This document shows positions 1 to 64,000 of a stretch of 64,000 bases of DNA, one piece after another; within the stretch, counting starts at the first letter, position 1; every line of letters begins with the position of its first letter. Position numbers and translations under genes: made by a program. Under the pieces are notes generated by a model. The model saw only the letters and a list, made by a program, of their open reading frames with translations, searched no databases and was not told the DNA's origin. This stretch comes from Marinobacter szutsaonensis. Its GTDB lineage: Bacteria > Pseudomonadota > Gammaproteobacteria > Pseudomonadales > Oleiphilaceae. The stretch is taken from positions 2,418,001 through 2,482,000 of the forward strand of contig NZ_BAAAFC010000001.1 in NCBI RefSeq assembly GCF_039523335.1, written 5' to 3'.

Positions 1-3000
1 GGGGCAGTCGGGGTCTCGCCCCGGATGACCGATTCCACCTGGGCTACCAGGTCGGTAGCAGGCGGGCAGGGCTTCTGGGTCGCGACCTGCTCAACCATCT
101 GGGCCAGACGGTCGTGACAGGCAAACAGCAGGTCCGTCATGTCCTCGGACGCGGCCAGCTGGCCTTCGGCCACTTTCTCGAACAGGTCCTCGAGTACATG
201 GGTGAGATCGCCGATGGCATTGACGCCGGCCATGCGCGCGCCCCCTTTCAGGGTATGCACGTCACGCTGCAGTTCGGCGGCAACCGAAGTGTCGGACGGG
301 TTCTCGCTCCAGGTGTGCAGGGCACTGCCGGTGGAGTTGATCAGGTCATAGGCTTCTTCGAGGAAGATGCCCACCAGCTCCGGATCCAGATGGGAAAGAT
401 CAGTCGGGCCTTCTTCCACGGTCTCGCTGGCCGGTTCGCCAGCGGTTTCATCCGCCGGTGCGGTGGATTCACCGGGCTGTTGCTCCGGCGCGGGCTCGGC
501 AACATCCGTGACCGGTCGTGAACCGGCCGCGCTGCCCATGTAAGCCTGGATCTCGGCAACCAGATCCGGTGCCGGCCGCGGGGTCTCAGCGCTTTCCAGG
601 GCCTCCACCATGCCGGCAAGGCGGTCATGGCTGCGGAACAAGAGGTCGGACAGCTGGTCGTTGACCGACAGCCGTTGCTCGGTCAGGCCCTCGAACAGGG
701 TTTCCAGTTCATGGGACAGGTCGCCTACGGCTGGGATGTCGGCCAGACGGGCGCCGCCCTTGAGGGTATGCAGGTCTCGCTGCAGCAACCTGAGGATATC
801 GAGATTGCCGGTGTTTTCACTCCAGCTCTGCAGGGCCTCGGCGGTGCTGTCGATCAGGTCCCGGGCTTCTTCCAGGAAGATCTCGGCCAGTTCCTGATCG
901 AGGCCGTCATCGGACTCATCAGTTTCCGGAAGCGGCGGCTGCTCGGCTTCAGCCTGCGGCTCTGGTTCTGCTTCGGGCTCGTCGAGACCTTCGGCGTCGA
1001 AACTCAGATCAATTTCTTCGAGCTCGTCGTTGAACTGCTGCTCGAAGGCGTCCGGTATCACGGATGCTTCCGTGCCGGTTGTATCGGCCGGCTCACTCGG
1101 GCCTTCGGCCAGCGTCTCGATACCGGCCAGCAGCTCGGGATCGGAACTGGTGGCAAGGCCGGCAGCGACCTGATCCATCATGTTGATCAGTTGTTCATGT
1201 CCGGCACGGACGGTGGTGAAGAAGTGCTCATCCGGCGCCTGATGGTCGTCGGCGACCGCCTCGTAGGCGTTCTTCAGGGCGCCGGCAAGGGCGGAGACAT
1301 CGGTGAGGCCGGCTTCAGCCGAGCCCTCGGTCAGCTGGTCCAGCTCGTTCCGGAGCTGCGCCAGCGGGCTGGTTTCCGTTGGATCGGCTGCCCACCGGTC
1401 AAGGATCTGTTCGGCGTCCAGGACAATGTCCAGGCCTTCGTTCAGGAACAGGCGAACCAGCTGGGATTCGGCCTGTCGGGTCGGCGCTCTGGTGTCGTCA
1501 TCGGCAGCAGCCCGCAGGGTGGAGCGGCTGAGGTTCTCGAGCCTTTCGAGGAATTCGTCGGTGCCCGCCAGCGGCGCTTGCGGGGTCTGTCGAATCTGGG
1601 CCAGGCCACGGGTCAGGAAGTCGCAGGCCTGTTCAATCAGGGCGACGACTTCCCGATCAGCTCGCTTGTTCTGGGCGCGGGCTTCTTTCACAAACCGCTC
1701 GAGGGGAGTGATGACCTCGGCGATCGGTGTGATTCCGGCGGTATGGGCACTGCCTTTGAGGGTATGCAGGGCCCGGGACAGGTCGTCGGTGTAGGGGACG
1801 GTGGTCTTTTCGCCGGCGGCAGCCAGGTAGTCCTTCAGGGTCTGCAGATGGGTCTCGGTTTCGCTTTCGAAAATGTCGAGCAGCACCGGATCCACGCCGT
1901 TGTCGTCGGCCTCGTCGGTTTCCGCCGTAGTCTCCGGAGCTGCCTCGGATTCGTCTGCGCTGGCTGGCATGGTGCCGGTGTCGGGGATCTCGCCATTGGC
2001 CAGGGTGTTGGCCCGGGCTTCGAGGGCTGATGTGTCCATGGAAGGCGCACGACGTTTCTCGAAGTCTTCCACCAGTGGCGGCAGCGCCTCGGTGACATCC
2101 TGCAACAGCGCCGCAATGTCATTGTTCATGAGGATCGAGCCGTCGATGGCTCGATTGAGCATGTTTTCGACGGACCAGGCCAGTTCACCCACCACATTGG
2201 CACCAACCATACGGCCGCTGCCCTTGAGGGTGTGGAAGGCCCGGCGGACCTCGGTGAGCGCACTGCGGTCATCGTGCTGACGCAGCAGCATTGGCAGGTA
2301 CTCACGGATGGTATCCAGGACTTCACCGGCCTCTTCGACGAAGATCTCGAGGATTTCGTCATCGATCAGATCGTCCTCGTCGCTTCCGGCCGGCGCTTCC
2401 GGTGCAGTGGCAGGCTCGGGTTGTGCCGGCGTCTCGTCAGCGGCCGGGGCCTCGGCTACCGGAGCGGATTCCGGGGCCTGTTCGGCGTCGGTACGGCGGG
2501 TGTCGGCCATGACTTCGGCGCGCCGGATCAGGCCGTCAACTTCTCCGTCCGCCTGGCCATCCCGGAATTCCTGGATCAGGGTCGGAATCCGTGCGTTGAC
2601 CTCGTCCACCAGGCTGAACAGATCGTCGGTCGGTTTGATGGTCTGGTCGATGACCCGGTTCAGCAGGTTTTCCACCGACCAGGCCAGCTCGCCGATGCTG
2701 GTGGCACCCACCATGCGACCACTGCCCTTGAGGGTGTGGAACGCCCGACGGACTTCGGTCAGGGCTTCACGGTCGTCGTGGTTCTGGCGCAGACGCGGAT
2801 AGAAATCGTGGATGGTCTCCAGGACCTCCTGGGCTTCCTCAACGAAGATCTCCAGGATCTCGTCGTCCAGCAGGTCCTCGTCGGATTCCTTGGTGTCCTC
2901 GGTTGCGGCTGCGGATTCTTCGGCAGGGGGCTCAACCTCCGCCGGCACTTCAGGCTCGGCTGCCGGTGCGTTCCAGGTGGGCTCGGCACCCACCGGGAAA

Positions 3001-4688
3001 CCGAGGGAAGCCAGGCTGTCTTCGGCGACCTGCAGCACGGCGTCGTTTTCGCTGATACCCTCGGCCAGCCGCTCCAGGTAGTACTCGATACTGGTGACGG
3101 CGTCGGCCAGAGTGTCCAGTTGTTTCCAGTCCGGCACCTGTTTGCCACCGAGCAGAACATCGGTGATGTAACGCTCAGCGGATTCGAGCATGTCCGCCAC
3201 ACGATCGAGGGGGATCAGGGCAAGACCGCCACGGATGCTGTGCAGCAATTCCGGAACGTGTTCGATCTCGCGGGTATCCCACTGGGATGCGATGAAGTTG
3301 ACGATGGCAGATTTGACCTGCTCGAGGGTGTTGCGGGATTCCCTCAGCAGGGCAGAGCTGGCTTCGCCCAGTTCCCGTGAGCCCAGGTTGATCGCGTCGC
3401 CGGGGCGTGCGTGGTCCTGTGTCTCGACCTGGCGGTCGGTGTCGAGGCCGGCCAGGCTGGCTTCGACGTACAGCAGGGCACCGGCAATGTCCATCAGGGT
3501 GCCGTCGTCCACCAATTCGGTCTGGTCGCTGAGTTTTTCCACCAGCTCGATCTGTTCGGTCACCACCTTGCGGGGGATACCCAGGCCGAGCACGGCGAGG
3601 GTGTTGGCCACCTGGCGCAGGCCGGGCAACAGATCGTCCAGCTCGCTGTTCTGGCGCAACTCGGAGCGCACGAACAGGTCGAGCTGGTCCTTGAGTTTGG
3701 CCAACTCTTCGTTCAGGGCGCTGACCACCGAGTGGATCGCCTCACGGCCCGGCCCGGATACCCGGGTACGGGCGGCATCGACGTCATCGTCCGATGGCAG
3801 TGCCATGTTGAGCTTGTAGTCGTTACGCAGGGCCTGGACCTGTGGGGTGTCCAGGTCCCGGGCACGGGCCACGTAGTAGAGCAGGTGCTTGAACAGCGCT
3901 TCCGGGGCCTGCTGCTGGAGCACATTTGCCTGGCCGTCGGTAAGCAGGCGGATTTCGGCATCCAGCTCCCGCAGCAGGGATTTGACCGCGGCGTTGACCG
4001 GGTTCGCGTGGGCCTGGAGGGTCTCCACGAAGGCACTGGCGGCTTTCCACAATTCACCGCGCGGTGTGTTCTGGCACAGGCGGGCGAGACGCTGGATGAC
4101 CTTCTGGAGGTAGCTGAACTGGGCGTCCAGATCCTCCTCGCGGACCACGCCGGCCAGGGCGAACTGGTACATCTGCCGGAGCTTGCGGATATGGCCGAGA
4201 ACCTTCGGGTCCTGCAGCCGCCGGGAGGCGGTGCTGCTGACGCTCATCTGCGCCCGGCTGAGATCCGGCTTGAACAGCGAGGTATCGGAGAGCAGGGCTT
4301 CGCCGCGGGCGGCCCGCAGGTCATTGAGCATGGGCAGCAGCACCATCGGGAAATCATCTTCGCTGCTGGTCAGGTGCTCCAGGTACTGGGGCAGCTGCAG
4401 GATCGCCTGCATCAGGATATCAACGGCCTCGTCCACATTGCTGACGGACTCGTTGAGAATCGCCTGGGTGAGCTTTTCCATCTCCTCGGTGAGCAATGCC
4501 GCACCGTAGAGTTCCACCATCTGCAGGGTGCCATGCACCTGATGGAGATAATTCAGGCAGAAGCGCAGGCGCGCGGTGTCGTCACGGTTCTCGACATACG
4601 CTTCCAGTGCATGCTGGCCTTGGGTCAGCGTGTCCTGTATTTCTCCCCGAACCCAGTCGAGGGCGATGCTGTCATGGTGATTGCCCAT
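1..4688 (-). CDS. chpA: ChpA, Pil-Chp hybrid histidine kinase (N-terminal part; cut by window edge)
   Basis: One minus-strand frame stays open from an ATG at 4688 to the left edge, 1562 codons without a stop. It encodes the Hpt-rich N-terminal part of the CheA-like kinase that controls twitching motility and surface sensing through type IV pili. Candidate phosphoacceptor histidines are near residues 483 (HSIRGG), 651 and 819 (both FHTLKGSGRMVG), 975 (LHTLKGSA), 1307 (LHTLKGGA) and 1478 (VHTLKGGA). A degenerate module without a histidine lies around residue 1140. The modules at 651 and 819 are nearly identical. The CheA catalytic core and the receiver domain expected in this family must lie off the left edge. 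It starts 11 bases after the pilK stop and is the last gene of a co-directional run that begins with pilG. Confidence 0.95.
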   Translation of the reverse strand, partial: MGNHHDSIALDWVRGEIQDTLTQGQHALEAYVENRDDTARLRFCLNYLHQVHGTLQMVELYGAALLTEEMEKLTQAILNESVSNVDEAVDILMQAILQLPQYLEHLTSSEDDFPMVLLPMLNDLRAARGEALLSDTSLFKPDLSRAQMSVSSTASRRLQDPKVLGHIRKLRQMYQFALAGVVREEDLDAQFSYLQKVIQRLARLCQNTPRGELWKAASAFVETLQAHANPVNAAVKSLLRELDAEIRLLTDGQANVLQQQAPEALFKHLLYYVARARDLDTPQVQALRNDYKLNMALPSDDDVDAARTRVSGPGREAIHSVVSALNEELAKLKDQLDLFVRSELRQNSELDDLLPGLRQVANTLAVLGLGIPRKVVTEQIELVEKLSDQTELVDDGTLMDIAGALLYVEASLAGLDTDRQVETQDHARPGDAINLGSRELGEASSALLRESRNTLEQVKSAIVNFIASQWDTREIEHVPELLHSIRGGLALIPLDRVADMLESAERYITDVLLGGKQVPDWKQLDTLADAVTSIEYYLERLAEGISENDAVLQVAEDSLASLGFPVGAEPTWNAPAAEPEVPAEVEPPAEESAAATEDTKESDEDLLDDEILEIFVEEAQEVLETIHDFYPRLRQNHDDREALTEVRRAFHTLKGSGRMVGATSIGELAWSVENLLNRVIDQTIKPTDDLFSLVDEVNARIPTLIQEFRDGQADGEVDGLIRRAEVMADTRRTDAEQAPESAPVAEAPAADETPAQPEPATAPEAPAGSDEDDLIDDEILEIFVEEAGEVLDTIREYLPMLLRQHDDRSALTEVRRAFHTLKGSGRMVGANVVGELAWSVENMLNRAIDGSILMNNDIAALLQDVTEALPPLVEDFEKRRAPSMDTSALEARANTLANGEIPDTGTMPASADESEAAPETTAETDEADDNGVDPVLLDIFESETETHLQTLKDYLAAAGEKTTVPYTDDLSRALHTLKGSAHTAGITPIAEVITPLERFVKEARAQNKRADREVVALIEQACDFLTRGLAQIRQTPQAPLAGTDEFLERLENLSRSTLRAAADDDTRAPTRQAESQLVRLFLNEGLDIVLDAEQILDRWAADPTETSPLAQLRNELDQLTEGSAEAGLTDVSALAGALKNAYEAVADDHQAPDEHFFTTVRAGHEQLINMMDQVAAGLATSSDPELLAGIETLAEGPSEPADTTGTEASVIPDAFEQQFNDELEEIDLSFDAEGLDEPEAEPEPQAEAEQPPLPETDESDDGLDQELAEIFLEEARDLIDSTAEALQSWSENTGNLDILRLLQRDLHTLKGGARLADIPAVGDLSHELETLFEGLTEQRLSVNDQLSDLLFRSHDRLAGMVEALESAETPRPAPDLVAEIQAYMGSAAGSRPVTDVAEPAPEQQPGESTAPADETAGEPASETVEEGPTDLSHLDPELVGIFLEEAYDLINSTGSALHTWSENPSDTSVAAELQRDVHTLKGGARMAGVNAIGDLTHVLEDLFEKVAEGQLAASEDMTDLLFACHDRLAQMVEQVATQKPCPPATDLVAQVESVIRGETPTA

Positions 4689-4699
4689 AACCACTCCGG

Positions 4700-5599
4700 T
4701 TATTCTTCGTCGGCCTGGCGTTTGATCCACGCCAGAACATGTTCCGAGGGTACCCGCTGCAGGCCGGGTGGTTGCCAGTCGGTCAACTCACCCTGGCCCA
4801 GCACCAGTAATCCCCCCGGTGCCAGTCTTTCTGCTAACCGCTTCACGATCTCCCGCCGGCGCCAGCGGCGGAAATAGATCAGCAGATTCTGGCAGAAGAT
4901 GATGTTCATTCCGTGCATGGGTGCGGTGTCCAGATCCAGGACATTGAGCCTGGTGAAACACACCCGATCGCGGATGCTCTTTACGATTTCGACAGTATTT
5001 CGCTCGGCGGGGCGGAAATACCGGTCCTTCAGGACTTCGTCCATACCCAGCAGTTTGCGGGCGCTGAACTGCCCCTTGCCGGCCTTGTCGATGGCGGGCT
5101 TGCTGATGTCGGACCCGGTCACCCCGAACAATGGCTGCATTGCCAGCTGGTTCATGCACTCGTTGAGTACCATCGCCAGCGTGTAGGGCTCTTCGCCGGT
5201 GGAACAGCCGACGCTCCAGGCTTCCAGGGCACGCTTCCTCAGCTGCTCACGCGGCCGCGTCAGGACATAGTCGGACACCAGCCGGAAGGCATCGGGATCC
5301 CGGAAGAACCGGGTCTCCTGAACGGTCAGCCGGTCCACCAGAGTTGCCCATTCCACCACCGCGTCCGGGCCGGATACGATTTTCTCGTAGTAGGCCTGGT
5401 AGCTGCTGCAGCCGATCTCACGCATCCGGATCCCGATGTTGGTCTCCAGGAACGAGCGTCGATCGGCCGACAGGGTTATCCCGGTGCGATGCTCCAGCAG
5501 GGTCTGCCACTGGTGGAACTGCGCCGCATCCATATCCGGAAGGCGGCGCATGGACCAGATACCTTCGGCGGGTGACAGGTTGTCGTGCGTATGCGCCAT
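4700..5599 (-). CDS. pilK: PilK, CheR-type chemoreceptor methyltransferase
   Basis: 299 residues. It is a CheR-family SAM-dependent methyltransferase expected to methylate glutamates on the PilJ receptor encoded next to it. An N-terminal helical CheR domain (about residues 25-90) is followed by the catalytic Rossmann domain, with the family signature TRFFRDP near residue 115, the SAM-binding segment SVGCSTGEEPY near residue 150, and NIIFCQNLLIYF near residue 235. The position between pilJ and chpA matches the Pseudomonas aeruginosa cluster, where PilK is not strictly required for twitching. No CheB methylesterase is visible; a ChpB would be expected beyond chpA, off the window. Confidence 0.93.
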   Translation of the reverse strand: MAHTHDNLSPAEGIWSMRRLPDMDAAQFHQWQTLLEHRTGITLSADRRSFLETNIGIRMREIGCSSYQAYYEKIVSGPDAVVEWATLVDRLTVQETRFFRDPDAFRLVSDYVLTRPREQLRKRALEAWSVGCSTGEEPYTLAMVLNECMNQLAMQPLFGVTGSDISKPAIDKAGKGQFSARKLLGMDEVLKDRYFRPAERNTVEIVKSIRDRVCFTRLNVLDLDTAPMHGMNIIFCQNLLIYFRRWRRREIVKRLAERLAPGGLLVLGQGELTDWQPPGLQRVPSEHVLAWIKRQADEE

Positions 5600-5626
5600 A
5601 AACTGTCAGCTGCCCCGGGCCGTTCT

Positions 5627-7702
5627 TCAGCCCACCACCGGAACGTCGCTGTCTTCCTCTTGCTCTTCGTCGGCCACGTCCTCTTCCGGCAGGGTGAAGC
5701 CGGCAACAGAGGACCGCAGTTCGGACGCCATTTCGGCCAGGTTACCGATAGACTTCGCGGTCGCGTTGGTACCGGACGAGGTCTGGGAGGTGATTTCCTG
5801 GATAACGTTCATGGTGTTGGAAATGTGCGCCGCAGAGGACGACTGCTGGCGTGCGGCGTTGGAGATGTTCTGGATCAACTCCGCCAGGGACATGGATACG
5901 TTCTCGATTTCCTCGAGTGCAATACCCGCGTCCTGGGCCAGACGGGCACCACGGACCACCTCGGCGGTGGTGTGTTCCATGGAGATAACCGCCTCGTTGG
6001 TATCGGACTGGATCGTCTTAACCAGAGCTTCAATCTGCTTGGTTGCTGCAGAGGAACGTTCCGCGAGGCGCTGAACCTCGTCCGCAACCACCGCGAAGCC
6101 TCGACCCGCGTCACCGGCCATGGAGGCCTGGATCGCGGCGTTCAGGGACAGGATGTTGGTCTGGTCGGCGATGTCGTTGATCAGGGATACGATGTCACCG
6201 ATTTCCTGGGAGGATTCACCCAGACGCTTGATCCGCTTGGAGGTTTCCTGGATCTGCTCCCGGATGTTGTCCATGCCGCGGATAGTGTTCTGTACCACTT
6301 CCGCGCCTTTCTTCGCGATCGCAACCGACCGCTCCGCAACCGCGGAGGATTCGGCGGCGTTCGAGGATACCTGGTCGATGGACACGGCCATCTCGTTAAC
6401 CGCTGCAGAAGCTCCGGCAATTTCCTGGGCCTGGTGCTCGGAAGCGTCGGCCAGGTGCATCGCGGTGGACTGGGTTTCCTGGGCGGCGCCCGCTACCCGT
6501 ACCGCGGTACCCCGGATCGCCTGTACCAGTCCGCGCATCTGGTCGATCGCGTAGTTGATAGAGTCGGCGATGGCACCGGTGAAGTCCTCGGTTACCGTGG
6601 CCTCGGTGGTCAGGTCACCATCCGCCAGGTCGGCGAGTTCGTCCAGCAGTCGCAGGATCGCGTTCTGGTTCTGTTCGTTCTGCTCCTGGGTCGCTGCCAG
6701 GCGGGCCTGGGCTTCGCGGTACAGGGCAAGGCCGATGAAGACAACGATGGCAACCATCGCGGCCAGGATGATAAAGGCCAGGGTCGGGCTGACCAGGCGT
6801 GAGGCCGGCTGGTTGCGGAAACCTTCAGCCAGGACAGAGAGTTCGGAGAGCAGGATCTCGGAGTTCTGGAAGATGTCGCTGGCAGCGGTGCGCACCTTGA
6901 AGAGGTCGGGAGAGGCTTCAAGGATGGCGTCAACGTTCTGGGAGACGAACTCGAACAGCTCGGCAACCGCTTCCAGACCGTAGATGGCGTCTTCATCGGT
7001 TACCCGGGAGATGCCCATGGCTTCGTTGCCGTTGAGCTGGCCGTCGAGAACCCGCCCGAACAGGCTGGCGTCGCGGCCGAACCGGTCGGCGGCAATAACC
7101 GCGTCTTCGTCACCGGACAGTACGTTGTTAACAGAACGGACGATACGCTCTGCCAGCAGCGACTGGCGCTGGGCCAGAGCGATCTGTTCGGCCGGTGCGT
7201 CGTTATCCAGCAGGATCTGTACGATGTCGTCGTACTCCACCTGGAGCTGGGGAATGGTTTCGTTCAGGGTCCGGGCTACTTCGTGCAGGCCCAGTACCGC
7301 ATCCTGGGTGGAGAGGATGCTGTCGGCATTTTCCCGGACAATGTTCCAGTTCTGCTGTACACCGCTTTGCTGTGCCAGTTCACTGGGGGGCAGGCCGGTT
7401 TCCGGGTTGCCTTCGGTGACGAAGGTCCAGAGCTGCTGGAAGTCATCGCGGGAGCGGCGCAACTGGTTGAACGCCTCGGCGGTACCGCCGGCGGCCTCGG
7501 TCGCGTTCTTCGCAATGGCCTGCGAGAGTACCCGCAGTTCCGCAGTGTGGGCAATGTATCGCTGGTCGTTCTGGCTGTCACGGTTGATGATGAACAGCAC
7601 GGCAACGAGCAGGACGGTAAGTGCGATCAGTGCGGCGATCAGGCCGGCAACCAGCTTGTTGCCTCCCTGTCCCATACCCAATCTTCCGGCTCTGTTTTTC
7701 AT
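5627..7702 (-). CDS. pilJ: PilJ, type IV pilus methyl-accepting chemoreceptor
   Basis: 691 residues. It is a membrane chemoreceptor that signals to ChpA through the CheW-like PilI. A first membrane segment lies at about residues 17-38 and a second at about 305-328, with a large helical periplasmic PilJ domain between them. A HAMP-like linker and a long coiled-coil signalling domain follow. The hairpin tip carries [20 protein letters not shown] where ordinary receptors have [20 protein letters not shown], a PilJ-type variation in my memory of the family. The acidic C-terminus ([19 protein letters not shown]) has no CheR-docking pentapeptide. Confidence 0.95.
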   Translation of the reverse strand: [691 protein letters not shown]

Positions 7703-7794
7703 GTTCTGGCTCCCGGCCTCTTCAAAATGTTGGCAAGTCTGTTTTAGCGGATTTCAGGCGGTCAGGGTGATGTTCCTGCCAGTGTCACCACCCT

Positions 7795-8340
7795 TTACCA
7801 CTGCGCGACGTCCAGGAAGTGCTCGTCGGCCACCAGGTCGGCAGCGGAGAACACTCTCCAGACTTCCTCGTTGCGTTCGTAGCCGCCTGTAACAAACGGA
7901 CGAACGCTTTCGGGGACCCCTTGCGGCGCCTCCCGGAAACTGTCGGTTGCGAAATACTGCATCCCCAGGACGCTGTCCACCACCAGCCCGCTGAACACAT
8001 CCCCCTGCTCAACGACCAGAACCCGCCGGTCACGCTGACTGCGCGAGGAGCGGGGTATGTCGAAGAAGCTGGCGAGATCGACCAGGGGGAGCAGGCGGCC
8101 GCGCACGTTGGCGGCGCCCAGCAAGAATGGCCGTACACCCGGAATGTGGGTGAAACGGGGAACGTGGAGAATTTCTGTCACTTCACCCATGGGGGCCACA
8201 TAGTGCTCACCCGATAACACGAAGCCGATGCCGTTCCACAGCTCAACGGCTTCCTGTTGCTCCGGCAGGCCGGCGGCCATGGACCGGCTGCGCTGGGCGA
8301 TATCCGTCAGAACGGCAAAAGGGGCGGCCTGGGCGGACAT
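7795..8340 (-). CDS. pilI: PilI, CheW-like coupling protein
   Basis: 181 residues, a single CheW domain expected to couple PilJ to the ChpA kinase. Typical CheW elements include the FVLSGEHYVAPMGEVTEIL strand region, PFLLGAANVRGRLLPLVDL in the middle, and VLVVEQGDVFSGLVVDSVLG after it. It lies between pilH and pilJ in the conserved order; the pilI start is 22 bases from the pilH stop. Coupling to this particular receptor is inferred from context and family. Confidence 0.93.
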   Translation of the reverse strand: MSAQAAPFAVLTDIAQRSRSMAAGLPEQQEAVELWNGIGFVLSGEHYVAPMGEVTEILHVPRFTHIPGVRPFLLGAANVRGRLLPLVDLASFFDIPRSSRSQRDRRVLVVEQGDVFSGLVVDSVLGMQYFATDSFREAPQGVPESVRPFVTGGYERNEEVWRVFSAADLVADEHFLDVAQW

Positions 8341-8362
8341 GCGTACTCCAAGGTTGTGAGGG

Positions 8363-8725
8363 TCAGGCGATCAGGCTGTTGATGGTCTTGATCAGGTCGT
8401 CTTCGTTCACCGGCTTTACCAGGTAACCCTTGGCGCCCTGGCGGGTGCCCCATACGCGGTCGGTTTCCTGATCTTTGGTGGTAACGATGACAACCGGGAT
8501 GGAGGCAGTCTCGGGCGCACGGGTCAGCTGGCGGGTCGCCTGGAAGCCGTTCAGGCCAGGCATGACTACGTCCATCAGTACCAGATCCGGCGTTTCAGCG
8601 CGGGCCTTGGCAACACCATCCGCGCCGTTATCGGCGGTCAGGACTTCGTGCTTGTGCTTTTCCAGGATGGTGGAAATCTTCTTCACCTCGGTGGGGGAGT
8701 CATCAACAATCAGAATGCGGGCCAT
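8363..8725 (-). CDS. pilH: PilH, single-domain response regulator
   Basis: 120 residues forming one CheY-like receiver and no output domain. The acidic pocket (ILIVDD near the start), the phosphoacceptor Asp in LVLMDVVMPGLNG (about residue 52) and the conserved Lys in AKGYLVKPV (about residue 104) are all present. In P. aeruginosa PilH is one of two receivers phosphorylated by ChpA and is linked to pilus retraction or acts as a phosphate sink. It is assigned as PilH rather than PilG by sequence and by being second in the cluster. Confidence 0.93.
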   Translation of the reverse strand: MARILIVDDSPTEVKKISTILEKHKHEVLTADNGADGVAKARAETPDLVLMDVVMPGLNGFQATRQLTRAPETASIPVVIVTTKDQETDRVWGTRQGAKGYLVKPVNEDDLIKTINSLIA

Positions 8726-8757
8726 GGTTTCCTCGATGGTTCTTGATTTCAGCAGGT

Positions 8758-9150
8758 TTACTGTTCCGCCTGTGGTACGTACTGGCGGATGGTGTTTAGC
8801 AGCTCGTCCTTGCTGAACGGTTTGGTCAGATATTGGTCAGAGCCTACGATGCGACCTTTCGCTTTATCGAACAGTCCGTCCTTGCTGGAGAGCATGATAA
8901 CCGGCGTCTTTTTGAAAGAGGAATTGTTCTTGATCAGTGCGCAGGTCTGGTAGCCATCCAGGCGCGGCATCATGATGTCCACGAAAATGATGTCCGGCTG
9001 GGAATCGGCAATCTTGGCCAGAGCGTCAAAGCCGTCAGTCGCGGTGATGACCTCACAGCCGACCTTCTTGAGGAGGGTTTCTGCGGTGCGACGAATCGTT
9101 TTGCTGTCGTCGATCACCATAATCTTCAGATTCTCGAAGTTGTCATCCAT
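8758..9150 (-). CDS. pilG: PilG, single-domain response regulator
   Basis: 130 residues, a CheY-like receiver only. It shows IMVIDDSKTIRRTAE at the N-terminus, the phosphoacceptor Asp in IIFVDIMMPRLDGY (about residue 58) and the Lys in YLTKPFSKDEL (about residue 109). It is the first gene of the pilGHIJK-chpA run. In the family PilG promotes pilus extension and cAMP signalling through the ChpA phosphorelay. Upstream is a divergent intergenic region shared with gshB. Confidence 0.94.
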   Translation of the reverse strand: MDDNFENLKIMVIDDSKTIRRTAETLLKKVGCEVITATDGFDALAKIADSQPDIIFVDIMMPRLDGYQTCALIKNNSSFKKTPVIMLSSKDGLFDKAKGRIVGSDQYLTKPFSKDELLNTIRQYVPQAEQ

Positions 9151-9446
9151 TGTCCAACTGCCTTGCGCTCAGCGACTATCTTTATTTTGGAACGGGGGTT
9201 TTAACACAAACCTCAAGGTTCTTCTATAAACCCCGCTCAGTTATAGAATATCGATGGCCATATAAAAAGTATTAGTTTGTGACTAAATGTACTTCTGCCC
9301 GCACAGTCACGTATCCCCTGAGGATATCTCCGGATGCATTCGCGGCTCGGGTACAATACCATCTGACGTCTCAGGATAGCATTTAACGCCCGGTTCGCTC
9401 TGCTGTCCGGTTCGTGTTTTTACTTCCCAGGAGCTGAAGAGACACT
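9151..9446. promoter_or_regulatory. Divergent intergenic region between pilG and gshB
   Basis: 296 bases without a credible gene. The half near pilG is AT-rich (about 9180-9290) and is the likely place for the pilG promoter on the minus strand. The half near gshB contains TACAAT at 9352-9357, a good -10 for a plus-strand sigma-70 promoter, but the hexamer 17 bases upstream is a poor -35. No operator was recognised. Confidence 0.45.
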
Positions 9447-10400
9447 ATGACAGTCCGACTCGGGATCGTGATGGATCCCATCGAAAACATCACGTTCAAG
9501 AAAGACAGTTCGCTCGCCATGTTGCTGGCCGCGCAGAAGCGGGGCTGGGAGATCGAATACATGGAGTTGCCGGACATGTACCTCGACGGTGGCCGGGCGA
9601 TGGCCCACACCCGGGATCTGACTGTCCATATGGACCCGGAGAACTGGTTCAGCTTCGGTGGCAGTCAGGACCGGGCCCTGGGCGATCTGGACGTGATCCT
9701 GATGCGCAAGGATCCGCCGGTGGACCGGGAGTTCCTGATGGCTACCTACATCCTGGAAGCGGCGGAACTGCAGGGCGCCCTGGTGGTGAACCCCGCCGCT
9801 ACGCTGCGGGACTGTAACGAGAAGCTGTTCGCCACCCAGTTCGAGGATCTGACGCCGCCGTTGCTGGTGAGCCGTTCGGCGCACCGGTTCCGGGAGTTCT
9901 ATGCCGAGCACGGTGATATCATCATGAAGCCGGTGGACGGCATGGGTGGCCACTCGATCTTCCGGGTGCGGGAGAACGATTTCAATCTGGGCGTGATCAT
10001 CGAGACCCTGACCAACTACGGCACCCACCAGGCCATGGCCCAGAAATTCATCCCCGAGATTGTCGATGGTGACAAACGGATCCTGCTGATCGAGGGCGAG
10101 CCGGTGCCCTATGCCCTTGCGCGGATTCCGTCCCAGGGCGAGAATCGCGGCAACCTCGCGGCCGGCGGCCGGGGTGAGGGCCGGGAGTTGACCGACCGTG
10201 ACCGGGAAATCTGTGCCCGCGTCGCCCCTGCGATCAAGGAGAAGGGCCTGATGTTTGTCGGCCTCGACGTGATCGGCGACTATCTGACTGAAATCAATGT
10301 AACCAGCCCCACCTGCATCCGGGAACTGGATGCGGCCTACGGCATCGATATCGGCGGCATGCTGATGGATGCCATTGAAAAGCGCCTGAAGCAGGCGTAA
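9447..10400 (+). CDS. gshB: Glutathione synthetase
   Basis: 317 residues, the expected length for prokaryotic GshB, which joins gamma-glutamylcysteine and glycine with ATP in the cytoplasm. Recognisable elements are RLGIVMDPIENI at the N-terminus, IMKPVDGMGGHSIFRV in the ATP-grasp region, RIPSQGENRGNLAAGG around residue 230 and GLDVIGDYLTEINVTSPTC near the C-terminus, which holds Mg-ATP ligands. The neighbourhood (pilG divergent; tonB-like gene downstream after 58 bases) is the same as in Pseudomonas. Confidence 0.97.
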   Translation: MTVRLGIVMDPIENITFKKDSSLAMLLAAQKRGWEIEYMELPDMYLDGGRAMAHTRDLTVHMDPENWFSFGGSQDRALGDLDVILMRKDPPVDREFLMATYILEAAELQGALVVNPAATLRDCNEKLFATQFEDLTPPLLVSRSAHRFREFYAEHGDIIMKPVDGMGGHSIFRVRENDFNLGVIIETLTNYGTHQAMAQKFIPEIVDGDKRILLIEGEPVPYALARIPSQGENRGNLAAGGRGEGRELTDRDREICARVAPAIKEKGLMFVGLDVIGDYLTEINVTSPTCIRELDAAYGIDIGGMLMDAIEKRLKQA

Positions 10401-10434
10401 CCGACAGAATGGGGCGAGCAGTGCAGGACCAACG

Positions 10435-10458
10435 ACAGGATCAGGAACAGGAACAGGA
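10435..10458 (+). repeat. Four tandem hexamers (ACAGGA/TCAGGA) ending at the tonB-like start codon
   Basis: The units ACAGGA, TCAGGA, ACAGGA and ACAGGA are directly adjacent, and the last one touches the ATG at 10459. Each contains an AGGA Shine-Dalgarno-like core, so the start codon has several candidate ribosome-binding sites at 6-base steps. Only the upstream units have workable spacing. Confidence 0.7.
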
Positions 10459-11319
10459 ATGGCAGTTCAGGTAAGCGATTTTGACCGGTTTTCCTTCACC
10501 CTGTTCATGGCGCTGGCCGTGCACGCGATTATCGTGCTGGGCATCACCTTCGCGCCGGAGCCTCCGCGCTCGTCGGCCCAGACCATGGAAATCACCCTGT
10601 CCCAGTTTGAAGACGAGAAGGCCCCGGAGAAGGCTGATTTTCTGGCCCAGACCAATCAGCAGGGCAGTGGCACCGAAGACGAACCCCGGGAAATGACTAC
10701 GCCCCAGCCGGCCGAGGTCAGCCAGCCGGAACCGGCACAGGTGCAGCCCGAGCCACCCTCCCGGCCGGAACCGGTGAAGCAGCAGGAACAGACGGTGGTG
10801 CAGACCACAGCACCCTCCAGCCGCAAGGTGGCCGAGCCGGAAGAGAAAGCCGAGCCGGAACCGCAACCGGTGGAGAAAAAGAAAAGCCTGATGGAGCGCA
10901 GCCTGGAAATCGCCAGCCTGGAAGCGCGGTTTGATGCCCAGCAACAGGCCTATGCCCGCAAGCCCCGGGTCATGCGGGTCACGTCTGCCTCGACCCTGCA
11001 GTCCACCAACGCCTGGTATGTCCAGAACTGGATCAGCAAGGTCACCCGCGTCGGGAATATCAATTACCCGACCGAGGCCCGCAGAGCGGGTATCTACGGC
11101 ACGCTCCGGATGCTGGTATCGCTCAAGAAAGATGGCACAATCAAGGAAGTGGCCATCCTGCAGTCCTCGGGCAGCCGGGTGCTGGACGACGCCGCCATCC
11201 GCATCGTACGTATGGCATCCCCGTTCGCCCCGTTCCCGGAAGACATGCGAGAGGAAGTGGATGAGCTGGAAATCATACGAACCTGGTCTTTCCAACGGCG
11301 GGGGCTGACATCCGGATGA
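10459..11319 (+). CDS. TonB-like energy transducer (TonB3 type)
   Basis: 286 residues. A single N-terminal membrane anchor (about residues 14-33) is followed by a long Pro/Glu/Gln-rich periplasmic spacer (about 35-135), a helical stretch, and a C-terminal TonB domain (about 190-280) with YPTEARRAGIYGTLRMLVSL and a closing RTWSF. TonB proteins pass inner-membrane proton-motive energy to outer-membrane proteins. The position between gshB and yqgE is that of P. aeruginosa tonB3 (PA0406), which has been linked to twitching motility and pilus assembly. No exbB/exbD is nearby. Its stop overlaps the yqgE start by 4 bases (ATGA). Confidence 0.9.
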   Translation: MAVQVSDFDRFSFTLFMALAVHAIIVLGITFAPEPPRSSAQTMEITLSQFEDEKAPEKADFLAQTNQQGSGTEDEPREMTTPQPAEVSQPEPAQVQPEPPSRPEPVKQQEQTVVQTTAPSSRKVAEPEEKAEPEPQPVEKKKSLMERSLEIASLEARFDAQQQAYARKPRVMRVTSASTLQSTNAWYVQNWISKVTRVGNINYPTEARRAGIYGTLRMLVSLKKDGTIKEVAILQSSGSRVLDDAAIRIVRMASPFAPFPEDMREEVDELEIIRTWSFQRRGLTSG

Positions 11320-11882
11320 CCGCAACCAGGAAATCTCCCAACAGTCTGCAGCACCACTTTCTGGTGGCTTCGCCCTGGCTGGCCGACCCCCGTTTCCACG
11401 GTGGTGTGATCTACATCTGTGAACATTCCGACGACGGAGCACTCGGGCTGATGATCAATCAGCCGCTGGACATCCATCTCGGTGAGATTCTGGAACAGCT
11501 GGACATGCATGGCTCCGAGCTGGACCTCCCGGTGTACAGTGGTGGGCCGGTTCAGCCCGAGCGTGGCTTCGTGCTGCACAGCCCCGCTACCACCTGGCAG
11601 AACACCGTCCAGGTGGCCGAAGACGTTCTGCTGACCACCTCCCGGGACATCCTGGCCGGCATCGGCCGTGGCGATGGTCCGGAAGAGTTCCTGGTAGCGC
11701 TGGGTTACTCCGGCTGGGGCGAGGGTCAGCTGGAGGAGGAGCTGGGCAGTAACTCCTGGCTGACCTGTCCGGCCAGTACCGATATCCTGTTCCGGACTCC
11801 GGCCCAGGACCGCTACCAGGCGGTACTCAAGCTGATCGGTATCGATCTGAACCAGCTGACCGAGTTTGGCGGCCATGCCTGA
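11316..11882 (+). CDS. YqgE/AlgH family protein
   Basis: 188 residues, usual length for the family. Signatures are HHFLVASPWLADPRFHGGVIYICEH (described here by its key words FLVASP, DPRF and VIYICEH), LMINQPL, and VYSGGPVQPERGFVLH; the C-terminal half has ALGYSGWGEGQLEEEL. The biochemical role is unclear. In Pseudomonas AlgH has been tied to alginate and virulence-gene expression. The start overlaps the tonB-like stop and the end overlaps ruvX by 8 bases, so the three genes are probably translationally coupled. Confidence 0.95.
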   Translation: MTATRKSPNSLQHHFLVASPWLADPRFHGGVIYICEHSDDGALGLMINQPLDIHLGEILEQLDMHGSELDLPVYSGGPVQPERGFVLHSPATTWQNTVQVAEDVLLTTSRDILAGIGRGDGPEEFLVALGYSGWGEGQLEEELGSNSWLTCPASTDILFRTPAQDRYQAVLKLIGIDLNQLTEFGGHA

Positions 11883-12315
11883 GGCGCGCAATCGCCGGGT
11901 GATGGCGTTCGATTTCGGCACCCGCCGGATCGGCGTGGCTACCGGGCAGGAGTTGCTGGGTACCGGTGAGCCGCTGGCGATGATTCCTGCCCGGGACGGG
12001 ATCCCGGACTGGTCGGTGGTGGAGAAACTGCTGACGGAGTGGCGGCCGGACCTGGTGCTGGTGGGCTTGCCCCTGAACATGGACGACACCGAGAACGAGA
12101 TGTGCGCCCGGGCCCGCAAGTTCGGCAACCGCATCCACGGCCGATTCCATTACCCCGTGGAGATGGTGGACGAACGGCTCACCAGTTTCGAGGCCAAGGG
12201 TGACGTCATGGCCCGCGGTGGCAGCCGGGATTTCGGCCGCCATGGTGTTGATGACCGCGCCGCGGTACTGATTCTGGAAACCTGGTTCCGGGAACAGGAT
12301 AATAGCGCCGGCTGA
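11875..12315 (+). CDS. ruvX: RuvX/YqgF, Holliday junction resolvase-like nuclease (pre-16S rRNA processing)
   Basis: 146 residues from the ATG at 11875 (MPEARNRRVMAFDFG). An in-frame upstream ATG at 11866 is less likely because it lies deeper in yqgE. The RNase-H-like fold is marked by AFDFGTRRIGVA with the first catalytic Asp, VGLPLNMD in the middle, DERLTSFEA, and DDRAAVLIL with the late catalytic Asp. In E. coli YqgF is implicated in maturation of the 5' end of 16S rRNA. It follows yqgE as in most gammaproteobacteria. Confidence 0.95.
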   Translation: MPEARNRRVMAFDFGTRRIGVATGQELLGTGEPLAMIPARDGIPDWSVVEKLLTEWRPDLVLVGLPLNMDDTENEMCARARKFGNRIHGRFHYPVEMVDERLTSFEAKGDVMARGGSRDFGRHGVDDRAAVLILETWFREQDNSAG

Positions 12316-12350
12316 CCTTTCCGGCTGACCTGAAACACAGTGAGGACCTG

Positions 12351-12860
12351 ATGACCGCACAGCTTGATATCAACCAGCTGCTGGATGAGCTGGAAACGGG
12401 ATTGCGCCGGATCCTGGAGGAGCGCAATGTGACCGAGCCGGCGGTGATCGGTATCCGTACCGGCGGCGTCTGGCTGGCGGATGTGCTCAGCAAACGCCTG
12501 GGCATTGATCAGGCTTTCGGGGAGCTGGATATCTCCTTTTACCGGGACGACTTCAGCCGCATCGGCCTGAATCCGAAGGTGAAGCCCTCCAGCCTGCCGT
12601 TCGATACCGAGGGCCGGGACATTATCCTCATCGACGACGTCATCATGAGTGGCCGGACCATCCGTGCCGCCATGAACGAAATTTTCGACTACGGTCGTCC
12701 AGCCAGTATCATACTGGCCACCCTGATTGACCTCGGCGCCCGGGAACTGCCGATCCAGCCGGATGTGGCCGGACGGGTGCTGTCCCTGGATGCCCATCAG
12801 CGGGTCAAGCTCCGGGGCCCCGATCCCCTGCGCATCGAACTACAGGAAACCGGGCAGTAA
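12351..12860 (+). CDS. pyrR: PyrR, pyr-operon regulator / uracil phosphoribosyltransferase
   Basis: 169 residues. The phosphoribosyltransferase signature is IILIDDVIMSGRTIRAAMNE around residues 92-111, where the two Asp bind PRPP and Mg. AVIGIRTGGVWLADVL near residue 30 and the C-terminal HQRVKLRGPDPL are also typical of PyrR. In Gram-positives PyrR binds pyr mRNA; in gammaproteobacteria the regulatory role is less certain, and I saw no anti-terminator structure in the 39 bases before pyrB. It begins the pyrR-pyrB-pyrC' group. Confidence 0.93.
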   Translation: MTAQLDINQLLDELETGLRRILEERNVTEPAVIGIRTGGVWLADVLSKRLGIDQAFGELDISFYRDDFSRIGLNPKVKPSSLPFDTEGRDIILIDDVIMSGRTIRAAMNEIFDYGRPASIILATLIDLGARELPIQPDVAGRVLSLDAHQRVKLRGPDPLRIELQETGQ

Positions 12861-12899
12861 CCAGCGATTCCATACGGCAACACAGCAAACAGGCGACCC

Positions 12900-13910
12900 A
12901 TGACCGCACACGACCCTTCCCCGCACCACTTGCAGCTGACCCGGGATGGTCAGTTGCGGCATTTCCTCACCCTCGACGGCCTCGACCGTGATTTGCTCAC
13001 CGACATCCTGGATACCGCCGACTCGTTCATCGAAGTGGGGGAGCGGACCATCAAGAAGGTTCCTCTGCTGCGAGGACGAACGGTGGTCAACCTGTTCTTC
13101 GAGTCCAGTACCCGTACCCGAAGCACCTTCGAGCTTGCCGCCAAGCGCCTGTCGGCGGACGTGCTGAATCTGGATATCAGCACCTCGGCCACTTCCAAGG
13201 GCGAATCCCTGTCCGACACCCTGCTCAACCTTGAAGCCATGGCCAGCGACATGTTTGTGGTGCGCCACTCCCAGAGCGGGGCGCCGCATTTCATCGCCGA
13301 GAGCGTGACGCCGGGGGTTGCCATCATCAATGCCGGCGACGGCCGCCACGCTCACCCCACCCAGGCCATGCTCGACATGCTCACCATTCGCCAGCACAAG
13401 CAGCGGTTTGACGGCCTGAAAGTCGCCATTGTCGGTGATGTCCTGCATTCCCGGGTCGCCCGCTCCCAGATCCGGGCTCTGAATGTGCTCGGGGCGGAAG
13501 AGGTCCGGGTCATTGCCCCGGGAACCCTGCTGCCCAAGGATGTGGAGAGTCTCGGCTGTAAGGTCGAGTACGACATGGAAAAAGGCATGAAAGACCTGGA
13601 TGTGGTGATCATGCTGCGGCTCCAGAAGGAGCGCATGGAGGGGGCCCTGCTGCCCAGCGAGCGGGAGTTCTACCGGCTGTATGGTCTCAATCGCGAGAAG
13701 CTGGCCCTGGCCCATCCGGAATGCATCGTGATGCATCCGGGGCCGATCAACCGGGGCGTGGAGATCGAGTCGGCGGTGGCCGATGGGCCTCAGTCGGTGA
13801 TTCTCAACCAGGTCACCAACGGCATTGCGATCCGGATGGCGGTGATGTCCATGGCCATGGGCGGCCAGGTGGCAGAACGACAGCAGAAGGCAGAGAGGGC
13901 GAAGGCATGA
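12900..13910 (+). CDS. pyrB: Aspartate carbamoyltransferase catalytic subunit
   Basis: 336 residues. It condenses carbamoyl phosphate with aspartate in de novo pyrimidine synthesis. The carbamoyl-phosphate site [19 protein letters not shown] (about residues 67-85) is intact, as are [14 protein letters not shown] (about 145-158), the aspartate-loop region MLRLQKERM and the conserved [11 protein letters not shown] near residue 280. It overlaps the next gene by 4 bases. In pseudomonads this PyrB type forms a complex with a catalytically dead PyrC', and the downstream gene fits that. Confidence 0.97.
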
Positions 13911-15214
13911 GTCATACTAGCAACCAATCCTCGCCACTGCTGCTGATCACCGGTGGTCGACTGATCGATGGCCAGGGCCGGGAAATCGACAACGACGCCC
14001 TGCTGATTCGCGATGGCCGGATTGCCGCCACCGGTGCTCAGGCCCGCAGTGCCGATGTCGATGACACCATCAACGCCGACGGTTGGGTTATCGCCCCGGG
14101 CTTTGTCGATTTGTGCTGCAACCTGCGGGAACCGGGCAATGGCCAGAAGGGCAATATTGCGTCGGAAACCCGGGCCGCGGCTCACGGTGGCTTCACCACG
14201 GTTTGCGCCTCGCCGGAAACCTCGCCGGTCAACGATTCCGGCGCGGTCACCCACCTGATCCGGGACGTGGCGGCCAGCCGCTCCCCGATCCGGGTATTGC
14301 CCATTGGCGCCATTACCCGCGGGCTGGAGGGCGACCTGCTCAGCGATATGGCAGGCCTCAGGAATGCCGGCTGCGTCGCCGTGGGTAACGGCTCCCGGGG
14401 CGTGCGCAATGCCCGTATCCTGCGCCGTTGCATGGCCTACGCGCAGACCTTTGGCCTGACCGTGATGTTCAGCCCGGAAAACCAGGCCCTGGCAGCCGAC
14501 GGTTATGCCCATGACGGCCTGGTGACGTCCCGCCTGGGGTTGCTGGGGATACCCGAAGTGGCGGAGACCGCCGCGGTCATGGAGATGTTGTTACTGGCGG
14601 AGGAGACCGGTGTACGGCTGCATCTGAGCCAGCTGTCCTGTGCCCGCAGTGTCGAAATGCTGGCGGAAGCGCAGCAGCGGGGTATCAAGGTCACGGCCGA
14701 CGTCGCCATGCACCAGCTGGTGTTTACCGAGGATGCCCTGGCCGGTTTTGACAGCCGCTTCCATGTGCGCCCGCCGCTGCGCTCCGAAAGTGACCGGAGA
14801 GCGCTGGTTGCCGGTGTCAGGGACGGCGTCATTGCTGCGATTGTCAGCCAGCACCAGCCCCATGATACGGCGGCCAAACAGGCCCCGCTCGCCGCCACCG
14901 AGCCGGGTCTGTCCACCATCGAAAGCGTGCTTTCGCTCGGACTGGAGCTGGTTGAACGGGATGAGCTGGCGTTGACCGACCTGGTGCGGGCCCTGACTAC
15001 CGGGCCGGCATCCGTCATCGGTCGGACCGCGGGGCTCGGCGAGGGAGATATGGCCGATCTTTGCCTGTTTGACCCCACTGCGACCTGGACCGCCGACGAC
15101 AGCACCCTGGTTTCAGCCGGACGCCATGCACCGGTCATCGGCCGAGAGCTGCCGGGCGTGGTCCGGCTGACCCTGGTCGAGGGTCAGAAGGCCTGGGACG
15201 CGCTCCAGGTCTGA
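13907..15214 (+). CDS. PyrC', dihydroorotase-like protein lacking metal ligands
   Basis: 435 residues from the ATG at 13907, which overlaps the pyrB stop. It has the amidohydrolase fold of type I dihydroorotases ([20 protein letters not shown], then WVIAPGFVD). The HxH metal motif normally written DxHxHxREPG is [10 protein letters not shown] here, so both histidines are replaced. The later segments [10 protein letters not shown] and [10 protein letters not shown] keep family shape, but IVSQHQPHD replaces the usual IATDHAPH. It is probably non-catalytic and serves as a structural partner of PyrB, as shown for Pseudomonas PyrC'. A true pyrC is expected elsewhere. Confidence 0.92.
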
Positions 15215-15228
15215 GCCCGGAAATGCGG

Positions 15229-15252
15229 CAGAGGTCCGGTGACCTCTGTCGA
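15229..15252. terminator. Hairpin after pyrC' (weak terminator candidate)
   Basis: CAGAGGT and ACCTCTG form a 7-bp stem around 15231-15250, 15 bases after the pyrC' stop. There is no T run, so intrinsic termination is uncertain. Confidence 0.3.
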
Positions 15253-15322
15253 TACCATCACAGAATCTCCCCCTCTTGCTGAAAAGACCTTGATGGCAGG
15301 CACCTGTGCCAACGTATTCTTG

Positions 15323-15356
15323 TAGCGGTCGACCTAAGGTCGCCCAAGGACTACGT
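15323..15356. repeat. Imperfect inverted repeat upstream of the solute-binding protein gene
   Basis: CGACCT-A-AGGTCG (15330-15342) lies inside a looser outer pairing (GTAG...CTAC). It could be an operator for the transporter gene at 15415 or a short REP-like element. The rest of the 200-base gap shows no gene. Confidence 0.35.
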
Positions 15357-15414
15357 GGCAACGCCGGCACCCGGACGTTCCGGCGCCCGACAATAATAAA
15401 TCAGGAGTCATCCC

Positions 15415-16446
15415 GTGAAATCAGCACACTTCCCGCATCGGGTGGCCGTGGCCGCCACCCTGTGCGCATCCCTGTTGTTTCCTTCCCTTGGTCAGGCCCA
15501 GGAACCGGCGCCCAAGGAAATCCTCGAACGCAGTTTCTGCGTCTTTGATCCGGTGGGGGCCAACGGCCCGCTGTTCGCCATCACCAAAACCTTCCAACCG
15601 GTGGCCCTGAAGCGGGGGATCAAGCTCGACCTGCGGGCCTACACGGATGAGAAGGTGGCGGCCGAGGACTTCAAGGCCGGCCAGTGTGATGCGGTTCTGC
15701 TGACCGGCACCCGCGCCCGTGAGTTCAACAAGTTCACCGGCAGTCTCGAGGCCATGGGCGCGGTGCCGGGCGAGGAGGAAATGCGCCTGCTGTACAACAC
15801 CCTGAGTCAGCCCAAGGCCCGGCCGTTCCTGGTGAACGGGCCCTACGAGGTGGCTGGTGTGTTCCCGGCCGGTGCGATCTACCTGCACACCCGGGACCGC
15901 AGCATTGACTCGGTGGAGAAGCTGCAGGGCAAGCGTATCGCGACCCTGGATTATGACGAGGCATCGGTGCGCATGGTGCGCCACGTTGGCGCCTCGGTGG
16001 TGGGTTCCAACTCCGCCAACTTTGCTGGCAAGTTCAACAACGGCAGCGTCGATCTCGCCTATGCTCCGGCGGTGGCCTACCAGCCCCTGGAGCTTTACAA
16101 GGGCGTGAATCCGGACGGTGCCGTGGTTCGCTATGCGCTCGCCTACATGAACTTCCAGGTGATCATGCACCGGGATCGCTTTCCGGATGATGCCGGCCAG
16201 ATGGTTCGTGACCAGGCCATCCAGCGGCTGGACGAGGCTTACGGCATCATTGCCGAGGCGGAGGCCGGTATTCCCGAAGATGTCTGGATGAGCCTGCCGC
16301 AGGAAGATACTGCCGAGTACGACAAGATGCTGAGAAAGGTGCGCCTGTCCCTGCTGGAGGACGGTGTTTACGACGAACGTGCAATCAAGCTGATGAAGGC
16401 GATCCGGTGCCGGGTGGACGGTGCCCGTGCGGAGTGCGCCTCCTGA
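15415..16446 (+). CDS. Periplasmic solute-binding protein of a TRAP-like system
   Basis: 343 residues starting at GTG 15415, with AGGAG 9-13 bases upstream. A signal peptide ends near residue 28 (LGQAQ). The mature protein resembles the 'putative solute-binding protein' family of marine gammaproteobacteria (DUF6091-like, from memory). It has a ligand-binding-like layout with FCVFDPVGANGPLF at the start of the domain, KAGQCDAVLLTGTRAREFN, and DSVEKLQGKRIATLDYDEA, a cleft motif shared with phosphonate and TRAP binding proteins. A cysteine pair may form a disulfide near the C-terminus (CRVDGARAEC). The ligand is unknown. The TatT lipoprotein and permease genes follow after HU. Confidence 0.75.
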   Translation: MKSAHFPHRVAVAATLCASLLFPSLGQAQEPAPKEILERSFCVFDPVGANGPLFAITKTFQPVALKRGIKLDLRAYTDEKVAAEDFKAGQCDAVLLTGTRAREFNKFTGSLEAMGAVPGEEEMRLLYNTLSQPKARPFLVNGPYEVAGVFPAGAIYLHTRDRSIDSVEKLQGKRIATLDYDEASVRMVRHVGASVVGSNSANFAGKFNNGSVDLAYAPAVAYQPLELYKGVNPDGAVVRYALAYMNFQVIMHRDRFPDDAGQMVRDQAIQRLDEAYGIIAEAEAGIPEDVWMSLPQEDTAEYDKMLRKVRLSLLEDGVYDERAIKLMKAIRCRVDGARAECAS

Positions 16447-16452
16447 GAACGA

Positions 16453-16471
16453 GGGCCCGCGGCGCGGGCCC
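16453..16471. terminator. Strong GC hairpin between convergent solute-binding and HU genes
   Basis: GGGCCCGC and GCGGGCCC pair perfectly over 8 bp with a 3-base loop, in the 33-base gap between two converging stop codons. T runs are lacking on both sides, so it may work as a shared pause or terminator structure. Confidence 0.5.
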
Positions 16472-16479
16472 GATGCTCC

Positions 16480-16752
16480 TTACTGAACCGCATCCTTGAG
16501 GGCCTTGCCCGCCTTGAACCCGACGGTCTTGCTGGCCGGAATCTGGATGGAAGCCCCGGTCTGGGGGTTGCGGCCGCTGCGGGCCTCACGGCTGCGGATA
16601 TTGAAAGTTCCGAAGCCGATCAGGCTGACATCCTCGCCACGGGCGGCAGCGGCAGATACCTGGTCGGTGAAAGCAGCAATGACTTCGCCGGCTTGTTCCC
16701 GGGTCATACCGGTGCGGTCGGCGATGGCGGCAGCGAGTTCAGGTTTACGCAT
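16480..16752 (-). CDS. HU-family nucleoid protein
   Basis: 90 residues, the exact size of HU. It starts MRKPELAAAIADRTGMT and contains the core GFGTFNIRSREARSGRNPQT, whose basic residues intercalate the DNA minor groove, followed by IPASKTVGFKAGKALKDAV. The acidic HU-alpha/beta subtype cannot be fixed from the sequence alone. It is coded on the opposite strand, between the transporter's binding-protein gene and its lipoprotein gene, so it splits that set. Its upstream region (16753-16986) is shared with the TatT gene and probably holds divergent promoters. Confidence 0.95.
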   Translation of the reverse strand: MRKPELAAAIADRTGMTREQAGEVIAAFTDQVSAAAARGEDVSLIGFGTFNIRSREARSGRNPQTGASIQIPASKTVGFKAGKALKDAVQ

Positions 16753-16986
16753 GGGAGAGTCCTCTTATTGTCGTTGTCGACAGAAATCTATAGTGGCTCG
16801 GCGCAAATTGTGCAAACCGGGCTGTTACAAAAGCATCGGCCGGAGGCGTCATTTGCGGCCCCCGTCTCATAAAAACCGGCCCTGAAAGGCCATAATGCCC
16901 GCCGGTTACAGTTCGTAACATTTGAGCCGGCTGCCGGTGTCGAGTCCGCGCGATCAGAACAAGAACGTAAAAAAGGTACAGAAGTC

Positions 16987-18051
16987 ATGACCGACCTCCG
17001 CAAATCTCCCCGATCTCCGAGCACCCTGCGGGTCCGCTTCCGCGGCCTGCTCGCTGCGCTTGCCGTCACGACCCTGGTGACCGGCTGCGGTGCGATTGAC
17101 CACATGATGTACAAGACCACCGGTGACGTCATGCAGGGATTCTCCCGCAATCACACGGTTCCGTACCTGATGCAGTCACAGGATCTGGCCATGGGGTGTG
17201 CCATGAGCGAGGCCACGGCACCGCTGCTGATGTCCTTCGGCCGGGTCACGGATGAACCGGACCAGCTGGCGGTCATGCTGTATCTCTCCTCCGGCGGTTG
17301 TGCCGAGGAGCAGGCCCGGGAACACGAGCTGGATTCCCTGGCGGCCCTGAACGGGATGGAGGCGGAGGAAGCAGAAGACGCCATGATCCGCCAGAAGCGG
17401 GCCTACGCATTGGCCTCCCGGCGTTATTTCCGGGCCTGGCAGCATCACAATGCCCATTATGGCGAGGTCGGCACCGGCGAGTGCCCGGAATTCGAGGATG
17501 ACATGGACGAGTTCATCTATCTTGCCGGCCTGTTGTCGGGCCTGCAGGCCCTGAATGCCCAGATCCAGTCCACCTCCTCAATCGGGGTGCCGGCCAACAT
17601 CGGTTCTGTCGTGGAGCGGGGCACCAGCTGTCTGGCCAACGACAAGTGGTGGGGCGCGCCGATGGCGTTGCGCGCCACCGTCTGGGCGATGATTCCAGGA
17701 GCCCAACCTGAGGGCGAGGACGCCTTCGAACGATTGCAGATTGCCGACGATCAGGGCGAGGCCGCGGGTGTCCGCCTGCCGCACGTGTTCCATGCCATCG
17801 CGGCTCTCAACAAGGGGGACGAGCCACGGCTTCGGGAAGTCATCCGGGAACATGCCGAATCCCTGGAGCAGGATCCGGCCAACGAGGACTGGCGTTTCGT
17901 GGATGCCATGGCCACCAACATGATCGTGGCCATTTCCGACCGGATGTGGGTGGAGAATACCGGCCACCGCACGCCGCTTGGTCAGCTCGGCACCTTCTGG
18001 GACGATCGGCAGGAGTCGGTTGAAACCATCGATCTGGACGATCTGCTGTAA
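16987..18051 (+). CDS. TatT-like lipoprotein (TRAP transporter T component)
   Basis: 354 residues. The lipoprotein signal ends LVTGC with the lipid Cys at about residue 34. The mature part is helical, with a segment VPYLMQSQDLAMGCAMSEA and repeated acidic helices, as in the TatT (T component) family of periplasmic TPR-like TRAP proteins. In Treponema, TatT forms a complex with the solute-binding protein. The linkage to a permease gene 27 bases downstream and a binding-protein gene upstream supports the assignment. Its substrate is unknown. Confidence 0.75.
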   Translation: MTDLRKSPRSPSTLRVRFRGLLAALAVTTLVTGCGAIDHMMYKTTGDVMQGFSRNHTVPYLMQSQDLAMGCAMSEATAPLLMSFGRVTDEPDQLAVMLYLSSGGCAEEQAREHELDSLAALNGMEAEEAEDAMIRQKRAYALASRRYFRAWQHHNAHYGEVGTGECPEFEDDMDEFIYLAGLLSGLQALNAQIQSTSSIGVPANIGSVVERGTSCLANDKWWGAPMALRATVWAMIPGAQPEGEDAFERLQIADDQGEAAGVRLPHVFHAIAALNKGDEPRLREVIREHAESLEQDPANEDWRFVDAMATNMIVAISDRMWVENTGHRTPLGQLGTFWDDRQESVETIDLDDLL

Positions 18052-18078
18052 ACCATCGGTTCCCGGGGATAGGTAGTT

Positions 18079-20142
18079 ATGACCAAGGCTGGTTTTCGTC
18101 GTACCGGACTGGAGTGGTTTTCGTCGCTGCCGGCCTGCTTGCTGTTGCTGGCGGTGGTGCTGTTCTCCACCAGCAGTGACATCCACAACCGGATGCTGCA
18201 GACCGGTGAGCAGCTGTGGAGTGGTTATTACAAGCTCCGGATGGATCCGGTGGCACCGGAGTGCGATCCGGACCGGAATATCGAAGCCGCCGTTGCCGCC
18301 GAGATGGCAAAGGAGCCGGACAACGACGACCCGATGGCTGCGTTGCTGGGCGTCGAGGAAAAGGATCCGGACGAGGTACGCCTGTCGATCGAACGGTCGG
18401 TTGCGGACTGCAAGGCCGCCCACCAGAATTACCAGAACCTGAAGGACAACCTGACGCCGGGGGTCAAGGCCTACCGGGCGGTGGAGCTATTTGTTGCAGA
18501 CGTCATCGCCCTGGGCCTGGAATCGCAGCGTTACATCCTGGTGATACTGGTCATGCTGTGCGCGGTGACCGCCACCCTGACCCGCCACCACATCGCCATG
18601 CGGGCCATGGAAACCCGCCTGGACTACACGGTTTCCCATACCCTGCAAACCATTGCCAATGCCATGTTGCTGGGTTCCAGCGTGATCTTCCGCCAGTCCA
18701 GTCTCGGCTCGGACACCGCGGTCTCCGGTGAGGAGCTGCTGCTGCACAACCTCTGGATCGCCGGCTTTGCCTGTCTGACCATGGCCAGTCTCTACCGTCT
18801 GTTCCGGGTACCAGAGGATCTTCAGGAGGGCGGCAGCCTGAACAAGGCATTCCTGGCGGTGCCGCTCTATACCGTCATGTGCCTGATCTCCGGCACCTAT
18901 TTTGCCCTGATCGGCCACTCCTCGGGCATTGGCATCTACCTGGGCAAGATGATGGAGCTGGCGGACATGTTCCTGAACGTCGGGTTGTATGTCTGGGTGG
19001 GCATGATGCTCAAGCAGACCCGCCTGGCTACCCTGGTGTTCAACGTGTTCCGGCCCTGGCGCATGCCACCGGAGATGCTGGCGGTGGTGGCTGTTCTGGT
19101 GGCGGCTGTGCCCACCGCTTACACCGGTGCCTCGGGGATCTTTGTGATCGCCGCCGGCGCGGTGATCTACAGCGAACTTCGTGCTGCCGGTGCCCGGCGG
19201 CAACTGGCCCTGGCCGCGACCGCCATGTCCGGCTCCCTGGGGGTGGTGCTGAGGCCGTGCCTGCTGGTCGTGGTGATCGCCTACCTGAACCGGGAAGTCA
19301 CCACCGATGAGCTGTTCGGTTGGGGTATCTGGGTATTCCTGCTCACCGCTGCGATGTTCACGCTGGTGGCGCTGTCGGTGAACCGCCAGAGCCGGTTTGA
19401 TCTCGCGCCCTCCTCAGTGGCGTTCCCGGCCATGATCCAGGCGCTCAAGCCGCTGATTCCCTATGTTCTGGTGATTGCGGTGGTGGTGCTGTTCTACCGG
19501 TTTGCCCTGGATGTGACCATGGACGAGTTCTCGGCACCCCGGCTGTTGCCGGTAATCATGCTCGCCATCCTGCTTTATGAACATGTCAGCCTGAAGAACC
19601 GCAGGGGCAGGGCGTCTGGCGAGATCAACCACCAGGGCCTGGAGCGCAGTGTCCGGGGGGCGACCAACGACACCACGGCGGAGATTGGCGCGCTGCTGCT
19701 GCTACTGGGGCTCTCGGTCAGCATCGGTGGTGTCATTGAGCGCTCCCACATCATGCAGAGCTTTCCCCAGGCCTTCGACAGTGCCTGGTCCGCGATGTTG
19801 CTGATGGTGGTGATCCTGGTCATCCTGGGCATGATCATGGATGCCTTCGGCGCCGTTATCCTGGTGACCGCCACCGTGGCCGGTATTGGCTATGCCAGCG
19901 GCATTCATCCTGTCCACTTCTGGATGGTCACCCTGGTGGCCTTCGAGCTCGGCTACCTGAGTCCGCCGGTGGCGCTCAACCATCTGCTGACCCGACAGGT
20001 GGTGGGCGAAGCCGAGGTCACGGCCGCCCAGCAGGAAACCGGTACCTTCTACCAGCGCCACGAGCGGATCATTCTGCCGCTGATTGCCATGGGCATATCC
20101 CTGTTGCTGGTGGCCTTCGCGCCGCTGCTGTTCTACGCCTGA
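18079..20142 (+). CDS. TRAP transporter large permease (fused small/large subunit type)
   Basis: 687 residues, much longer than a usual DctM (about 430). Residues 16-33 form a first membrane segment, and about 115 mostly acidic residues follow before the next one (near 155). That gives an extra periplasmic insert plus DctQ-like helices fused to the DctM core. The C-terminal signature MIMDAFGAVILVTATV...HFWMVTLVAFELGYLSPP is diagnostic of the TRAP large subunit. It is the probable channel partner of the upstream lipoprotein and binding protein, driving sodium-coupled uptake of an unknown, probably anionic, solute. Confidence 0.88.
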   Translation: MTKAGFRRTGLEWFSSLPACLLLLAVVLFSTSSDIHNRMLQTGEQLWSGYYKLRMDPVAPECDPDRNIEAAVAAEMAKEPDNDDPMAALLGVEEKDPDEVRLSIERSVADCKAAHQNYQNLKDNLTPGVKAYRAVELFVADVIALGLESQRYILVILVMLCAVTATLTRHHIAMRAMETRLDYTVSHTLQTIANAMLLGSSVIFRQSSLGSDTAVSGEELLLHNLWIAGFACLTMASLYRLFRVPEDLQEGGSLNKAFLAVPLYTVMCLISGTYFALIGHSSGIGIYLGKMMELADMFLNVGLYVWVGMMLKQTRLATLVFNVFRPWRMPPEMLAVVAVLVAAVPTAYTGASGIFVIAAGAVIYSELRAAGARRQLALAATAMSGSLGVVLRPCLLVVVIAYLNREVTTDELFGWGIWVFLLTAAMFTLVALSVNRQSRFDLAPSSVAFPAMIQALKPLIPYVLVIAVVVLFYRFALDVTMDEFSAPRLLPVIMLAILLYEHVSLKNRRGRASGEINHQGLERSVRGATNDTTAEIGALLLLLGLSVSIGGVIERSHIMQSFPQAFDSAWSAMLLMVVILVILGMIMDAFGAVILVTATVAGIGYASGIHPVHFWMVTLVAFELGYLSPPVALNHLLTRQVVGEAEVTAAQQETGTFYQRHERIILPLIAMGISLLLVAFAPLLFYA

Positions 20143-20151
20143 TCGCCGGGC

Positions 20152-20187
20152 ACAAAAAAAGCGCCGTGCGTTTGCAGGGCGCCTTTC
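20152..20187 (+). terminator. Terminator candidate after the TRAP permease
   Basis: An A run (20152-20160) precedes GCGCC ... GGCGC with a short T-rich tail (CTTTC). It lies 10 bases after the permease stop. Confidence 0.5.
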
Positions 20188-20206
20188 AGAGGCGGAACTC
20201 CAAGCC

Positions 20207-20236
20207 GGGGTCAGATGAAAGCCTTCATCTGACCCC
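20207..20236. repeat. Family 1 palindrome, copy A (ATGAA subtype)
   Basis: GGGGTCAGATGAA-AGCC-TTCATCTGACCCC is a near-perfect 13-bp-arm hairpin, followed by TTTTT on the plus strand. It is paired with copy B 38 bases further on, between the convergent TRAP permease and pckA genes. Confidence 0.9.
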
Positions 20237-20274
20237 TTTTTCATTCCGCTAACCTGGAGCCTGAACTTGAAAGC

Positions 20275-20304
20275 GGGGTCAGAAGAACGCTTTCTTCTGA
20301 CCCC
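20275..20304. repeat. Family 1 palindrome, copy B (AAGAA subtype)
   Basis: GGGGTCAGAAGAA and its inverted partner TTCTTCTGACCCC surround a 4-base loop. The C/G ends are the same as in copy A, but the central codon-like triplet is AAG instead of ATG. It lies 16 bases beyond the pckA stop. Confidence 0.9.
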
Positions 20305-20320
20305 ATGTTCACTTCGAAAC

Positions 20321-21856
20321 TCAGCTCAGCTTCGGACCGGCCTCGACGATGGAGTCGGCCACGTCGAACTTCTTGAAGTTCTCAACGAACTGGGCAATCA
20401 GTTCCTGGGCCTTGCCGTCGTAGTAGTCCGGGCTGACCCAGGTCTGGCGCGGGTTCAGCAGTTCGGTATCGACACCCGGCACGTGCTTGGGAACGTCCAG
20501 GTTCAGGGCGTCCAGGTGCTCGGTTTCCACGTCGTCCAGGTCGCCGTTCTGGATCGCGGCGATGATGGCACGGGTGGTCGGGATGCTGAAACGGCTGCCT
20601 TCGCCGTAGGGGCCACCGGTCCAGCCGGTGTTGACCAGGAATACCTTGCTGCCGAACTCGTCCATGCGCTTCATCAGCAGCTCGGCGTAGACGCCGGCCG
20701 GACGCGGGAAGAACGGTGCGCCGAAACAGGTGGAGAAGGTGGACTTCAGTTTGGAAGAAGAGCCCATCTCGGTGGAACCCACCAGGGCGGTGTAGCCGCT
20801 CAGGAAGTGGTAGGCCGCCGCTTCACGGTTCAGGATGGACACGGGCGGCAGTACGCCGGTCATGTCGCAGGTCAGGAACACGATGTGGGACGGCTCGCCG
20901 GCACGATTCTCGATCACGCGCTTCTCCACGTGCTCCAGCGGGTAGGCGCAACGGGAGTTTTCGGTGAGGGAAACGTCGGTGTAATCCGGTACTCGGGTTT
21001 CCTCGTCGATCATCACGTTTTCAACGATGGCGCCGAAACGGATGGCATCCCAGATGATCGGTTCGTTCTTCTGGCTCAGGTCGATGCACTTGGCGTAGCA
21101 GCCGCCTTCGATGTTGAAAACGGTCCCCGTGCCCCAGCCGTGCTCATCGTCACCGATCAGGTAGCGATGCGGATCGGCGGACAGGGTGGTCTTGCCGGTG
21201 CCGGACAGGCCGAAGAACAGGCAGGTTTCGCCAGTCTCGCTGACGTTGGCGGAGCAGTGCATCGGCAGCACGTCTTTCTCGGGCAGCAGGAAGTTCTGCA
21301 CAGAGAACATCGCCTTCTTCATCTCGCCGGCGTAATGCATGCCCGCCAGAAGCACCTTGCGCTTGGCAAAGTTGATGATCACGCAGCCATCGGAGTTGGT
21401 GCCGTCACGCTCGGGCACGCACTCGAAGTTGGCGGCGTTGAGGATCTGCCATTCCTGCTTGTCGGCCTGGTTGTAGCTGTCCGGGCGGATAAACAGGTTC
21501 TGGCCGAACAGGTTCTGCCAGGCGGTCTCGGTGACCATCTTCACTGGCAGGTAATGTTCGGGATCGGAGCCGACGTGCACGTGGGCTACGAACTGGTCCT
21601 TTTCCGCAATGTAGGCTTCAACGCGATCCCACAGGGCGTCGAACTTGTCAGCGTCGAACGGACGGTTGATCGGCCCCCACTGGATGTCGTCGGCGGTGCT
21701 GGGCTCCTCGACGATAAAGCGGTCCATAGGAGACCGGCCCGTACGATCACCGGTTTTAACCACCAGTGAGCCGTTGCAAGCCAGCTGGCCTTCGTTACGT
21801 GCCAATGCCAGCTCGACCAGTCGTGCTGTACTCAGATCAGTATAAGTGTTGCTCAC
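20321..21856 (-). CDS. pckA: Phosphoenolpyruvate carboxykinase (ATP)
   Basis: 511 residues from a GTG at 21856 (M-S-N-T-Y-T-D), chosen because GAGGT lies 6-10 bases upstream; the longer frame has no such site. It converts oxaloacetate and ATP to PEP, the first step of gluconeogenesis. The kinase loop [14 protein letters not shown] and the metal/ATP region LIGDDEHGW are intact, as are MHCSANV and [13 protein letters not shown]. The single-gene transcript ends at the paired palindromes. Gluconeogenic PckA suits a bacterium that lives on organic acids and lipids. Confidence 0.97.
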
Positions 21857-21985
21857 TTCGACCTCGCCCTCGGGATGTCTTCGTGATTGCCCAGGCCGTC
21901 CCCCCAAAATTGACGGAAATCTGAGCAATCGGGTCAATTCAGGCGCGCTATTATGCCAGAGACGCCGGTAAAAAACGACTGCCCT

Positions 21986-22012
21986 GGAAGCCGCGCCAGC
22001 TGGGGCTTCCGG
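21986..22012 (-). terminator. Terminator candidate after hslO
   Basis: On the minus strand GGAAGCC ... GGCTTCC form a 7-bp stem about 19 bases beyond the hslO stop. A run of six T follows some 10 bases later, a slightly late T tract. Confidence 0.4.
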
Positions 22013-22030
22013 GCAAATATAAGTCCGCGT

Positions 22031-22885
22031 TCAGTGTAACGTATGACCGGTGAAAAGGTGATCAATGTCATTTCTATCGAAGCGATAGTGAGAATGACAA
22101 AACTGGCAATCCATCTCGATGGAGCCCTGTTCCTCCAGGATGCTGTAGCACTCCTCCTTGCCGATGGCTTCCAGAGCGCCAAGGGTCCGCTCCCGGGAGC
22201 AGCTGCACCGGAAAGCCACCGGTTCCGGGTCAAACAGGCGCACCGTCTCCTCATGGAACAGCCGGTACAGCAGGGTCTCGCTGTCCAGTTCGAGCAGTTC
22301 GTCGGCCTCGACAGTGCGGGCCAGGTGATTGACCCGTTCCCACAGCTCGTCGTCCTCCTCGGTGTGGCCCGGCAGACGCTGAAGCATCAGGCCGGCGGCA
22401 CCGTTCTCGTCGGCGAACAGGAACAGGCTGGTGGCAAGCTGTTCGGAGCGTTCGAAGTACTCTTCCAGGCAGCCGGCCAGGCTGTTTTCCTCACGGGGCA
22501 CGACACCCTGGTAGCGCTGGCCCTGGGCCGGGGTGATGGTGATGGCCATGCGCCCCTGGCCCAACAGGGCTTCGAAATCCCCTTCACGGATGGAATGCTC
22601 GTCAAACCGGGCCAGCCCGCGGATGTGGCGGTCGTGGCTACACTCGGCCATGAGCGTGCTGATCGGGCCATCGCCCTGGGCCTGCAGTGACAGGGTGCCC
22701 TCGAACTTCAGGGAAGAACTCATCAGAACACTGGCAACCAGTGACTCGCCCAGCAGCTCGCGCACGGAATCCGGGTAGGGCGCCTGGCTGCCGATTTCCC
22801 GAAAGCTCTCGCCCAGCTGGACCCAGGCACCCCGCACCTGGCTGTGCTCGAAGATAAAGCGTTGGAACTGGTCACGGGATGCCAT
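22031..22885 (-). CDS. hslO: Hsp33, redox-regulated chaperone
   Basis: 284 residues. Hsp33 is a cytoplasmic holdase activated by oxidation of a C-terminal zinc centre. The four zinc cysteines are visible as CSC (near residue 233) and CQFC about 30 residues later. The N-terminal domain has the family segment SLVASVLMSSSLKFEGTLSLQ. A GAG/AGGAG site precedes the ATG at 22885. It is followed in the same region by hslR, as in E. coli, where both are heat-shock genes. Confidence 0.96.
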   Translation of the reverse strand: MASRDQFQRFIFEHSQVRGAWVQLGESFREIGSQAPYPDSVRELLGESLVASVLMSSSLKFEGTLSLQAQGDGPISTLMAECSHDRHIRGLARFDEHSIREGDFEALLGQGRMAITITPAQGQRYQGVVPREENSLAGCLEEYFERSEQLATSLFLFADENGAAGLMLQRLPGHTEEDDELWERVNHLARTVEADELLELDSETLLYRLFHEETVRLFDPEPVAFRCSCSRERTLGALEAIGKEECYSILEEQGSIEMDCQFCHSHYRFDRNDIDHLFTGHTLH

Positions 22886-22953
22886 GGTCTGTCTCCTGGA
22901 AATTGAATACTGGAATCGGGGTAAAGGGTTGGTCGGTCCCGCCGGAGCGGGAC

Positions 22954-23361
22954 TCAGATACCGTGCTGTTCGCGGAAGCGCCGGATATCCCGGCGGTCCT
23001 TCTTGTTGGGCCGCCGCGCGGGAGGTAGCTGGGCCGCCTGCATGGTTTTACGCTGCCAGGCGAGGTCCTCGCGTTTTTTCACGCTGTCTTCGGTCTCGTG
23101 ATAGAGCTTCTGGGCCTCGGGTGCACCCCGGCGGCGGTCACTGATGTCGTCAATGATCACCACCTTTTCCTGCCAGCCCAGACGCAGGGTCACCTTGGCG
23201 CCGGTTTCCACGATCTTGCCGGGCTTGCTGCGCTGGTTGTTGTAGTGAACCTTGCCGCCCTCGATGGCTTCCTTGGCCAGAGAGCGCGTCTTGTAGAAGC
23301 GGGCAGCCCAGAGCCATTTGTCGAGTCGTACCTTCTGATCGTCAGCGTTGGTCGCCGTCAT
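22954..23361 (-). CDS. hslR: Hsp15, ribosome-associated heat-shock protein
   Basis: 135 residues. An S4 RNA-binding domain occupies about residues 11-75 (VRLDKWLWAARFYKTRSLA, then GKVHYNN), followed by a basic, charged tail (RRPNKKDRRDIRRF). Hsp15 binds stalled 50S subunits carrying nascent chains and helps recycle them. It lies directly upstream of hslO on the same strand (68-base gap), downstream of the HAD phosphatase gene. Confidence 0.95.
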   Translation of the reverse strand: MTATNADDQKVRLDKWLWAARFYKTRSLAKEAIEGGKVHYNNQRSKPGKIVETGAKVTLRLGWQEKVVIIDDISDRRRGAPEAQKLYHETEDSVKKREDLAWQRKTMQAAQLPPARRPNKKDRRDIRRFREQHGI

Positions 23362-23402
23362 GTCTCCTCACCTGATGAGCGTATGGTCGAATTATAACCG
23401 GC

Positions 23403-24092
23403 TCACCGGTTCGATGGCAGGGGTTGGCGTTGCCGAAGTGCGGGCAGGACTTCGTTGAAATGATGAATGCTCGGGATCTCCGGGTGCCGTTCCCGCGCCG
23501 GCTGCCGGCTGTCCGGGGCCAGGATGGCCAGGCATTGGCCAATGCCCCCAGTCCGGGCACTTTCAAGCACGGGGAAGCTGTCGTCCACCATCAGGGTACT
23601 CGGAGCGGTGTAAGGAGTTACTGACTTCAGGTCCTGCCAGAACAGGGGATCCTCTTTGGGTTTTCCCAGGTCGTGGCTGGAAACGATGCTGTCCACATAG
23701 CGATCAAGCCCGGTGCGCTCCAGCTTCAGGGCCAGCGGATCGGGGTGGCAGTTGGTCACGATCACCGAACGCAACCCGGCGGCCTTGAGGGCTTCGAGAA
23801 AATCCGTGACGTGAGGGCGGTAACCGATGCGGTCACCCACTTCGGCCTTGAGCCCGGTAATATCAACCGACAGTTTCTCGCTCCAGTAATCGGTGCAGTA
23901 CCAGTTCAGGGAGCCCCGCTCGGCCATGATCATGGGGATCAGGGTGTCCTTTGCCTGCTGCGGGTGCAGGTCAAACTCCTCGGCATAGCGCCGGGGCAGA
24001 TGCTCGAGCCAGAAGTGATTGTCGAAGTGCAGGTCGAGCAGGGTTCCGTCCATATCGAGGAACACCGTCTCAACGGAAGACCAATCCACCAT
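23403..24092 (-). CDS. HAD-family hydrolase (YrfG-like GMP/IMP nucleotidase)
   Basis: 229 residues from the ATG at 24092. HAD motif I is FLDMDGTLLD (Asp13 nucleophile, Asp15 acid/base), motif II is VIVTNCHPD, and motif III/IV is KPKEDP plus LMVDDSFPV. This resembles E. coli YrfG, a purine-nucleotide 5'-nucleotidase found beside hslR and hslO, and the same gene context is kept here. The start is odd: a 10-bp hairpin with a T-rich tail ends at the ATG (see 24093-24127), so expression may be damped or initiation may use a nearby GTG at 24089. Confidence 0.9.
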   Translation of the reverse strand: MVDWSSVETVFLDMDGTLLDLHFDNHFWLEHLPRRYAEEFDLHPQQAKDTLIPMIMAERGSLNWYCTDYWSEKLSVDITGLKAEVGDRIGYRPHVTDFLEALKAAGLRSVIVTNCHPDPLALKLERTGLDRYVDSIVSSHDLGKPKEDPLFWQDLKSVTPYTAPSTLMVDDSFPVLESARTGGIGQCLAILAPDSRQPARERHPEIPSIHHFNEVLPALRQRQPLPSNR

Positions 24093-24127
24093 AAACAAAA
24101 CAGCCTGAAGAGATTTTCTTCAGGCTG
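24093..24127 (-). terminator. Intrinsic terminator abutting the HAD gene start codon
   Basis: CAGCCTGAAG and CTTCAGGCTG pair perfectly over 10 bp (24101-24110 with 24118-24127) around a 7-base loop. On the minus strand TTTTGTTT follows directly and then ATG. It should terminate transcripts of the small exported-protein gene upstream. Confidence 0.75.
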
Positions 24128-24176
24128 CCGGAGAATACCGGCCAAGACAAGCCGGAAAAGTACGGATTTGTGGGGA

Positions 24177-24509
24177 TCAGTTGCCGGACTGTTCCACTGT
24201 TTCCGGTTTCTTGCCGGTGCGGGTGCAGCCGAGGCAGCGTACGAAAGTGGCCTTGGCCGGGCCTACCACCAGAACTTCGCCGGCTTCACCGGCGTTGCCG
24301 CCGAGCGCGGAGAACGGCAGGGATACCAGATAAACGGCGCTGCCAATAATGGTGGTGGCCAGCAGGGCAGGGCGAACAAAGAGCGCGTCTCCGGTCATGG
24401 CCAGTGCAGACGGTGTCTCATCCACGGCCTGGGCGTGGCCAACGGATGAGAAAGCCATCAGGCAGGCTGCCAGGGTGGCCATGAGTGTGCGGGAAATCTT
24501 GCGGGTCAT
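24177..24509 (-). CDS. Small exported protein of unknown function
   Basis: 110 residues from the ATG at 24509, preceded by AGGAG at 8-base spacing. A signal peptide spans about residues 1-26 (MAFSSVGHAQA). A hydrophobic glycine/alanine segment, LLATTIIGSAVYLVSLPFSALGG, follows and could insert in a membrane, then GEAGEVLVVGPAKATFVRCLGC. The family occurs widely in Pseudomonas relatives, sometimes labelled 'multidrug transporter' without visible support. No function is assigned. It has its own terminator. Confidence 0.75.
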   Translation of the reverse strand: MTRKISRTLMATLAACLMAFSSVGHAQAVDETPSALAMTGDALFVRPALLATTIIGSAVYLVSLPFSALGGNAGEAGEVLVVGPAKATFVRCLGCTRTGKKPETVEQSGN

Positions 24510-24679
24510 TGTACTGTCTCCTGAACTTTGTCGGCCCTGTTGATGCTCGGTTTTGGCAATATCGGCATGAGGGTCGGACATTTAAAGGACGACCCTATTG
24601 TAGACCGTGAGCATTAATCCTCTGTTAACTATGAATCATATTTGCGCATTTTCAAACGATTTTTCGTTGCAAAATGTGC

Positions 24680-25492
24680 TCAGCGCTGGCATTTCGGACA
24701 ATAGACCGTGGAGCGGTTGTTCATGCGGATCTCCTTGAGGGTAGCGGAGCATTCCTTGCAGGCTTCACCGCCCCGGCCATAGACCAGCAGGGACTGGGCA
24801 AAATAGCCGGGCTTGCCATCACTGTTCACAAAGTCCCGCAGGGTGGTACCGCCCATCAGGATCGCGGCGCTCAGGGTCTCCCGGATCGCTTCGGCGAGCC
24901 GGTGGTAGCGGTCCAGGCTGATCCGGCCGGCCTTGCGTTTGGGGTGGATCCCGGCTTTGAACAGGGCCTCATTGGCGTAGATGTTGCCCACGCCCACCAC
25001 CACGTGGTTGTCCATGATGAAGGACTTCACCGGCGTCTGCTTGCCCCGGGATAGCCGGAACAGCAGCGCGCCGTTGAATTCCGGTGACAGCGGCTCCGGG
25101 CCCAGATTCGCGATCAGCGGGTGACTGGCGGCGGTTTCGGTCCAGAGCCAACAGCCGAAGCGGCGGGGATCGTTGAAACGCAGGATCACGCCGGAGGCAA
25201 GTGCCAGGTCAATGTGGTCATGGCTTTGGGGCGGGGCGTTGTCGGTAATGACACGCAGGCTGCCGGACATGCCCAGATGCACAATCACCGTGCCGCCATC
25301 GAGGTTGATAAAAAGGTACTTGGCGCGCCGGTCCACGCTGCGGATGATCTGGCCTCTCAGCCGTTCGGGCAGATCGTCCGGAACCGGCCAGCGCAACCGG
25401 CCATTACGCACGACAACATCGGTGATGGTTTCGCCTTCGCAGTGGGGCGCAATGCCCTGGCGGGTAGTTTCAACTTCGGGTAATTCGGGCAC
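24680..25492 (-). CDS. mutM: Formamidopyrimidine-DNA glycosylase (Fpg)
   Basis: 270 residues from GTG at 25492, because the mature enzyme must begin (M)[12 protein letters not shown] with Pro2 as the catalytic nucleophile; the upstream extension would bury it. It removes 8-oxoguanine and cuts the abasic site. Later motifs are [13 protein letters not shown] with the H2TH helices and a C-terminal zinc finger (CKEC ... CPKC) ending at the stop. The start faces the desaturase gene across a 218-base AT-rich gap (25493-25710) that probably holds promoters for both; I recognised no operator in it. Confidence 0.96.
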
Positions 25493-25710
25493 GCGGGCGA
25501 TCTCCGGTGGTCTGCAGCGGGCAGTGTTACCAAACAGGGCAGACAAGTGTAATCAGTAACAAAATTTCGGCCAAATTCGGTTGTTGCAGCGAACACCTGT
25601 ACGCTAAAGTTGGTGTGTTGGTTTGTTTCCCCTTCGAGTGTTTGCGAAATACCCCGATGTATCGCCCGCCGAACGGCTGCAAGCCGCCGATCTGATTTTG
25701 AGGACATACT

Positions 25711-26889
25711 ATGTGGTTCAACGGTCTCCTTGACCTCTCGGTGCCGCAACTGATCCTGGTTGCCTTGGCCCTGACGCACGTCACCATCGTAAGCGTGACG
25801 CTTTACCTACACCGCCATTCCGCCCATAACTCGCTGGATCTGCATCCGGCACTGGCGCATTTTTTCCGGTTCTGGCTGTGGCTGACCACCGCCCAGAACA
25901 CCAAGGAGTGGACGGCGATCCATCGCAAGCACCACGCCAAGTGTGAAACCGAGGATGACCCCCACAGCCCGGTGGTTCTGGGCATCCGGAAAGTGCTCCT
26001 TGAAGGCGCCGAACTCTACGCCGAGGCGGCTACCCCGGAAACCCTGCAGCGCTATGGCCAGCGCACCCCGGAAGACTGGGTTGAGCGCAAGATCTATACC
26101 CCGCACAAGCATCTGGGCATCGTCATCCTGGCAGCACTCAATCTGATGCTGTTCGGCGTGCACGGTATCTGGATCTGGGCGGTGCAGATGCTCTGGATTC
26201 CGGTCTGGGCGGCCGGCGTGGTCAATGGCATCGGCCATTACCTCGGCTACCGCAACTTCGAGTGCGCGGACAATGCCCGCAACATCTCCCCGATCGGCAT
26301 CCTGATCGGCGGTGAGGAGCTGCACAACAACCATCACACCTACCCGAACTCCTCCAAGCTGTCCCGTCGCTGGTACGAGGTGGACATTGGCTGGGGCTAC
26401 ATCCGCCTGTTCCAGCTGTTCGGCCTGGCCAAACCCAAGGGTTACCGCCCCATCGCCCATTACGTGCCGGGCAAGCAGGACGTGGATGTGGAAACCGTAA
26501 TGGCTATTGCCAACAACCGGTTCGACATCATGCGCCAGTACCGCAAGCGGGTGATGGAGCCGGTCCTGCGCCAGCAGAAAGCGCTGATGGATGACGAAAT
26601 CCGCCCGCGCTATCGCAAGCTCAAGCGCCTGCTGTCACGGGAAGCCACGCTGATCCACCCGCGGGAGAAAGAGCACCTGGAAACCGTGCTGGAGCGGCAC
26701 GAGATCCTCAGGCAGATCTACGAAAAGAGCCACGAACTCCAGGCGCTGTGGCGCCAGCGCGGGCTCAAGCCCCAGGAAAAACTGCAGGCGCTGATGGACT
26801 GGTGCAAGGATGCGGAAGCCAGCGGCATCCGCTACCTCGAAGAGTTCGCCGCGCACCTGCGGGCCTACTCGCTGCGGCCGGCGGCCTGA
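25711..26889 (+). CDS. Membrane fatty-acid desaturase (acyl-CoA/acyl-lipid delta-9 type)
   Basis: 392 residues. Di-iron histidine boxes are HRHSAH (34-39), HRKHH (71-75) and HNNHH (about 205-209), with hydrophobic segments at about 10-30, 45-62, 130-150 and 155-178. The fold and spacing match stearoyl-type delta-9 desaturases such as P. aeruginosa DesA; introduction of double bonds into membrane acyl chains is inferred. The last 150 residues are charged and helical, longer than in minimal desaturases. An acyl-CoA-binding protein gene converges from the other side. Confidence 0.92.
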   Translation: MWFNGLLDLSVPQLILVALALTHVTIVSVTLYLHRHSAHNSLDLHPALAHFFRFWLWLTTAQNTKEWTAIHRKHHAKCETEDDPHSPVVLGIRKVLLEGAELYAEAATPETLQRYGQRTPEDWVERKIYTPHKHLGIVILAALNLMLFGVHGIWIWAVQMLWIPVWAAGVVNGIGHYLGYRNFECADNARNISPIGILIGGEELHNNHHTYPNSSKLSRRWYEVDIGWGYIRLFQLFGLAKPKGYRPIAHYVPGKQDVDVETVMAIANNRFDIMRQYRKRVMEPVLRQQKALMDDEIRPRYRKLKRLLSREATLIHPREKEHLETVLERHEILRQIYEKSHELQALWRQRGLKPQEKLQALMDWCKDAEASGIRYLEEFAAHLRAYSLRPAA

Positions 26890-26907
26890 GCGGGCATCCA
26901 TAAAAAA

Positions 26908-26937
26908 GGGGTCGGAAGAAAACTTTCTTCCGACCCC
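26908..26937. repeat. Family 1 palindrome, copy C (AAGAA subtype)
   Basis: GGGGTCGGAAGAA pairs with TTCTTCCGACCCC; the single change to CGG is matched by CCG in the other arm, keeping the hairpin intact. An A run precedes it. It lies between the convergent desaturase and ACBP genes. Confidence 0.9.
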
Positions 26938-26946
26938 CGCCTTCCC

Positions 26947-26976
26947 GGGGTCTGATGAACGCTTTCATCTGACCCC
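26947..26976. repeat. Family 1 palindrome, copy D (ATGAA subtype)
   Basis: GGGGTCTGATGAA and TTCATCTGACCCC, with one mismatch in the arm. It lies 9 bases after copy C and 12 bases before the ACBP stop. Confidence 0.88.
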
Positions 26977-26988
26977 CGTTTCATCTCC

Positions 26989-27249
26989 TTACTTCAGCGC
27001 CTCCAGCTTGTCCACATACTGCTGCATCGCATCATCCTTCGACATGCCCTTGAGCTTGTCCCAGGCGTCATACTTGGCGCGGCCGACAAAATCCATCATG
27101 CCCGGACGCTTACCGGAAACATCGCCCTCGGTGGCTTGCTTGTACAGGGCATAGAACTCCAGCTTCATCTCGTTGGACGGCTTGAAATCGCCTTCGGCGG
27201 TCTGGATGTAGTTTACCGCTTCGTCGAACTTGGCTTTCAGGTCACTCAT
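26989..27249 (-). CDS. Acyl-CoA-binding protein
   Basis: 86 residues, the normal ACBP size. It has the four-helix ACBP pattern with the ligand-binding KLEFYALYKQATEGDV, then PGMMDFVGRAKYDAWDKLKGMS, matching the conserved FYxLYKQAT...KAKWDAW pattern. It binds long-chain acyl-CoA in the cytosol. Bacterial ACBPs are uncommon but known in lipid-storing marine gammaproteobacteria. AGGAG lies just upstream of the ATG at 27249. Confidence 0.95.
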   Translation of the reverse strand: MSDLKAKFDEAVNYIQTAEGDFKPSNEMKLEFYALYKQATEGDVSGKRPGMMDFVGRAKYDAWDKLKGMSKDDAMQQYVDKLEALK

Positions 27250-27531
27250 GGGATTCTCCTTGGGGTTGATCGTTCTGTCCTGAGGTGGATGCTGGGAGTA
27301 TAGACAGAGGGTGAATGGGCGTCATTGACCGGCTTGTCTTTTGGTAAAGGAATCAACGCCATTCCGACTGGTTTGGCAAAACTTTGCCCGTGTCACATTG
27401 CTGGCGATATCTGGCCAATTTTGGCTTGAGTATCCGCAGGCACCTGTGTAGAGTTTCGGCCGTTGCTTGCCAGGAGGGCAGGTACAAGGGATTGAATAAC
27501 TGCAAATGATTTGCACAGGGAGCACACCAGC
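27250..27531 (+). promoter_or_regulatory. Intergenic region before the type VI secretion locus
   Basis: 282 bases between the ACBP start and tssB, expected to hold the promoter of the main type VI operon. No confident -35/-10 pair or sigma-54 site was found; a near match to sigma-54 is one base too short. Confidence 0.35.
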
Positions 27532-28026
27532 ATGTCTTCTAAAGACGGTTCCGTCGCGCCTAAAGAGCGCATCAATATCAAGTATGTCCCCGCCACCGGT
27601 GATCAGCAGGCAGAAACCGAACTGCCGCTGAAGATGTTCGTGGTCGGCGATTTCAAGGGTCATGCTGAAGAAACCCCCATCGAAGACCGCAAGGCCATTT
27701 CCGTCGACAAGAACAATTTCCGTTCCGTCATGAAGGAATCCGGCCTGACCCTTTCCACTGCTGTATCCAACAAGCTCGAAGATGGCTCTGATGACCTGCC
27801 GGTCAATCTGGAGTTCCAGGGGCTTGAGGATTTCTCCCCGGACAGCATCGCCCGCCAGGTGCCCGAGCTGAAAAAGCTGATTGAACTGCGCGAAGCCCTC
27901 GTTGCCCTGAAGGGGCCGCTGGGTAATGTGCCGTCGTTCCGTTCCAAGCTGCAGGAGCTGCTTGACGACGAGCAGGCCCGGGACAAGCTGCTGGCCGAAC
28001 TGGAACTGGCCACAGACGGCGAGTAA
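27532..28026 (+). CDS. tssB: TssB, type VI sheath small subunit
   Basis: 164 residues from the ATG at 27532, with GGGAG upstream; a TTG 21 bases earlier in frame is less likely. It forms the contractile sheath with TssC. Family marks are KERINIKYVPATGDQQAETELPLKM at the start (key words INIKY, ELPLK), VVGDFKG, and NLEFQGLEDFSPDSIARQVPEL. In V. cholerae the equivalent is VipA (VCA0107). It is the first gene of the locus. Confidence 0.97.
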   Translation: MSSKDGSVAPKERINIKYVPATGDQQAETELPLKMFVVGDFKGHAEETPIEDRKAISVDKNNFRSVMKESGLTLSTAVSNKLEDGSDDLPVNLEFQGLEDFSPDSIARQVPELKKLIELREALVALKGPLGNVPSFRSKLQELLDDEQARDKLLAELELATDGE

Positions 28027-28090
28027 TCGCTTCCACGCCGCAACGCGGCGAACAATTCTGAAAATCAATCACGTACTGAAGGGATGTGGT

Positions 28091-29572
28091 ATGTCTGATA
28101 CTGCTGTGCAGCAATCTGCTGCCTCCGAATCCGTAGCAGAGGGGTCCTTGCTGGACCAGGTGATGGCCAACAGCCGCATGGCGCCGGCCGATGAAGGGTA
28201 CGATGTGGCCCGCAAAGGGGTGGCCACGTTCATTGCCAACTTGCTGAAAAGCGATGAAAAAGGCCAACCGGTCAACAAGGCTCTGGTGGACCAGATGGTG
28301 GTCGAGCTGGACCGCAAGATCAGCGCTCAGATGGATGAGATCCTGCACTCCCCGAAACTGCAGGAACTGGAGTCCTCCTGGCGCGGCCTGAAACTGATGG
28401 TGGATCGCACCGATTTTCGCGAGAACATCAAGGTGGATATCCTGCATGCCACCAAGACCGAGCTGCTGGAAGACTTCGAATTTGCCCCGGAGGTGACCCA
28501 GACCGGCTTTTACAAGCACATCTATGCGGCCGAGTATGGTCAGTTCGGTGGTGAGCCGGTGGGCGCCATCGTCGGCAACTATGCCTTCAGCCCGTCCACG
28601 CCGGATATGAAACTTCTGCAGTACGTGTCGTCGGTTGGCGCCATGTCCCACGCGCCGTTCCTGTCCTCGGTCGCCCCGTCCTTCTTCGGTGTCGACAGCT
28701 ACCAGGAACTGCCGGCCATCAAAGAGCTGAGTGCGGTTTTCGAAGGCCCGAAATACGCCAAGTGGCGTTCCCTGCGGGAATCCGAAGATGCCCGATACCT
28801 GGGCCTGACGGCGCCGCGCTTCCTGCTGCGGGTACCTTACGATCCCACGGAAAACCCGGTGCGCAGCTTCAACTACAAGGAAGACGTGTCCGGTGACCAT
28901 GAGCACTACCTGTGGGGCAACACCTCCTACCTGCTGGCCACGCGCCTGACCGAGAGCTTCGCCAGGTACCGCTGGTGCCCGAACATCATCGGTCCCCAGA
29001 GTGGTGGCGCGGTGGAAGATCTGCCGGTACACACCTTTGAATCCTTCGGCCAGCTGGAAGCCAAGATCCCGACCGAGGTGCTGATCACCGACCGCCGCGA
29101 GTACGAACTGGCGGAAGAAGGCTTCATCGCCCTGACCATGCGCAAGGGCAGTGACAACGCCGCGTTCTTCTCTGCCAATTCGGTACAGAAGCCGAAGCAG
29201 TTCCCGAACACCAAGGAAGGCAAGGAAGCGGAGACCAACTACAAGTTGGGCACCCAGTTGCCATACATGATGATCGTGAACCGCCTGGCCCACTACATCA
29301 AGGTACTGCAACGCGAGCAGATCGGTTCCTGGAAGGAGCGCCAGGACCTGGAGCGGGAACTGAACACCTGGATTCGCCAGTACGTGGCCGACCAGGAAAA
29401 CCCGCCGGCAGACGTCCGCAGCCGCCGCCCTTTGCGTGCTGCGAAGGTGGAAGTCTCTGATGTGGAAGGCGATCCGGGCTGGTACCAGGTATCCCTGGCG
29501 GTGCGTCCGCACTTCAAGTACATGGGCGCGAACTTTGAACTCTCGCTGGTTGGCCGACTGGACAAGGATTAA
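28091..29572 (+). CDS. tssC: TssC, type VI sheath large subunit
   Basis: 493 residues from the ATG at 28091 (MSDTAVQQSA); an in-frame extension upstream overlaps tssB and is not protein-like. Sheath signatures are ELESSWRGLKLMVDRTDF, VGAIVGNYAFSPSTPDM, WRSLRESEDARYLGLTAPRF and, near the C-terminus, the handshake region GWYQVSLAVRPHFKYMGANF. It assembles with TssB into the sheath around the Hcp tube and is recycled by TssH. The 64-base gap after tssB is typical. Confidence 0.97.
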   Translation: MSDTAVQQSAASESVAEGSLLDQVMANSRMAPADEGYDVARKGVATFIANLLKSDEKGQPVNKALVDQMVVELDRKISAQMDEILHSPKLQELESSWRGLKLMVDRTDFRENIKVDILHATKTELLEDFEFAPEVTQTGFYKHIYAAEYGQFGGEPVGAIVGNYAFSPSTPDMKLLQYVSSVGAMSHAPFLSSVAPSFFGVDSYQELPAIKELSAVFEGPKYAKWRSLRESEDARYLGLTAPRFLLRVPYDPTENPVRSFNYKEDVSGDHEHYLWGNTSYLLATRLTESFARYRWCPNIIGPQSGGAVEDLPVHTFESFGQLEAKIPTEVLITDRREYELAEEGFIALTMRKGSDNAAFFSANSVQKPKQFPNTKEGKEAETNYKLGTQLPYMMIVNRLAHYIKVLQREQIGSWKERQDLERELNTWIRQYVADQENPPADVRSRRPLRAAKVEVSDVEGDPGWYQVSLAVRPHFKYMGANFELSLVGRLDKD

Positions 29573-29575
29573 TCC

Positions 29576-30013
29576 GTGTTCGGCGGCACCGGAACTGACG
29601 ACGTTCGCAACACCGGCAGCCTGTTTGAACGGCTTGAACAGGCGTCGGCCCCGGCTGGGCAAGGTATGGGTGAACTGACCCATGTGGTGGAATCCATCAA
29701 GCGCCATCTGGTACGCCTGCTGAATGCCCATCCGGGCAACAGCAGCAGCGCACCGGATCTTGGCTTGCTGGATTTCAACGACGCCACTTTGGGTACCCAT
29801 GACCTGAGCATCCAGATCGTCGGAGCCATTCGTCAGTGCATTGAGAAGTTTGAGCCGCGGGTTAAGCGGGTGGATGTGGTGGGCATGCCACCGGGCCCTG
29901 ACCCGCTGCAGTTGAAGTTCCAGGTGACGGTCTACCTGAACGTTGCGGGAAGCGATGATCGGACGACCATAGACCTGGTTTTGGATGATAAGCGGTACTA
30001 CCGCGTGATTTAG
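29576..30013 (+). CDS. tssE: TssE, type VI baseplate subunit (gp25-like)
   Basis: 145 residues from GTG at 29576, three bases after the tssC stop. The gp25-like domain covers most of the protein: LFERLEQ near the start, VVESIKRHLVRLLNAHPG with the conserved LLNTR/HPG-type helix, then GLLDFN and RRVDVVGMPP-like strands (KRVDVVGMPPGPDPLQLKFQ, described by its key words). It nucleates sheath assembly on the baseplate. A family 2 repeat separates it from tssF. Confidence 0.95.
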   Translation: MFGGTGTDDVRNTGSLFERLEQASAPAGQGMGELTHVVESIKRHLVRLLNAHPGNSSSAPDLGLLDFNDATLGTHDLSIQIVGAIRQCIEKFEPRVKRVDVVGMPPGPDPLQLKFQVTVYLNVAGSDDRTTIDLVLDDKRYYRVI

Positions 30014-30050
30014 CATCATGGGTAGTATTCTGCAGGCAAGGATGAGAGCG

Positions 30051-30155
30051 AGGGTGTGGTTGACCTTTCCAAAAGTGTGCGGAGCCATGGATGGCGGAGC
30101 TCAAGCGCCCCATGGATGGGCTTGAAGCGTCTTTTGGAAAGGTCAACCACACCCT
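30051..30155. repeat. Family 2 element, copy 1, inside the type VI locus
   Basis: Arms of 25 bases (30051-30075 and 30131-30155) are exact reverse complements, around a core that contains GGAGCCATGGATGGCGGAGC and a smaller internal hairpin. It lies between the tssE stop and the tssF start, so any transcript through the locus could fold a very stable stem here. Confidence 0.92.
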
Positions 30156-30186
30156 TGCTCGGGGCCAGACTAGTGGTGCAGTAGCA

Positions 30187-31959
30187 ATGAAGTTAAATCG
30201 CTTTTACAGGGACGAGTTGAGCTTTCTGCGGGTGCAAGGCAGGGAATTTGCCGAAGCACACCCGCAGCTCACCCGCTTTCTGTCCGAACAGAGCACCGAC
30301 CCGGATGTAGAGCGTTTGCTGGAGGGCTTTGCCTTCCTGACCGGCAAACTGCGGGAAAAAGTCGAGGACGAATTTCCGGAGCTGACCCATTCGTTGCTGA
30401 ACATGCTCTGGCCCAACTACCTGCGGCCAGTGCCCAGCTGCACCATCATGCGTTTTGATCCGCAGCTGCATGCCATCAGTGAGCGTCAGGTGGTGGATCG
30501 TCATACCGAGATCAAGAGCCGTCCCCTGGGCGATTCCACCCGTCAGACTCAATGCCGGTTCCGGACCTGCCGGGCAGTGGACGTGTTTCCCATCAGTGTG
30601 GCGGGGGCGAGCGCCGAGCATTCGCGGGAAGTGTCTTCTGTCACCGTGAATCTGGCCCTGCATACCGACCAGCCGCTGAATGGTATCGGCCTCGAGAGCC
30701 TGCGGTTTTATCTGGGTGGTGACACTCACACGGCAGAGACCCTGTACCTCTGGCTGAACCATTATCTCAGCCGGATAGAGCTGGTGGTGGGGGACAGTGT
30801 GTTCAGTCTGCCATCGGCCCTTTTGCAGCCGGTCGGCTTTGCGGCAGATGAGGCGATTCTGCCCTATCCCAAGAATGCCTATTCCGGTTACCGGATTATT
30901 CAGGAGTACCTGATTTTCCCGGAGGCCTTCCGGTTTGTCGACGTCACCGGGCTGAAATCCAGGTTGCCCGCGGCGCAGGCCGATGAGATCAGCCTGCGTT
31001 TCCATTTCAGCCGGATTCTGCCGCCGGACACCCGGGTGACCCGGAATTCCCTGCAGTTGTACTGCACCCCGGCGGTGAACCTGTTCAGTCACGAAGGCGA
31101 GCCGGTGGACCTGAACGGTCGCCAGACCGAATACCGTATCTCACCGTCCAGTCGCTGCCCGGAGCATTATGAGGTGTTCAGCATCGAGCAGGTGGAGGGT
31201 TGGCTGGAGGGCCGGTCTGGCCGCGGCGAGCCGCGCATCTACACGGCGTTCGAGAGCTTTCAGCACGAGGTGGAGCGGGATAGGGGGCGCACTGCGCTGT
31301 ACTACCGGGTTCGCACCCGCGAGAGCGTGCGAGGTGATGGTTTTGATCACTACATTTCATTTGTTCGCGGTGATGAAACCGAGTGCCTGAACCGCCAGGA
31401 AGCGGTGTCACTCACGCTCACCTGCACCAACCGGCAACTGCCCCAACAGCTGGCCGTGGGTGAAGTCTGTATGGCCACCGAAAGCACGCCGGCATTTGCG
31501 GCCTTCAGCAACATCACGCGACCCACGGCGACCTTGCGCTCGACGCTCGACGGCAGCCTGCTGTGGACGCTTATCTCCAACCTGTCGCTGAACTATCTGT
31601 CCATGCTGGATGTCGACGCCCTGCGCACCGTACTGCGGGTGTATGACTTCCGCGCGTTGGTGGACCGTCAGGCTGAGCGGGTCTCCCAGAAGCGGCTGGC
31701 GGGTATAAGCGGCATTGTTACCAAGCCGGTCGACCGGATGATCCGGGGGCTACCGGTGCGCGGTATCCGCTCAGAGCTGCAGTTGGATCAGCAGGGGTTT
31801 GCCAGTGAGGGCGACCTTTACCTGTTCGGCACGGTGCTGAGCCAGTTTTTTGCGCTTTACGCGAGCATTAACGCTTTTCACCAACTGGAAGTGGTGAATA
31901 CAGAGAATCAGGAACGGTACACATGGACGTTACAGCAAGGTCAGCAGCCGCTGATGTAG
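30187..31959 (+). CDS. tssF: TssF, type VI baseplate subunit
   Basis: 590 residues from the ATG at 30187 (MKLNRFYRDEL); the in-frame extension upstream is only the repeat read through. Family marks are YRDELSFLRVQGREFAEAHP, DPDVERLLEGFAFLTGKLREK, and ELTHSLLNMLWPNYLRPVPS near residue 75. It forms a TssK-TssF-TssG baseplate wedge. It overlaps tssG by 37 bases. Confidence 0.96.
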   Translation: MKLNRFYRDELSFLRVQGREFAEAHPQLTRFLSEQSTDPDVERLLEGFAFLTGKLREKVEDEFPELTHSLLNMLWPNYLRPVPSCTIMRFDPQLHAISERQVVDRHTEIKSRPLGDSTRQTQCRFRTCRAVDVFPISVAGASAEHSREVSSVTVNLALHTDQPLNGIGLESLRFYLGGDTHTAETLYLWLNHYLSRIELVVGDSVFSLPSALLQPVGFAADEAILPYPKNAYSGYRIIQEYLIFPEAFRFVDVTGLKSRLPAAQADEISLRFHFSRILPPDTRVTRNSLQLYCTPAVNLFSHEGEPVDLNGRQTEYRISPSSRCPEHYEVFSIEQVEGWLEGRSGRGEPRIYTAFESFQHEVERDRGRTALYYRVRTRESVRGDGFDHYISFVRGDETECLNRQEAVSLTLTCTNRQLPQQLAVGEVCMATESTPAFAAFSNITRPTATLRSTLDGSLLWTLISNLSLNYLSMLDVDALRTVLRVYDFRALVDRQAERVSQKRLAGISGIVTKPVDRMIRGLPVRGIRSELQLDQQGFASEGDLYLFGTVLSQFFALYASINAFHQLEVVNTENQERYTWTLQQGQQPLM

Positions 31960-32939
31960 CCGGGCTGGAACCCGTTCTGGGCAATGCGCGGCGATACAGT
32001 TTTTTTCAGTTGGTGGACCTGATTCACCGGCACCACGGTGATGATCTGGAGCGTGCGGGGAACGACGAACCACGTCAGGAGCGCATCCGGTTTTCCGCCT
32101 CCGCGGGTCTGGGCTTTCCCGGCAGTGATGTGGTGTCGGCGCTCTCGCCGGAGCATGAGCATGCGCCCTACCAGATGGAAGTCAGTTTTCTGGGGTTGCA
32201 CGGTTCCCAGTCGCCCCTGCCGGGTTACTACCTGGAGGATCTGGCCTGGGAAGCCGGGCAGAACCTTGGCGTGCGTCGGCATTTTCTGGATTTTTTTAAC
32301 CACCGGCTGGTAACCCTGTTCCACCGAGCCTGGCGCAAATACCGGTATTACATTCGCTTTCAGCCCGAGGCCAGCGATGGTTTTTCGGAGCTGGTCTTTG
32401 CCCTGACCGGACTGGGCGACAGCCGGTTGCGGGAAGCGACGCCGGTTAACTGGTCCAAAATGCTGGCTTATGCCGGCCTGATGGCGGGCCGGAGCCGATC
32501 GCCGGAAGTGGTCAGCGGCATCGTCGCCCATTGTTTTGATCTGGACGACGTCAGCATCGAGCAGTGGGTGCTGCGCAAAGTGGACATCGCCCGGGCCCAA
32601 CAGACCTCCCTGGGCAGGGCCAACGCCGCCCTGGGTGAAGACACCCTGGTGGGCTCGCGCATCCGGGATCGCAGCGGCAAGTTCGTACTCCGGCTACGCA
32701 ACCTGGCCCGGCAGCGATTCGCGGATTTCCTGCCCAACGGCCGGGATCACCAGCGCCTGGTCAAACTGGTGGAATTCACCACCCGGGAGCAGCTGGCCTA
32801 TGACTTGGAGTTGCAGATGCGGCCGAAAGACATCCGGCCGATGGAGCTGGGAGAGGATGTGAGGCTCGGTTGGAACTCCTTTGTAACCCCGGAACGGGCC
32901 CGCCAGAGACCGGCAGTACGGATACAGATCAGACGTTAG
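31923..32939 (+). CDS. tssG: TssG, type VI baseplate subunit
   Basis: 338 residues. It begins in the end of tssF, implying coupled translation. TssG features are RRYSFFQLVDLIHRHH near residue 25, RIRFSASAGLGFPGSDV, a long central FNHRLVTLFHRAWRKYRY and a C-terminal FLPNGRDHQRLVKLVEF. It bridges TssF and TssK in the baseplate. Confidence 0.95.
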   Translation: MDVTARSAAADVAGLEPVLGNARRYSFFQLVDLIHRHHGDDLERAGNDEPRQERIRFSASAGLGFPGSDVVSALSPEHEHAPYQMEVSFLGLHGSQSPLPGYYLEDLAWEAGQNLGVRRHFLDFFNHRLVTLFHRAWRKYRYYIRFQPEASDGFSELVFALTGLGDSRLREATPVNWSKMLAYAGLMAGRSRSPEVVSGIVAHCFDLDDVSIEQWVLRKVDIARAQQTSLGRANAALGEDTLVGSRIRDRSGKFVLRLRNLARQRFADFLPNGRDHQRLVKLVEFTTREQLAYDLELQMRPKDIRPMELGEDVRLGWNSFVTPERARQRPAVRIQIRR

Positions 32940-32956
32940 GGCAGGGAGCCAGAGAC

Positions 32957-34267
32957 GTGGCACATCAGACAGCAGAACTCACACTGGTGATCACCAACCC
33001 CACCGAAACCGGCGGTGGTGCCAGTATTGAGCACAGTTTCGACAATGCGGGTGGTTCCATCGGCACCGCAGCCAGTGATACCTGGAAACTATCCCCCCAT
33101 CGAACCGGTGCGGTGCCCGGCCATGCAGAAGTCCGTTATCACGATGGCGGTTTCTGCCTGATTGACCGCAGTGGTCGCACCTATATCAACAGCAACAGTC
33201 AGCCGGTGGGCCGTGGCCGCCGCGCTAGGCTGAGCCACGGCGATACCGTAACGATTGGCCGCTACCAGATACGGGCGGAGCTGTCCTGCGTCCCGGAAAG
33301 CGGTGGCGAAATGGAAGATGGCCTTGGCGATCATCATGGGCTGCTAGATAGCTCTGAGAGCGACCTGAGACGCGTCACCACTGAGCAGAATCAGCCCGAA
33401 GGCCGGGAGCCATTGGAAGGTCTGCAATCGGCCGCAGGCGACCAGGTCAGTAGCGATCCGCTGGCGCAGTGGCAGCAAAAGTCTGGCCATCCGGATGAGG
33501 AAGCCCCTGAGCTGCTGGCCAGTGACCGGGCCTGGTTTGCCCGTTCATCCGAGGTCACCGATGAGTATCGCGAGAACCGGGATGTGGCCATGGGCCTGCC
33601 GGTAACCCCGCAACGCGAACATAAGGAACGACAGGGAATGCCCGAAAGCATACGAAATCCGCAGGAGGTCAGCCGCCAGCACATCAGTGGTGCGCCGCTG
33701 CTTCGGGGGCTGGATGCTGATATTGATTTTGCCGACAGCGACGAGATGCGCCTGTTTCTGGAAGAAGCCGGTCAAACCCTCAAGGCCACGGTGGAGGGAT
33801 TGCTGGCGCTGCATCAGGGTGAAGACAGCCGCCATCAGGCTCTGCGCACACGCTTGCAGCCCATCGAGGATAACCCGCTGCGCCTGGCTAATGACTATCC
33901 CGAAACCATCCAGACCCTGTTTGCTGCCCAGCGCAGCCCGGTGCATCTGTCAGCCCCTGCCGCGGTCCGGGAGAGCCTGGAAAGCCTGAACCATCACCAA
34001 CAGGCCACCCGTGAAGCCATTCGCGCGGCGCTGGAGGCCATTTTGCACGCCTTCTCACCGGAAGCGTTGCTGCGCCGGTTTCACGGCTACCGCAGAGGGC
34101 TTCAGGACAACGAAGACGAAGGCCGCTGGGCCTGGGACATGTACCGACATTATTACCGTGAACTGAAATCCAGTCGTCAGCAGGGGTTTGAACGCCTGTT
34201 CCAGGAAGTGTTCGACCAGGCTTACGACCAACACTTGCGCCAGTTACAGAGGGAGAAACTGTTGTGA
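32957..34267 (+). CDS. Fha/TagH, type VI FHA-domain protein with degenerate FHA site
   Basis: 436 residues from GTG at 32957. An N-terminal FHA-like fold spans about residues 8-110. The strand usually reading (I)GR...(S)RxHA is IGTAASDTWKLSP ... VPGHAEVR here, so the Arg and Ser that hold phosphothreonine in FHA domains are absent; GHAEV and LIDRSGRTYINS retain the shape. A linker follows, then a C-terminal T6SS FHA helical domain (about 280-436). It equals V. cholerae VCA0112 by position. No PpkA/PppA is present, which agrees with a phosphorylation-independent role. Confidence 0.88.
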   Translation: MAHQTAELTLVITNPTETGGGASIEHSFDNAGGSIGTAASDTWKLSPHRTGAVPGHAEVRYHDGGFCLIDRSGRTYINSNSQPVGRGRRARLSHGDTVTIGRYQIRAELSCVPESGGEMEDGLGDHHGLLDSSESDLRRVTTEQNQPEGREPLEGLQSAAGDQVSSDPLAQWQQKSGHPDEEAPELLASDRAWFARSSEVTDEYRENRDVAMGLPVTPQREHKERQGMPESIRNPQEVSRQHISGAPLLRGLDADIDFADSDEMRLFLEEAGQTLKATVEGLLALHQGEDSRHQALRTRLQPIEDNPLRLANDYPETIQTLFAAQRSPVHLSAPAAVRESLESLNHHQQATREAIRAALEAILHAFSPEALLRRFHGYRRGLQDNEDEGRWAWDMYRHYYRELKSSRQQGFERLFQEVFDQAYDQHLRQLQREKLL

Positions 34268-34797
34268 AGTACTGCAAATGGAGCTTGCTGGTTGTTGCTT
34301 TGATTCTGGGGGGATGCAGCACCCCGTATAACGCGGTCACCAAGACCGCCAAGGTGCTTTGGAATCCCGACATTCCCGTGGGTTACCCGGAAGACCTGCC
34401 CAGCCGGGTAGATCTGACCATGCTGGCGGAATCGGACGTGAACCCGAACGGATCCCTGGCGCCGACACCCATCGCGTTTCAGGTGATCGAGCTGCGGGAT
34501 AGCTCCTTGTTGATGGCCGGTGATTTCGACCAGTTGCTGAACGACCTGGAGGATTCACTGGGCCAGAACTATGTCGGCCATAGCGATTACAGCCTGGTGC
34601 CCGGCCAGTTCAGGTTTGTGGAACCGTTTGAGGTGAGTGAAGACACCCGGTACATCGGTGTGATCGCCTTTTATGCCTACCCGAACCTGTCCCAGTGGAA
34701 GAAGGTTGTAAAGGTCGATCCGATTGGCGGGCGCTACCACCTGCTGGTGAATTTGCGTGAGCGCGAAGTTCAACTCAGACGGTCGGATGAAAGCTGA
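34264..34797 (+). CDS. tssJ: TssJ, type VI outer-membrane lipoprotein
   Basis: 177 residues from GTG at 34264, overlapping the Fha gene by 4 bases. The lipoprotein signal MKYCKWSLLVVALILGGC places the lipid-bearing Cys at residue 18. The rest is a transthyretin-like domain with PSRVDLTMLAESDVNPN and LPTPIAFQVIELRDSS-type strands. It anchors TssM to the outer membrane. It shares a TGATG junction with tssK. Confidence 0.95.
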   Translation: MKYCKWSLLVVALILGGCSTPYNAVTKTAKVLWNPDIPVGYPEDLPSRVDLTMLAESDVNPNGSLAPTPIAFQVIELRDSSLLMAGDFDQLLNDLEDSLGQNYVGHSDYSLVPGQFRFVEPFEVSEDTRYIGVIAFYAYPNLSQWKKVVKVDPIGGRYHLLVNLREREVQLRRSDES

Positions 34798-36131
34798 TGG
34801 CAATGACGAATCGAGTGGTCTGGAGTGATGGGCTGTTCATCAAACCCCAGCACTTCCAGCAACAGCAACGCTATATGGAACACCAGATTAACGAGCGGGC
34901 TCTGGCCGTCTCGGATTATCTGTTCGGGTTCAGTGATCTGGAGCTGAGCGCTGAGTACCTGAGCTTTGGCCGGGTCGGATTGGTGCGGGCCTCCGGACTG
35001 TTTCCGGACGGCACCCGGTTCAATCTGCCCCAGGACGATGTGATGCCGGAGCCTCTGGAAATTACCGACGCCTCGGTGGCCAACCAAGTGGTCTATCTGG
35101 CGTTGCCGTTGGGGAGCGACAATCTGGCCGAAGTCGAATGGCCGGAGGTGCCCGTGGCCGGTCGATTCCGGGCGCAAACGGTGGAAATCCGCGACCTGCA
35201 CTCCATCGACGGGGATGCCCACTCCATCGATGTGGGCCGGGTAGCACCGCGCCTGATGCTGGAGCGCGAAGACCGCAGTGCCTATGCGGCGCTCGCCATT
35301 GGCCGGATCCTGGAAAAACGCCCCGACGGAAGCCTGGTGATGGACCCGAACTTCCTGCCGACCATGCTCAGTGTGCGTTCTGCACCAAGGCTGCAGCGTT
35401 TTGTTGGTGAAATGGCGGGATTGATGCAGGAACGCGCCCGCAACATTGCCGAAAGGGTTGGCGCACCGGGGCAGGGCGGCGTGGCGGATGTGTCCGATTT
35501 CATGTTGCTGCAGATGCTGAACCGGGCGCACCCGAAATTCATGCACCTGGCCCGGCTGCGCCAGCTGCACCCGGAGCGACTGTACGAGGCGCTTCTGGAG
35601 CTGTGTGGCGAGCTGGTGACTTTTACCGATGAAAGCCGGTTGCCCAAGGAGTTCACTCCCTACGACCACGATCTGCCGGAGGGCTGCTTCAGCCCGCTGA
35701 TGCAGATTCTGCGGCAGGCGCTGAGCACCGTACTGGAGCCACGGGCCTTGTCCATTGCATTGCAGCAACGCCAGTACGGCCTCACAGTAGCGCCGGTACA
35801 GGATGGTCAGTTGATGAGCGACGCCGAGTTCATTCTGGCGGTCAAAGCCGATATGCAGCTGGATGACCTGCGCAAGCAGTTTGTGCAGCAGTGCAAGGTG
35901 GCCTCGGTGGAGAAAATCCGCGATCTCATCAGTCTGCAACTGCCGGGCATTCCGCTATCAGCACTGCCGGTGGCCCCACGTCAGCTGCCGTATCACGCCG
36001 GTTTTGTTTACTTCCGCCTGGACGACCAGAGTCAGGCCTGGCAGATGCTCGACAACGCCAGCGGCTTTGCTTTCCACGTGGCGGGCAGCTACCCGGGGCT
36101 GGAAATGCAATTCTGGGCAATCAGGAGCTAA
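34797..36131 (+). CDS. tssK: TssK, type VI baseplate-to-membrane connector
   Basis: 444 residues. The family opening NRVVWSDGLFIKPQHFQQQQRYMEH is present (key words VVWSDGLFIKPQHFQQQ), as are LPLGSDNLAEVEWPE and the C-terminal FRLDDQSQAWQML. It is related to phage receptor-binding proteins and docks the baseplate on TssJLM. It begins one base inside the tssJ stop, so the two are coupled. Confidence 0.97.
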   Translation: MAMTNRVVWSDGLFIKPQHFQQQQRYMEHQINERALAVSDYLFGFSDLELSAEYLSFGRVGLVRASGLFPDGTRFNLPQDDVMPEPLEITDASVANQVVYLALPLGSDNLAEVEWPEVPVAGRFRAQTVEIRDLHSIDGDAHSIDVGRVAPRLMLEREDRSAYAALAIGRILEKRPDGSLVMDPNFLPTMLSVRSAPRLQRFVGEMAGLMQERARNIAERVGAPGQGGVADVSDFMLLQMLNRAHPKFMHLARLRQLHPERLYEALLELCGELVTFTDESRLPKEFTPYDHDLPEGCFSPLMQILRQALSTVLEPRALSIALQQRQYGLTVAPVQDGQLMSDAEFILAVKADMQLDDLRKQFVQQCKVASVEKIRDLISLQLPGIPLSALPVAPRQLPYHAGFVYFRLDDQSQAWQMLDNASGFAFHVAGSYPGLEMQFWAIRS

Positions 36132-36134
36132 ATC

Positions 36135-36956
36135 ATGGCAGATGCACCGGTAATGGACAGACCAGGTAGCACCGGGGATTCGGGTGATCGTGCATTCAGC
36201 GACCTTTTGTTTGCCGATAACGGCGCCCGGAACTCCCGGATCGAATCCGGTGACAGCCACTTCCAGCTTCGGGGCCTTGCGGACAACCGGCTGATCGATG
36301 CCGCCACGCCCCTGCTGGGGTTGGTGATCCGGGTGCGGCGGCTGGCGAATTTCCGCGGGGTGGAGTCTCTGTACCAACAGGTGGTGGACGAAGTGGCTGC
36401 CGTGGACCGGGAACTGGTGGAGCAGGGCTATGAGCGCCCCACGGTCGTGGCCTATCGCTACGTACTCTGCGCCTTTATTGATGAGGCCGTGCTAGGCACG
36501 GACTGGGGTGCCCACAGTGTCTGGTCCCAGCACTCGCTGCTCAGCCGGTTCCACAACGAGACCTGGGGCGGCGAGAAGGTGTTCGCCATCCTGGCCCGTA
36601 TGGAGAAGGAACCGACCCGTTACCGGGACATGCTGCAGTTCATCTACCTGTGTCTGTGCCTGGGGTTTGAAGGTCGTTACAAGGTCATGGAAAACGGTCG
36701 GGATGAATACGAGCAGGTCGTCCGTGGCCTCTATGACCAGCTTCGGGAACTGCGCGGTGACCGGGATAGCCGGCCCCTGGCGGATGCTTCGGAAAACGTT
36801 GCCCCGGCCCGCAATCGGTTGCGCACCGGATTGCCCATCTGGCTGATTGGGGGCCTTTTTGTGGCTGCCATGGCCGGAATTTACCACTTGTACAGCATTG
36901 CGCTGAACGAACGCATCAGGGGCGTGCTCAGCGTACTGGACCAACTACCGAAATAA
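36135..36956 (+). CDS. tssL: TssL, type VI inner-membrane DotU-like protein (short form)
   Basis: 273 residues. A cytoplasmic hook-like domain contains FADNGARNSRI, LFCAFIDEAVLGTDWG-like (ALCAFIDEAVLGTDWGAHS, key word FIDEAVLGTDWG) and SRFHNETWGGEKVF, followed by one C-terminal membrane helix at about 235-258 (LPIWLIGGLFVAAMAGIYHL). It has no OmpA-like peptidoglycan-binding extension, so cell-wall anchoring must come from another protein. It lies three bases after tssK. Confidence 0.95.
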   Translation: MADAPVMDRPGSTGDSGDRAFSDLLFADNGARNSRIESGDSHFQLRGLADNRLIDAATPLLGLVIRVRRLANFRGVESLYQQVVDEVAAVDRELVEQGYERPTVVAYRYVLCAFIDEAVLGTDWGAHSVWSQHSLLSRFHNETWGGEKVFAILARMEKEPTRYRDMLQFIYLCLCLGFEGRYKVMENGRDEYEQVVRGLYDQLRELRGDRDSRPLADASENVAPARNRLRTGLPIWLIGGLFVAAMAGIYHLYSIALNERIRGVLSVLDQLPK

Positions 36957-36966
36957 GGAAATCACT

Positions 36967-39609
36967 GTGATTCGGGTAGACTTGCCGGCGCTGATCGGGC
37001 GCCTCAACGACATTTCACGCCAGGCCCTGGAAGCCTCCGCCGCCCTGTGCATCAGCCGTCAGGGCGCCGAGATTACCCCGGCACACCTGCTGTTCAAACT
37101 GCTGGAAACGCCGTTCTCCGACGTGCGCCAGATCTTGGAACACACCGGCATCAACCACCAGCAATTGCAGCCGCTGGTCGGCGACAGTCTGAACGGCGAA
37201 GCGCAAAGTGCCGAGCCGTACCCCTCGTTCTCGCCGCTGCTGGTGGAACTGATGCAGGACGCCTGGCTGCTGGCCTCCACCGAACTGGGCCACACCGAAT
37301 TGCGCTCCGGCGCGGTATTCCTGGCGCTGCTGATGAATGCCGACCGCTACCTGATGCCCCGGGTGGCCCAGGCCCTGGTGGACATCAACCGGGAACAGCT
37401 GCGCAAACAGTTTGACCGGGTCACCGAAGGTTCTGTGGAGCGTCCGCAACTGGCGGAAAATGGTGCCGGGAAACCGGTGGCTGAGACGGACATGGATCCG
37501 CTCAAACGCTACGCCACCGACTTCACCAAGCTGGCCCGGGAAGAAAAACTGGACCCGGTGGTATGCCGGGACGCGGAAATCGACCAGATGATCGACGTCC
37601 TTTGCCGTCGTCGCAAGAATAACCCCATCGTGGTGGGTGACGCCGGCGTGGGTAAAAGCGCCGTGGTGGAAGGTCTGGCCCTGCGTATTGTGACCGGGGA
37701 CGTACCGGACCGCCTGAAAAACGTCGAACTCTGGACTCTCGACATGGGCGCCCTGCAGGCCGGTGCCTCGGTCAAAGGCGAGTTTGAGAAGCGCCTCAAA
37801 GGCGTGATCGAAGCGGTCAAAGGCTCCGCCACCCCGATCATCCTGTTCATCGACGAAGCCCATGCCCTGATTGGTGCCGGCAACAGCGAGGGCGGCTCGG
37901 ACGCCGCCAACCTGCTGAAACCGGCCCTGGCCCGCGGCGAGCTGCGCACGATCGCTGCGACCACCTGGCGCGAGTACAAGAAATACTTCGAAAAAGACCC
38001 GGCCCTGAGCCGCCGCTTTCAGCCGGTGGCCTTGGATGAGCCGACCCCGGGCGAAGCCGTCCACATTCTCCGCGGCTTGCGCAATGTCTATGAAAAAGCC
38101 CATCAGGTTCTGATCGCCGACAGTGCTCTGAAAGCCGCTGCCGACCTGTCTGCCCGCTACCTGGCCGGCCGCCAGCTGCCGGACAAAGCCATCGACGTTC
38201 TGGACACTGCGTGCGCCCGGGTCAGCCTGAACCTGCGCACACCGCCCCGTCGGCTGAGCCATGTACGCAGCGAGTTGCACCAGCTGGCCATGGAGCAGGA
38301 CCTGCTGAGGCGGGAACATACTCTCGGCCAGACCGTGGACGCAGAAAGAGAGCAGGAACTGGAGCATCGCATTGCCGAACTCATCGCCGAATCCGAGGCC
38401 CTGGAACAAAGCTGGAACGACCAGCGCGAACTGGTGGCCCGACTGGTGGAGATCCGCGAACAACTGCTGATTGGTGAAGCTGAGGAAGTTACACCCGAAG
38501 AGTCCGACTTTGAGTTGGTCGAGAGCGGTGCGGAAGAACGTCCGGATCTGAAAAGCGAAGCCGCCGCCATCGAACAGGAACTAGCCGAACTCCAGGCCGA
38601 CGAACCCCTGGTCCATGCCCGCGTCGACGCTCGTCAGGTCGCTGAAGTCATCGCCGACTGGACTGGTATTCCGGTCAACCGCATGACCACCGACGAACTG
38701 GAGAAAATTACCCACTTGCCGGTATACCTGCAGGCCCACATCAAAGGCCAGGACACCGCCATTGACTGCCTGCACCAGCACCTGCTCACCGCCCGCGCCG
38801 ACCTGCGCCGGCCCGGCCGCCCCATGGGGGCCTTCCTGCTGGTGGGCCCGAGTGGCGTGGGTAAAACTGAAACCGTGGTGCAACTGGCCGAACTGCTCTA
38901 CGGCGGCCGACAGTTCCTCACCACCATCAACATGTCCGAATACCAGGAGAAACACACCGTCTCCCGCCTGATCGGCTCACCCCCGGGCTACGTCGGCTTT
39001 GGCGAAGGCGGCATCCTCACCGAAGCTATCCGCCAGAAGCCCTATTCCGTGGTGCTGCTAGACGAAGTTGAAAAAGCCCACCCGGAAGTCCTCAACCTGT
39101 TCTACCAGGCCTTCGACAAAGGCGAACTGGCGGACGGAGAAGGCCGGTTGATCGACTGCAAAAACGTGGTCTTCTTCCTGACCTCTAACCTCGGCTACCA
39201 GACCATCGTCAACCACGCCGAAGAGCCGGAGAAGATCGAAGAAGCCTTGTACCCGGAACTGGCCAACTTCTTCAAGCCGGCGCTACTGGCGCGTATGGAA
39301 GTGGTGCCATACCTGCCTCTGGGCGAAGACACCCTCAACCGCATCGTCGGCGACAAACTCCAGCGCCTGGCTGACCAGATCAAAGCCCGTTACCACACCG
39401 AGGTGGAACTGGATGATGGCCTGGTCGAAGCCATCCGCAGCCGCGCCACCAGAAGCGAAAACGGCGCACGGATGCTGGAGTCGATCATTGAAGGCGAACT
39501 GCTGCCACCGGTGTCGCTGGCGTTGCTGGAAAAACTGGCTGCCAGGGAGCCGGTGACGAAGGTCACACTCGGTGTGGAAGAGAACAAATTTTCAGGAACC
39601 GTCGCTTAG
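36967..39609 (+). CDS. tssH: TssH/ClpV, type VI sheath-recycling AAA+ ATPase
   Basis: 880 residues from GTG at 36967. The N-domain binds contracted sheath; D1 has Walker A GDAGVGKS (about residues 225-232) and Walker B ILFIDEAHALIGAG; a coiled-coil middle domain follows (about 410-540); D2 has GPSGVGKTET (about 627) and VVLLDEVEKAHPEV. The ClpB-type fold with R(X)ARSENGARMLESII near the C-terminus is complete. It disassembles contracted TssBC for reuse. A family 2 repeat lies between this gene and vasH. Confidence 0.97.
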   Translation: MIRVDLPALIGRLNDISRQALEASAALCISRQGAEITPAHLLFKLLETPFSDVRQILEHTGINHQQLQPLVGDSLNGEAQSAEPYPSFSPLLVELMQDAWLLASTELGHTELRSGAVFLALLMNADRYLMPRVAQALVDINREQLRKQFDRVTEGSVERPQLAENGAGKPVAETDMDPLKRYATDFTKLAREEKLDPVVCRDAEIDQMIDVLCRRRKNNPIVVGDAGVGKSAVVEGLALRIVTGDVPDRLKNVELWTLDMGALQAGASVKGEFEKRLKGVIEAVKGSATPIILFIDEAHALIGAGNSEGGSDAANLLKPALARGELRTIAATTWREYKKYFEKDPALSRRFQPVALDEPTPGEAVHILRGLRNVYEKAHQVLIADSALKAAADLSARYLAGRQLPDKAIDVLDTACARVSLNLRTPPRRLSHVRSELHQLAMEQDLLRREHTLGQTVDAEREQELEHRIAELIAESEALEQSWNDQRELVARLVEIREQLLIGEAEEVTPEESDFELVESGAEERPDLKSEAAAIEQELAELQADEPLVHARVDARQVAEVIADWTGIPVNRMTTDELEKITHLPVYLQAHIKGQDTAIDCLHQHLLTARADLRRPGRPMGAFLLVGPSGVGKTETVVQLAELLYGGRQFLTTINMSEYQEKHTVSRLIGSPPGYVGFGEGGILTEAIRQKPYSVVLLDEVEKAHPEVLNLFYQAFDKGELADGEGRLIDCKNVVFFLTSNLGYQTIVNHAEEPEKIEEALYPELANFFKPALLARMEVVPYLPLGEDTLNRIVGDKLQRLADQIKARYHTEVELDDGLVEAIRSRATRSENGARMLESIIEGELLPPVSLALLEKLAAREPVTKVTLGVEENKFSGTVA

Positions 39610-39640
39610 CCTGGAGGCCTCCTGAATCGTAGCGCACCGT

Positions 39641-39730
39641 GAGGTTGAGCTTTCCAAAACCCTGCGGAGCCATGGATGGCGGAGCGGAGCCTACAGGGAT
39701 GTATTCACGGCATGTTTTGGAAAGCCACCC
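39641..39730. repeat. Family 2 element, copy 2, inside the type VI locus
   Basis: Core TGCGGAGCCATGGATGGCGGAGC with an adjoining segment CTACAGGGATGTATTCACGG, flanked by a 12-base exact inverted pair (GCTTTCCAAAAC at 39649-39660, GTTTTGGAAAGC at 39714-39725) that extends imperfectly outwards. It sits between tssH and vasH. Confidence 0.9.
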
Positions 39731-39782
39731 CGCAGGATGCGCGGGCGACGAACTCCTAAGTAATCATTTTGGAAACAGAAAC

Positions 39783-41357
39783 ATGGGAAGGATGCAGAAG
39801 GAACTGCACACCGGCATCGATCTGGCGGTGGCACTGATCAAACAGGACACCCTGCCAGCGCTGTTGAACACCGCCACCCGCCAACTCGAAAACGCCTTCG
39901 GACTCAGCAAATGCTGGGCCCTGGAGCTCGATCTCAGCGGCCGGACCCTGCACTGCACCAAACTGGACGAGGCGGGCGAATTCGACTGCAACGACTTCAG
40001 CCACCCCTTCGCCCACGTACTGCAGACCGGCCAGCCGCGGGAACTCACCCGCGCCGCCAGCTATCGCCTGGACCACGCCGGCTTCCAGGCTCTCCTCGAG
40101 CTCAGTGGACGGCCAAGAAGCTTCTGGCTGGAACCTCTCAAAGGCCAAGATGGCCGCACCCTCGGCATGCTTGTTCTGTGCGGCGACCATCCTGACTGGC
40201 AGGGCATCGTCACGCAGCCACTATACAGCGGCCTGAAACAACTGCTGGTGCATCAATGGATCCGCCAGCTGCAAACCCGTGATCAGGTGTGGCAACGGCG
40301 GCTGCTCAAACGTTCCCTCGACCACCTGCACGATGCAGAAACCCTGCGCCGGCGCTGCGAACAGCTGGCCCATACCCTTGTGGGTAACTCCGAAGCCATG
40401 GTTAACCTGCGGGCCCAGGTAGTGCGTGCCGCCGGCAGCCAGCTGTCGGTGCTGATCCAGGGTGAAACCGGCTGCGGCAAAGACGTAGTGGCCCGTGGCA
40501 TCCATGACATGTCTGAGCGGGCAAACGGCCCCATGGTCGTGGTCAACTGTGCCGCCATCCCGGACACCCTGCTGGAAAGTGAACTGTTCGGCCACACCAA
40601 AGGCGCTTTCTCCGGCGCGGACCAGGCCAAAGGGGGGCTGCTGGCCCAGGCTAACGGCGGCACCCTGTTCCTGGATGAAATTGGTGACATGCCCATGGCC
40701 CTGCAATCGAAATTGCTGCGGGTGCTGGAAAGCCGCCAGTTCCGCCCCCTGGGCGCCCGGGAGGAACAGCACTCCGATTTCCGGCTGGTGGCCGCTACCC
40801 ATCAGCCCCTGCAGGAGGGGATTGGGGAAGGCCGTTTCCGCCGGGACCTGTTCTACCGGCTTAGCCAGTTCCCCCTGCGGGTATTGCCCCTGCGTGAGCG
40901 CAGCGAGGACCTGGAAGCACTAAGCCGTCACTTCATCCATTTGTACACCGATCGGGAAGGCAGTGGCCCATTGGGCATCAGCAGCCACGCCCTGAGTGCG
41001 TTGGCGGATTACCACTTCCCGGGAAATGTGCGGGAGCTGCGCAACATCATCGAGCTGGCGTGCCTGCAAACCCCAGCCGGTGACGATATCCAGCCCGAGG
41101 TCCTGCGCCTGGATGACCTTTTTGCCGAATCCCCGGATCCGACCATGGCCTTCGTGGAGGCCAAAGCCATCCCCGGCGTTCCCCCTGCCGATGATATCCG
41201 TGACCTGAAAGCGGCCGCCCAGGCCTTCGAGGCAGCCATCATCCGTGAACGTCTGCGTCAGTACGGCGGCAACCGTGCCCAGGCGGCGGAAAGCCTGGGT
41301 CTGCCGAAACGCACACTGGCCCATAAATGTCTGAAGTATCAGGTAACCGACGTATGA
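39783..41357 (+). CDS. vasH: VasH-like sigma-54-dependent activator of type VI secretion
   Basis: 524 residues from the ATG at 39783 (MGRMQKELH), the first start beyond the repeat. An N-terminal GAF-like sensory part (about 1-180) precedes an AAA+ domain with Walker A GETGCGKD (about 227), loop GAFSGA (about 274-279, usually GAFTGA), Walker B GGTLFLDEIGDM and arginine-finger RFRRDLFYRL. The C-terminal Fis-type helix-turn-helix is NRAQAAESLGLPKRTLAHK (about 500-520). In V. cholerae VasH drives hcp/vgrG promoters. Here none lies in the locus, so its targets are probably elsewhere. Confidence 0.93.
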   Translation: MGRMQKELHTGIDLAVALIKQDTLPALLNTATRQLENAFGLSKCWALELDLSGRTLHCTKLDEAGEFDCNDFSHPFAHVLQTGQPRELTRAASYRLDHAGFQALLELSGRPRSFWLEPLKGQDGRTLGMLVLCGDHPDWQGIVTQPLYSGLKQLLVHQWIRQLQTRDQVWQRRLLKRSLDHLHDAETLRRRCEQLAHTLVGNSEAMVNLRAQVVRAAGSQLSVLIQGETGCGKDVVARGIHDMSERANGPMVVVNCAAIPDTLLESELFGHTKGAFSGADQAKGGLLAQANGGTLFLDEIGDMPMALQSKLLRVLESRQFRPLGAREEQHSDFRLVAATHQPLQEGIGEGRFRRDLFYRLSQFPLRVLPLRERSEDLEALSRHFIHLYTDREGSGPLGISSHALSALADYHFPGNVRELRNIIELACLQTPAGDDIQPEVLRLDDLFAESPDPTMAFVEAKAIPGVPPADDIRDLKAAAQAFEAAIIRERLRQYGGNRAQAAESLGLPKRTLAHKCLKYQVTDV

Positions 41358-41989
41358 CCCTGAATGACTTGCACCGGCTGCCCCTGATTGCCCTGCTGAT
41401 GGTGAGCGCTGGCAGCTGGGCCGATACACGCCTGGTGGAGGCCCGGGCCTGCACCGAGGAATCGAACCGGCTGGAACGTCTGGCCTGTTTTGATGAGGTG
41501 TTCGGTACGCCCCTGGCTCAGTACGAAACCGGCCAACATCCAGGCCTGGTGAGCCAGTCGGAGCGCTGGCGCCGGGTGTTCGCCCAGGCGGGTGGAGATG
41601 ACACGGGTGGTGTGGTCTATCGCGATACCAGAGCCGCTGCCGGCCATCTGGTGACGGTGACCGCCCTGGGGGTAAAACCACCGCGCCCGGTGTTGTCGCT
41701 GCAGTGCCACAACAACATCACCGAGCTGGCCATCATGTTGCCGGAGCCGCTGGATCGTGAACGGGTCGAGGTGACTCTGGGCCCGCAGCGTGCGCATTGG
41801 CGGGTTCGGGATGAGGGGCTGGTGGTCAGTGCCGGTCGCGGCCTGCCGGCCATTAGCACCGTGCTGGATGTGGTGAACCAGCCGGATGTACGCCTGCACG
41901 CGAGTATCCGGGAGCTGGATGGCCTGCTGTTTGACCTCAACGGCTTCGCGGAGGCGATTCAGCCTCTGCGCCAGGCCTGTGGTTGGTAA
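41354..41989 (+). CDS. VasI-family type VI accessory protein
   Basis: 211 residues from the ATG at 41354, overlapping the vasH stop by 4 bases (ATGA). A signal peptide covers about residues 1-23 (LMVSAGSWA). The mature N-terminus has ACTEESNRLERLACFDEVF, a Cys-pair motif typical of VasI (VCA0118) proteins. It is periplasmic and its exact role is unclear. The order vasH-vasI-tssA-tssM matches V. cholerae. Confidence 0.85.
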   Translation: MTLNDLHRLPLIALLMVSAGSWADTRLVEARACTEESNRLERLACFDEVFGTPLAQYETGQHPGLVSQSERWRRVFAQAGGDDTGGVVYRDTRAAAGHLVTVTALGVKPPRPVLSLQCHNNITELAIMLPEPLDRERVEVTLGPQRAHWRVRDEGLVVSAGRGLPAISTVLDVVNQPDVRLHASIRELDGLLFDLNGFAEAIQPLRQACGW

Positions 41990-42000
41990 GGAATGATGGC

Positions 42001-43449
42001 ATGCAGGTGATAGAACAGCACCCCTACGTCGATCAGGTACTGGCACCGATTCCGGGTGACACCGGGGTAGGCGAGAGCCTGGCCGAAGACAGCACGCTGG
42101 AGTTTCTCGAAGACGAGATCATGAAGGTGGGTTCGCTGGCCCACAACGACATCGACTGGCACAAGGTTGAGAGCGAAGCACTGAGACTGCTGGCGGATCG
42201 CAGCAAGGACATCAAGGTGCTGGGCTTTGTCATGCTCAGCCTGCAGCGCGGGGGCGATGGCGAACGGTTTTCCCTGTCGCTGTATCTGTTGCATCGGGTG
42301 CTGGAGGACTGGTGGGAAAGTGCCTGGCCGTATCCCGCGTCCAAAGGTCAGCGGGCTCGCAAGATGTTGTTTACTCAAATGCTGCAACGTGCGCTCAAGG
42401 CGGCCGAGAGCCTGAGCTTTGACGCCAGCGTAGGGGATGGCCGCCAGTTCTGCCTGGACCTGTTAGAGAAACTGGATGACCAGGCCAAAGACCGGGACTT
42501 GCCAGATGACGCCCTGTTTGACCTGAAGCGGGCCGTGGAAAAGCTGCCGAAGCCGGACCAGGCCACGGCGCCCCGGACGGCTTCTGAAAGCACCTCGACA
42601 AACAAACAGGAGAGCACGTCCAGCTCATCGCCCTCCAGCTCGGCCAGTTCCAACACCACCACCGCGTCGCTGGGCAATCTGACACTGGACCCGAGTAACG
42701 AACGTGCGACCCGACAGAGTCTGCTCAAAGTTGCCGAACTGCTGACCAGCAGCGAACCGGACAACGCCCTGGGCTACCGGATGCGTCGTTATGCCATCTG
42801 GCAGAGTATCACCGGCCTGCCGCCAACCCGGGATGGCAAGCGTACGGACCTGGCCGCCGTCAGCGCAGACCGGGTGGCCGAGTACAAGGAAGCTCTGGAG
42901 AAAACACCGGACCTTGAACTTTGGCAGCGCATTGAACAAAGCCTGTCGGTCAGCCCGTTCTGGCTCGATGGTCACTGGCTCAGCGCCCGGGCGGCCATGG
43001 CCCTTGGCAATACCGATTGCGCGGAGGCCATCAGGGAAGCCCTGAAAGCGTTTGTCGACCGCCAGCCGCAACTGGCCGAGCTCACCTTCAACGATGGCAC
43101 ACCGTTTCTCAGTGACGATGGTGCAGATTGGTTGCACACAGTCCCCGCGACTGGCAAAGGAACGGGCGCAGCTGCCAACCCTTGGGAGCAGGCATTCGAC
43201 GGTGCTCTTGAGCTGGTCCGGCAAAACAAACTGGCTCCGGCCATGGAGCTGCTGGAGCAGGGTCTCGCCGATGCCCGGGAGCCGCGGGAGCGCTTTTACT
43301 GGTGCCTGGCCTCGGCCCGGCTGCTCAAGGAAACCGGCCTTAAAGCCCTGGCCGCCGAACAGATTCAGGATCTGAAAAACCAGATCCAGGGGCGCGTTCT
43401 CGATGACTGGGAACCGGCTCTTATTAAACAACTGGAACGATTGGCGTAA
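42001..43449 (+). CDS. tssA: TssA (VasJ type), type VI cap/assembly protein
   Basis: 482 residues from the ATG at 42001, with AAGGA 8 bases upstream; an earlier in-frame TTG lacks such a site. The ImpA N-terminal domain (about 1-170) has VGSLAHNDIDWHKVE and LQRGGDGERFSLSLYLLHRVLEDWW. A Ser/Thr-rich linker spans about 190-220, and then comes a VasJ-like C-terminal region. It coordinates tube and sheath polymerisation. Base and codon use resemble its neighbours. Confidence 0.93.
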   Translation: MQVIEQHPYVDQVLAPIPGDTGVGESLAEDSTLEFLEDEIMKVGSLAHNDIDWHKVESEALRLLADRSKDIKVLGFVMLSLQRGGDGERFSLSLYLLHRVLEDWWESAWPYPASKGQRARKMLFTQMLQRALKAAESLSFDASVGDGRQFCLDLLEKLDDQAKDRDLPDDALFDLKRAVEKLPKPDQATAPRTASESTSTNKQESTSSSSPSSSASSNTTTASLGNLTLDPSNERATRQSLLKVAELLTSSEPDNALGYRMRRYAIWQSITGLPPTRDGKRTDLAAVSADRVAEYKEALEKTPDLELWQRIEQSLSVSPFWLDGHWLSARAAMALGNTDCAEAIREALKAFVDRQPQLAELTFNDGTPFLSDDGADWLHTVPATGKGTGAAANPWEQAFDGALELVRQNKLAPAMELLEQGLADAREPRERFYWCLASARLLKETGLKALAAEQIQDLKNQIQGRVLDDWEPALIKQLERLA

Positions 43450-43485
43450 CGCCCGCAAGACGCAACGAACGCAGGAATGGAAACC

Positions 43486-46400
43486 ATGTGGAGAAAAGCA
43501 TTACTCATTGGTCGTTGGCTTCTGCCCTACATCCGCAGCGCCGCCCCCGCCACCCTGGCTCTGGGTGTGATCGCCCTGCTGGTGGCCACCTGGTGGCTGG
43601 GACCGCGCCTGGAAATCAACGGAGACTACCCGCTGATGGCCTGGCAGATGCGTGCTCTGGTCACTCTGGGGGTGGTCCTGCTGGTGGTAATTGTCTGGGG
43701 CACCATGCTGGCCCGTCGCCTGGGTAAGGTGAACAAGGCCAAAGCTGAGGAGCAGCGGGAGCAGGAAGACCCGATTCTGCCCATGGAGCGTCGCCAACAG
43801 CGGTTGCTGGACCGACAACTGCAGGCATTGAAAAGCAACCTGCCGGGTCGTAAGGGCCTGTACCGCCTGCCCTGGTATCTGGTGATGGGCCTGGAAGATG
43901 CGGGCAAGACCAGCCTGATCCAGCGGGCCGGGCAAACCTATACCCTCACCAACGTCACCCGTAACAACCTTGGCGATCGTAACCCGTTCAGTTTTGACTG
44001 GTGGATTGGCGACAACGGTGTCTTGATCGATCCGGATGGCGAACTGCTGAGCCAGAACCAGGTTGAAGGCGCCACCGGGGAAATCCAGAGCCGGCTGTGG
44101 AATCACTTTATCGCCTGGCTGGAGCGAAGCCGGCCCCAGCGGCCGCTCAATGGCGTTATCCTGGCCGTGGATCTTGCGCGCCTGAGTGCCTCCAACGAAC
44201 AGCAGCGTGAAGCCCACGCCATTCTGCTGCGTACCCGCCTGCGGGAGCTGATGGAACAGCTGGGTTCCCGGCTGCCGGTGTATGTGACCTTCACCAAGAT
44301 GGACCTGATGTACGGCTTTGCGCCCTTTGTGCGTACCCTTAGCAAGGCCGAGAAAGACAAGGCCCTGGGTTTCACCTTCCGGCTGGACGGCCAGCAGGAT
44401 CAGGACCAGTGGCTGGAACAGTTCGCCGAGCGCTATGCCGATATGGCGGACGAGCTCACCGAACGCCTGCCGGACATACTGGCCAACACCCGTGATAACG
44501 AAGAACGGGCGGCGGCGTATTCGTTCACGCGCCAGTTGGCGGGCCTGAAGCCGGCCATGGAGCAGTTCCTGACGGATTTGCTGTTGGCGGATGCCTTTTC
44601 CACACCGGCGCTGGTGCGCGGAACCTACTTCACCTCGGTGTTACAGGAAGGTGTGCCCGAGGATGCCTTTGTCTCGGCCGCGGCCCGGAACTACCAGATG
44701 TCGGATCCGATCCAGCCGGCCCAGCGCGGTGGGCAGTCGGCAAGCCTGTTCACCAAAGGTTTGTTCCCGGACATCATCTATCCGGAAGCGGGCCTGGCCG
44801 GCGATAACCGTCGGGTAGTGCGCCAGCGTCATCGACGGGTGGCGGTTTCGGCCGTGTTGGCGGTGGCTGCCGGTGCGGGTATGACTGCAGGCTGGCAGCA
44901 CTATTTCATCCAGAATGCCGAAGCCGCCGCCCAGGTAGAAAATCGGGTGAAAAGCTATCTCAACGACTGGCACCCGGTTGGCTACGAGCCGGACACTACA
45001 GGTCGCAACCTGCTGCAACCGCTGGATGAATTGCGGGATGCCACCCTCGCCTTCGGTGATTACCGTAAGGAATGGCCGCTGGTAACCGACATGGGGCTGT
45101 ACCAGGGGCACAAGGTAGGCCCGGAAGTGGATAAGGCTTACCTGAACATGCTGGCCTATCAATACCTGCCCGCGCTGATGTTCGGCGTGATGGAAGAAAT
45201 GGGGCAGGCGCCGGATAACAGCACGGAGCGGCTCGAACACCTGCGCGTGCTGCGGATGATTTACGATGCCAGCGGCCGCCGTACCGACATCGTCTCCGGT
45301 TACATGCGTGAGTACTGGCAGTCCCGGTTCCCGGGCCAGCGCGATGTGCAGAACCGCCTGTATGGCCACCTGCAATACGCCATGGCCCATACCGACCTGT
45401 CCGACCTGGCGGCCAACGGTGACCCCACCGCCACCATGGCGCTGGCACCATTTCGCAGCAGTGTTCAGTGGGCGCAGCATGAGCTTGGCCGTATCAACAC
45501 TTCCGACCGCGTCTATCGTGAACTGGAGAACGAGGCCAGTCGGGACTTTTCGGCACCGCTGGAGCTGGCCCGCAGCTCCGGCCCGGCTTTCTCCTCCGTG
45601 TTCACAAGGTTGGACAGCTATGGTGAGCCCATCACCGAAAACGTGCCTTCGGAACAGGACCCCCTGTCGATACCGGCCTTGCTGACCCGTAAAGGCCTGG
45701 AAAGAGGGTTTCTGCGGCAGTCCGGTTCGGTGACCGAGCTGGCACTAATTGATGCCTGGGTCCTGGGCCGCCGGGATGACGTCGACTTCAGCAAGGCCGA
45801 CGAAGCCGAGCTTCTGGCCAGCCTGCAGACCCTGTACGCGGAGCATTACGGTGAGGCCTGGCGCACGGCACTCAACCGACTGGATATCCATCGGTTCGAA
45901 GACCTCAACCATGGGGTTCGCATTCTCGATAGCCTGACCAGTGGGCACGAACCCCTGGCCAGACTGCTGGATCAGGTGCGGGAGAACACCCGGCTGATAC
46001 CCGTGGAGGGTGGTGAAGCCGAGGCCGCACGCAAGCTGCTGGAGCAATCGCCCCATTACCGCATGTTGCAGGACATAGAGCGCCAGTTCAGTGAGCTGAA
46101 CCAGCTTACTGATAAGCAGGGTGAGGTACCCTCCGGCCTGGAGGAAATCATGCTGGTCGTGGGAGAGCTACATGAATACCTTCGGAACATTCAGGAATCC
46201 CCGGATACCGGCAAAGCCGCCCTCAGTGCCGCCCGTGCCCGAATGGGCCTGCAGGGTGCCGATCCGATTTTCACCCTGCAGCGCATGGCCGGTCATCAGC
46301 CCGAACCCCTGAACCGGATACTCAACCGTCTGGCTACGGAAAGTTGGCGAGTGGTTCTGGACAGCGCTGTGGCCCAACTGGAGCGAGACTGGTACCGGGA

Positions 46401-47070
46401 GGTTTATCAGCCCTTTCAGCAGAATCTGGCCCGGCACTACCCGTTCACACAGGAGGCAGGGCGTGACGCTGCTCTACAGGATTTCGAGCGTTTCTTTGCC
46501 CCGGATGGCACTCTGGAGACCTTCTATAACGAGAACCTGAAATTGTTCCTGGATGACCATCCGGAGCATGTAGGCGACGCCCGCCGGGCCAGCCTGGTAC
46601 GCCGTGATGTGCTGGCGTCACTGGAGCGGGCCAGGCGGATTCGGCAGGCTTTCTTTACCCGCAGTGGCACCCTGGACGTGGAGTTTGCCCTGGAGCCCCT
46701 GAATCTGAGCAACAACAAGCGCCGTTCGGTGGTGAACATCGACGGCCAGCTGGTGGAGTTCTCCCATGGCCCGCGCCAGAGTATCCCGCTGGTATGGCCC
46801 AACACACTGAGAGATGCGGTGGAAACCCGAATTACGCTGGTGCCAATACAGGTCAACCGCTCACCCAGAAGCATTTCCGAAAGCGGTCCCTGGGCCCTGT
46901 TCCGGTTGTTGGGCAAAGCAGACATTACCGGGGTGAGCAGTAATGCGGTGGATGTGAGGTTCCGTGTCGACGATGGGGAAATGAAATACCGCTTGCATGC
47001 CGGCAGTAATACCAACCCTTTCACTCAGCAGCTGCTGGCAGGGTACCGGATACCTCGAAGTCTGTATTGA
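43486..47070 (+). CDS. tssM: TssM, type VI inner-membrane channel protein (IcmF/VasK)
   Basis: 1194 residues from the ATG at 43486 (MWRKALLIGRW), with AGGA at 43473-43476; an ATG 9 bases earlier has no such site. Membrane helices lie at about 22-42, 55-75 and 448-468. The cytoplasmic part has a Walker A GLEDAGKTS (about 135) and NGVILAVDLARLS. The long periplasmic C-terminal region (about 470-1194) contacts TssJ. It is the last gene of the locus and is followed by paired palindromes. Confidence 0.96.
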   Translation: MWRKALLIGRWLLPYIRSAAPATLALGVIALLVATWWLGPRLEINGDYPLMAWQMRALVTLGVVLLVVIVWGTMLARRLGKVNKAKAEEQREQEDPILPMERRQQRLLDRQLQALKSNLPGRKGLYRLPWYLVMGLEDAGKTSLIQRAGQTYTLTNVTRNNLGDRNPFSFDWWIGDNGVLIDPDGELLSQNQVEGATGEIQSRLWNHFIAWLERSRPQRPLNGVILAVDLARLSASNEQQREAHAILLRTRLRELMEQLGSRLPVYVTFTKMDLMYGFAPFVRTLSKAEKDKALGFTFRLDGQQDQDQWLEQFAERYADMADELTERLPDILANTRDNEERAAAYSFTRQLAGLKPAMEQFLTDLLLADAFSTPALVRGTYFTSVLQEGVPEDAFVSAAARNYQMSDPIQPAQRGGQSASLFTKGLFPDIIYPEAGLAGDNRRVVRQRHRRVAVSAVLAVAAGAGMTAGWQHYFIQNAEAAAQVENRVKSYLNDWHPVGYEPDTTGRNLLQPLDELRDATLAFGDYRKEWPLVTDMGLYQGHKVGPEVDKAYLNMLAYQYLPALMFGVMEEMGQAPDNSTERLEHLRVLRMIYDASGRRTDIVSGYMREYWQSRFPGQRDVQNRLYGHLQYAMAHTDLSDLAANGDPTATMALAPFRSSVQWAQHELGRINTSDRVYRELENEASRDFSAPLELARSSGPAFSSVFTRLDSYGEPITENVPSEQDPLSIPALLTRKGLERGFLRQSGSVTELALIDAWVLGRRDDVDFSKADEAELLASLQTLYAEHYGEAWRTALNRLDIHRFEDLNHGVRILDSLTSGHEPLARLLDQVRENTRLIPVEGGEAEAARKLLEQSPHYRMLQDIERQFSELNQLTDKQGEVPSGLEEIMLVVGELHEYLRNIQESPDTGKAALSAARARMGLQGADPIFTLQRMAGHQPEPLNRILNRLATESWRVVLDSAVAQLERDWYREVYQPFQQNLARHYPFTQEAGRDAALQDFERFFAPDGTLETFYNENLKLFLDDHPEHVGDARRASLVRRDVLASLERARRIRQAFFTRSGTLDVEFALEPLNLSNNKRRSVVNIDGQLVEFSHGPRQSIPLVWPNTLRDAVETRITLVPIQVNRSPRSISESGPWALFRLLGKADITGVSSNAVDVRFRVDDGEMKYRLHAGSNTNPFTQQLLAGYRIPRSLY

Positions 47071-47126
47071 TTGGGTTGGGGCGAAGGCCCGGGGCTCAGC
47101 TTATGCCACAGTTTGCAGTCCAAGCA

Positions 47127-47156
47127 GGGGTCAGATGAAAGCGTTCATCTGACCCC
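47127..47156. repeat. Family 1 palindrome, copy E (ATGAA subtype)
   Basis: GGGGTCAGATGAA-AGCG-TTCATCTGACCCC, a perfect 13-bp-arm hairpin, between the convergent tssM and rsmD genes. Confidence 0.92.
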
Positions 47157-47187
47157 ATCTTCACACCCAAAGCTCGCGACCCAAGTC

Positions 47188-47217
47188 GGGGTCAGAAGAA
47201 GGCTTTCTTCAGACCCC
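47188..47217. repeat. Family 1 palindrome, copy F (AAGAA subtype)
   Basis: GGGGTCAGAAGAA and TTCTTCAGACCCC, with one mismatch in the arms. It lies 31 bases after copy E and 10 bases before the rsmD stop. Confidence 0.9.
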
Positions 47218-47227
47218 AAGACCATGC

Positions 47228-47866
47228 TCACTCCCCGTCGATCTCACTTGGCACCCGGAACAGGCAATAGCTCACTTGTCCGGCGGTTTTCTGCCGGTGT
47301 AGTTGCCAGCCTGACGGAACCGCCGGCATTGGCAGTTCGCGCTCGTGCTCGACATACACCCAGCCTCCGCGTTTGACCCATTGCTGGGACTCAAGGAGCG
47401 GAAACAGCCGATCCAGCCAGCCCTGTCGGAAGGGCGGGTCCATGAAGATGATGTCGAAGGGTGGGCGCTGGCGGTGGGCCAGGTAGGTTTCCACGCCCTG
47501 GCAGACGACGTCGCCCTTGTCCGATTTCAGCAGGCGCAGGTTATCCCGCAGGGCCTTGGCCAGGGCCGGGGTGTGGTCCACAAACGTAGCGGAACCGGCA
47601 CCGCGGGACAGGGCTTCCAGCCCGAGCGCGCCCGAACCGGCGAACAGGTCCAGGCAGTCCGCGCCCGCAATGTGGTAGTTCAGCCAGTTGAACAGGGTTT
47701 CCCGGGTGCGGGCCGGGGTGGGGCGCACGCCGCCGGCATCGGGGAAGCGGAGTTTCCGGCTGCGCCAGTCGCCGCCGATGATTCGCAGTTCGCCGCTGCC
47801 GCTTTGGGCGTCGGGTTTCCGGGACGGTGAGCCGGGTTTGCGGCGGGCTGTTCTGCGTTGCGCCAT
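47228..47866 (-). CDS. rsmD: 16S rRNA (guanine-966-N2)-methyltransferase RsmD
   Basis: 212 residues from the ATG at 47866 (MAQRRTARRKP), with GGAG 6 bases upstream. A basic N-terminal extension precedes the conserved LRIIGGDWRSRKL and RPTPARTRETLFNWL; the SAM site is DLFAGSGALGLEALSRGA and the catalytic motif is IIFMDPPF. The enzyme methylates G966 of 16S rRNA. The gene is divergent from ftsY, a common gammaproteobacterial arrangement. Confidence 0.97.
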   Translation of the reverse strand: MAQRRTARRKPGSPSRKPDAQSGSGELRIIGGDWRSRKLRFPDAGGVRPTPARTRETLFNWLNYHIAGADCLDLFAGSGALGLEALSRGAGSATFVDHTPALAKALRDNLRLLKSDKGDVVCQGVETYLAHRQRPPFDIIFMDPPFRQGWLDRLFPLLESQQWVKRGGWVYVEHERELPMPAVPSGWQLHRQKTAGQVSYCLFRVPSEIDGE

Positions 47867-48027
47867 GGGGTGCTCCGGGGTACTGGGCAAGATGAATCGA
47901 TGCGCCGTTATGGTACCGGAAAGCGGTGCGCCTTTGGATAACCCGGCGGCCCCTCACTTAAACCTGGCAGTCTGCTAGAATGTCGGCTTTGTTTTCGCCC
48001 GCCCATTTCCAGACAGATGGTAGAACT

Positions 48028-49233
48028 ATGACGGCAGAGTGGATTTCAATCGGCCTTTTGGCCCTTCTTGTGCTCTTCTTTGTGGTGGATGTTGCCGGTA
48101 ACCGCAAGCGGGTACCCCGGCCCAAGCCCGTTCCCCAGCGCAAGCCGGAGGTGGCCAGAGGGCCAGCCCCGGCCGAAGAGCCCGAGACGAAAGAAGCCCC
48201 CGAAGCCGAAGCACCGGCTGCACCGGAAGCCCCTGCCGAAGCACCTGCGGAAGAGAAGCCCGTCGAAGCACCCGCTCCGGAAGCAGTGCCCGAGCCTGCG
48301 CCGGAACCCGAGCCCCAGGTCAGTGTGTTCGAGCGGATCAAGCAGGGCCTTGGCAAGACCCGGGCCAGCCTGACCGGTGGTCTTGCCGACCTGTTCTCTG
48401 TCGGCAAGAAGATTGACGAGGATCTGCTTGAGGAAATCGAGACTACGCTGCTGATGGCGGATGTTGGTGTCACCGCCACCTCCGAAATCATCGATTCGCT
48501 GACCGACAAGCTCGAGCGCAACCAGCTCAAGGACGGTGAGGCGCTGCGCAAGGCCTTGCGGGATGAGTTGCACGGCTTGCTGAAGGATGTCACTAAGCCC
48601 CTGGAGATCGATGCGGGCAAGAAACCCTATGTGATTCTCATGGTGGGTGTGAACGGCGTGGGCAAGACCACCACCATCGGCAAACTCTCCAAGAAGTTCC
48701 AGGCCGAAGGCAAGTCGGTCATGCTGGCCGCCGGCGATACCTTCCGGGCGGCGGCTGTCGAGCAGCTGCAGGTCTGGGGCGAGCGCAATAACGTGCCGGT
48801 TGTGGCCCAGGAAACCGGTTCCGACAGCGCCTCGGTGATCTTCGATGCGATCCAGTCGGCCCAGTCCCGTGGCACGGATGTGGTCATTGCCGATACCGCC
48901 GGCCGCCTCCAGAACAAGGAAAACCTGATGAACGAGCTCGCCAAGGTCGTTCGGGTCATGAAGAAGCTGGACGAATCCGCGCCCCACGAAGTGATGCTGG
49001 TGCTGGACGCCGGCACCGGCCAGAATGCCCTGAGCCAGGCCCAGGTGTTCCAGCAGGCGGTGGGTGTATCCGGCATTACCCTGACGAAACTGGACGGCAC
49101 CGCAAAAGGCGGTATCGTATTCGCCATTGCCCGTCAGTTGCAGCTGCCGATCCGCTTTATCGGTGTCGGCGAGCAGGCCGAAGACCTGCGCAGTTTCGAT
49201 GCCGAAACCTTTGTCGACGCGCTGTTTGACTGA
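48028..49233 (+). CDS. ftsY: FtsY, signal-recognition-particle receptor
   Basis: 401 residues from the ATG at 48028. The NG GTPase domain is complete: [37 protein letters not shown] and [10 protein letters not shown]. Before it is a Pro/Glu/Ala-rich acidic stretch (about 35-105). The first 25 residues, [18 protein letters not shown], look like a membrane-spanning helix, which is not general in gammaproteobacterial FtsY. A minimal protein could start at the GTG before FERIKQGL. It is followed closely by ftsE and ftsX. Confidence 0.95.
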
Positions 49234-49264
49234 GGCCGCGTTCTACCCGGAGCAGTAGTCACCG

Positions 49265-49966
49265 ATGATCGAATTTCGCCAGGTCACCAAACGCTATGAC
49301 AGCGACCACACGGCGTTGGCGCAGGTCAATTTCAGCCTGAACCGGGGTGAACTGGCCTTCCTGACCGGCCATTCCGGGGCCGGCAAGAGTACCCTGCTCA
49401 AGCTGATCATGGTGATGGAGCGCCCCAGTGCCGGGGAAGTGGTGGTCGGTGGCCAGCTGCTGAACCGCCTGCCGCGCCGGCAGATTCCCTATATCCGTCG
49501 CCACATCGGCGTGGTGTTCCAGAACCACCAGTTACTGTTCGATCGCACCGTCTTTGACAACGTCGCCATGCCCCTGGGGGTCATGGGAGCCTCGCCCCGG
49601 GATATCGGCCGGCGGGTGCGTGCCGCGCTGGACAAGGTGGGCCTGCTCAACAAGGAAAAGATGAATCCGATGCAGCTGTCCGGCGGCGAACAACAACGGG
49701 TCGGCATTGCCCGGGCAGTGGTGAACAAACCGCCGGTGCTGTTGGCGGACGAGCCCACCGGTAACCTGGATCCGGAGCTTTCCGCCGACATCATGAACCT
49801 GTTTACCCGGTTCAGCCAGGTGGGCGTGACTGTGCTGATCGCCACCCACGACATCGGCCTGGTGAATGAAATGGACCGCCGGACCCTTACACTTGACCAC
49901 GGCCGCCTGATTGCCGGGGGCAGCTCGCCCCTGCAGGGTCCTGCGGGAGGTGTCAGTGGCCACTGA
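49265..49966 (+). CDS. ftsE: FtsE, cell-division ABC ATPase
   Basis: 233 residues. Walker A is GHSGAGKST, the Q-loop region VFQNHQLLFDRTVFDNVAMP, the signature LSGGEQQRVGIARAVV and Walker B LLADEPTGNLDPE. With FtsX it controls septal peptidoglycan hydrolases through a periplasmic activator. The start is 31 bases after ftsY, and its 3' end overlaps ftsX by 11 bases. Confidence 0.97.
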   Translation: MIEFRQVTKRYDSDHTALAQVNFSLNRGELAFLTGHSGAGKSTLLKLIMVMERPSAGEVVVGGQLLNRLPRRQIPYIRRHIGVVFQNHQLLFDRTVFDNVAMPLGVMGASPRDIGRRVRAALDKVGLLNKEKMNPMQLSGGEQQRVGIARAVVNKPPVLLADEPTGNLDPELSADIMNLFTRFSQVGVTVLIATHDIGLVNEMDRRTLTLDHGRLIAGGSSPLQGPAGGVSGH

Positions 49967-50960
49967 CTCACGCCGGAAAGTTGATACTGCCCGAGGTGCC
50001 AACACGGGGCGTTCCCCCTGGAAGGAGCAGGCCCGGAGTTACTTCGATCACCATCGCAAGGTGGCGAAGGACAGTGCGCTCCGTTTGTGGAAGACACCGG
50101 TGGGGACCGGGATGACCTGGACGGTGATGGGCGTCGCCCTGGCATTGCCGGTGGCACTGCTGCTGTTGCTGACCAGTTTGCAGGGCGTGAGTGCTGGCTG
50201 GGAGAGCAGTGCCCGGGTAACCGCGTATCTCCAGCTGGAGGTGCCCCTTGAGGACGCCCGGGCCCTGGTGGACGAAATCCGCACCGACAGCCGCATTTCA
50301 GACATTGAACTGGTGGACCGGGAGCAGGCGCTGGCGGAGTTCCGCGCCAATTCGGGCCTGGAAGATGCCCTGGACTACCTTGAAGAGAATCCCCTGCCGC
50401 ACACCCTGCTGATCACGCCGGACGAACGTAGCCGCTCGGCGACCGGGGTGGAGGCGCTGGTCACGTTTGTCCGGGGCCTGGAAGGGGTGGAGCGGGTTCA
50501 GGTTGACCTGGGCTGGCTGCAACGGCTCAATGCCATGACGGACTTGCTTGCCCGGGCGGTCTGGGCGCTGGCGATCCTGCTGGCAGCGGCAGTGATTCTG
50601 GTCATAGGTAATACGGTGAGGCTGGCGATCGAGAGCCGCCGTGATGAAATCCTGGTGGCCAAACTGGTCGGCGGCACCGACGCTTTCGTTCGCCGGCCGT
50701 TTCTCTATACCGGTGCCTGGTATGGTCTCGGTGGCGGCGTTGTCGCCTGGATTCTGCTGCAGATGTCTCTCTGGTGGCTCAGCGGCCCGATCGAGCGGCT
50801 GGCCGGGCTGTACCGGAGTGACTTTGCCCTGGCCGGCCTTGGCCTTGATGGGGTGCTGGCGTTGATTATTGTGGCAATGCTGCTAGGCTGGCTTGGCGCA
50901 TGGGTTGCGGTGAAGCGTCATCTGGATGACATAGAACCCGGCGATATTGCCGGTGGATGA
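49956..50960 (+). CDS. ftsX: FtsX, cell-division ABC permease
   Basis: 334 residues from GTG at 49956, which has GGGAGG just upstream and overlaps ftsE. A cytoplasmic basic N-terminus leads to membrane helix 1 at about 60-83, a periplasmic loop (ARVTAYLQLEVPLEDARALVDEI), and three further helices near 205-225, 250-275 and 300-320. The FtsX/MacB-type fold with ESRRDEILVAKLVGGTDAFVRRPFL is present. It completes ftsY-ftsE-ftsX. Confidence 0.95.
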   Translation: MATDSRRKVDTARGANTGRSPWKEQARSYFDHHRKVAKDSALRLWKTPVGTGMTWTVMGVALALPVALLLLLTSLQGVSAGWESSARVTAYLQLEVPLEDARALVDEIRTDSRISDIELVDREQALAEFRANSGLEDALDYLEENPLPHTLLITPDERSRSATGVEALVTFVRGLEGVERVQVDLGWLQRLNAMTDLLARAVWALAILLAAAVILVIGNTVRLAIESRRDEILVAKLVGGTDAFVRRPFLYTGAWYGLGGGVVAWILLQMSLWWLSGPIERLAGLYRSDFALAGLGLDGVLALIIVAMLLGWLGAWVAVKRHLDDIEPGDIAGG

Positions 50961-50981
50961 CCCGGAATGGTGATCCGGGTC
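50959..50981 (+). terminator. Hairpin at the ftsX stop codon
   Basis: GACCCGGA and TCCGGGTC pair over 8 bp and include the stop-codon end of ftsX. There is no T tract, so it may stabilise the mRNA end or reduce read-through to rpoH. Confidence 0.4.
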
Positions 50982-51108
50982 GCGGGAAAACCGTATTGAA
51001 AACATAGCTTGCGCTGACGTAGTTTGAGAATCAGCGAAAGCAACAGTGAATTTTCCAGGTAGTTGATTTAAAACGTTTTACTGGAAAGTTCGGGAACTTA
51101 TCAAGTTC

Positions 51109-51137
51109 TTGGCGGTCTAATTTTTAGTTGCTATATT
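51109..51137 (+). promoter_or_regulatory. Sigma-70-type promoter of rpoH
   Basis: TTGGCG (51109-51114), a 17-base spacer and TATATT (51132-51137) form a good promoter. Transcription should start near 51144, leaving a leader of about 23 bases before the rpoH ATG at 51167. Confidence 0.6.
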
Positions 51138-51166
51138 TAAAGGTCGTCAGGTTCGGAGGTAACTGA

Positions 51167-52027
51167 ATGGGTACGAGTTTACAACTGGTTGACAGACTGG
51201 TTCCGGGTGCCAATCTCGAGTCTTATATTCAGGCTGCGAGTCGCATCCCAGTGCTCTCAGCGGACGAGGAAAAGGAGCTGGCGGAAAGGCTCCATTATGA
51301 AGGCGACGTGGAAGCCGCCCGTCAGCTTGTACTCTCTCATCTTCGTTTTGTGATTCACATTGCCCGCAGCTATTCCGGCTACGGGCTGGCCCAGGCTGAC
51401 CTGATCCAGGAAGGCAATGTCGGGCTGATGAAGGCCGTCAAGCGCTTCAACCCGGAATACGGGGTGCGGTTGGTTTCTTTCGCGGTACACTGGATCAAGG
51501 CCGAGATTCACGAGTTCATTCTGCGTAACTGGCGGATCGTGAAGGTGGCCACCACCAAGGCCCAGCGCAAGCTGTTCTTCAACCTGCGCAGCCAGAAGAA
51601 GAAGCTGGCGTGGCTCAGCCATGATGAGCTTCAGGCGGTGGCGGCGGACCTGGGTGTGGAACCGCGGGTTGTCCGTGAGATGGAGGGCCGGCTGGCTTCC
51701 CATGACACGGCATTTGACGGTCCGATGGACGATGATGACGACAACGCCTACCAGGCGCCGGCGTATTACCTGGAAGATCGCCGCAGTGATCCGGCAACTC
51801 AGTTGGAGAACGCGGACTGGTCCGAGGATTCCAATGGTCGCCTGATGCAGGCGCTGGAAAGCCTGGATGAGCGTAGTCAGGATATCCTGCGGGAACGCTG
51901 GTTGTCCGAGAGCAAGTCCACGTTGCATGAGTTGGCGGACAAGTATGGGGTTTCTGCGGAGCGGATTCGCCAGCTTGAGAAGAACGCCATGAAGAAGATC
52001 AAAGTGAAGATGGCTGAAGCGGCCTGA
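51167..52027 (+). CDS. rpoH: Sigma-32, heat-shock sigma factor
   Basis: 286 residues, the normal RpoH size. Region 2 holds [34 protein letters not shown], and the RpoH box reads QRKLFFNLR at about residue 127, a heat-shock-sigma signature. Region 4 ends the protein ([26 protein letters not shown]). It sits after ftsYEX as in E. coli. GGAGG precedes the ATG. Hsp33 and Hsp15 genes elsewhere in the window are probable regulon members. Confidence 0.98.
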
Positions 52028-52050
52028 TCGGGTTCCGCCAAGCGATTGAG

Positions 52051-52090
52051 AAAACGCCACCACCGTTCGCGGTTGGTGGCGTTTTTGTTT
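52051..52090 (+). terminator. Intrinsic terminator of rpoH
   Basis: AAAACGCCACCACC and GGTTGGTGGCGTTTTT form a long stem with one bulge and a T-rich tail (GTTTTTGTTT), 24 bases after the rpoH stop. Confidence 0.9.
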
Positions 52091-52122
52091 GTATAATGGC
52101 GACATTGGCGGGCTGCAAAAGT

Positions 52123-52223
52123 CATTTGGGAGAGGCTTTCCAGAACACGCTGTGAATACGTCCCTGTACGCTCGGCTCCGCCATCCATGGCTCCGCACGG
52201 TTCTGGAAAGCCCCTCCCAAATG
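52123..52223. repeat. Family 2 element, copy 3, reverse orientation
   Basis: Arms of 24 bases (52123-52146 and 52200-52223) match with one mismatch. The core is the reverse complement of copies 1 and 2 (GCTCCGCCATCCATGGCTCCGC, with TGAATACGTCCCTGTA beside it as in copy 2). It lies between the rpoH terminator and the next gene. Confidence 0.92.
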
Positions 52224-52253
52224 CCTTTCGCGATATAGCTGTGAGTACAAGAA

Positions 52254-53165
52254 ATGACAAATCAACATCCTCGAATTGCTTTCCTTGGCATCGGCCTGAT
52301 GGGCGCGCCCATGACGCGGAACCTGCTGGACGCGGGTTTTCCGATGACGTTGTGGAACCGGACCGTCAGTAAGTGTGACCCCTTCGCCGAGGAGGCGACG
52401 ATTGCCGAAACGCCGGCCGACGCGGTTCGCGAGGCGGACATTGTGATCACCATGCTGGAGAACGGTGACGTGGTTGAGGACGTGCTGGTCGGGCAGGGGG
52501 CGATGGAGGCTCTGAAGCCGGGCGCGCTGGTGATTGATATGAGCTCGGTTCAGCCGTCTCTGGCTCGGCGACATGCCGAGCTGGCGTGGGGGCAGGGCGC
52601 CGGTTACCTGGATGCGCCGGTTTCCGGTGGTACCGTGGGGGCGGCCGAGGCGCGGTTGAGTATCATGGCCGGTGGCTCGGAGGCCGATGTTGAGCGGGCG
52701 CGGCCGGTGTTCGAGGCCATGGGCAAGTGTACCCGTATCGGGCCGGTGGGTGCCGGGCAGTTGGCGAAGCTGGCGAATCAGGCGATTGTGGGGATCACCA
52801 TCGGAGCGGTGTCCGAGGCGTTGTTGCTGGCGGCCAAAGGTGGCGCTGATCCGGCAGCGGTTCGGGAGGCGCTGATGGGTGGCTTTGCCGGTAGCCGGAT
52901 TCTGGAGCTGCATGGGCAGCGGATGATTGACCGGGATTTTGCGCCGGGTGCGCCGTCGAGGATTCAGCTCAAGGATCTGCGCATGATTCTGGATGAGGCG
53001 CGGGCGGAAGGGTTGACGCTGCCGCTGTCCCAGCAGGTGCATAATGAGTATCTGTCCCTGGTGGCCAATGGCCACAGTGATGTTGACCACAGCGGCCTGC
53101 TGCTGGAACTGGAACACCTGAACGGAACCCTGATGGGTTCTCTTGGCCGAGGCCCCAAGGAGTAA
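52254..53165 (+). CDS. Beta-hydroxyacid dehydrogenase (tartronate-semialdehyde reductase-like)
   Basis: 303 residues. The N-terminal NAD(P)-binding motif is IAFLGIGLMGAPMTRNLL; the substrate signature is DAPVSGGTVGAAEARLSIMAGG; the catalytic Lys lies in GQLAKLANQ (about residue 170). It resembles GarR/GlxR (2-hydroxy-3-oxopropionate reductase), though 3-hydroxyisobutyrate dehydrogenase cannot be excluded. The next gene, a hydroxypyruvate-isomerase homologue, starts 5 bases later, favouring a glyoxylate/glycerate-type pathway. Confidence 0.85.
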   Translation: MTNQHPRIAFLGIGLMGAPMTRNLLDAGFPMTLWNRTVSKCDPFAEEATIAETPADAVREADIVITMLENGDVVEDVLVGQGAMEALKPGALVIDMSSVQPSLARRHAELAWGQGAGYLDAPVSGGTVGAAEARLSIMAGGSEADVERARPVFEAMGKCTRIGPVGAGQLAKLANQAIVGITIGAVSEALLLAAKGGADPAAVREALMGGFAGSRILELHGQRMIDRDFAPGAPSRIQLKDLRMILDEARAEGLTLPLSQQVHNEYLSLVANGHSDVDHSGLLLELEHLNGTLMGSLGRGPKE

Positions 53166-53170
53166 ATGCT

Positions 53171-53950
53171 ATGCCCCGTTTTTCCGCGAATCTGTCGATG
53201 CTGTTTAACGAAGTGGATTTCATGGAGCGTTTTGCCAGGGCCCGGGAGGCCGGCTTTGAGGGTGTGGAGTATCTGTTTCCCTACGCCTGGTCGGCACAGG
53301 AGATTGCCCGGGAACTGGAGGTCAACAACCTGACCCAGGTGCTTTTCAATCTGCCGCCGGGAGACTGGGATGCCGGTGAGCGGGGCATTGCCTGCCTGCC
53401 GGACCGGATGGATGAATTCCGGGATGGTGTCGACCGGGCGATCGCATATGCCCGGGAGCTGGGTTGCCGACAGGTGAATTGCCTGGCGGGGCTCAAGCCT
53501 GCGGATCTCGATGAGGAAGCGGCGTGGAAGACCCTGGTTGCCAATGTCCGCTATTCGGCTGAACGGCTGGATGCCGAGGGGATCACGCTGTGTCTGGAGG
53601 CCATCAATTCCCGGGTCGACATGCCCGGGTTCTTCCTGGATACCTCGGGCAAGGTGCTGGCCCTGATTGAGGAAGTGGAGATGGACAATGTGCGCCTGCA
53701 GTACGATCTTTACCATATGCAGATCATGGAGGGCGATCTGATCCGGACCATGGAGTGCCTGCTGCCGTGGATTGGTCACATCCAGTTCGCTGACAATCCG
53801 GGTCGAAACGAGCCTGGCACCGGAGAGATTAACTTTTCGAATGTTTTCGCGGCCATCGATCGGCTGGACTACGATGGCTGGGTAGGTGCGGAGTACCGGC
53901 CTTCCGGTAACACGGAGGCGTCGCTGGCGTGGTTCTCGGGGCAGTCGTGA
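53171..53950 (+). CDS. Hydroxypyruvate isomerase family protein (Hyi/OtnI-like)
   Basis: 259 residues forming a TIM-barrel of the xylose-isomerase-like superfamily. Signatures are ANLSMLFNEVDFMERFARA at the start, CLEAINSRVDMPGFFLDT with the metal-binding Glu, and QYDLYHMQIMEGDL and HIQFADNPGRNEPGTGEINF for the other metal ligands. It interconverts hydroxypyruvate and tartronate semialdehyde, or 2-oxo-tetronates in the OtnI branch. No glyoxylate carboligase is adjacent, so the pathway source is unresolved. Confidence 0.88.
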   Translation: MPRFSANLSMLFNEVDFMERFARAREAGFEGVEYLFPYAWSAQEIARELEVNNLTQVLFNLPPGDWDAGERGIACLPDRMDEFRDGVDRAIAYARELGCRQVNCLAGLKPADLDEEAAWKTLVANVRYSAERLDAEGITLCLEAINSRVDMPGFFLDTSGKVLALIEEVEMDNVRLQYDLYHMQIMEGDLIRTMECLLPWIGHIQFADNPGRNEPGTGEINFSNVFAAIDRLDYDGWVGAEYRPSGNTEASLAWFSGQS

Positions 53951-54011
53951 CCGTCGCTTTAGGCGACACCCTCTTACAAGATCGTAACTGGCCGGCTTTC
54001 AGACTTCTCCG

Positions 54012-54031
54012 TAACCTTACAGTTAATGTTA
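54012..54031. promoter_or_regulatory. Possible operator upstream of the two-component system
   Basis: TAACCTTACAGTTAATGTTA has TAAC/GTTA ends and TTACA/TGTTA-like halves, as found at sites of OmpR-type regulators. It lies 23 bases before the regulator start, so autoregulation is possible. Confidence 0.3.
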
Positions 54032-54053
54032 TCCGCTATCAGGAGGGGAACCG

Positions 54054-54734
54054 GTGAAAGCACTGGTAATCGAAGACGATAAGGACGTAGCCAATTACCT
54101 GGTAAAGGGACTGAAAGAATCCGATTTCGTTGTGGATCATGCCGCCGATGGTAAGGAAGGCATGATGATGGCGGCCAGTGAAGATTACGACATCATGATC
54201 GTCGACCGGATGCTGCCGGGGATGGATGGGCTGTCCATCATCAAGACCGTCCGTGCCACTGGCAACCAGACCCCGGTGCTCATTCTCAGCGCCCTGGGCG
54301 ACGTGGATGACCGCGTCGAAGGTTTGCGTGGAGGCGGTGATGACTACCTGACCAAGCCGTTCTCGTTTACCGAACTGCTGGCCCGGATCGAGTCCCTGAT
54401 TCGCCGGCATCGCCAGGCTGCCGAGACCGAGACGGTACTTCGGGTCGCGGATCTGGAGATGGATCTGCTCGCCCGCACCGTCAAACGTGCCGGCAAGAAT
54501 ATTGACGTACAGCCGCGGGAATTCCGGTTGCTGGAATACCTGATGCGTAATGCCGGGCAGGTGGTGACCCGGACCATGCTGCTCGAGAAAGTCTGGGACT
54601 ATCATTTCGACCCCCAGACCAACGTGATTGACGTTCACATCAGCCGCCTGCGCGCCAAGATCGACAAGGAATTCGATACACCCTTGCTGCAAACCATCCG
54701 GGGTGCAGGATACATGCTGCGTGAAACTGCTTAG
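54054..54734 (+). CDS. OmpR-family response regulator
   Basis: 226 residues from GTG at 54054, preceded by AGGAGGGG. The receiver has ALVIEDDKDVANYL, the phosphoacceptor Asp in IMIVDRMLPGMDGL (about 51) and Lys in YLTKPFSFTELLAR (about 101). The winged-helix output domain runs from about 127 to 223, ending LLQTIRGAGYMLRE. It overlaps the sensor gene by 14 bases. The stimulus is unknown; the closest branch I recognise is the TctD/CzcR-like group. Confidence 0.95.
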   Translation: MKALVIEDDKDVANYLVKGLKESDFVVDHAADGKEGMMMAASEDYDIMIVDRMLPGMDGLSIIKTVRATGNQTPVLILSALGDVDDRVEGLRGGGDDYLTKPFSFTELLARIESLIRRHRQAAETETVLRVADLEMDLLARTVKRAGKNIDVQPREFRLLEYLMRNAGQVVTRTMLLEKVWDYHFDPQTNVIDVHISRLRAKIDKEFDTPLLQTIRGAGYMLRETA

Positions 54735-56199
54735 TCAGCTCAGAACCTCTACTTTCCAGCTCGCCCTGCTGTACATGGTGGTTTTTGCCACCTCGGTATT
54801 CCTGTTACTGGCCTTCATCTACTGGCGTACAGCAGGCTTCATGACCGCCCAGACCGACCAGACCATCGAGGCGGAAATCGCCGGTCTGGCGGAGCAGTAC
54901 CGGGGCCGGGGTGTAAATGGCCTGATCACCATCATCCGGGAGCGGGTTGCCCGGGACCCCAACGCCAAATCCATCTATCTGCTGACCACCGACGACTTCC
55001 TCAAGCTGGCCGGCAACATTGAGGCCTGGCCGGAAGGCAGCCGTTCGGAAAGCGGCTGGATCAATTTCACCCTGAACGAATCCGTTGGCTGGACCGGACC
55101 GGAGCGGCTGGCCCGTGCCCGGATTTTCGAGGTCCAGGGCGGGTTGCGCCTGTTGGTCGGCCGGGATGTGGATGAACTGACTAACCTCAAGCGGGTGATC
55201 GAAACCGCCATCAACTGGGGCATGGGCATCACCCTGGCTCTGGCCCTGCTCGGCGGTTTCTTGATGAGCCGCAGCACTACTCGGCGGATCGAGGTAATCA
55301 ACAATACTTCCCGGCGGATCATGAACGGTCACCTGTCTCTGCGCATACCCACCCGGGGCACTGACGACGACTTTGACCAGTTGGCGGAAAACCTCAACCA
55401 GATGCTGGACCGGATCGTGTACCTGATGGAGGGTATCCGTCACGTTTCCGACAGCATTGCCCATGACCTGCGGACGCCACTCACGCGGCTTCGCAACCAG
55501 CTGGAAAACACCCTGATCACGGTGGATGACGACGAGGCGAGGGAGCATGTCGGCCAGGCGGTCGCCGAGGCGGACCAGCTGCTGGCTACCTTCAATGCCC
55601 TGCTGCGGATCGCCCGTCTGGAAACCCGGGGCAATGCTGCGGACATGAAAGCGGTCTCCCTGGACGAACTGGTTTCAGATGCCTGCGAACTCTACGAAGC
55701 GCTGGCGGAAGACAAGGAGCAGAACTTCGAGCAGTCCCTGGCCAAGGGCGTGATGATCGAAGGGGATCGGGACCTGCTGTTCCAGATGGTCAGTAACCTG
55801 ATTGATAACGCCATCAAGTACACGCCGGAGAAAGGCCGGATCGGTATTGTGGTGAGGCGTGAAGGCAATGAGGCTATCTTCGAAGTCCAGGACAGCGGTA
55901 TCGGTATTCCCGATGATGAAAAGGATCAGGTATTCCAGCGGTTCTACCGGGTCGGCAAGAGCCGGTCACTGCCCGGTAACGGTCTGGGTCTGAGCCTGGT
56001 CAGCGCGGTGGCAGAAATCCACCAGGGGCGGATCGTTCTGAGTGATACCTACCCGGGAGAGGAATCACCGGGGTTGACCGTAACGGTACGGATGCCGGCT
56101 TTCACCGCCGCCCGGAAACGGATCAAGGCGACCCAGGCAGAATCGGGAGAAGCTGCCGGTGCGGAAACCAAGGCACCGGCAGAAACGTCAGGCCACTGA
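54721..56199 (+). CDS. Membrane sensor histidine kinase
   Basis: 492 residues from GTG at 54721 (V-K-L-L-S-Q). Two membrane helices, about 14-36 and 160-182, bracket a periplasmic sensor part. A HAMP domain follows (about 183-235), then the H-box SDSIAHDLRTPLTRLRNQLE (His near 248), N-box LIDNAIKYTPEKG and G-boxes VQDSGIGIPDDEKD and GNGLGLSLV. It is coupled to the upstream regulator. The Ala/Glu-rich tail ends with AETKAPAETSGH. Confidence 0.95.
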   Translation: MKLLSQLRTSTFQLALLYMVVFATSVFLLLAFIYWRTAGFMTAQTDQTIEAEIAGLAEQYRGRGVNGLITIIRERVARDPNAKSIYLLTTDDFLKLAGNIEAWPEGSRSESGWINFTLNESVGWTGPERLARARIFEVQGGLRLLVGRDVDELTNLKRVIETAINWGMGITLALALLGGFLMSRSTTRRIEVINNTSRRIMNGHLSLRIPTRGTDDDFDQLAENLNQMLDRIVYLMEGIRHVSDSIAHDLRTPLTRLRNQLENTLITVDDDEAREHVGQAVAEADQLLATFNALLRIARLETRGNAADMKAVSLDELVSDACELYEALAEDKEQNFEQSLAKGVMIEGDRDLLFQMVSNLIDNAIKYTPEKGRIGIVVRREGNEAIFEVQDSGIGIPDDEKDQVFQRFYRVGKSRSLPGNGLGLSLVSAVAEIHQGRIVLSDTYPGEESPGLTVTVRMPAFTAARKRIKATQAESGEAAGAETKAPAETSGH

Positions 56200-56481
56200 T
56201 TACTGGCTGGCGCGGAACCGGTTGAAGCGGTCTCGAACCGGACCAATCACGGCATCCGCCCGGCTCTCAACGTTATGGGCCAGGTGCTCGAACTGGGAGC
56301 GCCGGCGGTCCACCTTCGCCTGAATGCTGTCCCACTCGCCTTCCCAGAGCTTTTGTTCGGCGAACAGGAAAGCGGCCAGGTTGTGGCGATTGATCTTGCT
56401 GGTCACGCCCAGCTGGTCAAGCCGGTAACCCACCGTGTCGACGCCATTGAGCGCCAGCTGCATGAGTTTCTGTGTGTTCAT
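56200..56481 (-). CDS. Small helical protein of unknown function
   Basis: 93 residues from the ATG at 56481 (MNTQKLMQLALNG), with GGAG 8 bases upstream; eight residues could precede it in frame but lack a site. It is amphipathic and helical with no signal peptide, for example LWEGEWDSIQAKVDRRRSQFEHLA. Its stop directly abuts the kinase stop, tail to tail. A phasin-like role is possible but not supported by a clear motif. Confidence 0.7.
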   Translation of the reverse strand: MNTQKLMQLALNGVDTVGYRLDQLGVTSKINRHNLAAFLFAEQKLWEGEWDSIQAKVDRRRSQFEHLAHNVESRADAVIGPVRDRFNRFRASQ

Positions 56482-56599
56482 GGTCGGATCTCCGTCAGTA
56501 TCCAATCGATCGAAAATGCTATTACCCGAACGCTAACGCCGTTGCTCTAGGCTGTGCAACCTAATTTGGACCGGGTCAAAGCCTGTCAAAAAGGTAATT

Positions 56600-56727
56600 C
56601 GCTGGCCACAGCGGGGTAATGTGATGTGTGGAGAATGAGTATTGTAGACAGGAAGGAGCGGTAGCAACCGCTTGCTTCTCCCTCCAGCACAGCGCTAGCC
56701 TTAACCCCGTTCTTACGGGGTTTTTTT
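56600..56727 (+). ncRNA. Candidate small RNA or attenuator leader upstream of greB
   Basis: A small hairpin (AGCGGT-AGCA-ACCGCT, 56657-56672) is followed by a spaced structure and a canonical terminator at 56703-56727, in a gap with no protein gene. The 5' end is not defined; no clear promoter is visible. It may be an independent small RNA or the leader of greB. Confidence 0.4.
56703..56727 (+). terminator. Intrinsic terminator upstream of greB
   Basis: AACCCCG and CGGGGTT (56703-56709 with 56716-56722) are a 7-bp stem with TTTTTTT (56721-56727). It ends only 43 bases before the greB start. Confidence 0.85.
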
Positions 56728-56770
56728 ATGGCCGTTTCCCGGTCCAGTGCAACACAGGAATCACACCGAA

Positions 56771-57286
56771 ATGAATCAGGCATCCGGTAATGGCGGTGCC
56801 CGGCCGCGCTATATCACGCCAGAGGGCGAACAGGCGCTCCGCAAAGAGCTGCAATACCTGTGGAAGGAGAAACGCCCGCAGGTGACCCAGGCCGTGCGCG
56901 AGGCCGCTGCCCTCGGCGATCGTTCGGAAAACGCCGAGTATATCTATGGCAAGAAGCAGCTGCGGGAGATCGACCGGCGGGTCCGCTTTCTCAGCAAGCG
57001 TCTGGAGGAGGTCACCGTTGTCGATCGGCTTCCGGAGCAGCGGGACCAGGTCTTCTTCGGCGCCTGGGTGACCATCGAGGAGGAGGATGGCAGGGAGCAG
57101 ACCTTCCGGCTGGTGGGGGCCGACGAGTTCGATCTCAACAAGGGCTATCTCAGCATCAACTCACCCATGGCCCGGGCCCTGATTGGCAAGCACCTGGACG
57201 ATGAAGTCAGCGTGCGCACCCCGGAAGGGTTCAAGTCGGTGTTCATTACCGGGATCCATTACGGATCGGCCCCGGAAGACAAGTGA
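56771..57286 (+). CDS. greB: Transcription elongation factor GreB
   Basis: 171 residues from the ATG at 56771 (MNQASGNGG). The Gre coiled-coil domain has YITPEGEQALRKELQYLWKEKRPQVTQ and the acidic tip region LGDRSENAEYIYGKKQLREIDRR, whose D/E residues support RNA-polymerase transcript cleavage. The C-terminal FKBP-like domain follows (VTIEEEDGREQTFRLVG). The patterns KEKRP and YIYGKK point to GreB rather than GreA. A terminator lies just upstream. Confidence 0.95.
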   Translation: MNQASGNGGARPRYITPEGEQALRKELQYLWKEKRPQVTQAVREAAALGDRSENAEYIYGKKQLREIDRRVRFLSKRLEEVTVVDRLPEQRDQVFFGAWVTIEEEDGREQTFRLVGADEFDLNKGYLSINSPMARALIGKHLDDEVSVRTPEGFKSVFITGIHYGSAPEDK

Positions 57287-57353
57287 AGGGCGTCACATTC
57301 CCGTCGACTGATCCGGCAACCTTTGTGATATGTCGCTAGACTGTTCAAAAATT

Positions 57354-57368
57354 GTCACATCATGTGAC
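57354..57368. promoter_or_regulatory. Perfect 15-base palindrome upstream of the exported-protein gene
   Basis: GTCACAT-C-ATGTGAC lies 32-46 bases before the ATG at 57400. Its symmetry and position suggest a repressor or activator site. The binding protein is not known. Confidence 0.45.
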
Positions 57369-57399
57369 CGGGACAGGGTGGTCTGACGGGGTTACGGAA

Positions 57400-57870
57400 A
57401 TGGTTTTTCAGGGTCTGGACGTTCGCATTTTTCACTGGCGCACCGGGTTGCTGGCGGGAATCCTGGTGCTTGCTGCAGTGTCGGGGCCTGCGCTGGGTCA
57501 GTCTGATGACGAATCCTCGGTCGAGAACGGGGACGCATTCATCTACGAGGAACGCTCTACCATCGATACCATCCCCCTGCGTTCGATCGAGGAGGACGCC
57601 CTGGCCAACACGGTTGTCGAAGGAGGGCTGGCAGCGCCGGCCGAAGGCGTGGCGGTCAAACCCCGGTCCGAGGATGACTTCTATCTGGACCCGTTAGCCC
57701 TGCAGCCCCGGGATGAGCGAACCGACCTGGGACGCTCGGAGATTCCGGTGGATATCCGTTTCAGTAATCCCAAGTCCGTGCCGGGCCAGACCCACAGCAA
57801 CAACTACGTGATCCGGCCGCCGGAGAACCGCACCTACGACACGCTCAACACCAACCTGATCGAACGCTGA
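57400..57870 (+). CDS. Exported protein of unknown function
   Basis: 156 residues from the ATG at 57400 (MVFQGLDVRIFHW); an in-frame upstream TTG would extend it but would read across the palindrome. A signal peptide spans about 1-34 (LVLAAVSGPALG). The rest is acidic and low in hydrophobicity (DESSVENGDAFIYEERSTIDTIPLRS), ending with PENRTYDTLNTNLIER. No domain was recognised. A small converging gene follows after 11 bases. Confidence 0.65.
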   Translation: MVFQGLDVRIFHWRTGLLAGILVLAAVSGPALGQSDDESSVENGDAFIYEERSTIDTIPLRSIEEDALANTVVEGGLAAPAEGVAVKPRSEDDFYLDPLALQPRDERTDLGRSEIPVDIRFSNPKSVPGQTHSNNYVIRPPENRTYDTLNTNLIER

Positions 57871-57881
57871 GAAGTGATCGT

Positions 57882-58193
57882 TCAGGCGGCTACGACACCG
57901 CTCAGTTCGGATTTTTCGAGCACCTTCTCGTAGAAGAACGCCAGTGCCTGCCTGGCCTGGTTGAGACGCGCCCGGGACACCCGCATGCCCTCGCTGAGAT
58001 AGCTCAGAAACTGTTGTTGATCCTCGCTTTCCAGGGCCTCGGGGTCCTTGGAATCGTGGAACAGCACGAAACGGGTAATCCAGTGCAGGTAGGTTTGTTC
58101 TGCGCGTTGGTTGAGCTGTTGCTCCCGGATGGCAGCGGTCAGACGACGGACGAGGTCCGGCTGGGATTGCTCCAGTGCCTGGGTGATTGTCAT
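57882..58193 (-). CDS. Solo integrase SAM-like N-terminal domain protein
   Basis: 103 residues. The sequence YLHWITRFVLFHDSKDPEALESED, then QQFLSYL and ARLNQARQALAFFYEKVL, matches the core-binding domain (SAM-like, phage integrase N-terminal domain) of tyrosine recombinases. There is no catalytic domain here or adjacent: no R...HxxR...Y motifs are present in the 140 bases beyond the stop. It could be a remnant of an integrase or a separate DNA-binding protein. It is intact with its own start. Confidence 0.82.
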   Translation of the reverse strand: MTITQALEQSQPDLVRRLTAAIREQQLNQRAEQTYLHWITRFVLFHDSKDPEALESEDQQQFLSYLSEGMRVSRARLNQARQALAFFYEKVLEKSELSGVVAA

Positions 58194-58336
58194 GGGTAAA
58201 ACTCTTCCGCTTGGGATCGTTGTTGTTATGTTGGACGCATCTTATGACAATCTTTTGAACGTCGCAAAATTTTCCTTTTACGGTTTGTAAGCACCTTGTT
58301 ACGGCCTGGAATGCAAACAGCCCAGACCGGTTTTCC

Positions 58337-58792
58337 TCAGATCACGTACATGGCGAGGTTGTCAGCCACGCAGGCGGGTTTGTTCTCACCGCGGATTTCG
58401 ATGGTGGTGCGGTAGGTCGCCAGCACTCGTTTGTCGTCAACCTGTGTCAGGTCCTTCAGTTCCACCTTGCTGCGGATTTCCGCTCCCGCCTTCACCGCCG
58501 CCGGGAACCTCAGCTTGTCCAGGCCATAGTTGATTGTGGCGGAGGTACCAGTGACCTTCAGGGCCTGGCTGTTGAGCATGGGGATCAGGGACGCGGTGAG
58601 GTAGCCGTGAGCCACCGGGCTTTTCCAGAGCGACTCACGCTTCGCCCGCTCGACATCCACGTGGATCCACTGGTGATCGCCGGTGGCATCGGCAAACGCG
58701 TTGATCATGTCCTGGCTGATGGTGGTCCAGGGACTATGGCCGATGACCACGCCCTTGTAGTTCTCCAGGTCGTTGAGCGCGATTGAAACCAT
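58337..58792 (-). CDS. MaoC-like hydratase
   Basis: 151 residues from the ATG at 58792, with AGGAG 6 bases upstream. It has a hot-dog fold with MaoC hydratase motif FADATGDHQWIHVDVERAK, in which Asp and His act as catalytic residues, and AHGYLTASLIPML. It hydrates enoyl-CoA or similar substrates. The end of the class II aldolase gene (stop 58825) is 33 bases upstream, so the two are probably co-transcribed. Confidence 0.92.
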   Translation of the reverse strand: MVSIALNDLENYKGVVIGHSPWTTISQDMINAFADATGDHQWIHVDVERAKRESLWKSPVAHGYLTASLIPMLNSQALKVTGTSATINYGLDKLRFPAAVKAGAEIRSKVELKDLTQVDDKRVLATYRTTIEIRGENKPACVADNLAMYVI

Positions 58793-58824
58793 GGGTTTCT
58801 CCTGACAGTCGGTTGGCGAAGGAA

Positions 58825-59586
58825 TCACACGCCGTAGCCGGGGTTCTTGCTGTCCAGCAGGCGCACCAGTGCCGGCCAGGTCAGCTTGGCAGCCATACCC
58901 AGGGACTGGGACTGTTCCGCGGTCGTCCGGATTGCCTGGTCCGAGGGCAGATGGACCGGACCGCAGCTTTGGGCCTTGACCTGGATCTCGCAGGCCTTCA
59001 TCAGGAAATACAGGTAGGTGAAGGTCTCGGGGACATCCTTGCCGGCGGTCAGTACGCCATGGTTGCGCAGGAGCATCATCGATTTGTCGCCCAGGTCCCG
59101 GATCAGGCGCTCCCGTTCATCCAGATTCAGGGCAACACCCTCGTATTCGTGATAACTCAGGTGCTCCAGGCACAGCATGGCGGTCTGGCTCAACGGCAGT
59201 AGTCCGTCCCGGTGGGCCGAGACGGCGACGCCATCGGCGGCGTGCAGGTGCATGACGGCCCCGGCATCCTCCCGCCCCATGTGGACGGCGCTGTGAATGG
59301 TAAACCCGGCCGGATTGACGCGGCTGATACTGCCGGACTCCACCACCTCGCCATTCTGATCGACTTTCACCAGTGAGGAGGCAGTGATTTCGTGGAACAG
59401 CAGGCCGTAGGGGTTGATCAGGAAATGATGTTCGGGACCGGGTACCCGAGCGGACAGGTGGGTAAAGACCAGGTCGTCCCAACCAAACAGGGCAACCAGC
59501 CGGTAGGCCGCCGCCAGTTCGGTTCTCACCTTCCATTCGGCTTTTTTCAGGTCTGCGGTGTCCAGGGGGGCGGTGTCTGTTGTCAT
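58825..59586 (-). CDS. Class II aldolase/adducin family protein
   Basis: 253 residues from the ATG at 59586 (MTTDTAPLD), with GAGGT upstream; a longer in-frame extension has no such site. The zinc-binding region is HLHAADGVAVSAHRDGLLPL with HLHA, and HG in MMLLRNHGVLTAG near residue 185. Members cleave or form phospho-aldol or hydroxy-acyl bonds, or act as decarboxylases. The substrate is unknown. It has its own promoter region after two terminators. Confidence 0.9.
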   Translation of the reverse strand: MTTDTAPLDTADLKKAEWKVRTELAAAYRLVALFGWDDLVFTHLSARVPGPEHHFLINPYGLLFHEITASSLVKVDQNGEVVESGSISRVNPAGFTIHSAVHMGREDAGAVMHLHAADGVAVSAHRDGLLPLSQTAMLCLEHLSYHEYEGVALNLDERERLIRDLGDKSMMLLRNHGVLTAGKDVPETFTYLYFLMKACEIQVKAQSCGPVHLPSDQAIRTTAEQSQSLGMAAKLTWPALVRLLDSKNPGYGV

Positions 59587-59638
59587 GGTTATCACCTCTG
59601 CAAGAGGACAGCAGGCACGCAGGCCGCTGCCCGGAAAC

Positions 59639-59695
59639 AAAAAAGGGGATGGCTGTTGGGCCACCCCCGAAAAGGCCTCTGACTGGTGAGAGGCC
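59639..59695 (-). terminator. Two tandem terminators after the acyl-CoA dehydrogenase pair
   Basis: On the minus strand a 7-bp stem (59674-59680 with 59689-59695) is followed by TTTT. A second stem, GGGGTGGC with GCCATCCCC (59645-59667), is followed by TTTTTT. They separate the dehydrogenase pair from the aldolase gene. Confidence 0.75.
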
Positions 59696-59717
59696 CCAGG
59701 CTCACTGAAGAAGGGGG

Positions 59718-60860
59718 TTAGCTGGCCTGTAACAGGGTGGCGTAACGCTCTAGGTGGAAATCGTCATCGCCGAGCTGGTGGTTGATCATGATCAGGCGTT
59801 TGGCGTAATGGGCGAAGTTGTATTCCCAGGTCATGCCGATACCGCCGTGGGACTGGATGCCCTGCTCGGAAATGAACTGGCCACTGCGGCCGATCACGTT
59901 CTTGGCTGCGGACAGAATCCGGCGCCGTTCGTCGCTCTGGGGTTCATCGGCCACGCTGGCAGCCAGGATGGCCATGGAGCGGGCCTGCTCCAGTTCCGAC
60001 ATCATGTCTACCATGCGGTGCTGCAGAACCTGGAACCGGCCAATGGGCACACCGAACTGCTTGCGCTGCTTCAGGTACTCCAGGGTCAGATCGCAGGCTA
60101 CTTCCATCACGCCTACAGCCTCGCCACACAGGGCAGCGATAGCGCGACCGGCCTGGTACTCGATAACCCCGGCTCCCTGGCCTTCCTCGCCCAGCAGAGC
60201 ATCTGCGCCAACGGTGACGTTGTTCAGGAACAGGTCGCAGCCCTTGGCGCCGTCGATGGTCGGGTAGGTGCGACGCTCGAGCCCATCGGCATCGGCGGGT
60301 ACCAGGAACAGGCTGATGCCGTCGGCATCCCGGCTGTCGCCGGATGTGCGGGCCGAGACCACCAGTACATCGGCGCAGTGACCGCCGATAACCACGGCCT
60401 TGCGGCCGTTCAGGACATAGTTGTCACCGGACTTTTCGGCACGGGTTTCCACGTCGTTCAGATCGTAGAAGCTCTGGGGCTCCTGCAAACCCACAGCCGC
60501 CCGGGTTTCGCCGCTGGCGATGCCGCCGAGCCACTGCTCTTTCTGCGGGTCATTACCGGACTGGCTGATCAGCCCGCCGCCCAGGACGACCGATTGCAGG
60601 TAGGGTTCGATACACAGGCCACGACCGAGTTCGGTCATCACACTCTGCACTTCCACGCCGCTGCCGCCAAAGCCGCCCAGCTCCTCGGGGAAGGGCACGG
60701 CAGTGAGGCCCAGCTCACCCAGCTGTTTCCAGAAATCCTCACTGAAGCCCAGATCGGATTCGCTGTACTCCAGGCGTTTTTCGAAACTGTACTCACCGCG
60801 TACCAGGCGGGCCACGGTGTCCTGCAACATCTGCTGCTCTTCGTTGAGTCGGAAATCCAT
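59718..60860 (-). CDS. Acyl-CoA dehydrogenase (PimD-like small subunit)
   Basis: 380 residues. The flavin fold starts MDFRLNEEQQMLQDTVARLVR, with LGLTAVPFPEELGGFGGSGVE and, in the C-terminal domain, LKQRKQFGVPIGRFQVLQHRM. The usual catalytic Glu region and acyl-binding SIRTAA-type motif are diverged, as in the small subunits of pimeloyl-CoA dehydrogenase heteromers. It ends 10 bases before the next gene's start on the minus strand (60871), indicating a shared transcript. Confidence 0.9.
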   Translation of the reverse strand: MDFRLNEEQQMLQDTVARLVRGEYSFEKRLEYSESDLGFSEDFWKQLGELGLTAVPFPEELGGFGGSGVEVQSVMTELGRGLCIEPYLQSVVLGGGLISQSGNDPQKEQWLGGIASGETRAAVGLQEPQSFYDLNDVETRAEKSGDNYVLNGRKAVVIGGHCADVLVVSARTSGDSRDADGISLFLVPADADGLERRTYPTIDGAKGCDLFLNNVTVGADALLGEEGQGAGVIEYQAGRAIAALCGEAVGVMEVACDLTLEYLKQRKQFGVPIGRFQVLQHRMVDMMSELEQARSMAILAASVADEPQSDERRRILSAAKNVIGRSGQFISEQGIQSHGGIGMTWEYNFAHYAKRLIMINHQLGDDDFHLERYATLLQAS

Positions 60861-60870
60861 GGTCGCCTCC

Positions 60871-62067
60871 TTAAAGCCCGAGAATCATTTTCGACACGAT
60901 GTTCTTCTGGATCTCGTTGGACCCGCCGAAAATCGACAGCTTGCGGTTGTTGAAGTACTGGGCTGCCAACGGGGCGGCGTTTTTGTCCGAGAGGAAGTCG
61001 CCGTCGTAGTCCAGATCCAGCTCTTCTTCCACGAACGGGATCGCGTAGGGGCCGATGGCCCGGCGGGCCAGATCATTGATGGCCTGACGGATCTCGGTAC
61101 CGCGGACCTTGAGCATGGAGCTCTCCGCCCCGGGCATACCGCCGCCCTCGACCGAGGCAACGATACGCAGGTTGCTGATTGCCGCTGCCATAAGGTCAAT
61201 GTCCACCTGGGCAATGCGTTGGCTGAAAGCAGTATCCTCGATCAGCGGCTTGCCGTTCTTCAGGCGGCGCGAAGCCAGCTCCTTGAGGTGCTGAAGGGCC
61301 GCCTTGGACAGACCGATCCCGGCCAGACCGGTCCGCTCGTAGGTGAGCAGATACTTGGCGTAGGTCCAGCCCTTGTCTTCCTCGCCCACCAGGTTTTCCG
61401 CCGGCACTTTCACGTCCTCGAAGAACACCTCGTTCACTTCGTGCTCGCCATCGAGGGTGATGATCGGCCGCACGGTGATGCCGGGCGTGTTCATGTCGAT
61501 CAGCAGGAAGGAGATGCCCTCCTGGGCTTTTACCTCGGTATTGGTGCGCACCAGACAGAAAATCATGTTGGCGTGCTGACCGAGGGTGGTCCAGGTCTTC
61601 TGGCCGTTGACGATGTAATGGTCTCCCTCGCGGACAGCGCGGGTTTTCAGGGACGCCAGGTCAGAACCGGCACCGGGCTCGGAGTAGCCCTGGCACCACC
61701 AGTCCTCACCACTGAGGATGCGGGGCAGATACTTCTGTTTCTGCTCTTCGGTGCCGAACTTGATGATCACCGGGGCGACCATGTTGACGCCGAAGGGAAT
61801 GGAGCGAGGTACCCCATACCGGCAGGATTCTTCATCCCAGATGTGCTTCTGAACCGGGGTCCATTTCACACCGCCGTATTCTTCCGGCCAGTGAGTGGCG
61901 TACCAGCCCTGTTCGCTCAGGATTTTCTGCCAGCGCTGGTGGTCCTCTTTGGACAGCCGGCGGAACCCTTTCACCTTGGCGGCGATATCCGCCGGTAACT
62001 TCTCATCCAGGAACGCGCGCACTTCGTCACGGAAGGCCAGTTCCTCGGCCGTGTAGTTCATGTTCAT
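60871..62067 (-). CDS. Acyl-CoA dehydrogenase (PimC-like large subunit)
   Basis: 398 residues, start ATG at 62067 with GAGG 8 bases upstream. Family marks are LAFRDEVRAFLDEKLP, WYATHWPEEYGGVKWTPVQ, GYSEPGAGSDLASLKTRAVR with the FAD/substrate region, and GLSKAALQHLKELASRRLKNG. With the previous gene it forms a PimC/PimD-like pair, which in the model family handles dicarboxylic or branched acyl-CoA substrates. The divergent DcaP-type porin fits that uptake theme. Confidence 0.9.
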   Translation of the reverse strand: MNMNYTAEELAFRDEVRAFLDEKLPADIAAKVKGFRRLSKEDHQRWQKILSEQGWYATHWPEEYGGVKWTPVQKHIWDEESCRYGVPRSIPFGVNMVAPVIIKFGTEEQKQKYLPRILSGEDWWCQGYSEPGAGSDLASLKTRAVREGDHYIVNGQKTWTTLGQHANMIFCLVRTNTEVKAQEGISFLLIDMNTPGITVRPIITLDGEHEVNEVFFEDVKVPAENLVGEEDKGWTYAKYLLTYERTGLAGIGLSKAALQHLKELASRRLKNGKPLIEDTAFSQRIAQVDIDLMAAAISNLRIVASVEGGGMPGAESSMLKVRGTEIRQAINDLARRAIGPYAIPFVEEELDLDYDGDFLSDKNAAPLAAQYFNNRKLSIFGGSNEIQKNIVSKMILGL

Positions 62068-62392
62068 GGGATAGCCTCTTTTGCATTACAGCGAAAATAT
62101 ATACCGCATAGCAGAATTACTCAATGATCCTGCAATTTCCGGGGCTGTGTCAATGATAAGTGAAATACGAAAACACCTAGCGAACGAACAATTTCATAAA
62201 AATAAGTTTCGCTCCTTGTTGATGCAGAGACGTTTGTCTATATTGTCTCACTCGGAAGTCGGTACTGCTAAGCGGAATTAAAAATCATATAAAGATCGCT
62301 CTGCGAAACAAGGTTTGAGTTCTGCTGGTATGGCCCGGCACCGGAAAGACCAACAACAACGACATCAACCGATTCCGATACGAGGTCAAGAG
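62068..62392. promoter_or_regulatory. Divergent AT-rich region between acyl-CoA dehydrogenase and porin genes
   Basis: 325 bases, clearly more AT-rich than its surroundings, expected to hold promoters for both transcripts. I recognised no operator. A short open frame (62081-62281, 66 codons from TTG) runs through it without a convincing ribosome site; I do not call it a gene. Confidence 0.5.
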
Positions 62393-63718
62393 ATGACAAC
62401 AACAACACCCTTCAACACCCGTCCACTTGTCCGCGCCGTCGCCCTTGCCGGTGCTCCCCTGATGCTGCTGGCCGCAGCAACCGCAACCGCCCAGGACAAT
62501 AGCGAGTTGCAGGAGCTGCGAGACCGGGTGCAGCAGCTGGAAGAAAAGCTCGCCGGTGCGGTATCAACGGCGCCCGAGTTGCAGGAGGACAACACCTATC
62601 TGCTGCGGAATGGTGACGGCATCAAGATCGGGGACACCACAATTTCCTTCGGCGGTTTTATCAAGGCGGACGCCATCTTTGGTTCCGATGGTAATGGCAG
62701 TCTCAACGGCTATTCCATTGGCCTGCCCCGGACCTTCGCCAAAGCCGCCGCCAACGGTAGCAGTGACTGGAAGACCGGCTTCAGCGCCCGGGAATCCCGG
62801 ATCAGTATCGGGACCAGCACCGAAGACGTCTTCGGACACGACCTGACCACCTACATCGAGATGGACTTCAATCAGGACCTGAACGACGGGTTCAGCGAAA
62901 CCGGCAATGAAATCGTCTCCAACAGTTACGCGCCGCGCCTGCGCCAGGCCTATGGTTCATGGAATGGCTGGGACTTCGGGCAGACCTACACTACTTTTAC
63001 CGACCTTGCCGCCATGCCGGAAATCCTCAACCAGGGTAAGCAGGCGGCTTTTATTTACGCGACCCAACCCATGCTGCGTTACAACATGGCTGTGCCGGGC
63101 GGCAAGCTGATGGTGGCGCTGGAAAATCCGGAAGACGGTTACTATGGCAATTCCTATGATGATCAGTCCTATCCGGACCTGACAGCCCGTTACCAGATCC
63201 GTGGCAGATTCGGCTTCTATTCCATTGCCGGCATGGTTCGCAGCTTCGAGGACGACGCCGCGGACAAGACCGAGACCTCCGGCGCGGTGTCACTCAGCGC
63301 ACGCATCCCCACCATCGGTCGTGACGATCTGCGCCTTCAATACAGTTATGGCGCCCTGGGGCGTTATATGGGGCTGCTGACCTACCCGGATGTGGATCTG
63401 GGCGCCCTGGCGGCAGGTGAGGTGGAGCCGCTGAAGACCTATGGCGCCACGGCGGCGTATCGTCATTTCTGGTCTTCGGACTGGCGTTCGTCCGTGACGG
63501 TCTCGCACACCGAGATCGTGGACGACCTGGAATTCTCGCCGGCAGGCACCCTGAGCTACTTCGATAGTTCTACCTCCGTCCACGCCAACCTGCTGTGGTC
63601 AGCCCACAAGAATCTCACCCTGGGCCTGGAGTACGCGTATTGGGACTTTGGCGAGATCGCGACCAAAGGCAGCGAGCAATATGAGCAGGTGATGGCTTCG
63701 GCGAAACTGAGCTTTTGA
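62393..63718 (+). CDS. DcaP-like outer-membrane porin
   Basis: 441 residues from the ATG at 62393, with GAGGT upstream. The signal peptide spans about 1-31 (LLAAATATAQ), followed by a short coiled coil (LQELRDRVQQLEEKLAGA) typical of trimeric DcaP porins. The beta-barrel region includes ISFGGFIKADAIFGSDGN and the closing YEQVMASAKLSF. DcaP-type porins take up dicarboxylic or aromatic acids in Acinetobacter. The exact substrate is inferred. Confidence 0.9.
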   Translation: MTTTTPFNTRPLVRAVALAGAPLMLLAAATATAQDNSELQELRDRVQQLEEKLAGAVSTAPELQEDNTYLLRNGDGIKIGDTTISFGGFIKADAIFGSDGNGSLNGYSIGLPRTFAKAAANGSSDWKTGFSARESRISIGTSTEDVFGHDLTTYIEMDFNQDLNDGFSETGNEIVSNSYAPRLRQAYGSWNGWDFGQTYTTFTDLAAMPEILNQGKQAAFIYATQPMLRYNMAVPGGKLMVALENPEDGYYGNSYDDQSYPDLTARYQIRGRFGFYSIAGMVRSFEDDAADKTETSGAVSLSARIPTIGRDDLRLQYSYGALGRYMGLLTYPDVDLGALAAGEVEPLKTYGATAAYRHFWSSDWRSSVTVSHTEIVDDLEFSPAGTLSYFDSSTSVHANLLWSAHKNLTLGLEYAYWDFGEIATKGSEQYEQVMASAKLSF

Positions 63719-63772
63719 TCATGTCTGTTCCTTCCTGAGTCAGCTTAAAGCCCAGGTGCTTTGCACTCTCTT

Positions 63773-63809
63773 GCCCCGGCTCATACTCCCCCGAGCCGGG
63801 GCTTTTTTT
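63773..63809 (+). terminator. Intrinsic terminator of the porin gene
   Basis: GCCCCGGCT and AGCCGGGGC (9 bp) are followed by TTTTTTT, 54 bases after the porin stop. Confidence 0.92.
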
Positions 63810-63922
63810 GTCCATCCCGAATGACTGACCTGGCACCGGTGCAATCGAATGTTGCATTGAGCCAAAAAGGCCTTATGTTAGGTAAAGGCGGAAACTGAAA
63901 ATACCTACAGCAGATCCAGCGT

Positions 63923-64000
63923 ATGCCCGTATGTTCGCTCAACAGGGAAACCATCCGTATCAGCCTTTTTTCACTGCTGATCACCGGCCTGTTGTTGCTG
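63923..64000 (+). CDS. Possible start of a membrane-protein gene (cut by window edge)
   Basis: From ATG 63923 the frame is open to the edge for 26 codons: MPVCSLNRETIRIS, then the hydrophobic LFSLLITGLLLL. This looks like a membrane anchor or signal sequence. No clear ribosome-binding site is visible, so confidence is limited. Confidence 0.35.
   Translation, partial: MPVCSLNRETIRISLFSLLITGLLLL

Follow-up and report, generated by a model that had tools for sequence, protein, structure and literature searches.

A dispersed hairpin family in Marinobacter with predicted CsrA-type cap loops and arms that change together

Introduction

It is a standing question how long stems remain perfectly paired, and it bears on a 64,000-nucleotide stretch of the Marinobacter szutsaonensis genome (contig NZ_BAAAFC010000001.1, positions 2,418,001 to 2,482,000; hereafter the window), in which an element of about 100 bp recurs with a constant core and with arms that differ from copy to copy. 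Here we report that the element belongs to a hairpin family with dispersed copies, drifting arms and a cap that carries CsrA-type motifs, related in its build to TwoAYGGAY. The reading that we prefer, and to which we give a probability of about one half, is that this is an old, dispersed family of RNA-like hairpins akin to TwoAYGGAY, in which the cap provides CsrA-type sites and the arms are changed together by template switching and selection.

Results and Discussion

An earlier note on this DNA described three copies that share a core and whose arms match within each copy while diverging between copies, and our analysis confirms this. Within the window the core, GGAGCCATGGATGGCGGAGC, has exactly three occurrences (30081-30100 and 39666-39685 on the + strand, 52175-52194 on the - strand) in a search that tolerated up to three mismatches, for which shuffles yield a mean of 0.02. 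The arms of the three copies are also the top three of the window's ten listed inverted repeats. Pairing reaches 97% over 30 positions in copy 1 (30046-30075 with 30131-30160) and 91% over 32 in copy 3 (52115-52146 with 52200-52231); the arms of copy 2 are weaker, at 76% over 29 (39632-39660 with 39714-39742), with a perfect inner part. Model R1, trained on 44 copies, with copies 1 and 3 among them and copy 2 left out, finds the three at 30050-30156 (+, 117 bits), 39635-39739 (+, 66 bits) and 52121-52225 (-, 105.9 bits), and the next-best match in the window scores 12.6 bits.

Between the arms lies a conserved cap made of two small hairpins. Copy 1, on the + strand, has its left arm at 30050..30075 and its right arm at 30131..30156, as placed by the inverted-repeat listing and model R1, with complementarity that reaches out to 30046 and 30160. 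Its cap hairpin 1 (GCC-ATGGAT-GGC, 30084..30095) and cap hairpin 2 (CCC-ATGGAT-GGG, 30109..30120) are assigned from sequence and family structure; the fold predicted for this copy alone pairs the cap otherwise, without the two hairpins. Copy 2, also on the + strand, has arms placed by the same means at 39635..39660 (left; 19 of 26 positions paired, perfect in the inner part) and 39714..39739 (right), which enclose hairpin 1 (GCC-ATGGAT-GGC, 39669..39680) and hairpin 2 (TAC-AGGGAT-GTA, 39692..39703). Copy 3 lies on the - strand and, read along the element strand, runs from a left arm at 52200..52225 through hairpin 1 (GCC-ATGGAT-GGC, 52180..52191) and hairpin 2 (TAC-AGGGAC-GTA, 52157..52168) to a right arm at 52121..52146, both arms again placed by inverted repeats and model R1. 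For copies 2 and 3, hairpin 1 is present in the single-sequence predicted RNA fold, and hairpin 2 is assigned from sequence and family structure.

These copies are members of a family whose core pattern matches 48 places in the genome, 24 on each strand, against a single match for a reversed control pattern. Arms left unpaired in most copies, the outcome that had been proposed as a refutation, are not what we found: at least 20 of 26 positions are complementary in 44 of the 48 copies, and in these 44, 96.7% of positions pair within a copy, as compared with 53.5% between copies. When the 44 are aligned, 99.1% of cells are paired, compared with 69.3% when shuffled, and 401 cells are changed on both sides, compared with 111.8. 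Conservation is concentrated at the cap and inner arm, and past position 28 no base exceeds 0.60; the arms have a weak shared consensus, such as GGG at positions 17-19 counted from the cap. Integron attC sites carry conserved recombination boxes at their outer ends, and an attC identity was rejected since the element has no such boxes there, its conservation lying at the cap and inner arm. Three copies that seemed to be without a right arm have an insert of ~80 nt in hairpin 2, with the right arm farther along, and the idea that they carry genes was rejected on this ground.

The cap bears on what the element may do. Hairpin 2 has the form ANGGAN, most commonly AGGGAC, and matches CANGGANG in 280 of the 285 elements, with all four bases found at the first free position; the hairpin search required neither the A nor the GGA in hairpin 2, so that this fit is unselected. 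Hairpin 1 is mostly AUGGAU (270 of 299), though this form lies within the search pattern. The motif CANGGANG is given in a passage of PMC6849547 as a published Rsm/CsrA-binding motif. Based on sequence, we predict that the cap loops are of the kind bound by RsmA/CsrA proteins. In this the element would resemble CsrB/RsmX/Y/Z and the Aln1a-c RNAs of Alteromonas, which present GGA motifs to CsrA. These are strongly expressed small RNAs encoded at one or few loci, whereas the element here has two hairpin sites per copy, many copies and no known promoter. For Aln1a-c, a passage of PMC5864184 describes a single intergenic region of origin and A(N)GGA motifs that these RNAs share where they are single-stranded.

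The nearest Rfam family is TwoAYGGAY (RF01731, in the Csr/Rsm clan CL00106). At E<=1 its model scores 41 places genome-wide, with a best score of 42.0 bits and none above the gathering cut-off of 43, and it scores in 0 of 14 control genomes; at the gathering threshold Rfam has no match in the window, and the relation appears only at a looser threshold. The earlier note knew of no named family that fits; a related one is present in Rfam, the element lying just below its cut-off. TwoAYGGAY is a proposed CsrA binder whose external stem is described as "not well conserved" in a passage of PMC4333381, and the element shares with it two adjacent GGA hairpins inside one long external stem whose sequence, in our 44-copy alignment, is likewise not conserved. 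It differs in that hairpin 2 frequently reads AGGGAC in place of AYGGAY and in that it sits in tens of dispersed copies in the genome. Several Rfam microRNA matches were discounted, since they reflect the shape of long hairpins. The core string was not found in a literature search, and literature searches on repeats and small RNAs tied to Marinobacter or to CsrA brought up no such element; in the passages of PMC5864184 that deal with CsrB-like RNAs in Alteromonas, Marinobacter is mentioned only regarding read shares, and a passage of PMC4679880 has its authors judging their own repeats unlikely to be CsrA sites.

The family is present through the order, with a maximum of 133 model matches in one genome, and the exact core is also found in Planctomycetota MAGs. 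Because model R1 scores the reverse strand of true copies at 41-50 bits, its weak matches outside the genus may represent plain hairpins. Inspection covered the 38 aligned matches from other genera, picked up by a model in which the loops are included: CANGGANG is matched by hairpin 2 in 38 of 38 and by hairpin 1 in 35 of 38, the three misfits retaining GGA inside an altered loop, and further pair types are no commoner than in shuffles (242 of 500 shuffles reach the same level). The cap sequence has no match in phages or plasmids, the exact core was not found in viral contigs, and a 62-nt composite query against plasmids gave only four short, weak matches (E 1-5).

A mobile origin is one alternative. 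REP elements and REPINs are dispersed intergenic palindromes that form inverted close doublets and have an associated RAYT. A mobile DNA element of the REP/MITE kind, in which a transposase would act on the GGA strand folded as single-stranded DNA and would recognise the cap as its hairpin, the cap then being no CsrA site, would account for the 0 to 62 core matches per genome across the genus Marinobacter, and for an orientation to genes that is random and a G·T asymmetry (below) that is independent of them. It would also account for the close doublets, which, as in inverted REP doublets, are divergent in 17 of 17 cases within the Marinobacter loci examined, some of the doublets being mutual orthologs; in other genera, nine of ten close pairs are divergent and one is convergent. 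What we read as a nested copy in genome G122 points the same way, as does one clean-looking empty site in genome G077, where TGCGCG occurs once, as opposed to twice in G002 and G122. In the comparison of empty and filled sites that the earlier note proposed, this one site may reflect a target duplication; many other gap sites retain a portion of an arm or of the outer flank, and some are too short to judge. Candidate empty sites of copies 1 and 3 often proved to be partial deletions, and others are too bare to judge. We nevertheless consider a REP/MITE origin unlikely. The element differs from REPs in sequence, and the genome's only Y1 transposase match (Y1_Tnp, C1:868032-868358) is flanked by other repeats, with model R1 finding 0 copies in the 3327-base locus. 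No near-invariant short motif was found beside the arms, and nothing points to recent copying: in the outer arm, the genome's own copies match one another at 15/18 at best, as compared with 13-16 in shuffles. Moreover, the fit of hairpin 2 to CANGGANG would have to be coincidence.

Comparison of orthologous copies shows how the arms change. Between M. szutsaonensis and G002 there are 27 ortholog pairs, of which 20 were counted, the seven with more than eight two-sided changes being excluded. In these 20, 441 arm pairs are unchanged, 54 are changed on both sides and still paired, 19 are changed on one side, and six differ on both sides and lack pairing in one or both genomes; by our arithmetic, independent mutation would give well under one two-sided case rather than 54. 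In some orthologs, 9-12 of the 26 pairs are different even though flank identity averages ~93%, which suggests that some arms were replaced as a whole. In the least-changed pairs (at most three two-sided changes), 16 positions are two-sided and paired and 24 are one-sided, in a count summed over three overlapping comparisons; this is a large excess over independence, yet weaker than 54 to 19. The orientation of the copies is constant, running one way in 29 of 29 well-paired orthologs of copy 3, the window copy included, and in 23 of 23 of copy 1, 22 of them well paired. An apparent flipping of the loop between species was rejected as an artefact of contig orientation that disappears once the loci are oriented. 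Three further pattern matches for copy 3 were judged to be chance, all three lying at a single place off-site, paired at 12 of 26 positions and with a poor core match.

The earlier note proposed either that an RNA hairpin is under selection or that a mobility mechanism copies one arm as the complement of the other. That the arms are made at insertion, with one flank of an inserted cap copied as complement to its other side, would explain why the outer arms vary between copies and the cap does not. Orthologs in other species, however, stay paired with different arm sequences, so the arms change after insertion, and the arms carry the weak common consensus noted above; we regard this origin as very improbable. 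The notion of arm copying thus survives as a process in place, at old orthologous copies, and not as a transposition step: the excess of two-sided changes fits copying of one arm from the other by template switching. Template-switch correction of quasipalindromes is known from classic bacterial work. The arms of our element change together as inverted-repeat arms do in such correction, of which a passage of PMC8794818 gives prior work; the difference is that we have many orthologous copies of one family and a strand-specific bias in the unpaired remainder.

That bias bears on the selection that the earlier note proposed, which, taken as selection on a folded single strand, is supported in part, by the hairpin 2 motif and by the mismatches left on the GGA strand. 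Residual arm mismatches on this strand are G·T in 82 cases and A·C in 23 (p 6e-9 if the cases are treated as independent), which suggests that it matters how the GGA strand folds. Pure compensatory evolution of an RNA, in which selection for pairing acts via G-U intermediates and without copying between arms, would explain both this excess and the RNA-like cap. It does not sit well with the preponderance of two-sided over one-sided changes (54 to 19) where flanks differ by ~7%, and the least-changed pairs, too, are far above independence. The two-sided changes include 19 transversions and 22 transitions (18 of 24 pairs, stricter flank filter), and a G-U intermediate does not explain so many transversions. 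The G·T excess also persists in copies antisense to both neighbouring genes (17 to 4). We therefore find compensatory evolution by itself doubtful.

Gene context tells against a simple role in cis. In the M. szutsaonensis genome orientation is random: 14 copies are sense to both neighbours, 14 are antisense to both, 10 lie between divergent and 9 between convergent genes, and one is uncalled. Together with the G·T excess in antisense copies, this indicates that read-through RNA from neighbours is not the whole account. Nor was a conserved promoter-like block found outside the arms, which weighs against the preferred reading. Intrinsic transcription terminators would likewise be long, GC-rich intergenic hairpins, and a wider sample, orthologs included, has 57 convergent gene pairs and 38 divergent ones. 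Runs of five T near the stem are nonetheless rare (of 251 elements, 4 have one in sense and 9 in antisense), and the genome's own copies show no such convergent surplus; a terminator function seems to us extremely unlikely.

Proposed mechanism

Returning to an old RNA-like family with CsrA-type caps, we propose that RNA of the GGA strand is transcribed by polymerase crossing the intergenic region or from weak nearby promoters. This RNA would present two well-placed sites to CsrA dimers, with the long stem holding up the cap. With two such sites per copy, tens of copies could jointly act as a distributed CsrA decoy, or could tune the RNA that contains them. The sequence of the stem would be largely free, pairing being what counts. 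A mutation in one arm would be copied to the other by a template switch at the hairpin while the DNA is replicated. Much of what remains unpaired would be removed by selection acting on the GGA strand, and this selection may underlie the strand asymmetry.

Implications

The family is a natural test of how stems stay paired, with many replicate stems per genome and orthologs at several distances, and the rates of one-sided and two-sided stem change are measurable on it. If the cap binds CsrA, tens to >100 sites per genome would alter Csr/Rsm models in these bacteria. A bolder reading, which we offer tentatively, is that this RNA element is mobile, or once was, and spreads CsrA/RsmA sites through genomes, with up to >100 on a chromosome and a range beyond a single phylum, while its stems drift as double-stranded units via replication-time copying. 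If this were true, the free level of the global regulator CsrA/RsmA would be set partly by the copy number of a repeat.

Results

An earlier note had described about 100 bp elements whose core is conserved and whose outer arms differ between copies while matching within each, an observation that is real and unusual: the window holds exactly three core occurrences, against 0.02 in shuffles, and all three (copies 1 to 3, at 30050-30156 on the + strand, 39635-39739 on the + strand and 52121-52225 on the - strand) sit within a long inverted repeat. The 3.96-Mb genome, in 16 contigs, has 48 core places at up to 3 mismatches, 24 per strand. By distances tallied afterwards from a rough gene calling, 40 of the 48 are clear of called genes, seven overlap the end of one and one lies inside a call; four of the seven overlaps fall at the ATG within the core, where a start was perhaps called wrongly. 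Orientation relative to neighbouring genes is random (14, 14, 10 and 9 copies, one uncalled).

We extracted all 48 copies and compared their 26-nt arms; in 44 of them at least 20 positions pair. The exceptions are window copy 2, with 19 paired, and three insert-bearing copies whose right arm lies beyond the range scanned. Among the 44, pairing within a copy reaches 96.7%, against 53.5% when the left arm of one copy is set against the right arm of another. In their alignment, 99.1% of pair cells hold standard pairs (69.3% when shuffled), and 401 cells are changed on both sides (111.8 when shuffled).

Between the arms, the family structure has two short hairpins, GCC-AUGGAU-GGC and a second such as UAC-AGGGAC-GUA. 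Hairpin 1 appears in the predicted lone folds of window copies 2 and 3; that of copy 1 pairs its cap in another way. Both loops match CANGGANG, the published Rsm-binding motif (PMC6849547). The sampled loci gave 316 distinct pattern hits, six Planctomycetota loci having been excluded beforehand, and 299 of these have at least 19 of 24 arm positions paired; the other four non-Marinobacter loci contribute none of the 299, which are not independent, because many are mutual orthologs. Hairpin 1 matches CANGGANG in 298 of 299, though it belonged to the search pattern. Setting aside 14 elements with a long insert, hairpin 2 matches in 280 of 285, a fit that was not built in, since the search demanded no more than a closing C-G and three or more paired positions; the five misses comprise two without a call, one GGC for GGA and two other octamers.

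How the arms change was followed in 27 orthologous pairs, assigned by similar flanks on both sides, between this genome and that of a close species, G002 (30 of its 41 places taken as loci, plus further stretches). Once the seven pairs with more than eight two-sided changes are omitted, the other 20 hold 441 unchanged arm pairs, 54 with both sides changed and pairing kept, six with both sides changed that fail to pair in one genome or both, and 19 with a change on one side only; by our arithmetic, independent change at the one-sided rate would give about 0.2 two-sided changes. In 18 of the 24 pairs kept by a stricter flank filter (mean flank identity 92.8%), paired two-sided changes comprise 22 of transition type and 19 of transversion type, beside 15 one-sided changes; over all 24 the figures are 40, 60 and 22. 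The least-changed pairs, in three overlapping comparisons, show 16 two-sided against 24 one-sided. Joint change of both arm sides is thus common. Replacement of whole arms also happens: in some ortholog pairs 9-12 of the 26 positions are different, against flanks averaging about 93% identity, and orthologous sites can bear different cap types. Across species, the copy-3 site has 29 well-paired copies and the copy-1 site 22 well paired of 23 (window copy included in each), with many different arms and a single orientation at each site.

The residual mismatches are asymmetric. At the inner 22 arm positions, 6435 cells are Watson-Crick and the unpaired cells comprise 82 G·T, 23 A·C and 38 others; the G·T excess over A·C has p = 6e-9 under an independence of cells that related copies violate, and p = 0.002 over the inner 19 positions. 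Strand-symmetric mutation would yield equal numbers of the two, and the imbalance leads us to infer that folding is maintained on the GGA strand. In a split by gene context (251 elements had gene calls, 10 lacked a usable one, and the remainder had too little flank), G·T outnumbers A·C by 17 to 4 in copies antisense to both neighbours and by 26 to 13, 18 to 2 and 7 to 1 in the other contexts. The excess persists in antisense copies and elsewhere, and read-through RNA as its sole source fits this poorly; promoters belonging to the element, pervasive transcription, a role as single-stranded DNA or biased correction could each contribute.

Within the genus, 113 of 120 genomes have the core at no more than one mismatch, at 0 to 62 places each. 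R1, a model built from the 44 well-paired copies, was run on 390 genomes of the order with ten candidates per genome scored; 147 of them, in 64 of 142 genera, have a match at E<=1e-4. With 150 candidates scored, R1 gives 1 to 133 matches in each of 15 chosen genomes outside the genus, counts that may include plain hairpins, as the reverse strand of true copies itself earns 41-50 bits. The 38 other-genus matches inspected, from 26 of 30 loci and 13 of the 15 genomes, have arms 98.6% paired, with 497 two-side-changed cells against 133 shuffled; further pair types do not exceed shuffles. All 38, retrieved by a model that includes the loops, match CANGGANG at hairpin 2; 35 also do so at hairpin 1, where the remaining three retain GGA in an altered loop.

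A core scan of genome contigs returned, among the matches listed, 10 of 119 stretches without a Marinobacter title: nine from Planctomycetota, two Kuenenia stretches included, and one from Deltaproteobacteria. Seven of the ten are predicted to fold into the core hairpin and another GGA hairpin, with a long stem of different sequence enclosing six of these and the seventh (L206) truncated by a contig end; in L180, L195 and L224 the core is predicted to pair in other ways. The exact core had no match in viral contigs, nor the cap in phages or plasmids.

Close doublets are divergent in all 17 distinct sequences from the sampled Marinobacter loci, at least three of which are orthologs of others, with cores 118-270 nt apart (in this genome at L018, L028, L030, L031 and others), and in nine of ten from other genera, one (L426) being convergent. 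One orthologous site is clean in the genome G077, where TGCGCG occurs once; in G002 and G122 this sequence stands at either end of the element. Many other gap sites retain part of an arm, and in G122 we read one copy as adjoining the remains of another. At L018, L020, L021 and L302 5930-6114, about 80 nt of inserted sequence with hairpins of its own stands in place of the hairpin-2 GGA loop; this insert is present or absent among close species with sharp borders.

The single Y1 transposase match of this genome (L427) has other repeats around it and no copy of the element. Short palindromes at window positions 20268-20311 and 47122-47161, GGGGTCAGA(A/T)GAA...TTC(T/A)TCTGACCCC, are probably REP elements of this transposase, because they resemble those flanking repeats. 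A cluster of these GGGGTC... repeats lies at L302 9269-9376, has a longer counterpart in G002 and G078, and is missing where G077, G102 and G122 have the orthologous site, a clean contrast of filled and empty sites. The copy-1 locus of relatives (L160, L161, L163-L171, L175) carries another palindromic insertion, with the conserved middle GGGAAAAAACAACTCGCTTCGCTCAGACATC..., whose arms, by eye, vary among species and match within each; it may represent a further family of this type. At L328 in G082, orthologous to the own-copy site at L298 6413, stands a long hairpin of another sort, which has AACAATCAGGAAAACCACGTTTTCCGTTTT in its middle.

Discussion

We interpret the single two-sided steps in the arms as template switching during replication, which has been proposed as a mechanism for RNA hairpins (PMC8794818). 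Rfam at gathering thresholds has no match within the window; at a looser threshold the element is matched by TwoAYGGAY (RF01731, Csr/Rsm clan), found at E<=1 in 41 places of this genome, none above the cut-off of 43 bits (best 42.0), and in none of 14 control genomes. TwoAYGGAY has been described from human gut, gamma-Proteobacteria and Clostridiales sources (PMC2864571); it has been proposed as a CsrA binder, and its external stem is described as poorly conserved (PMC4333381). On the best account, this is a dispersed element related to TwoAYGGAY, with stems that drift in sequence as paired units and caps that, by motif and covariation, look like CsrA/RsmA sites.
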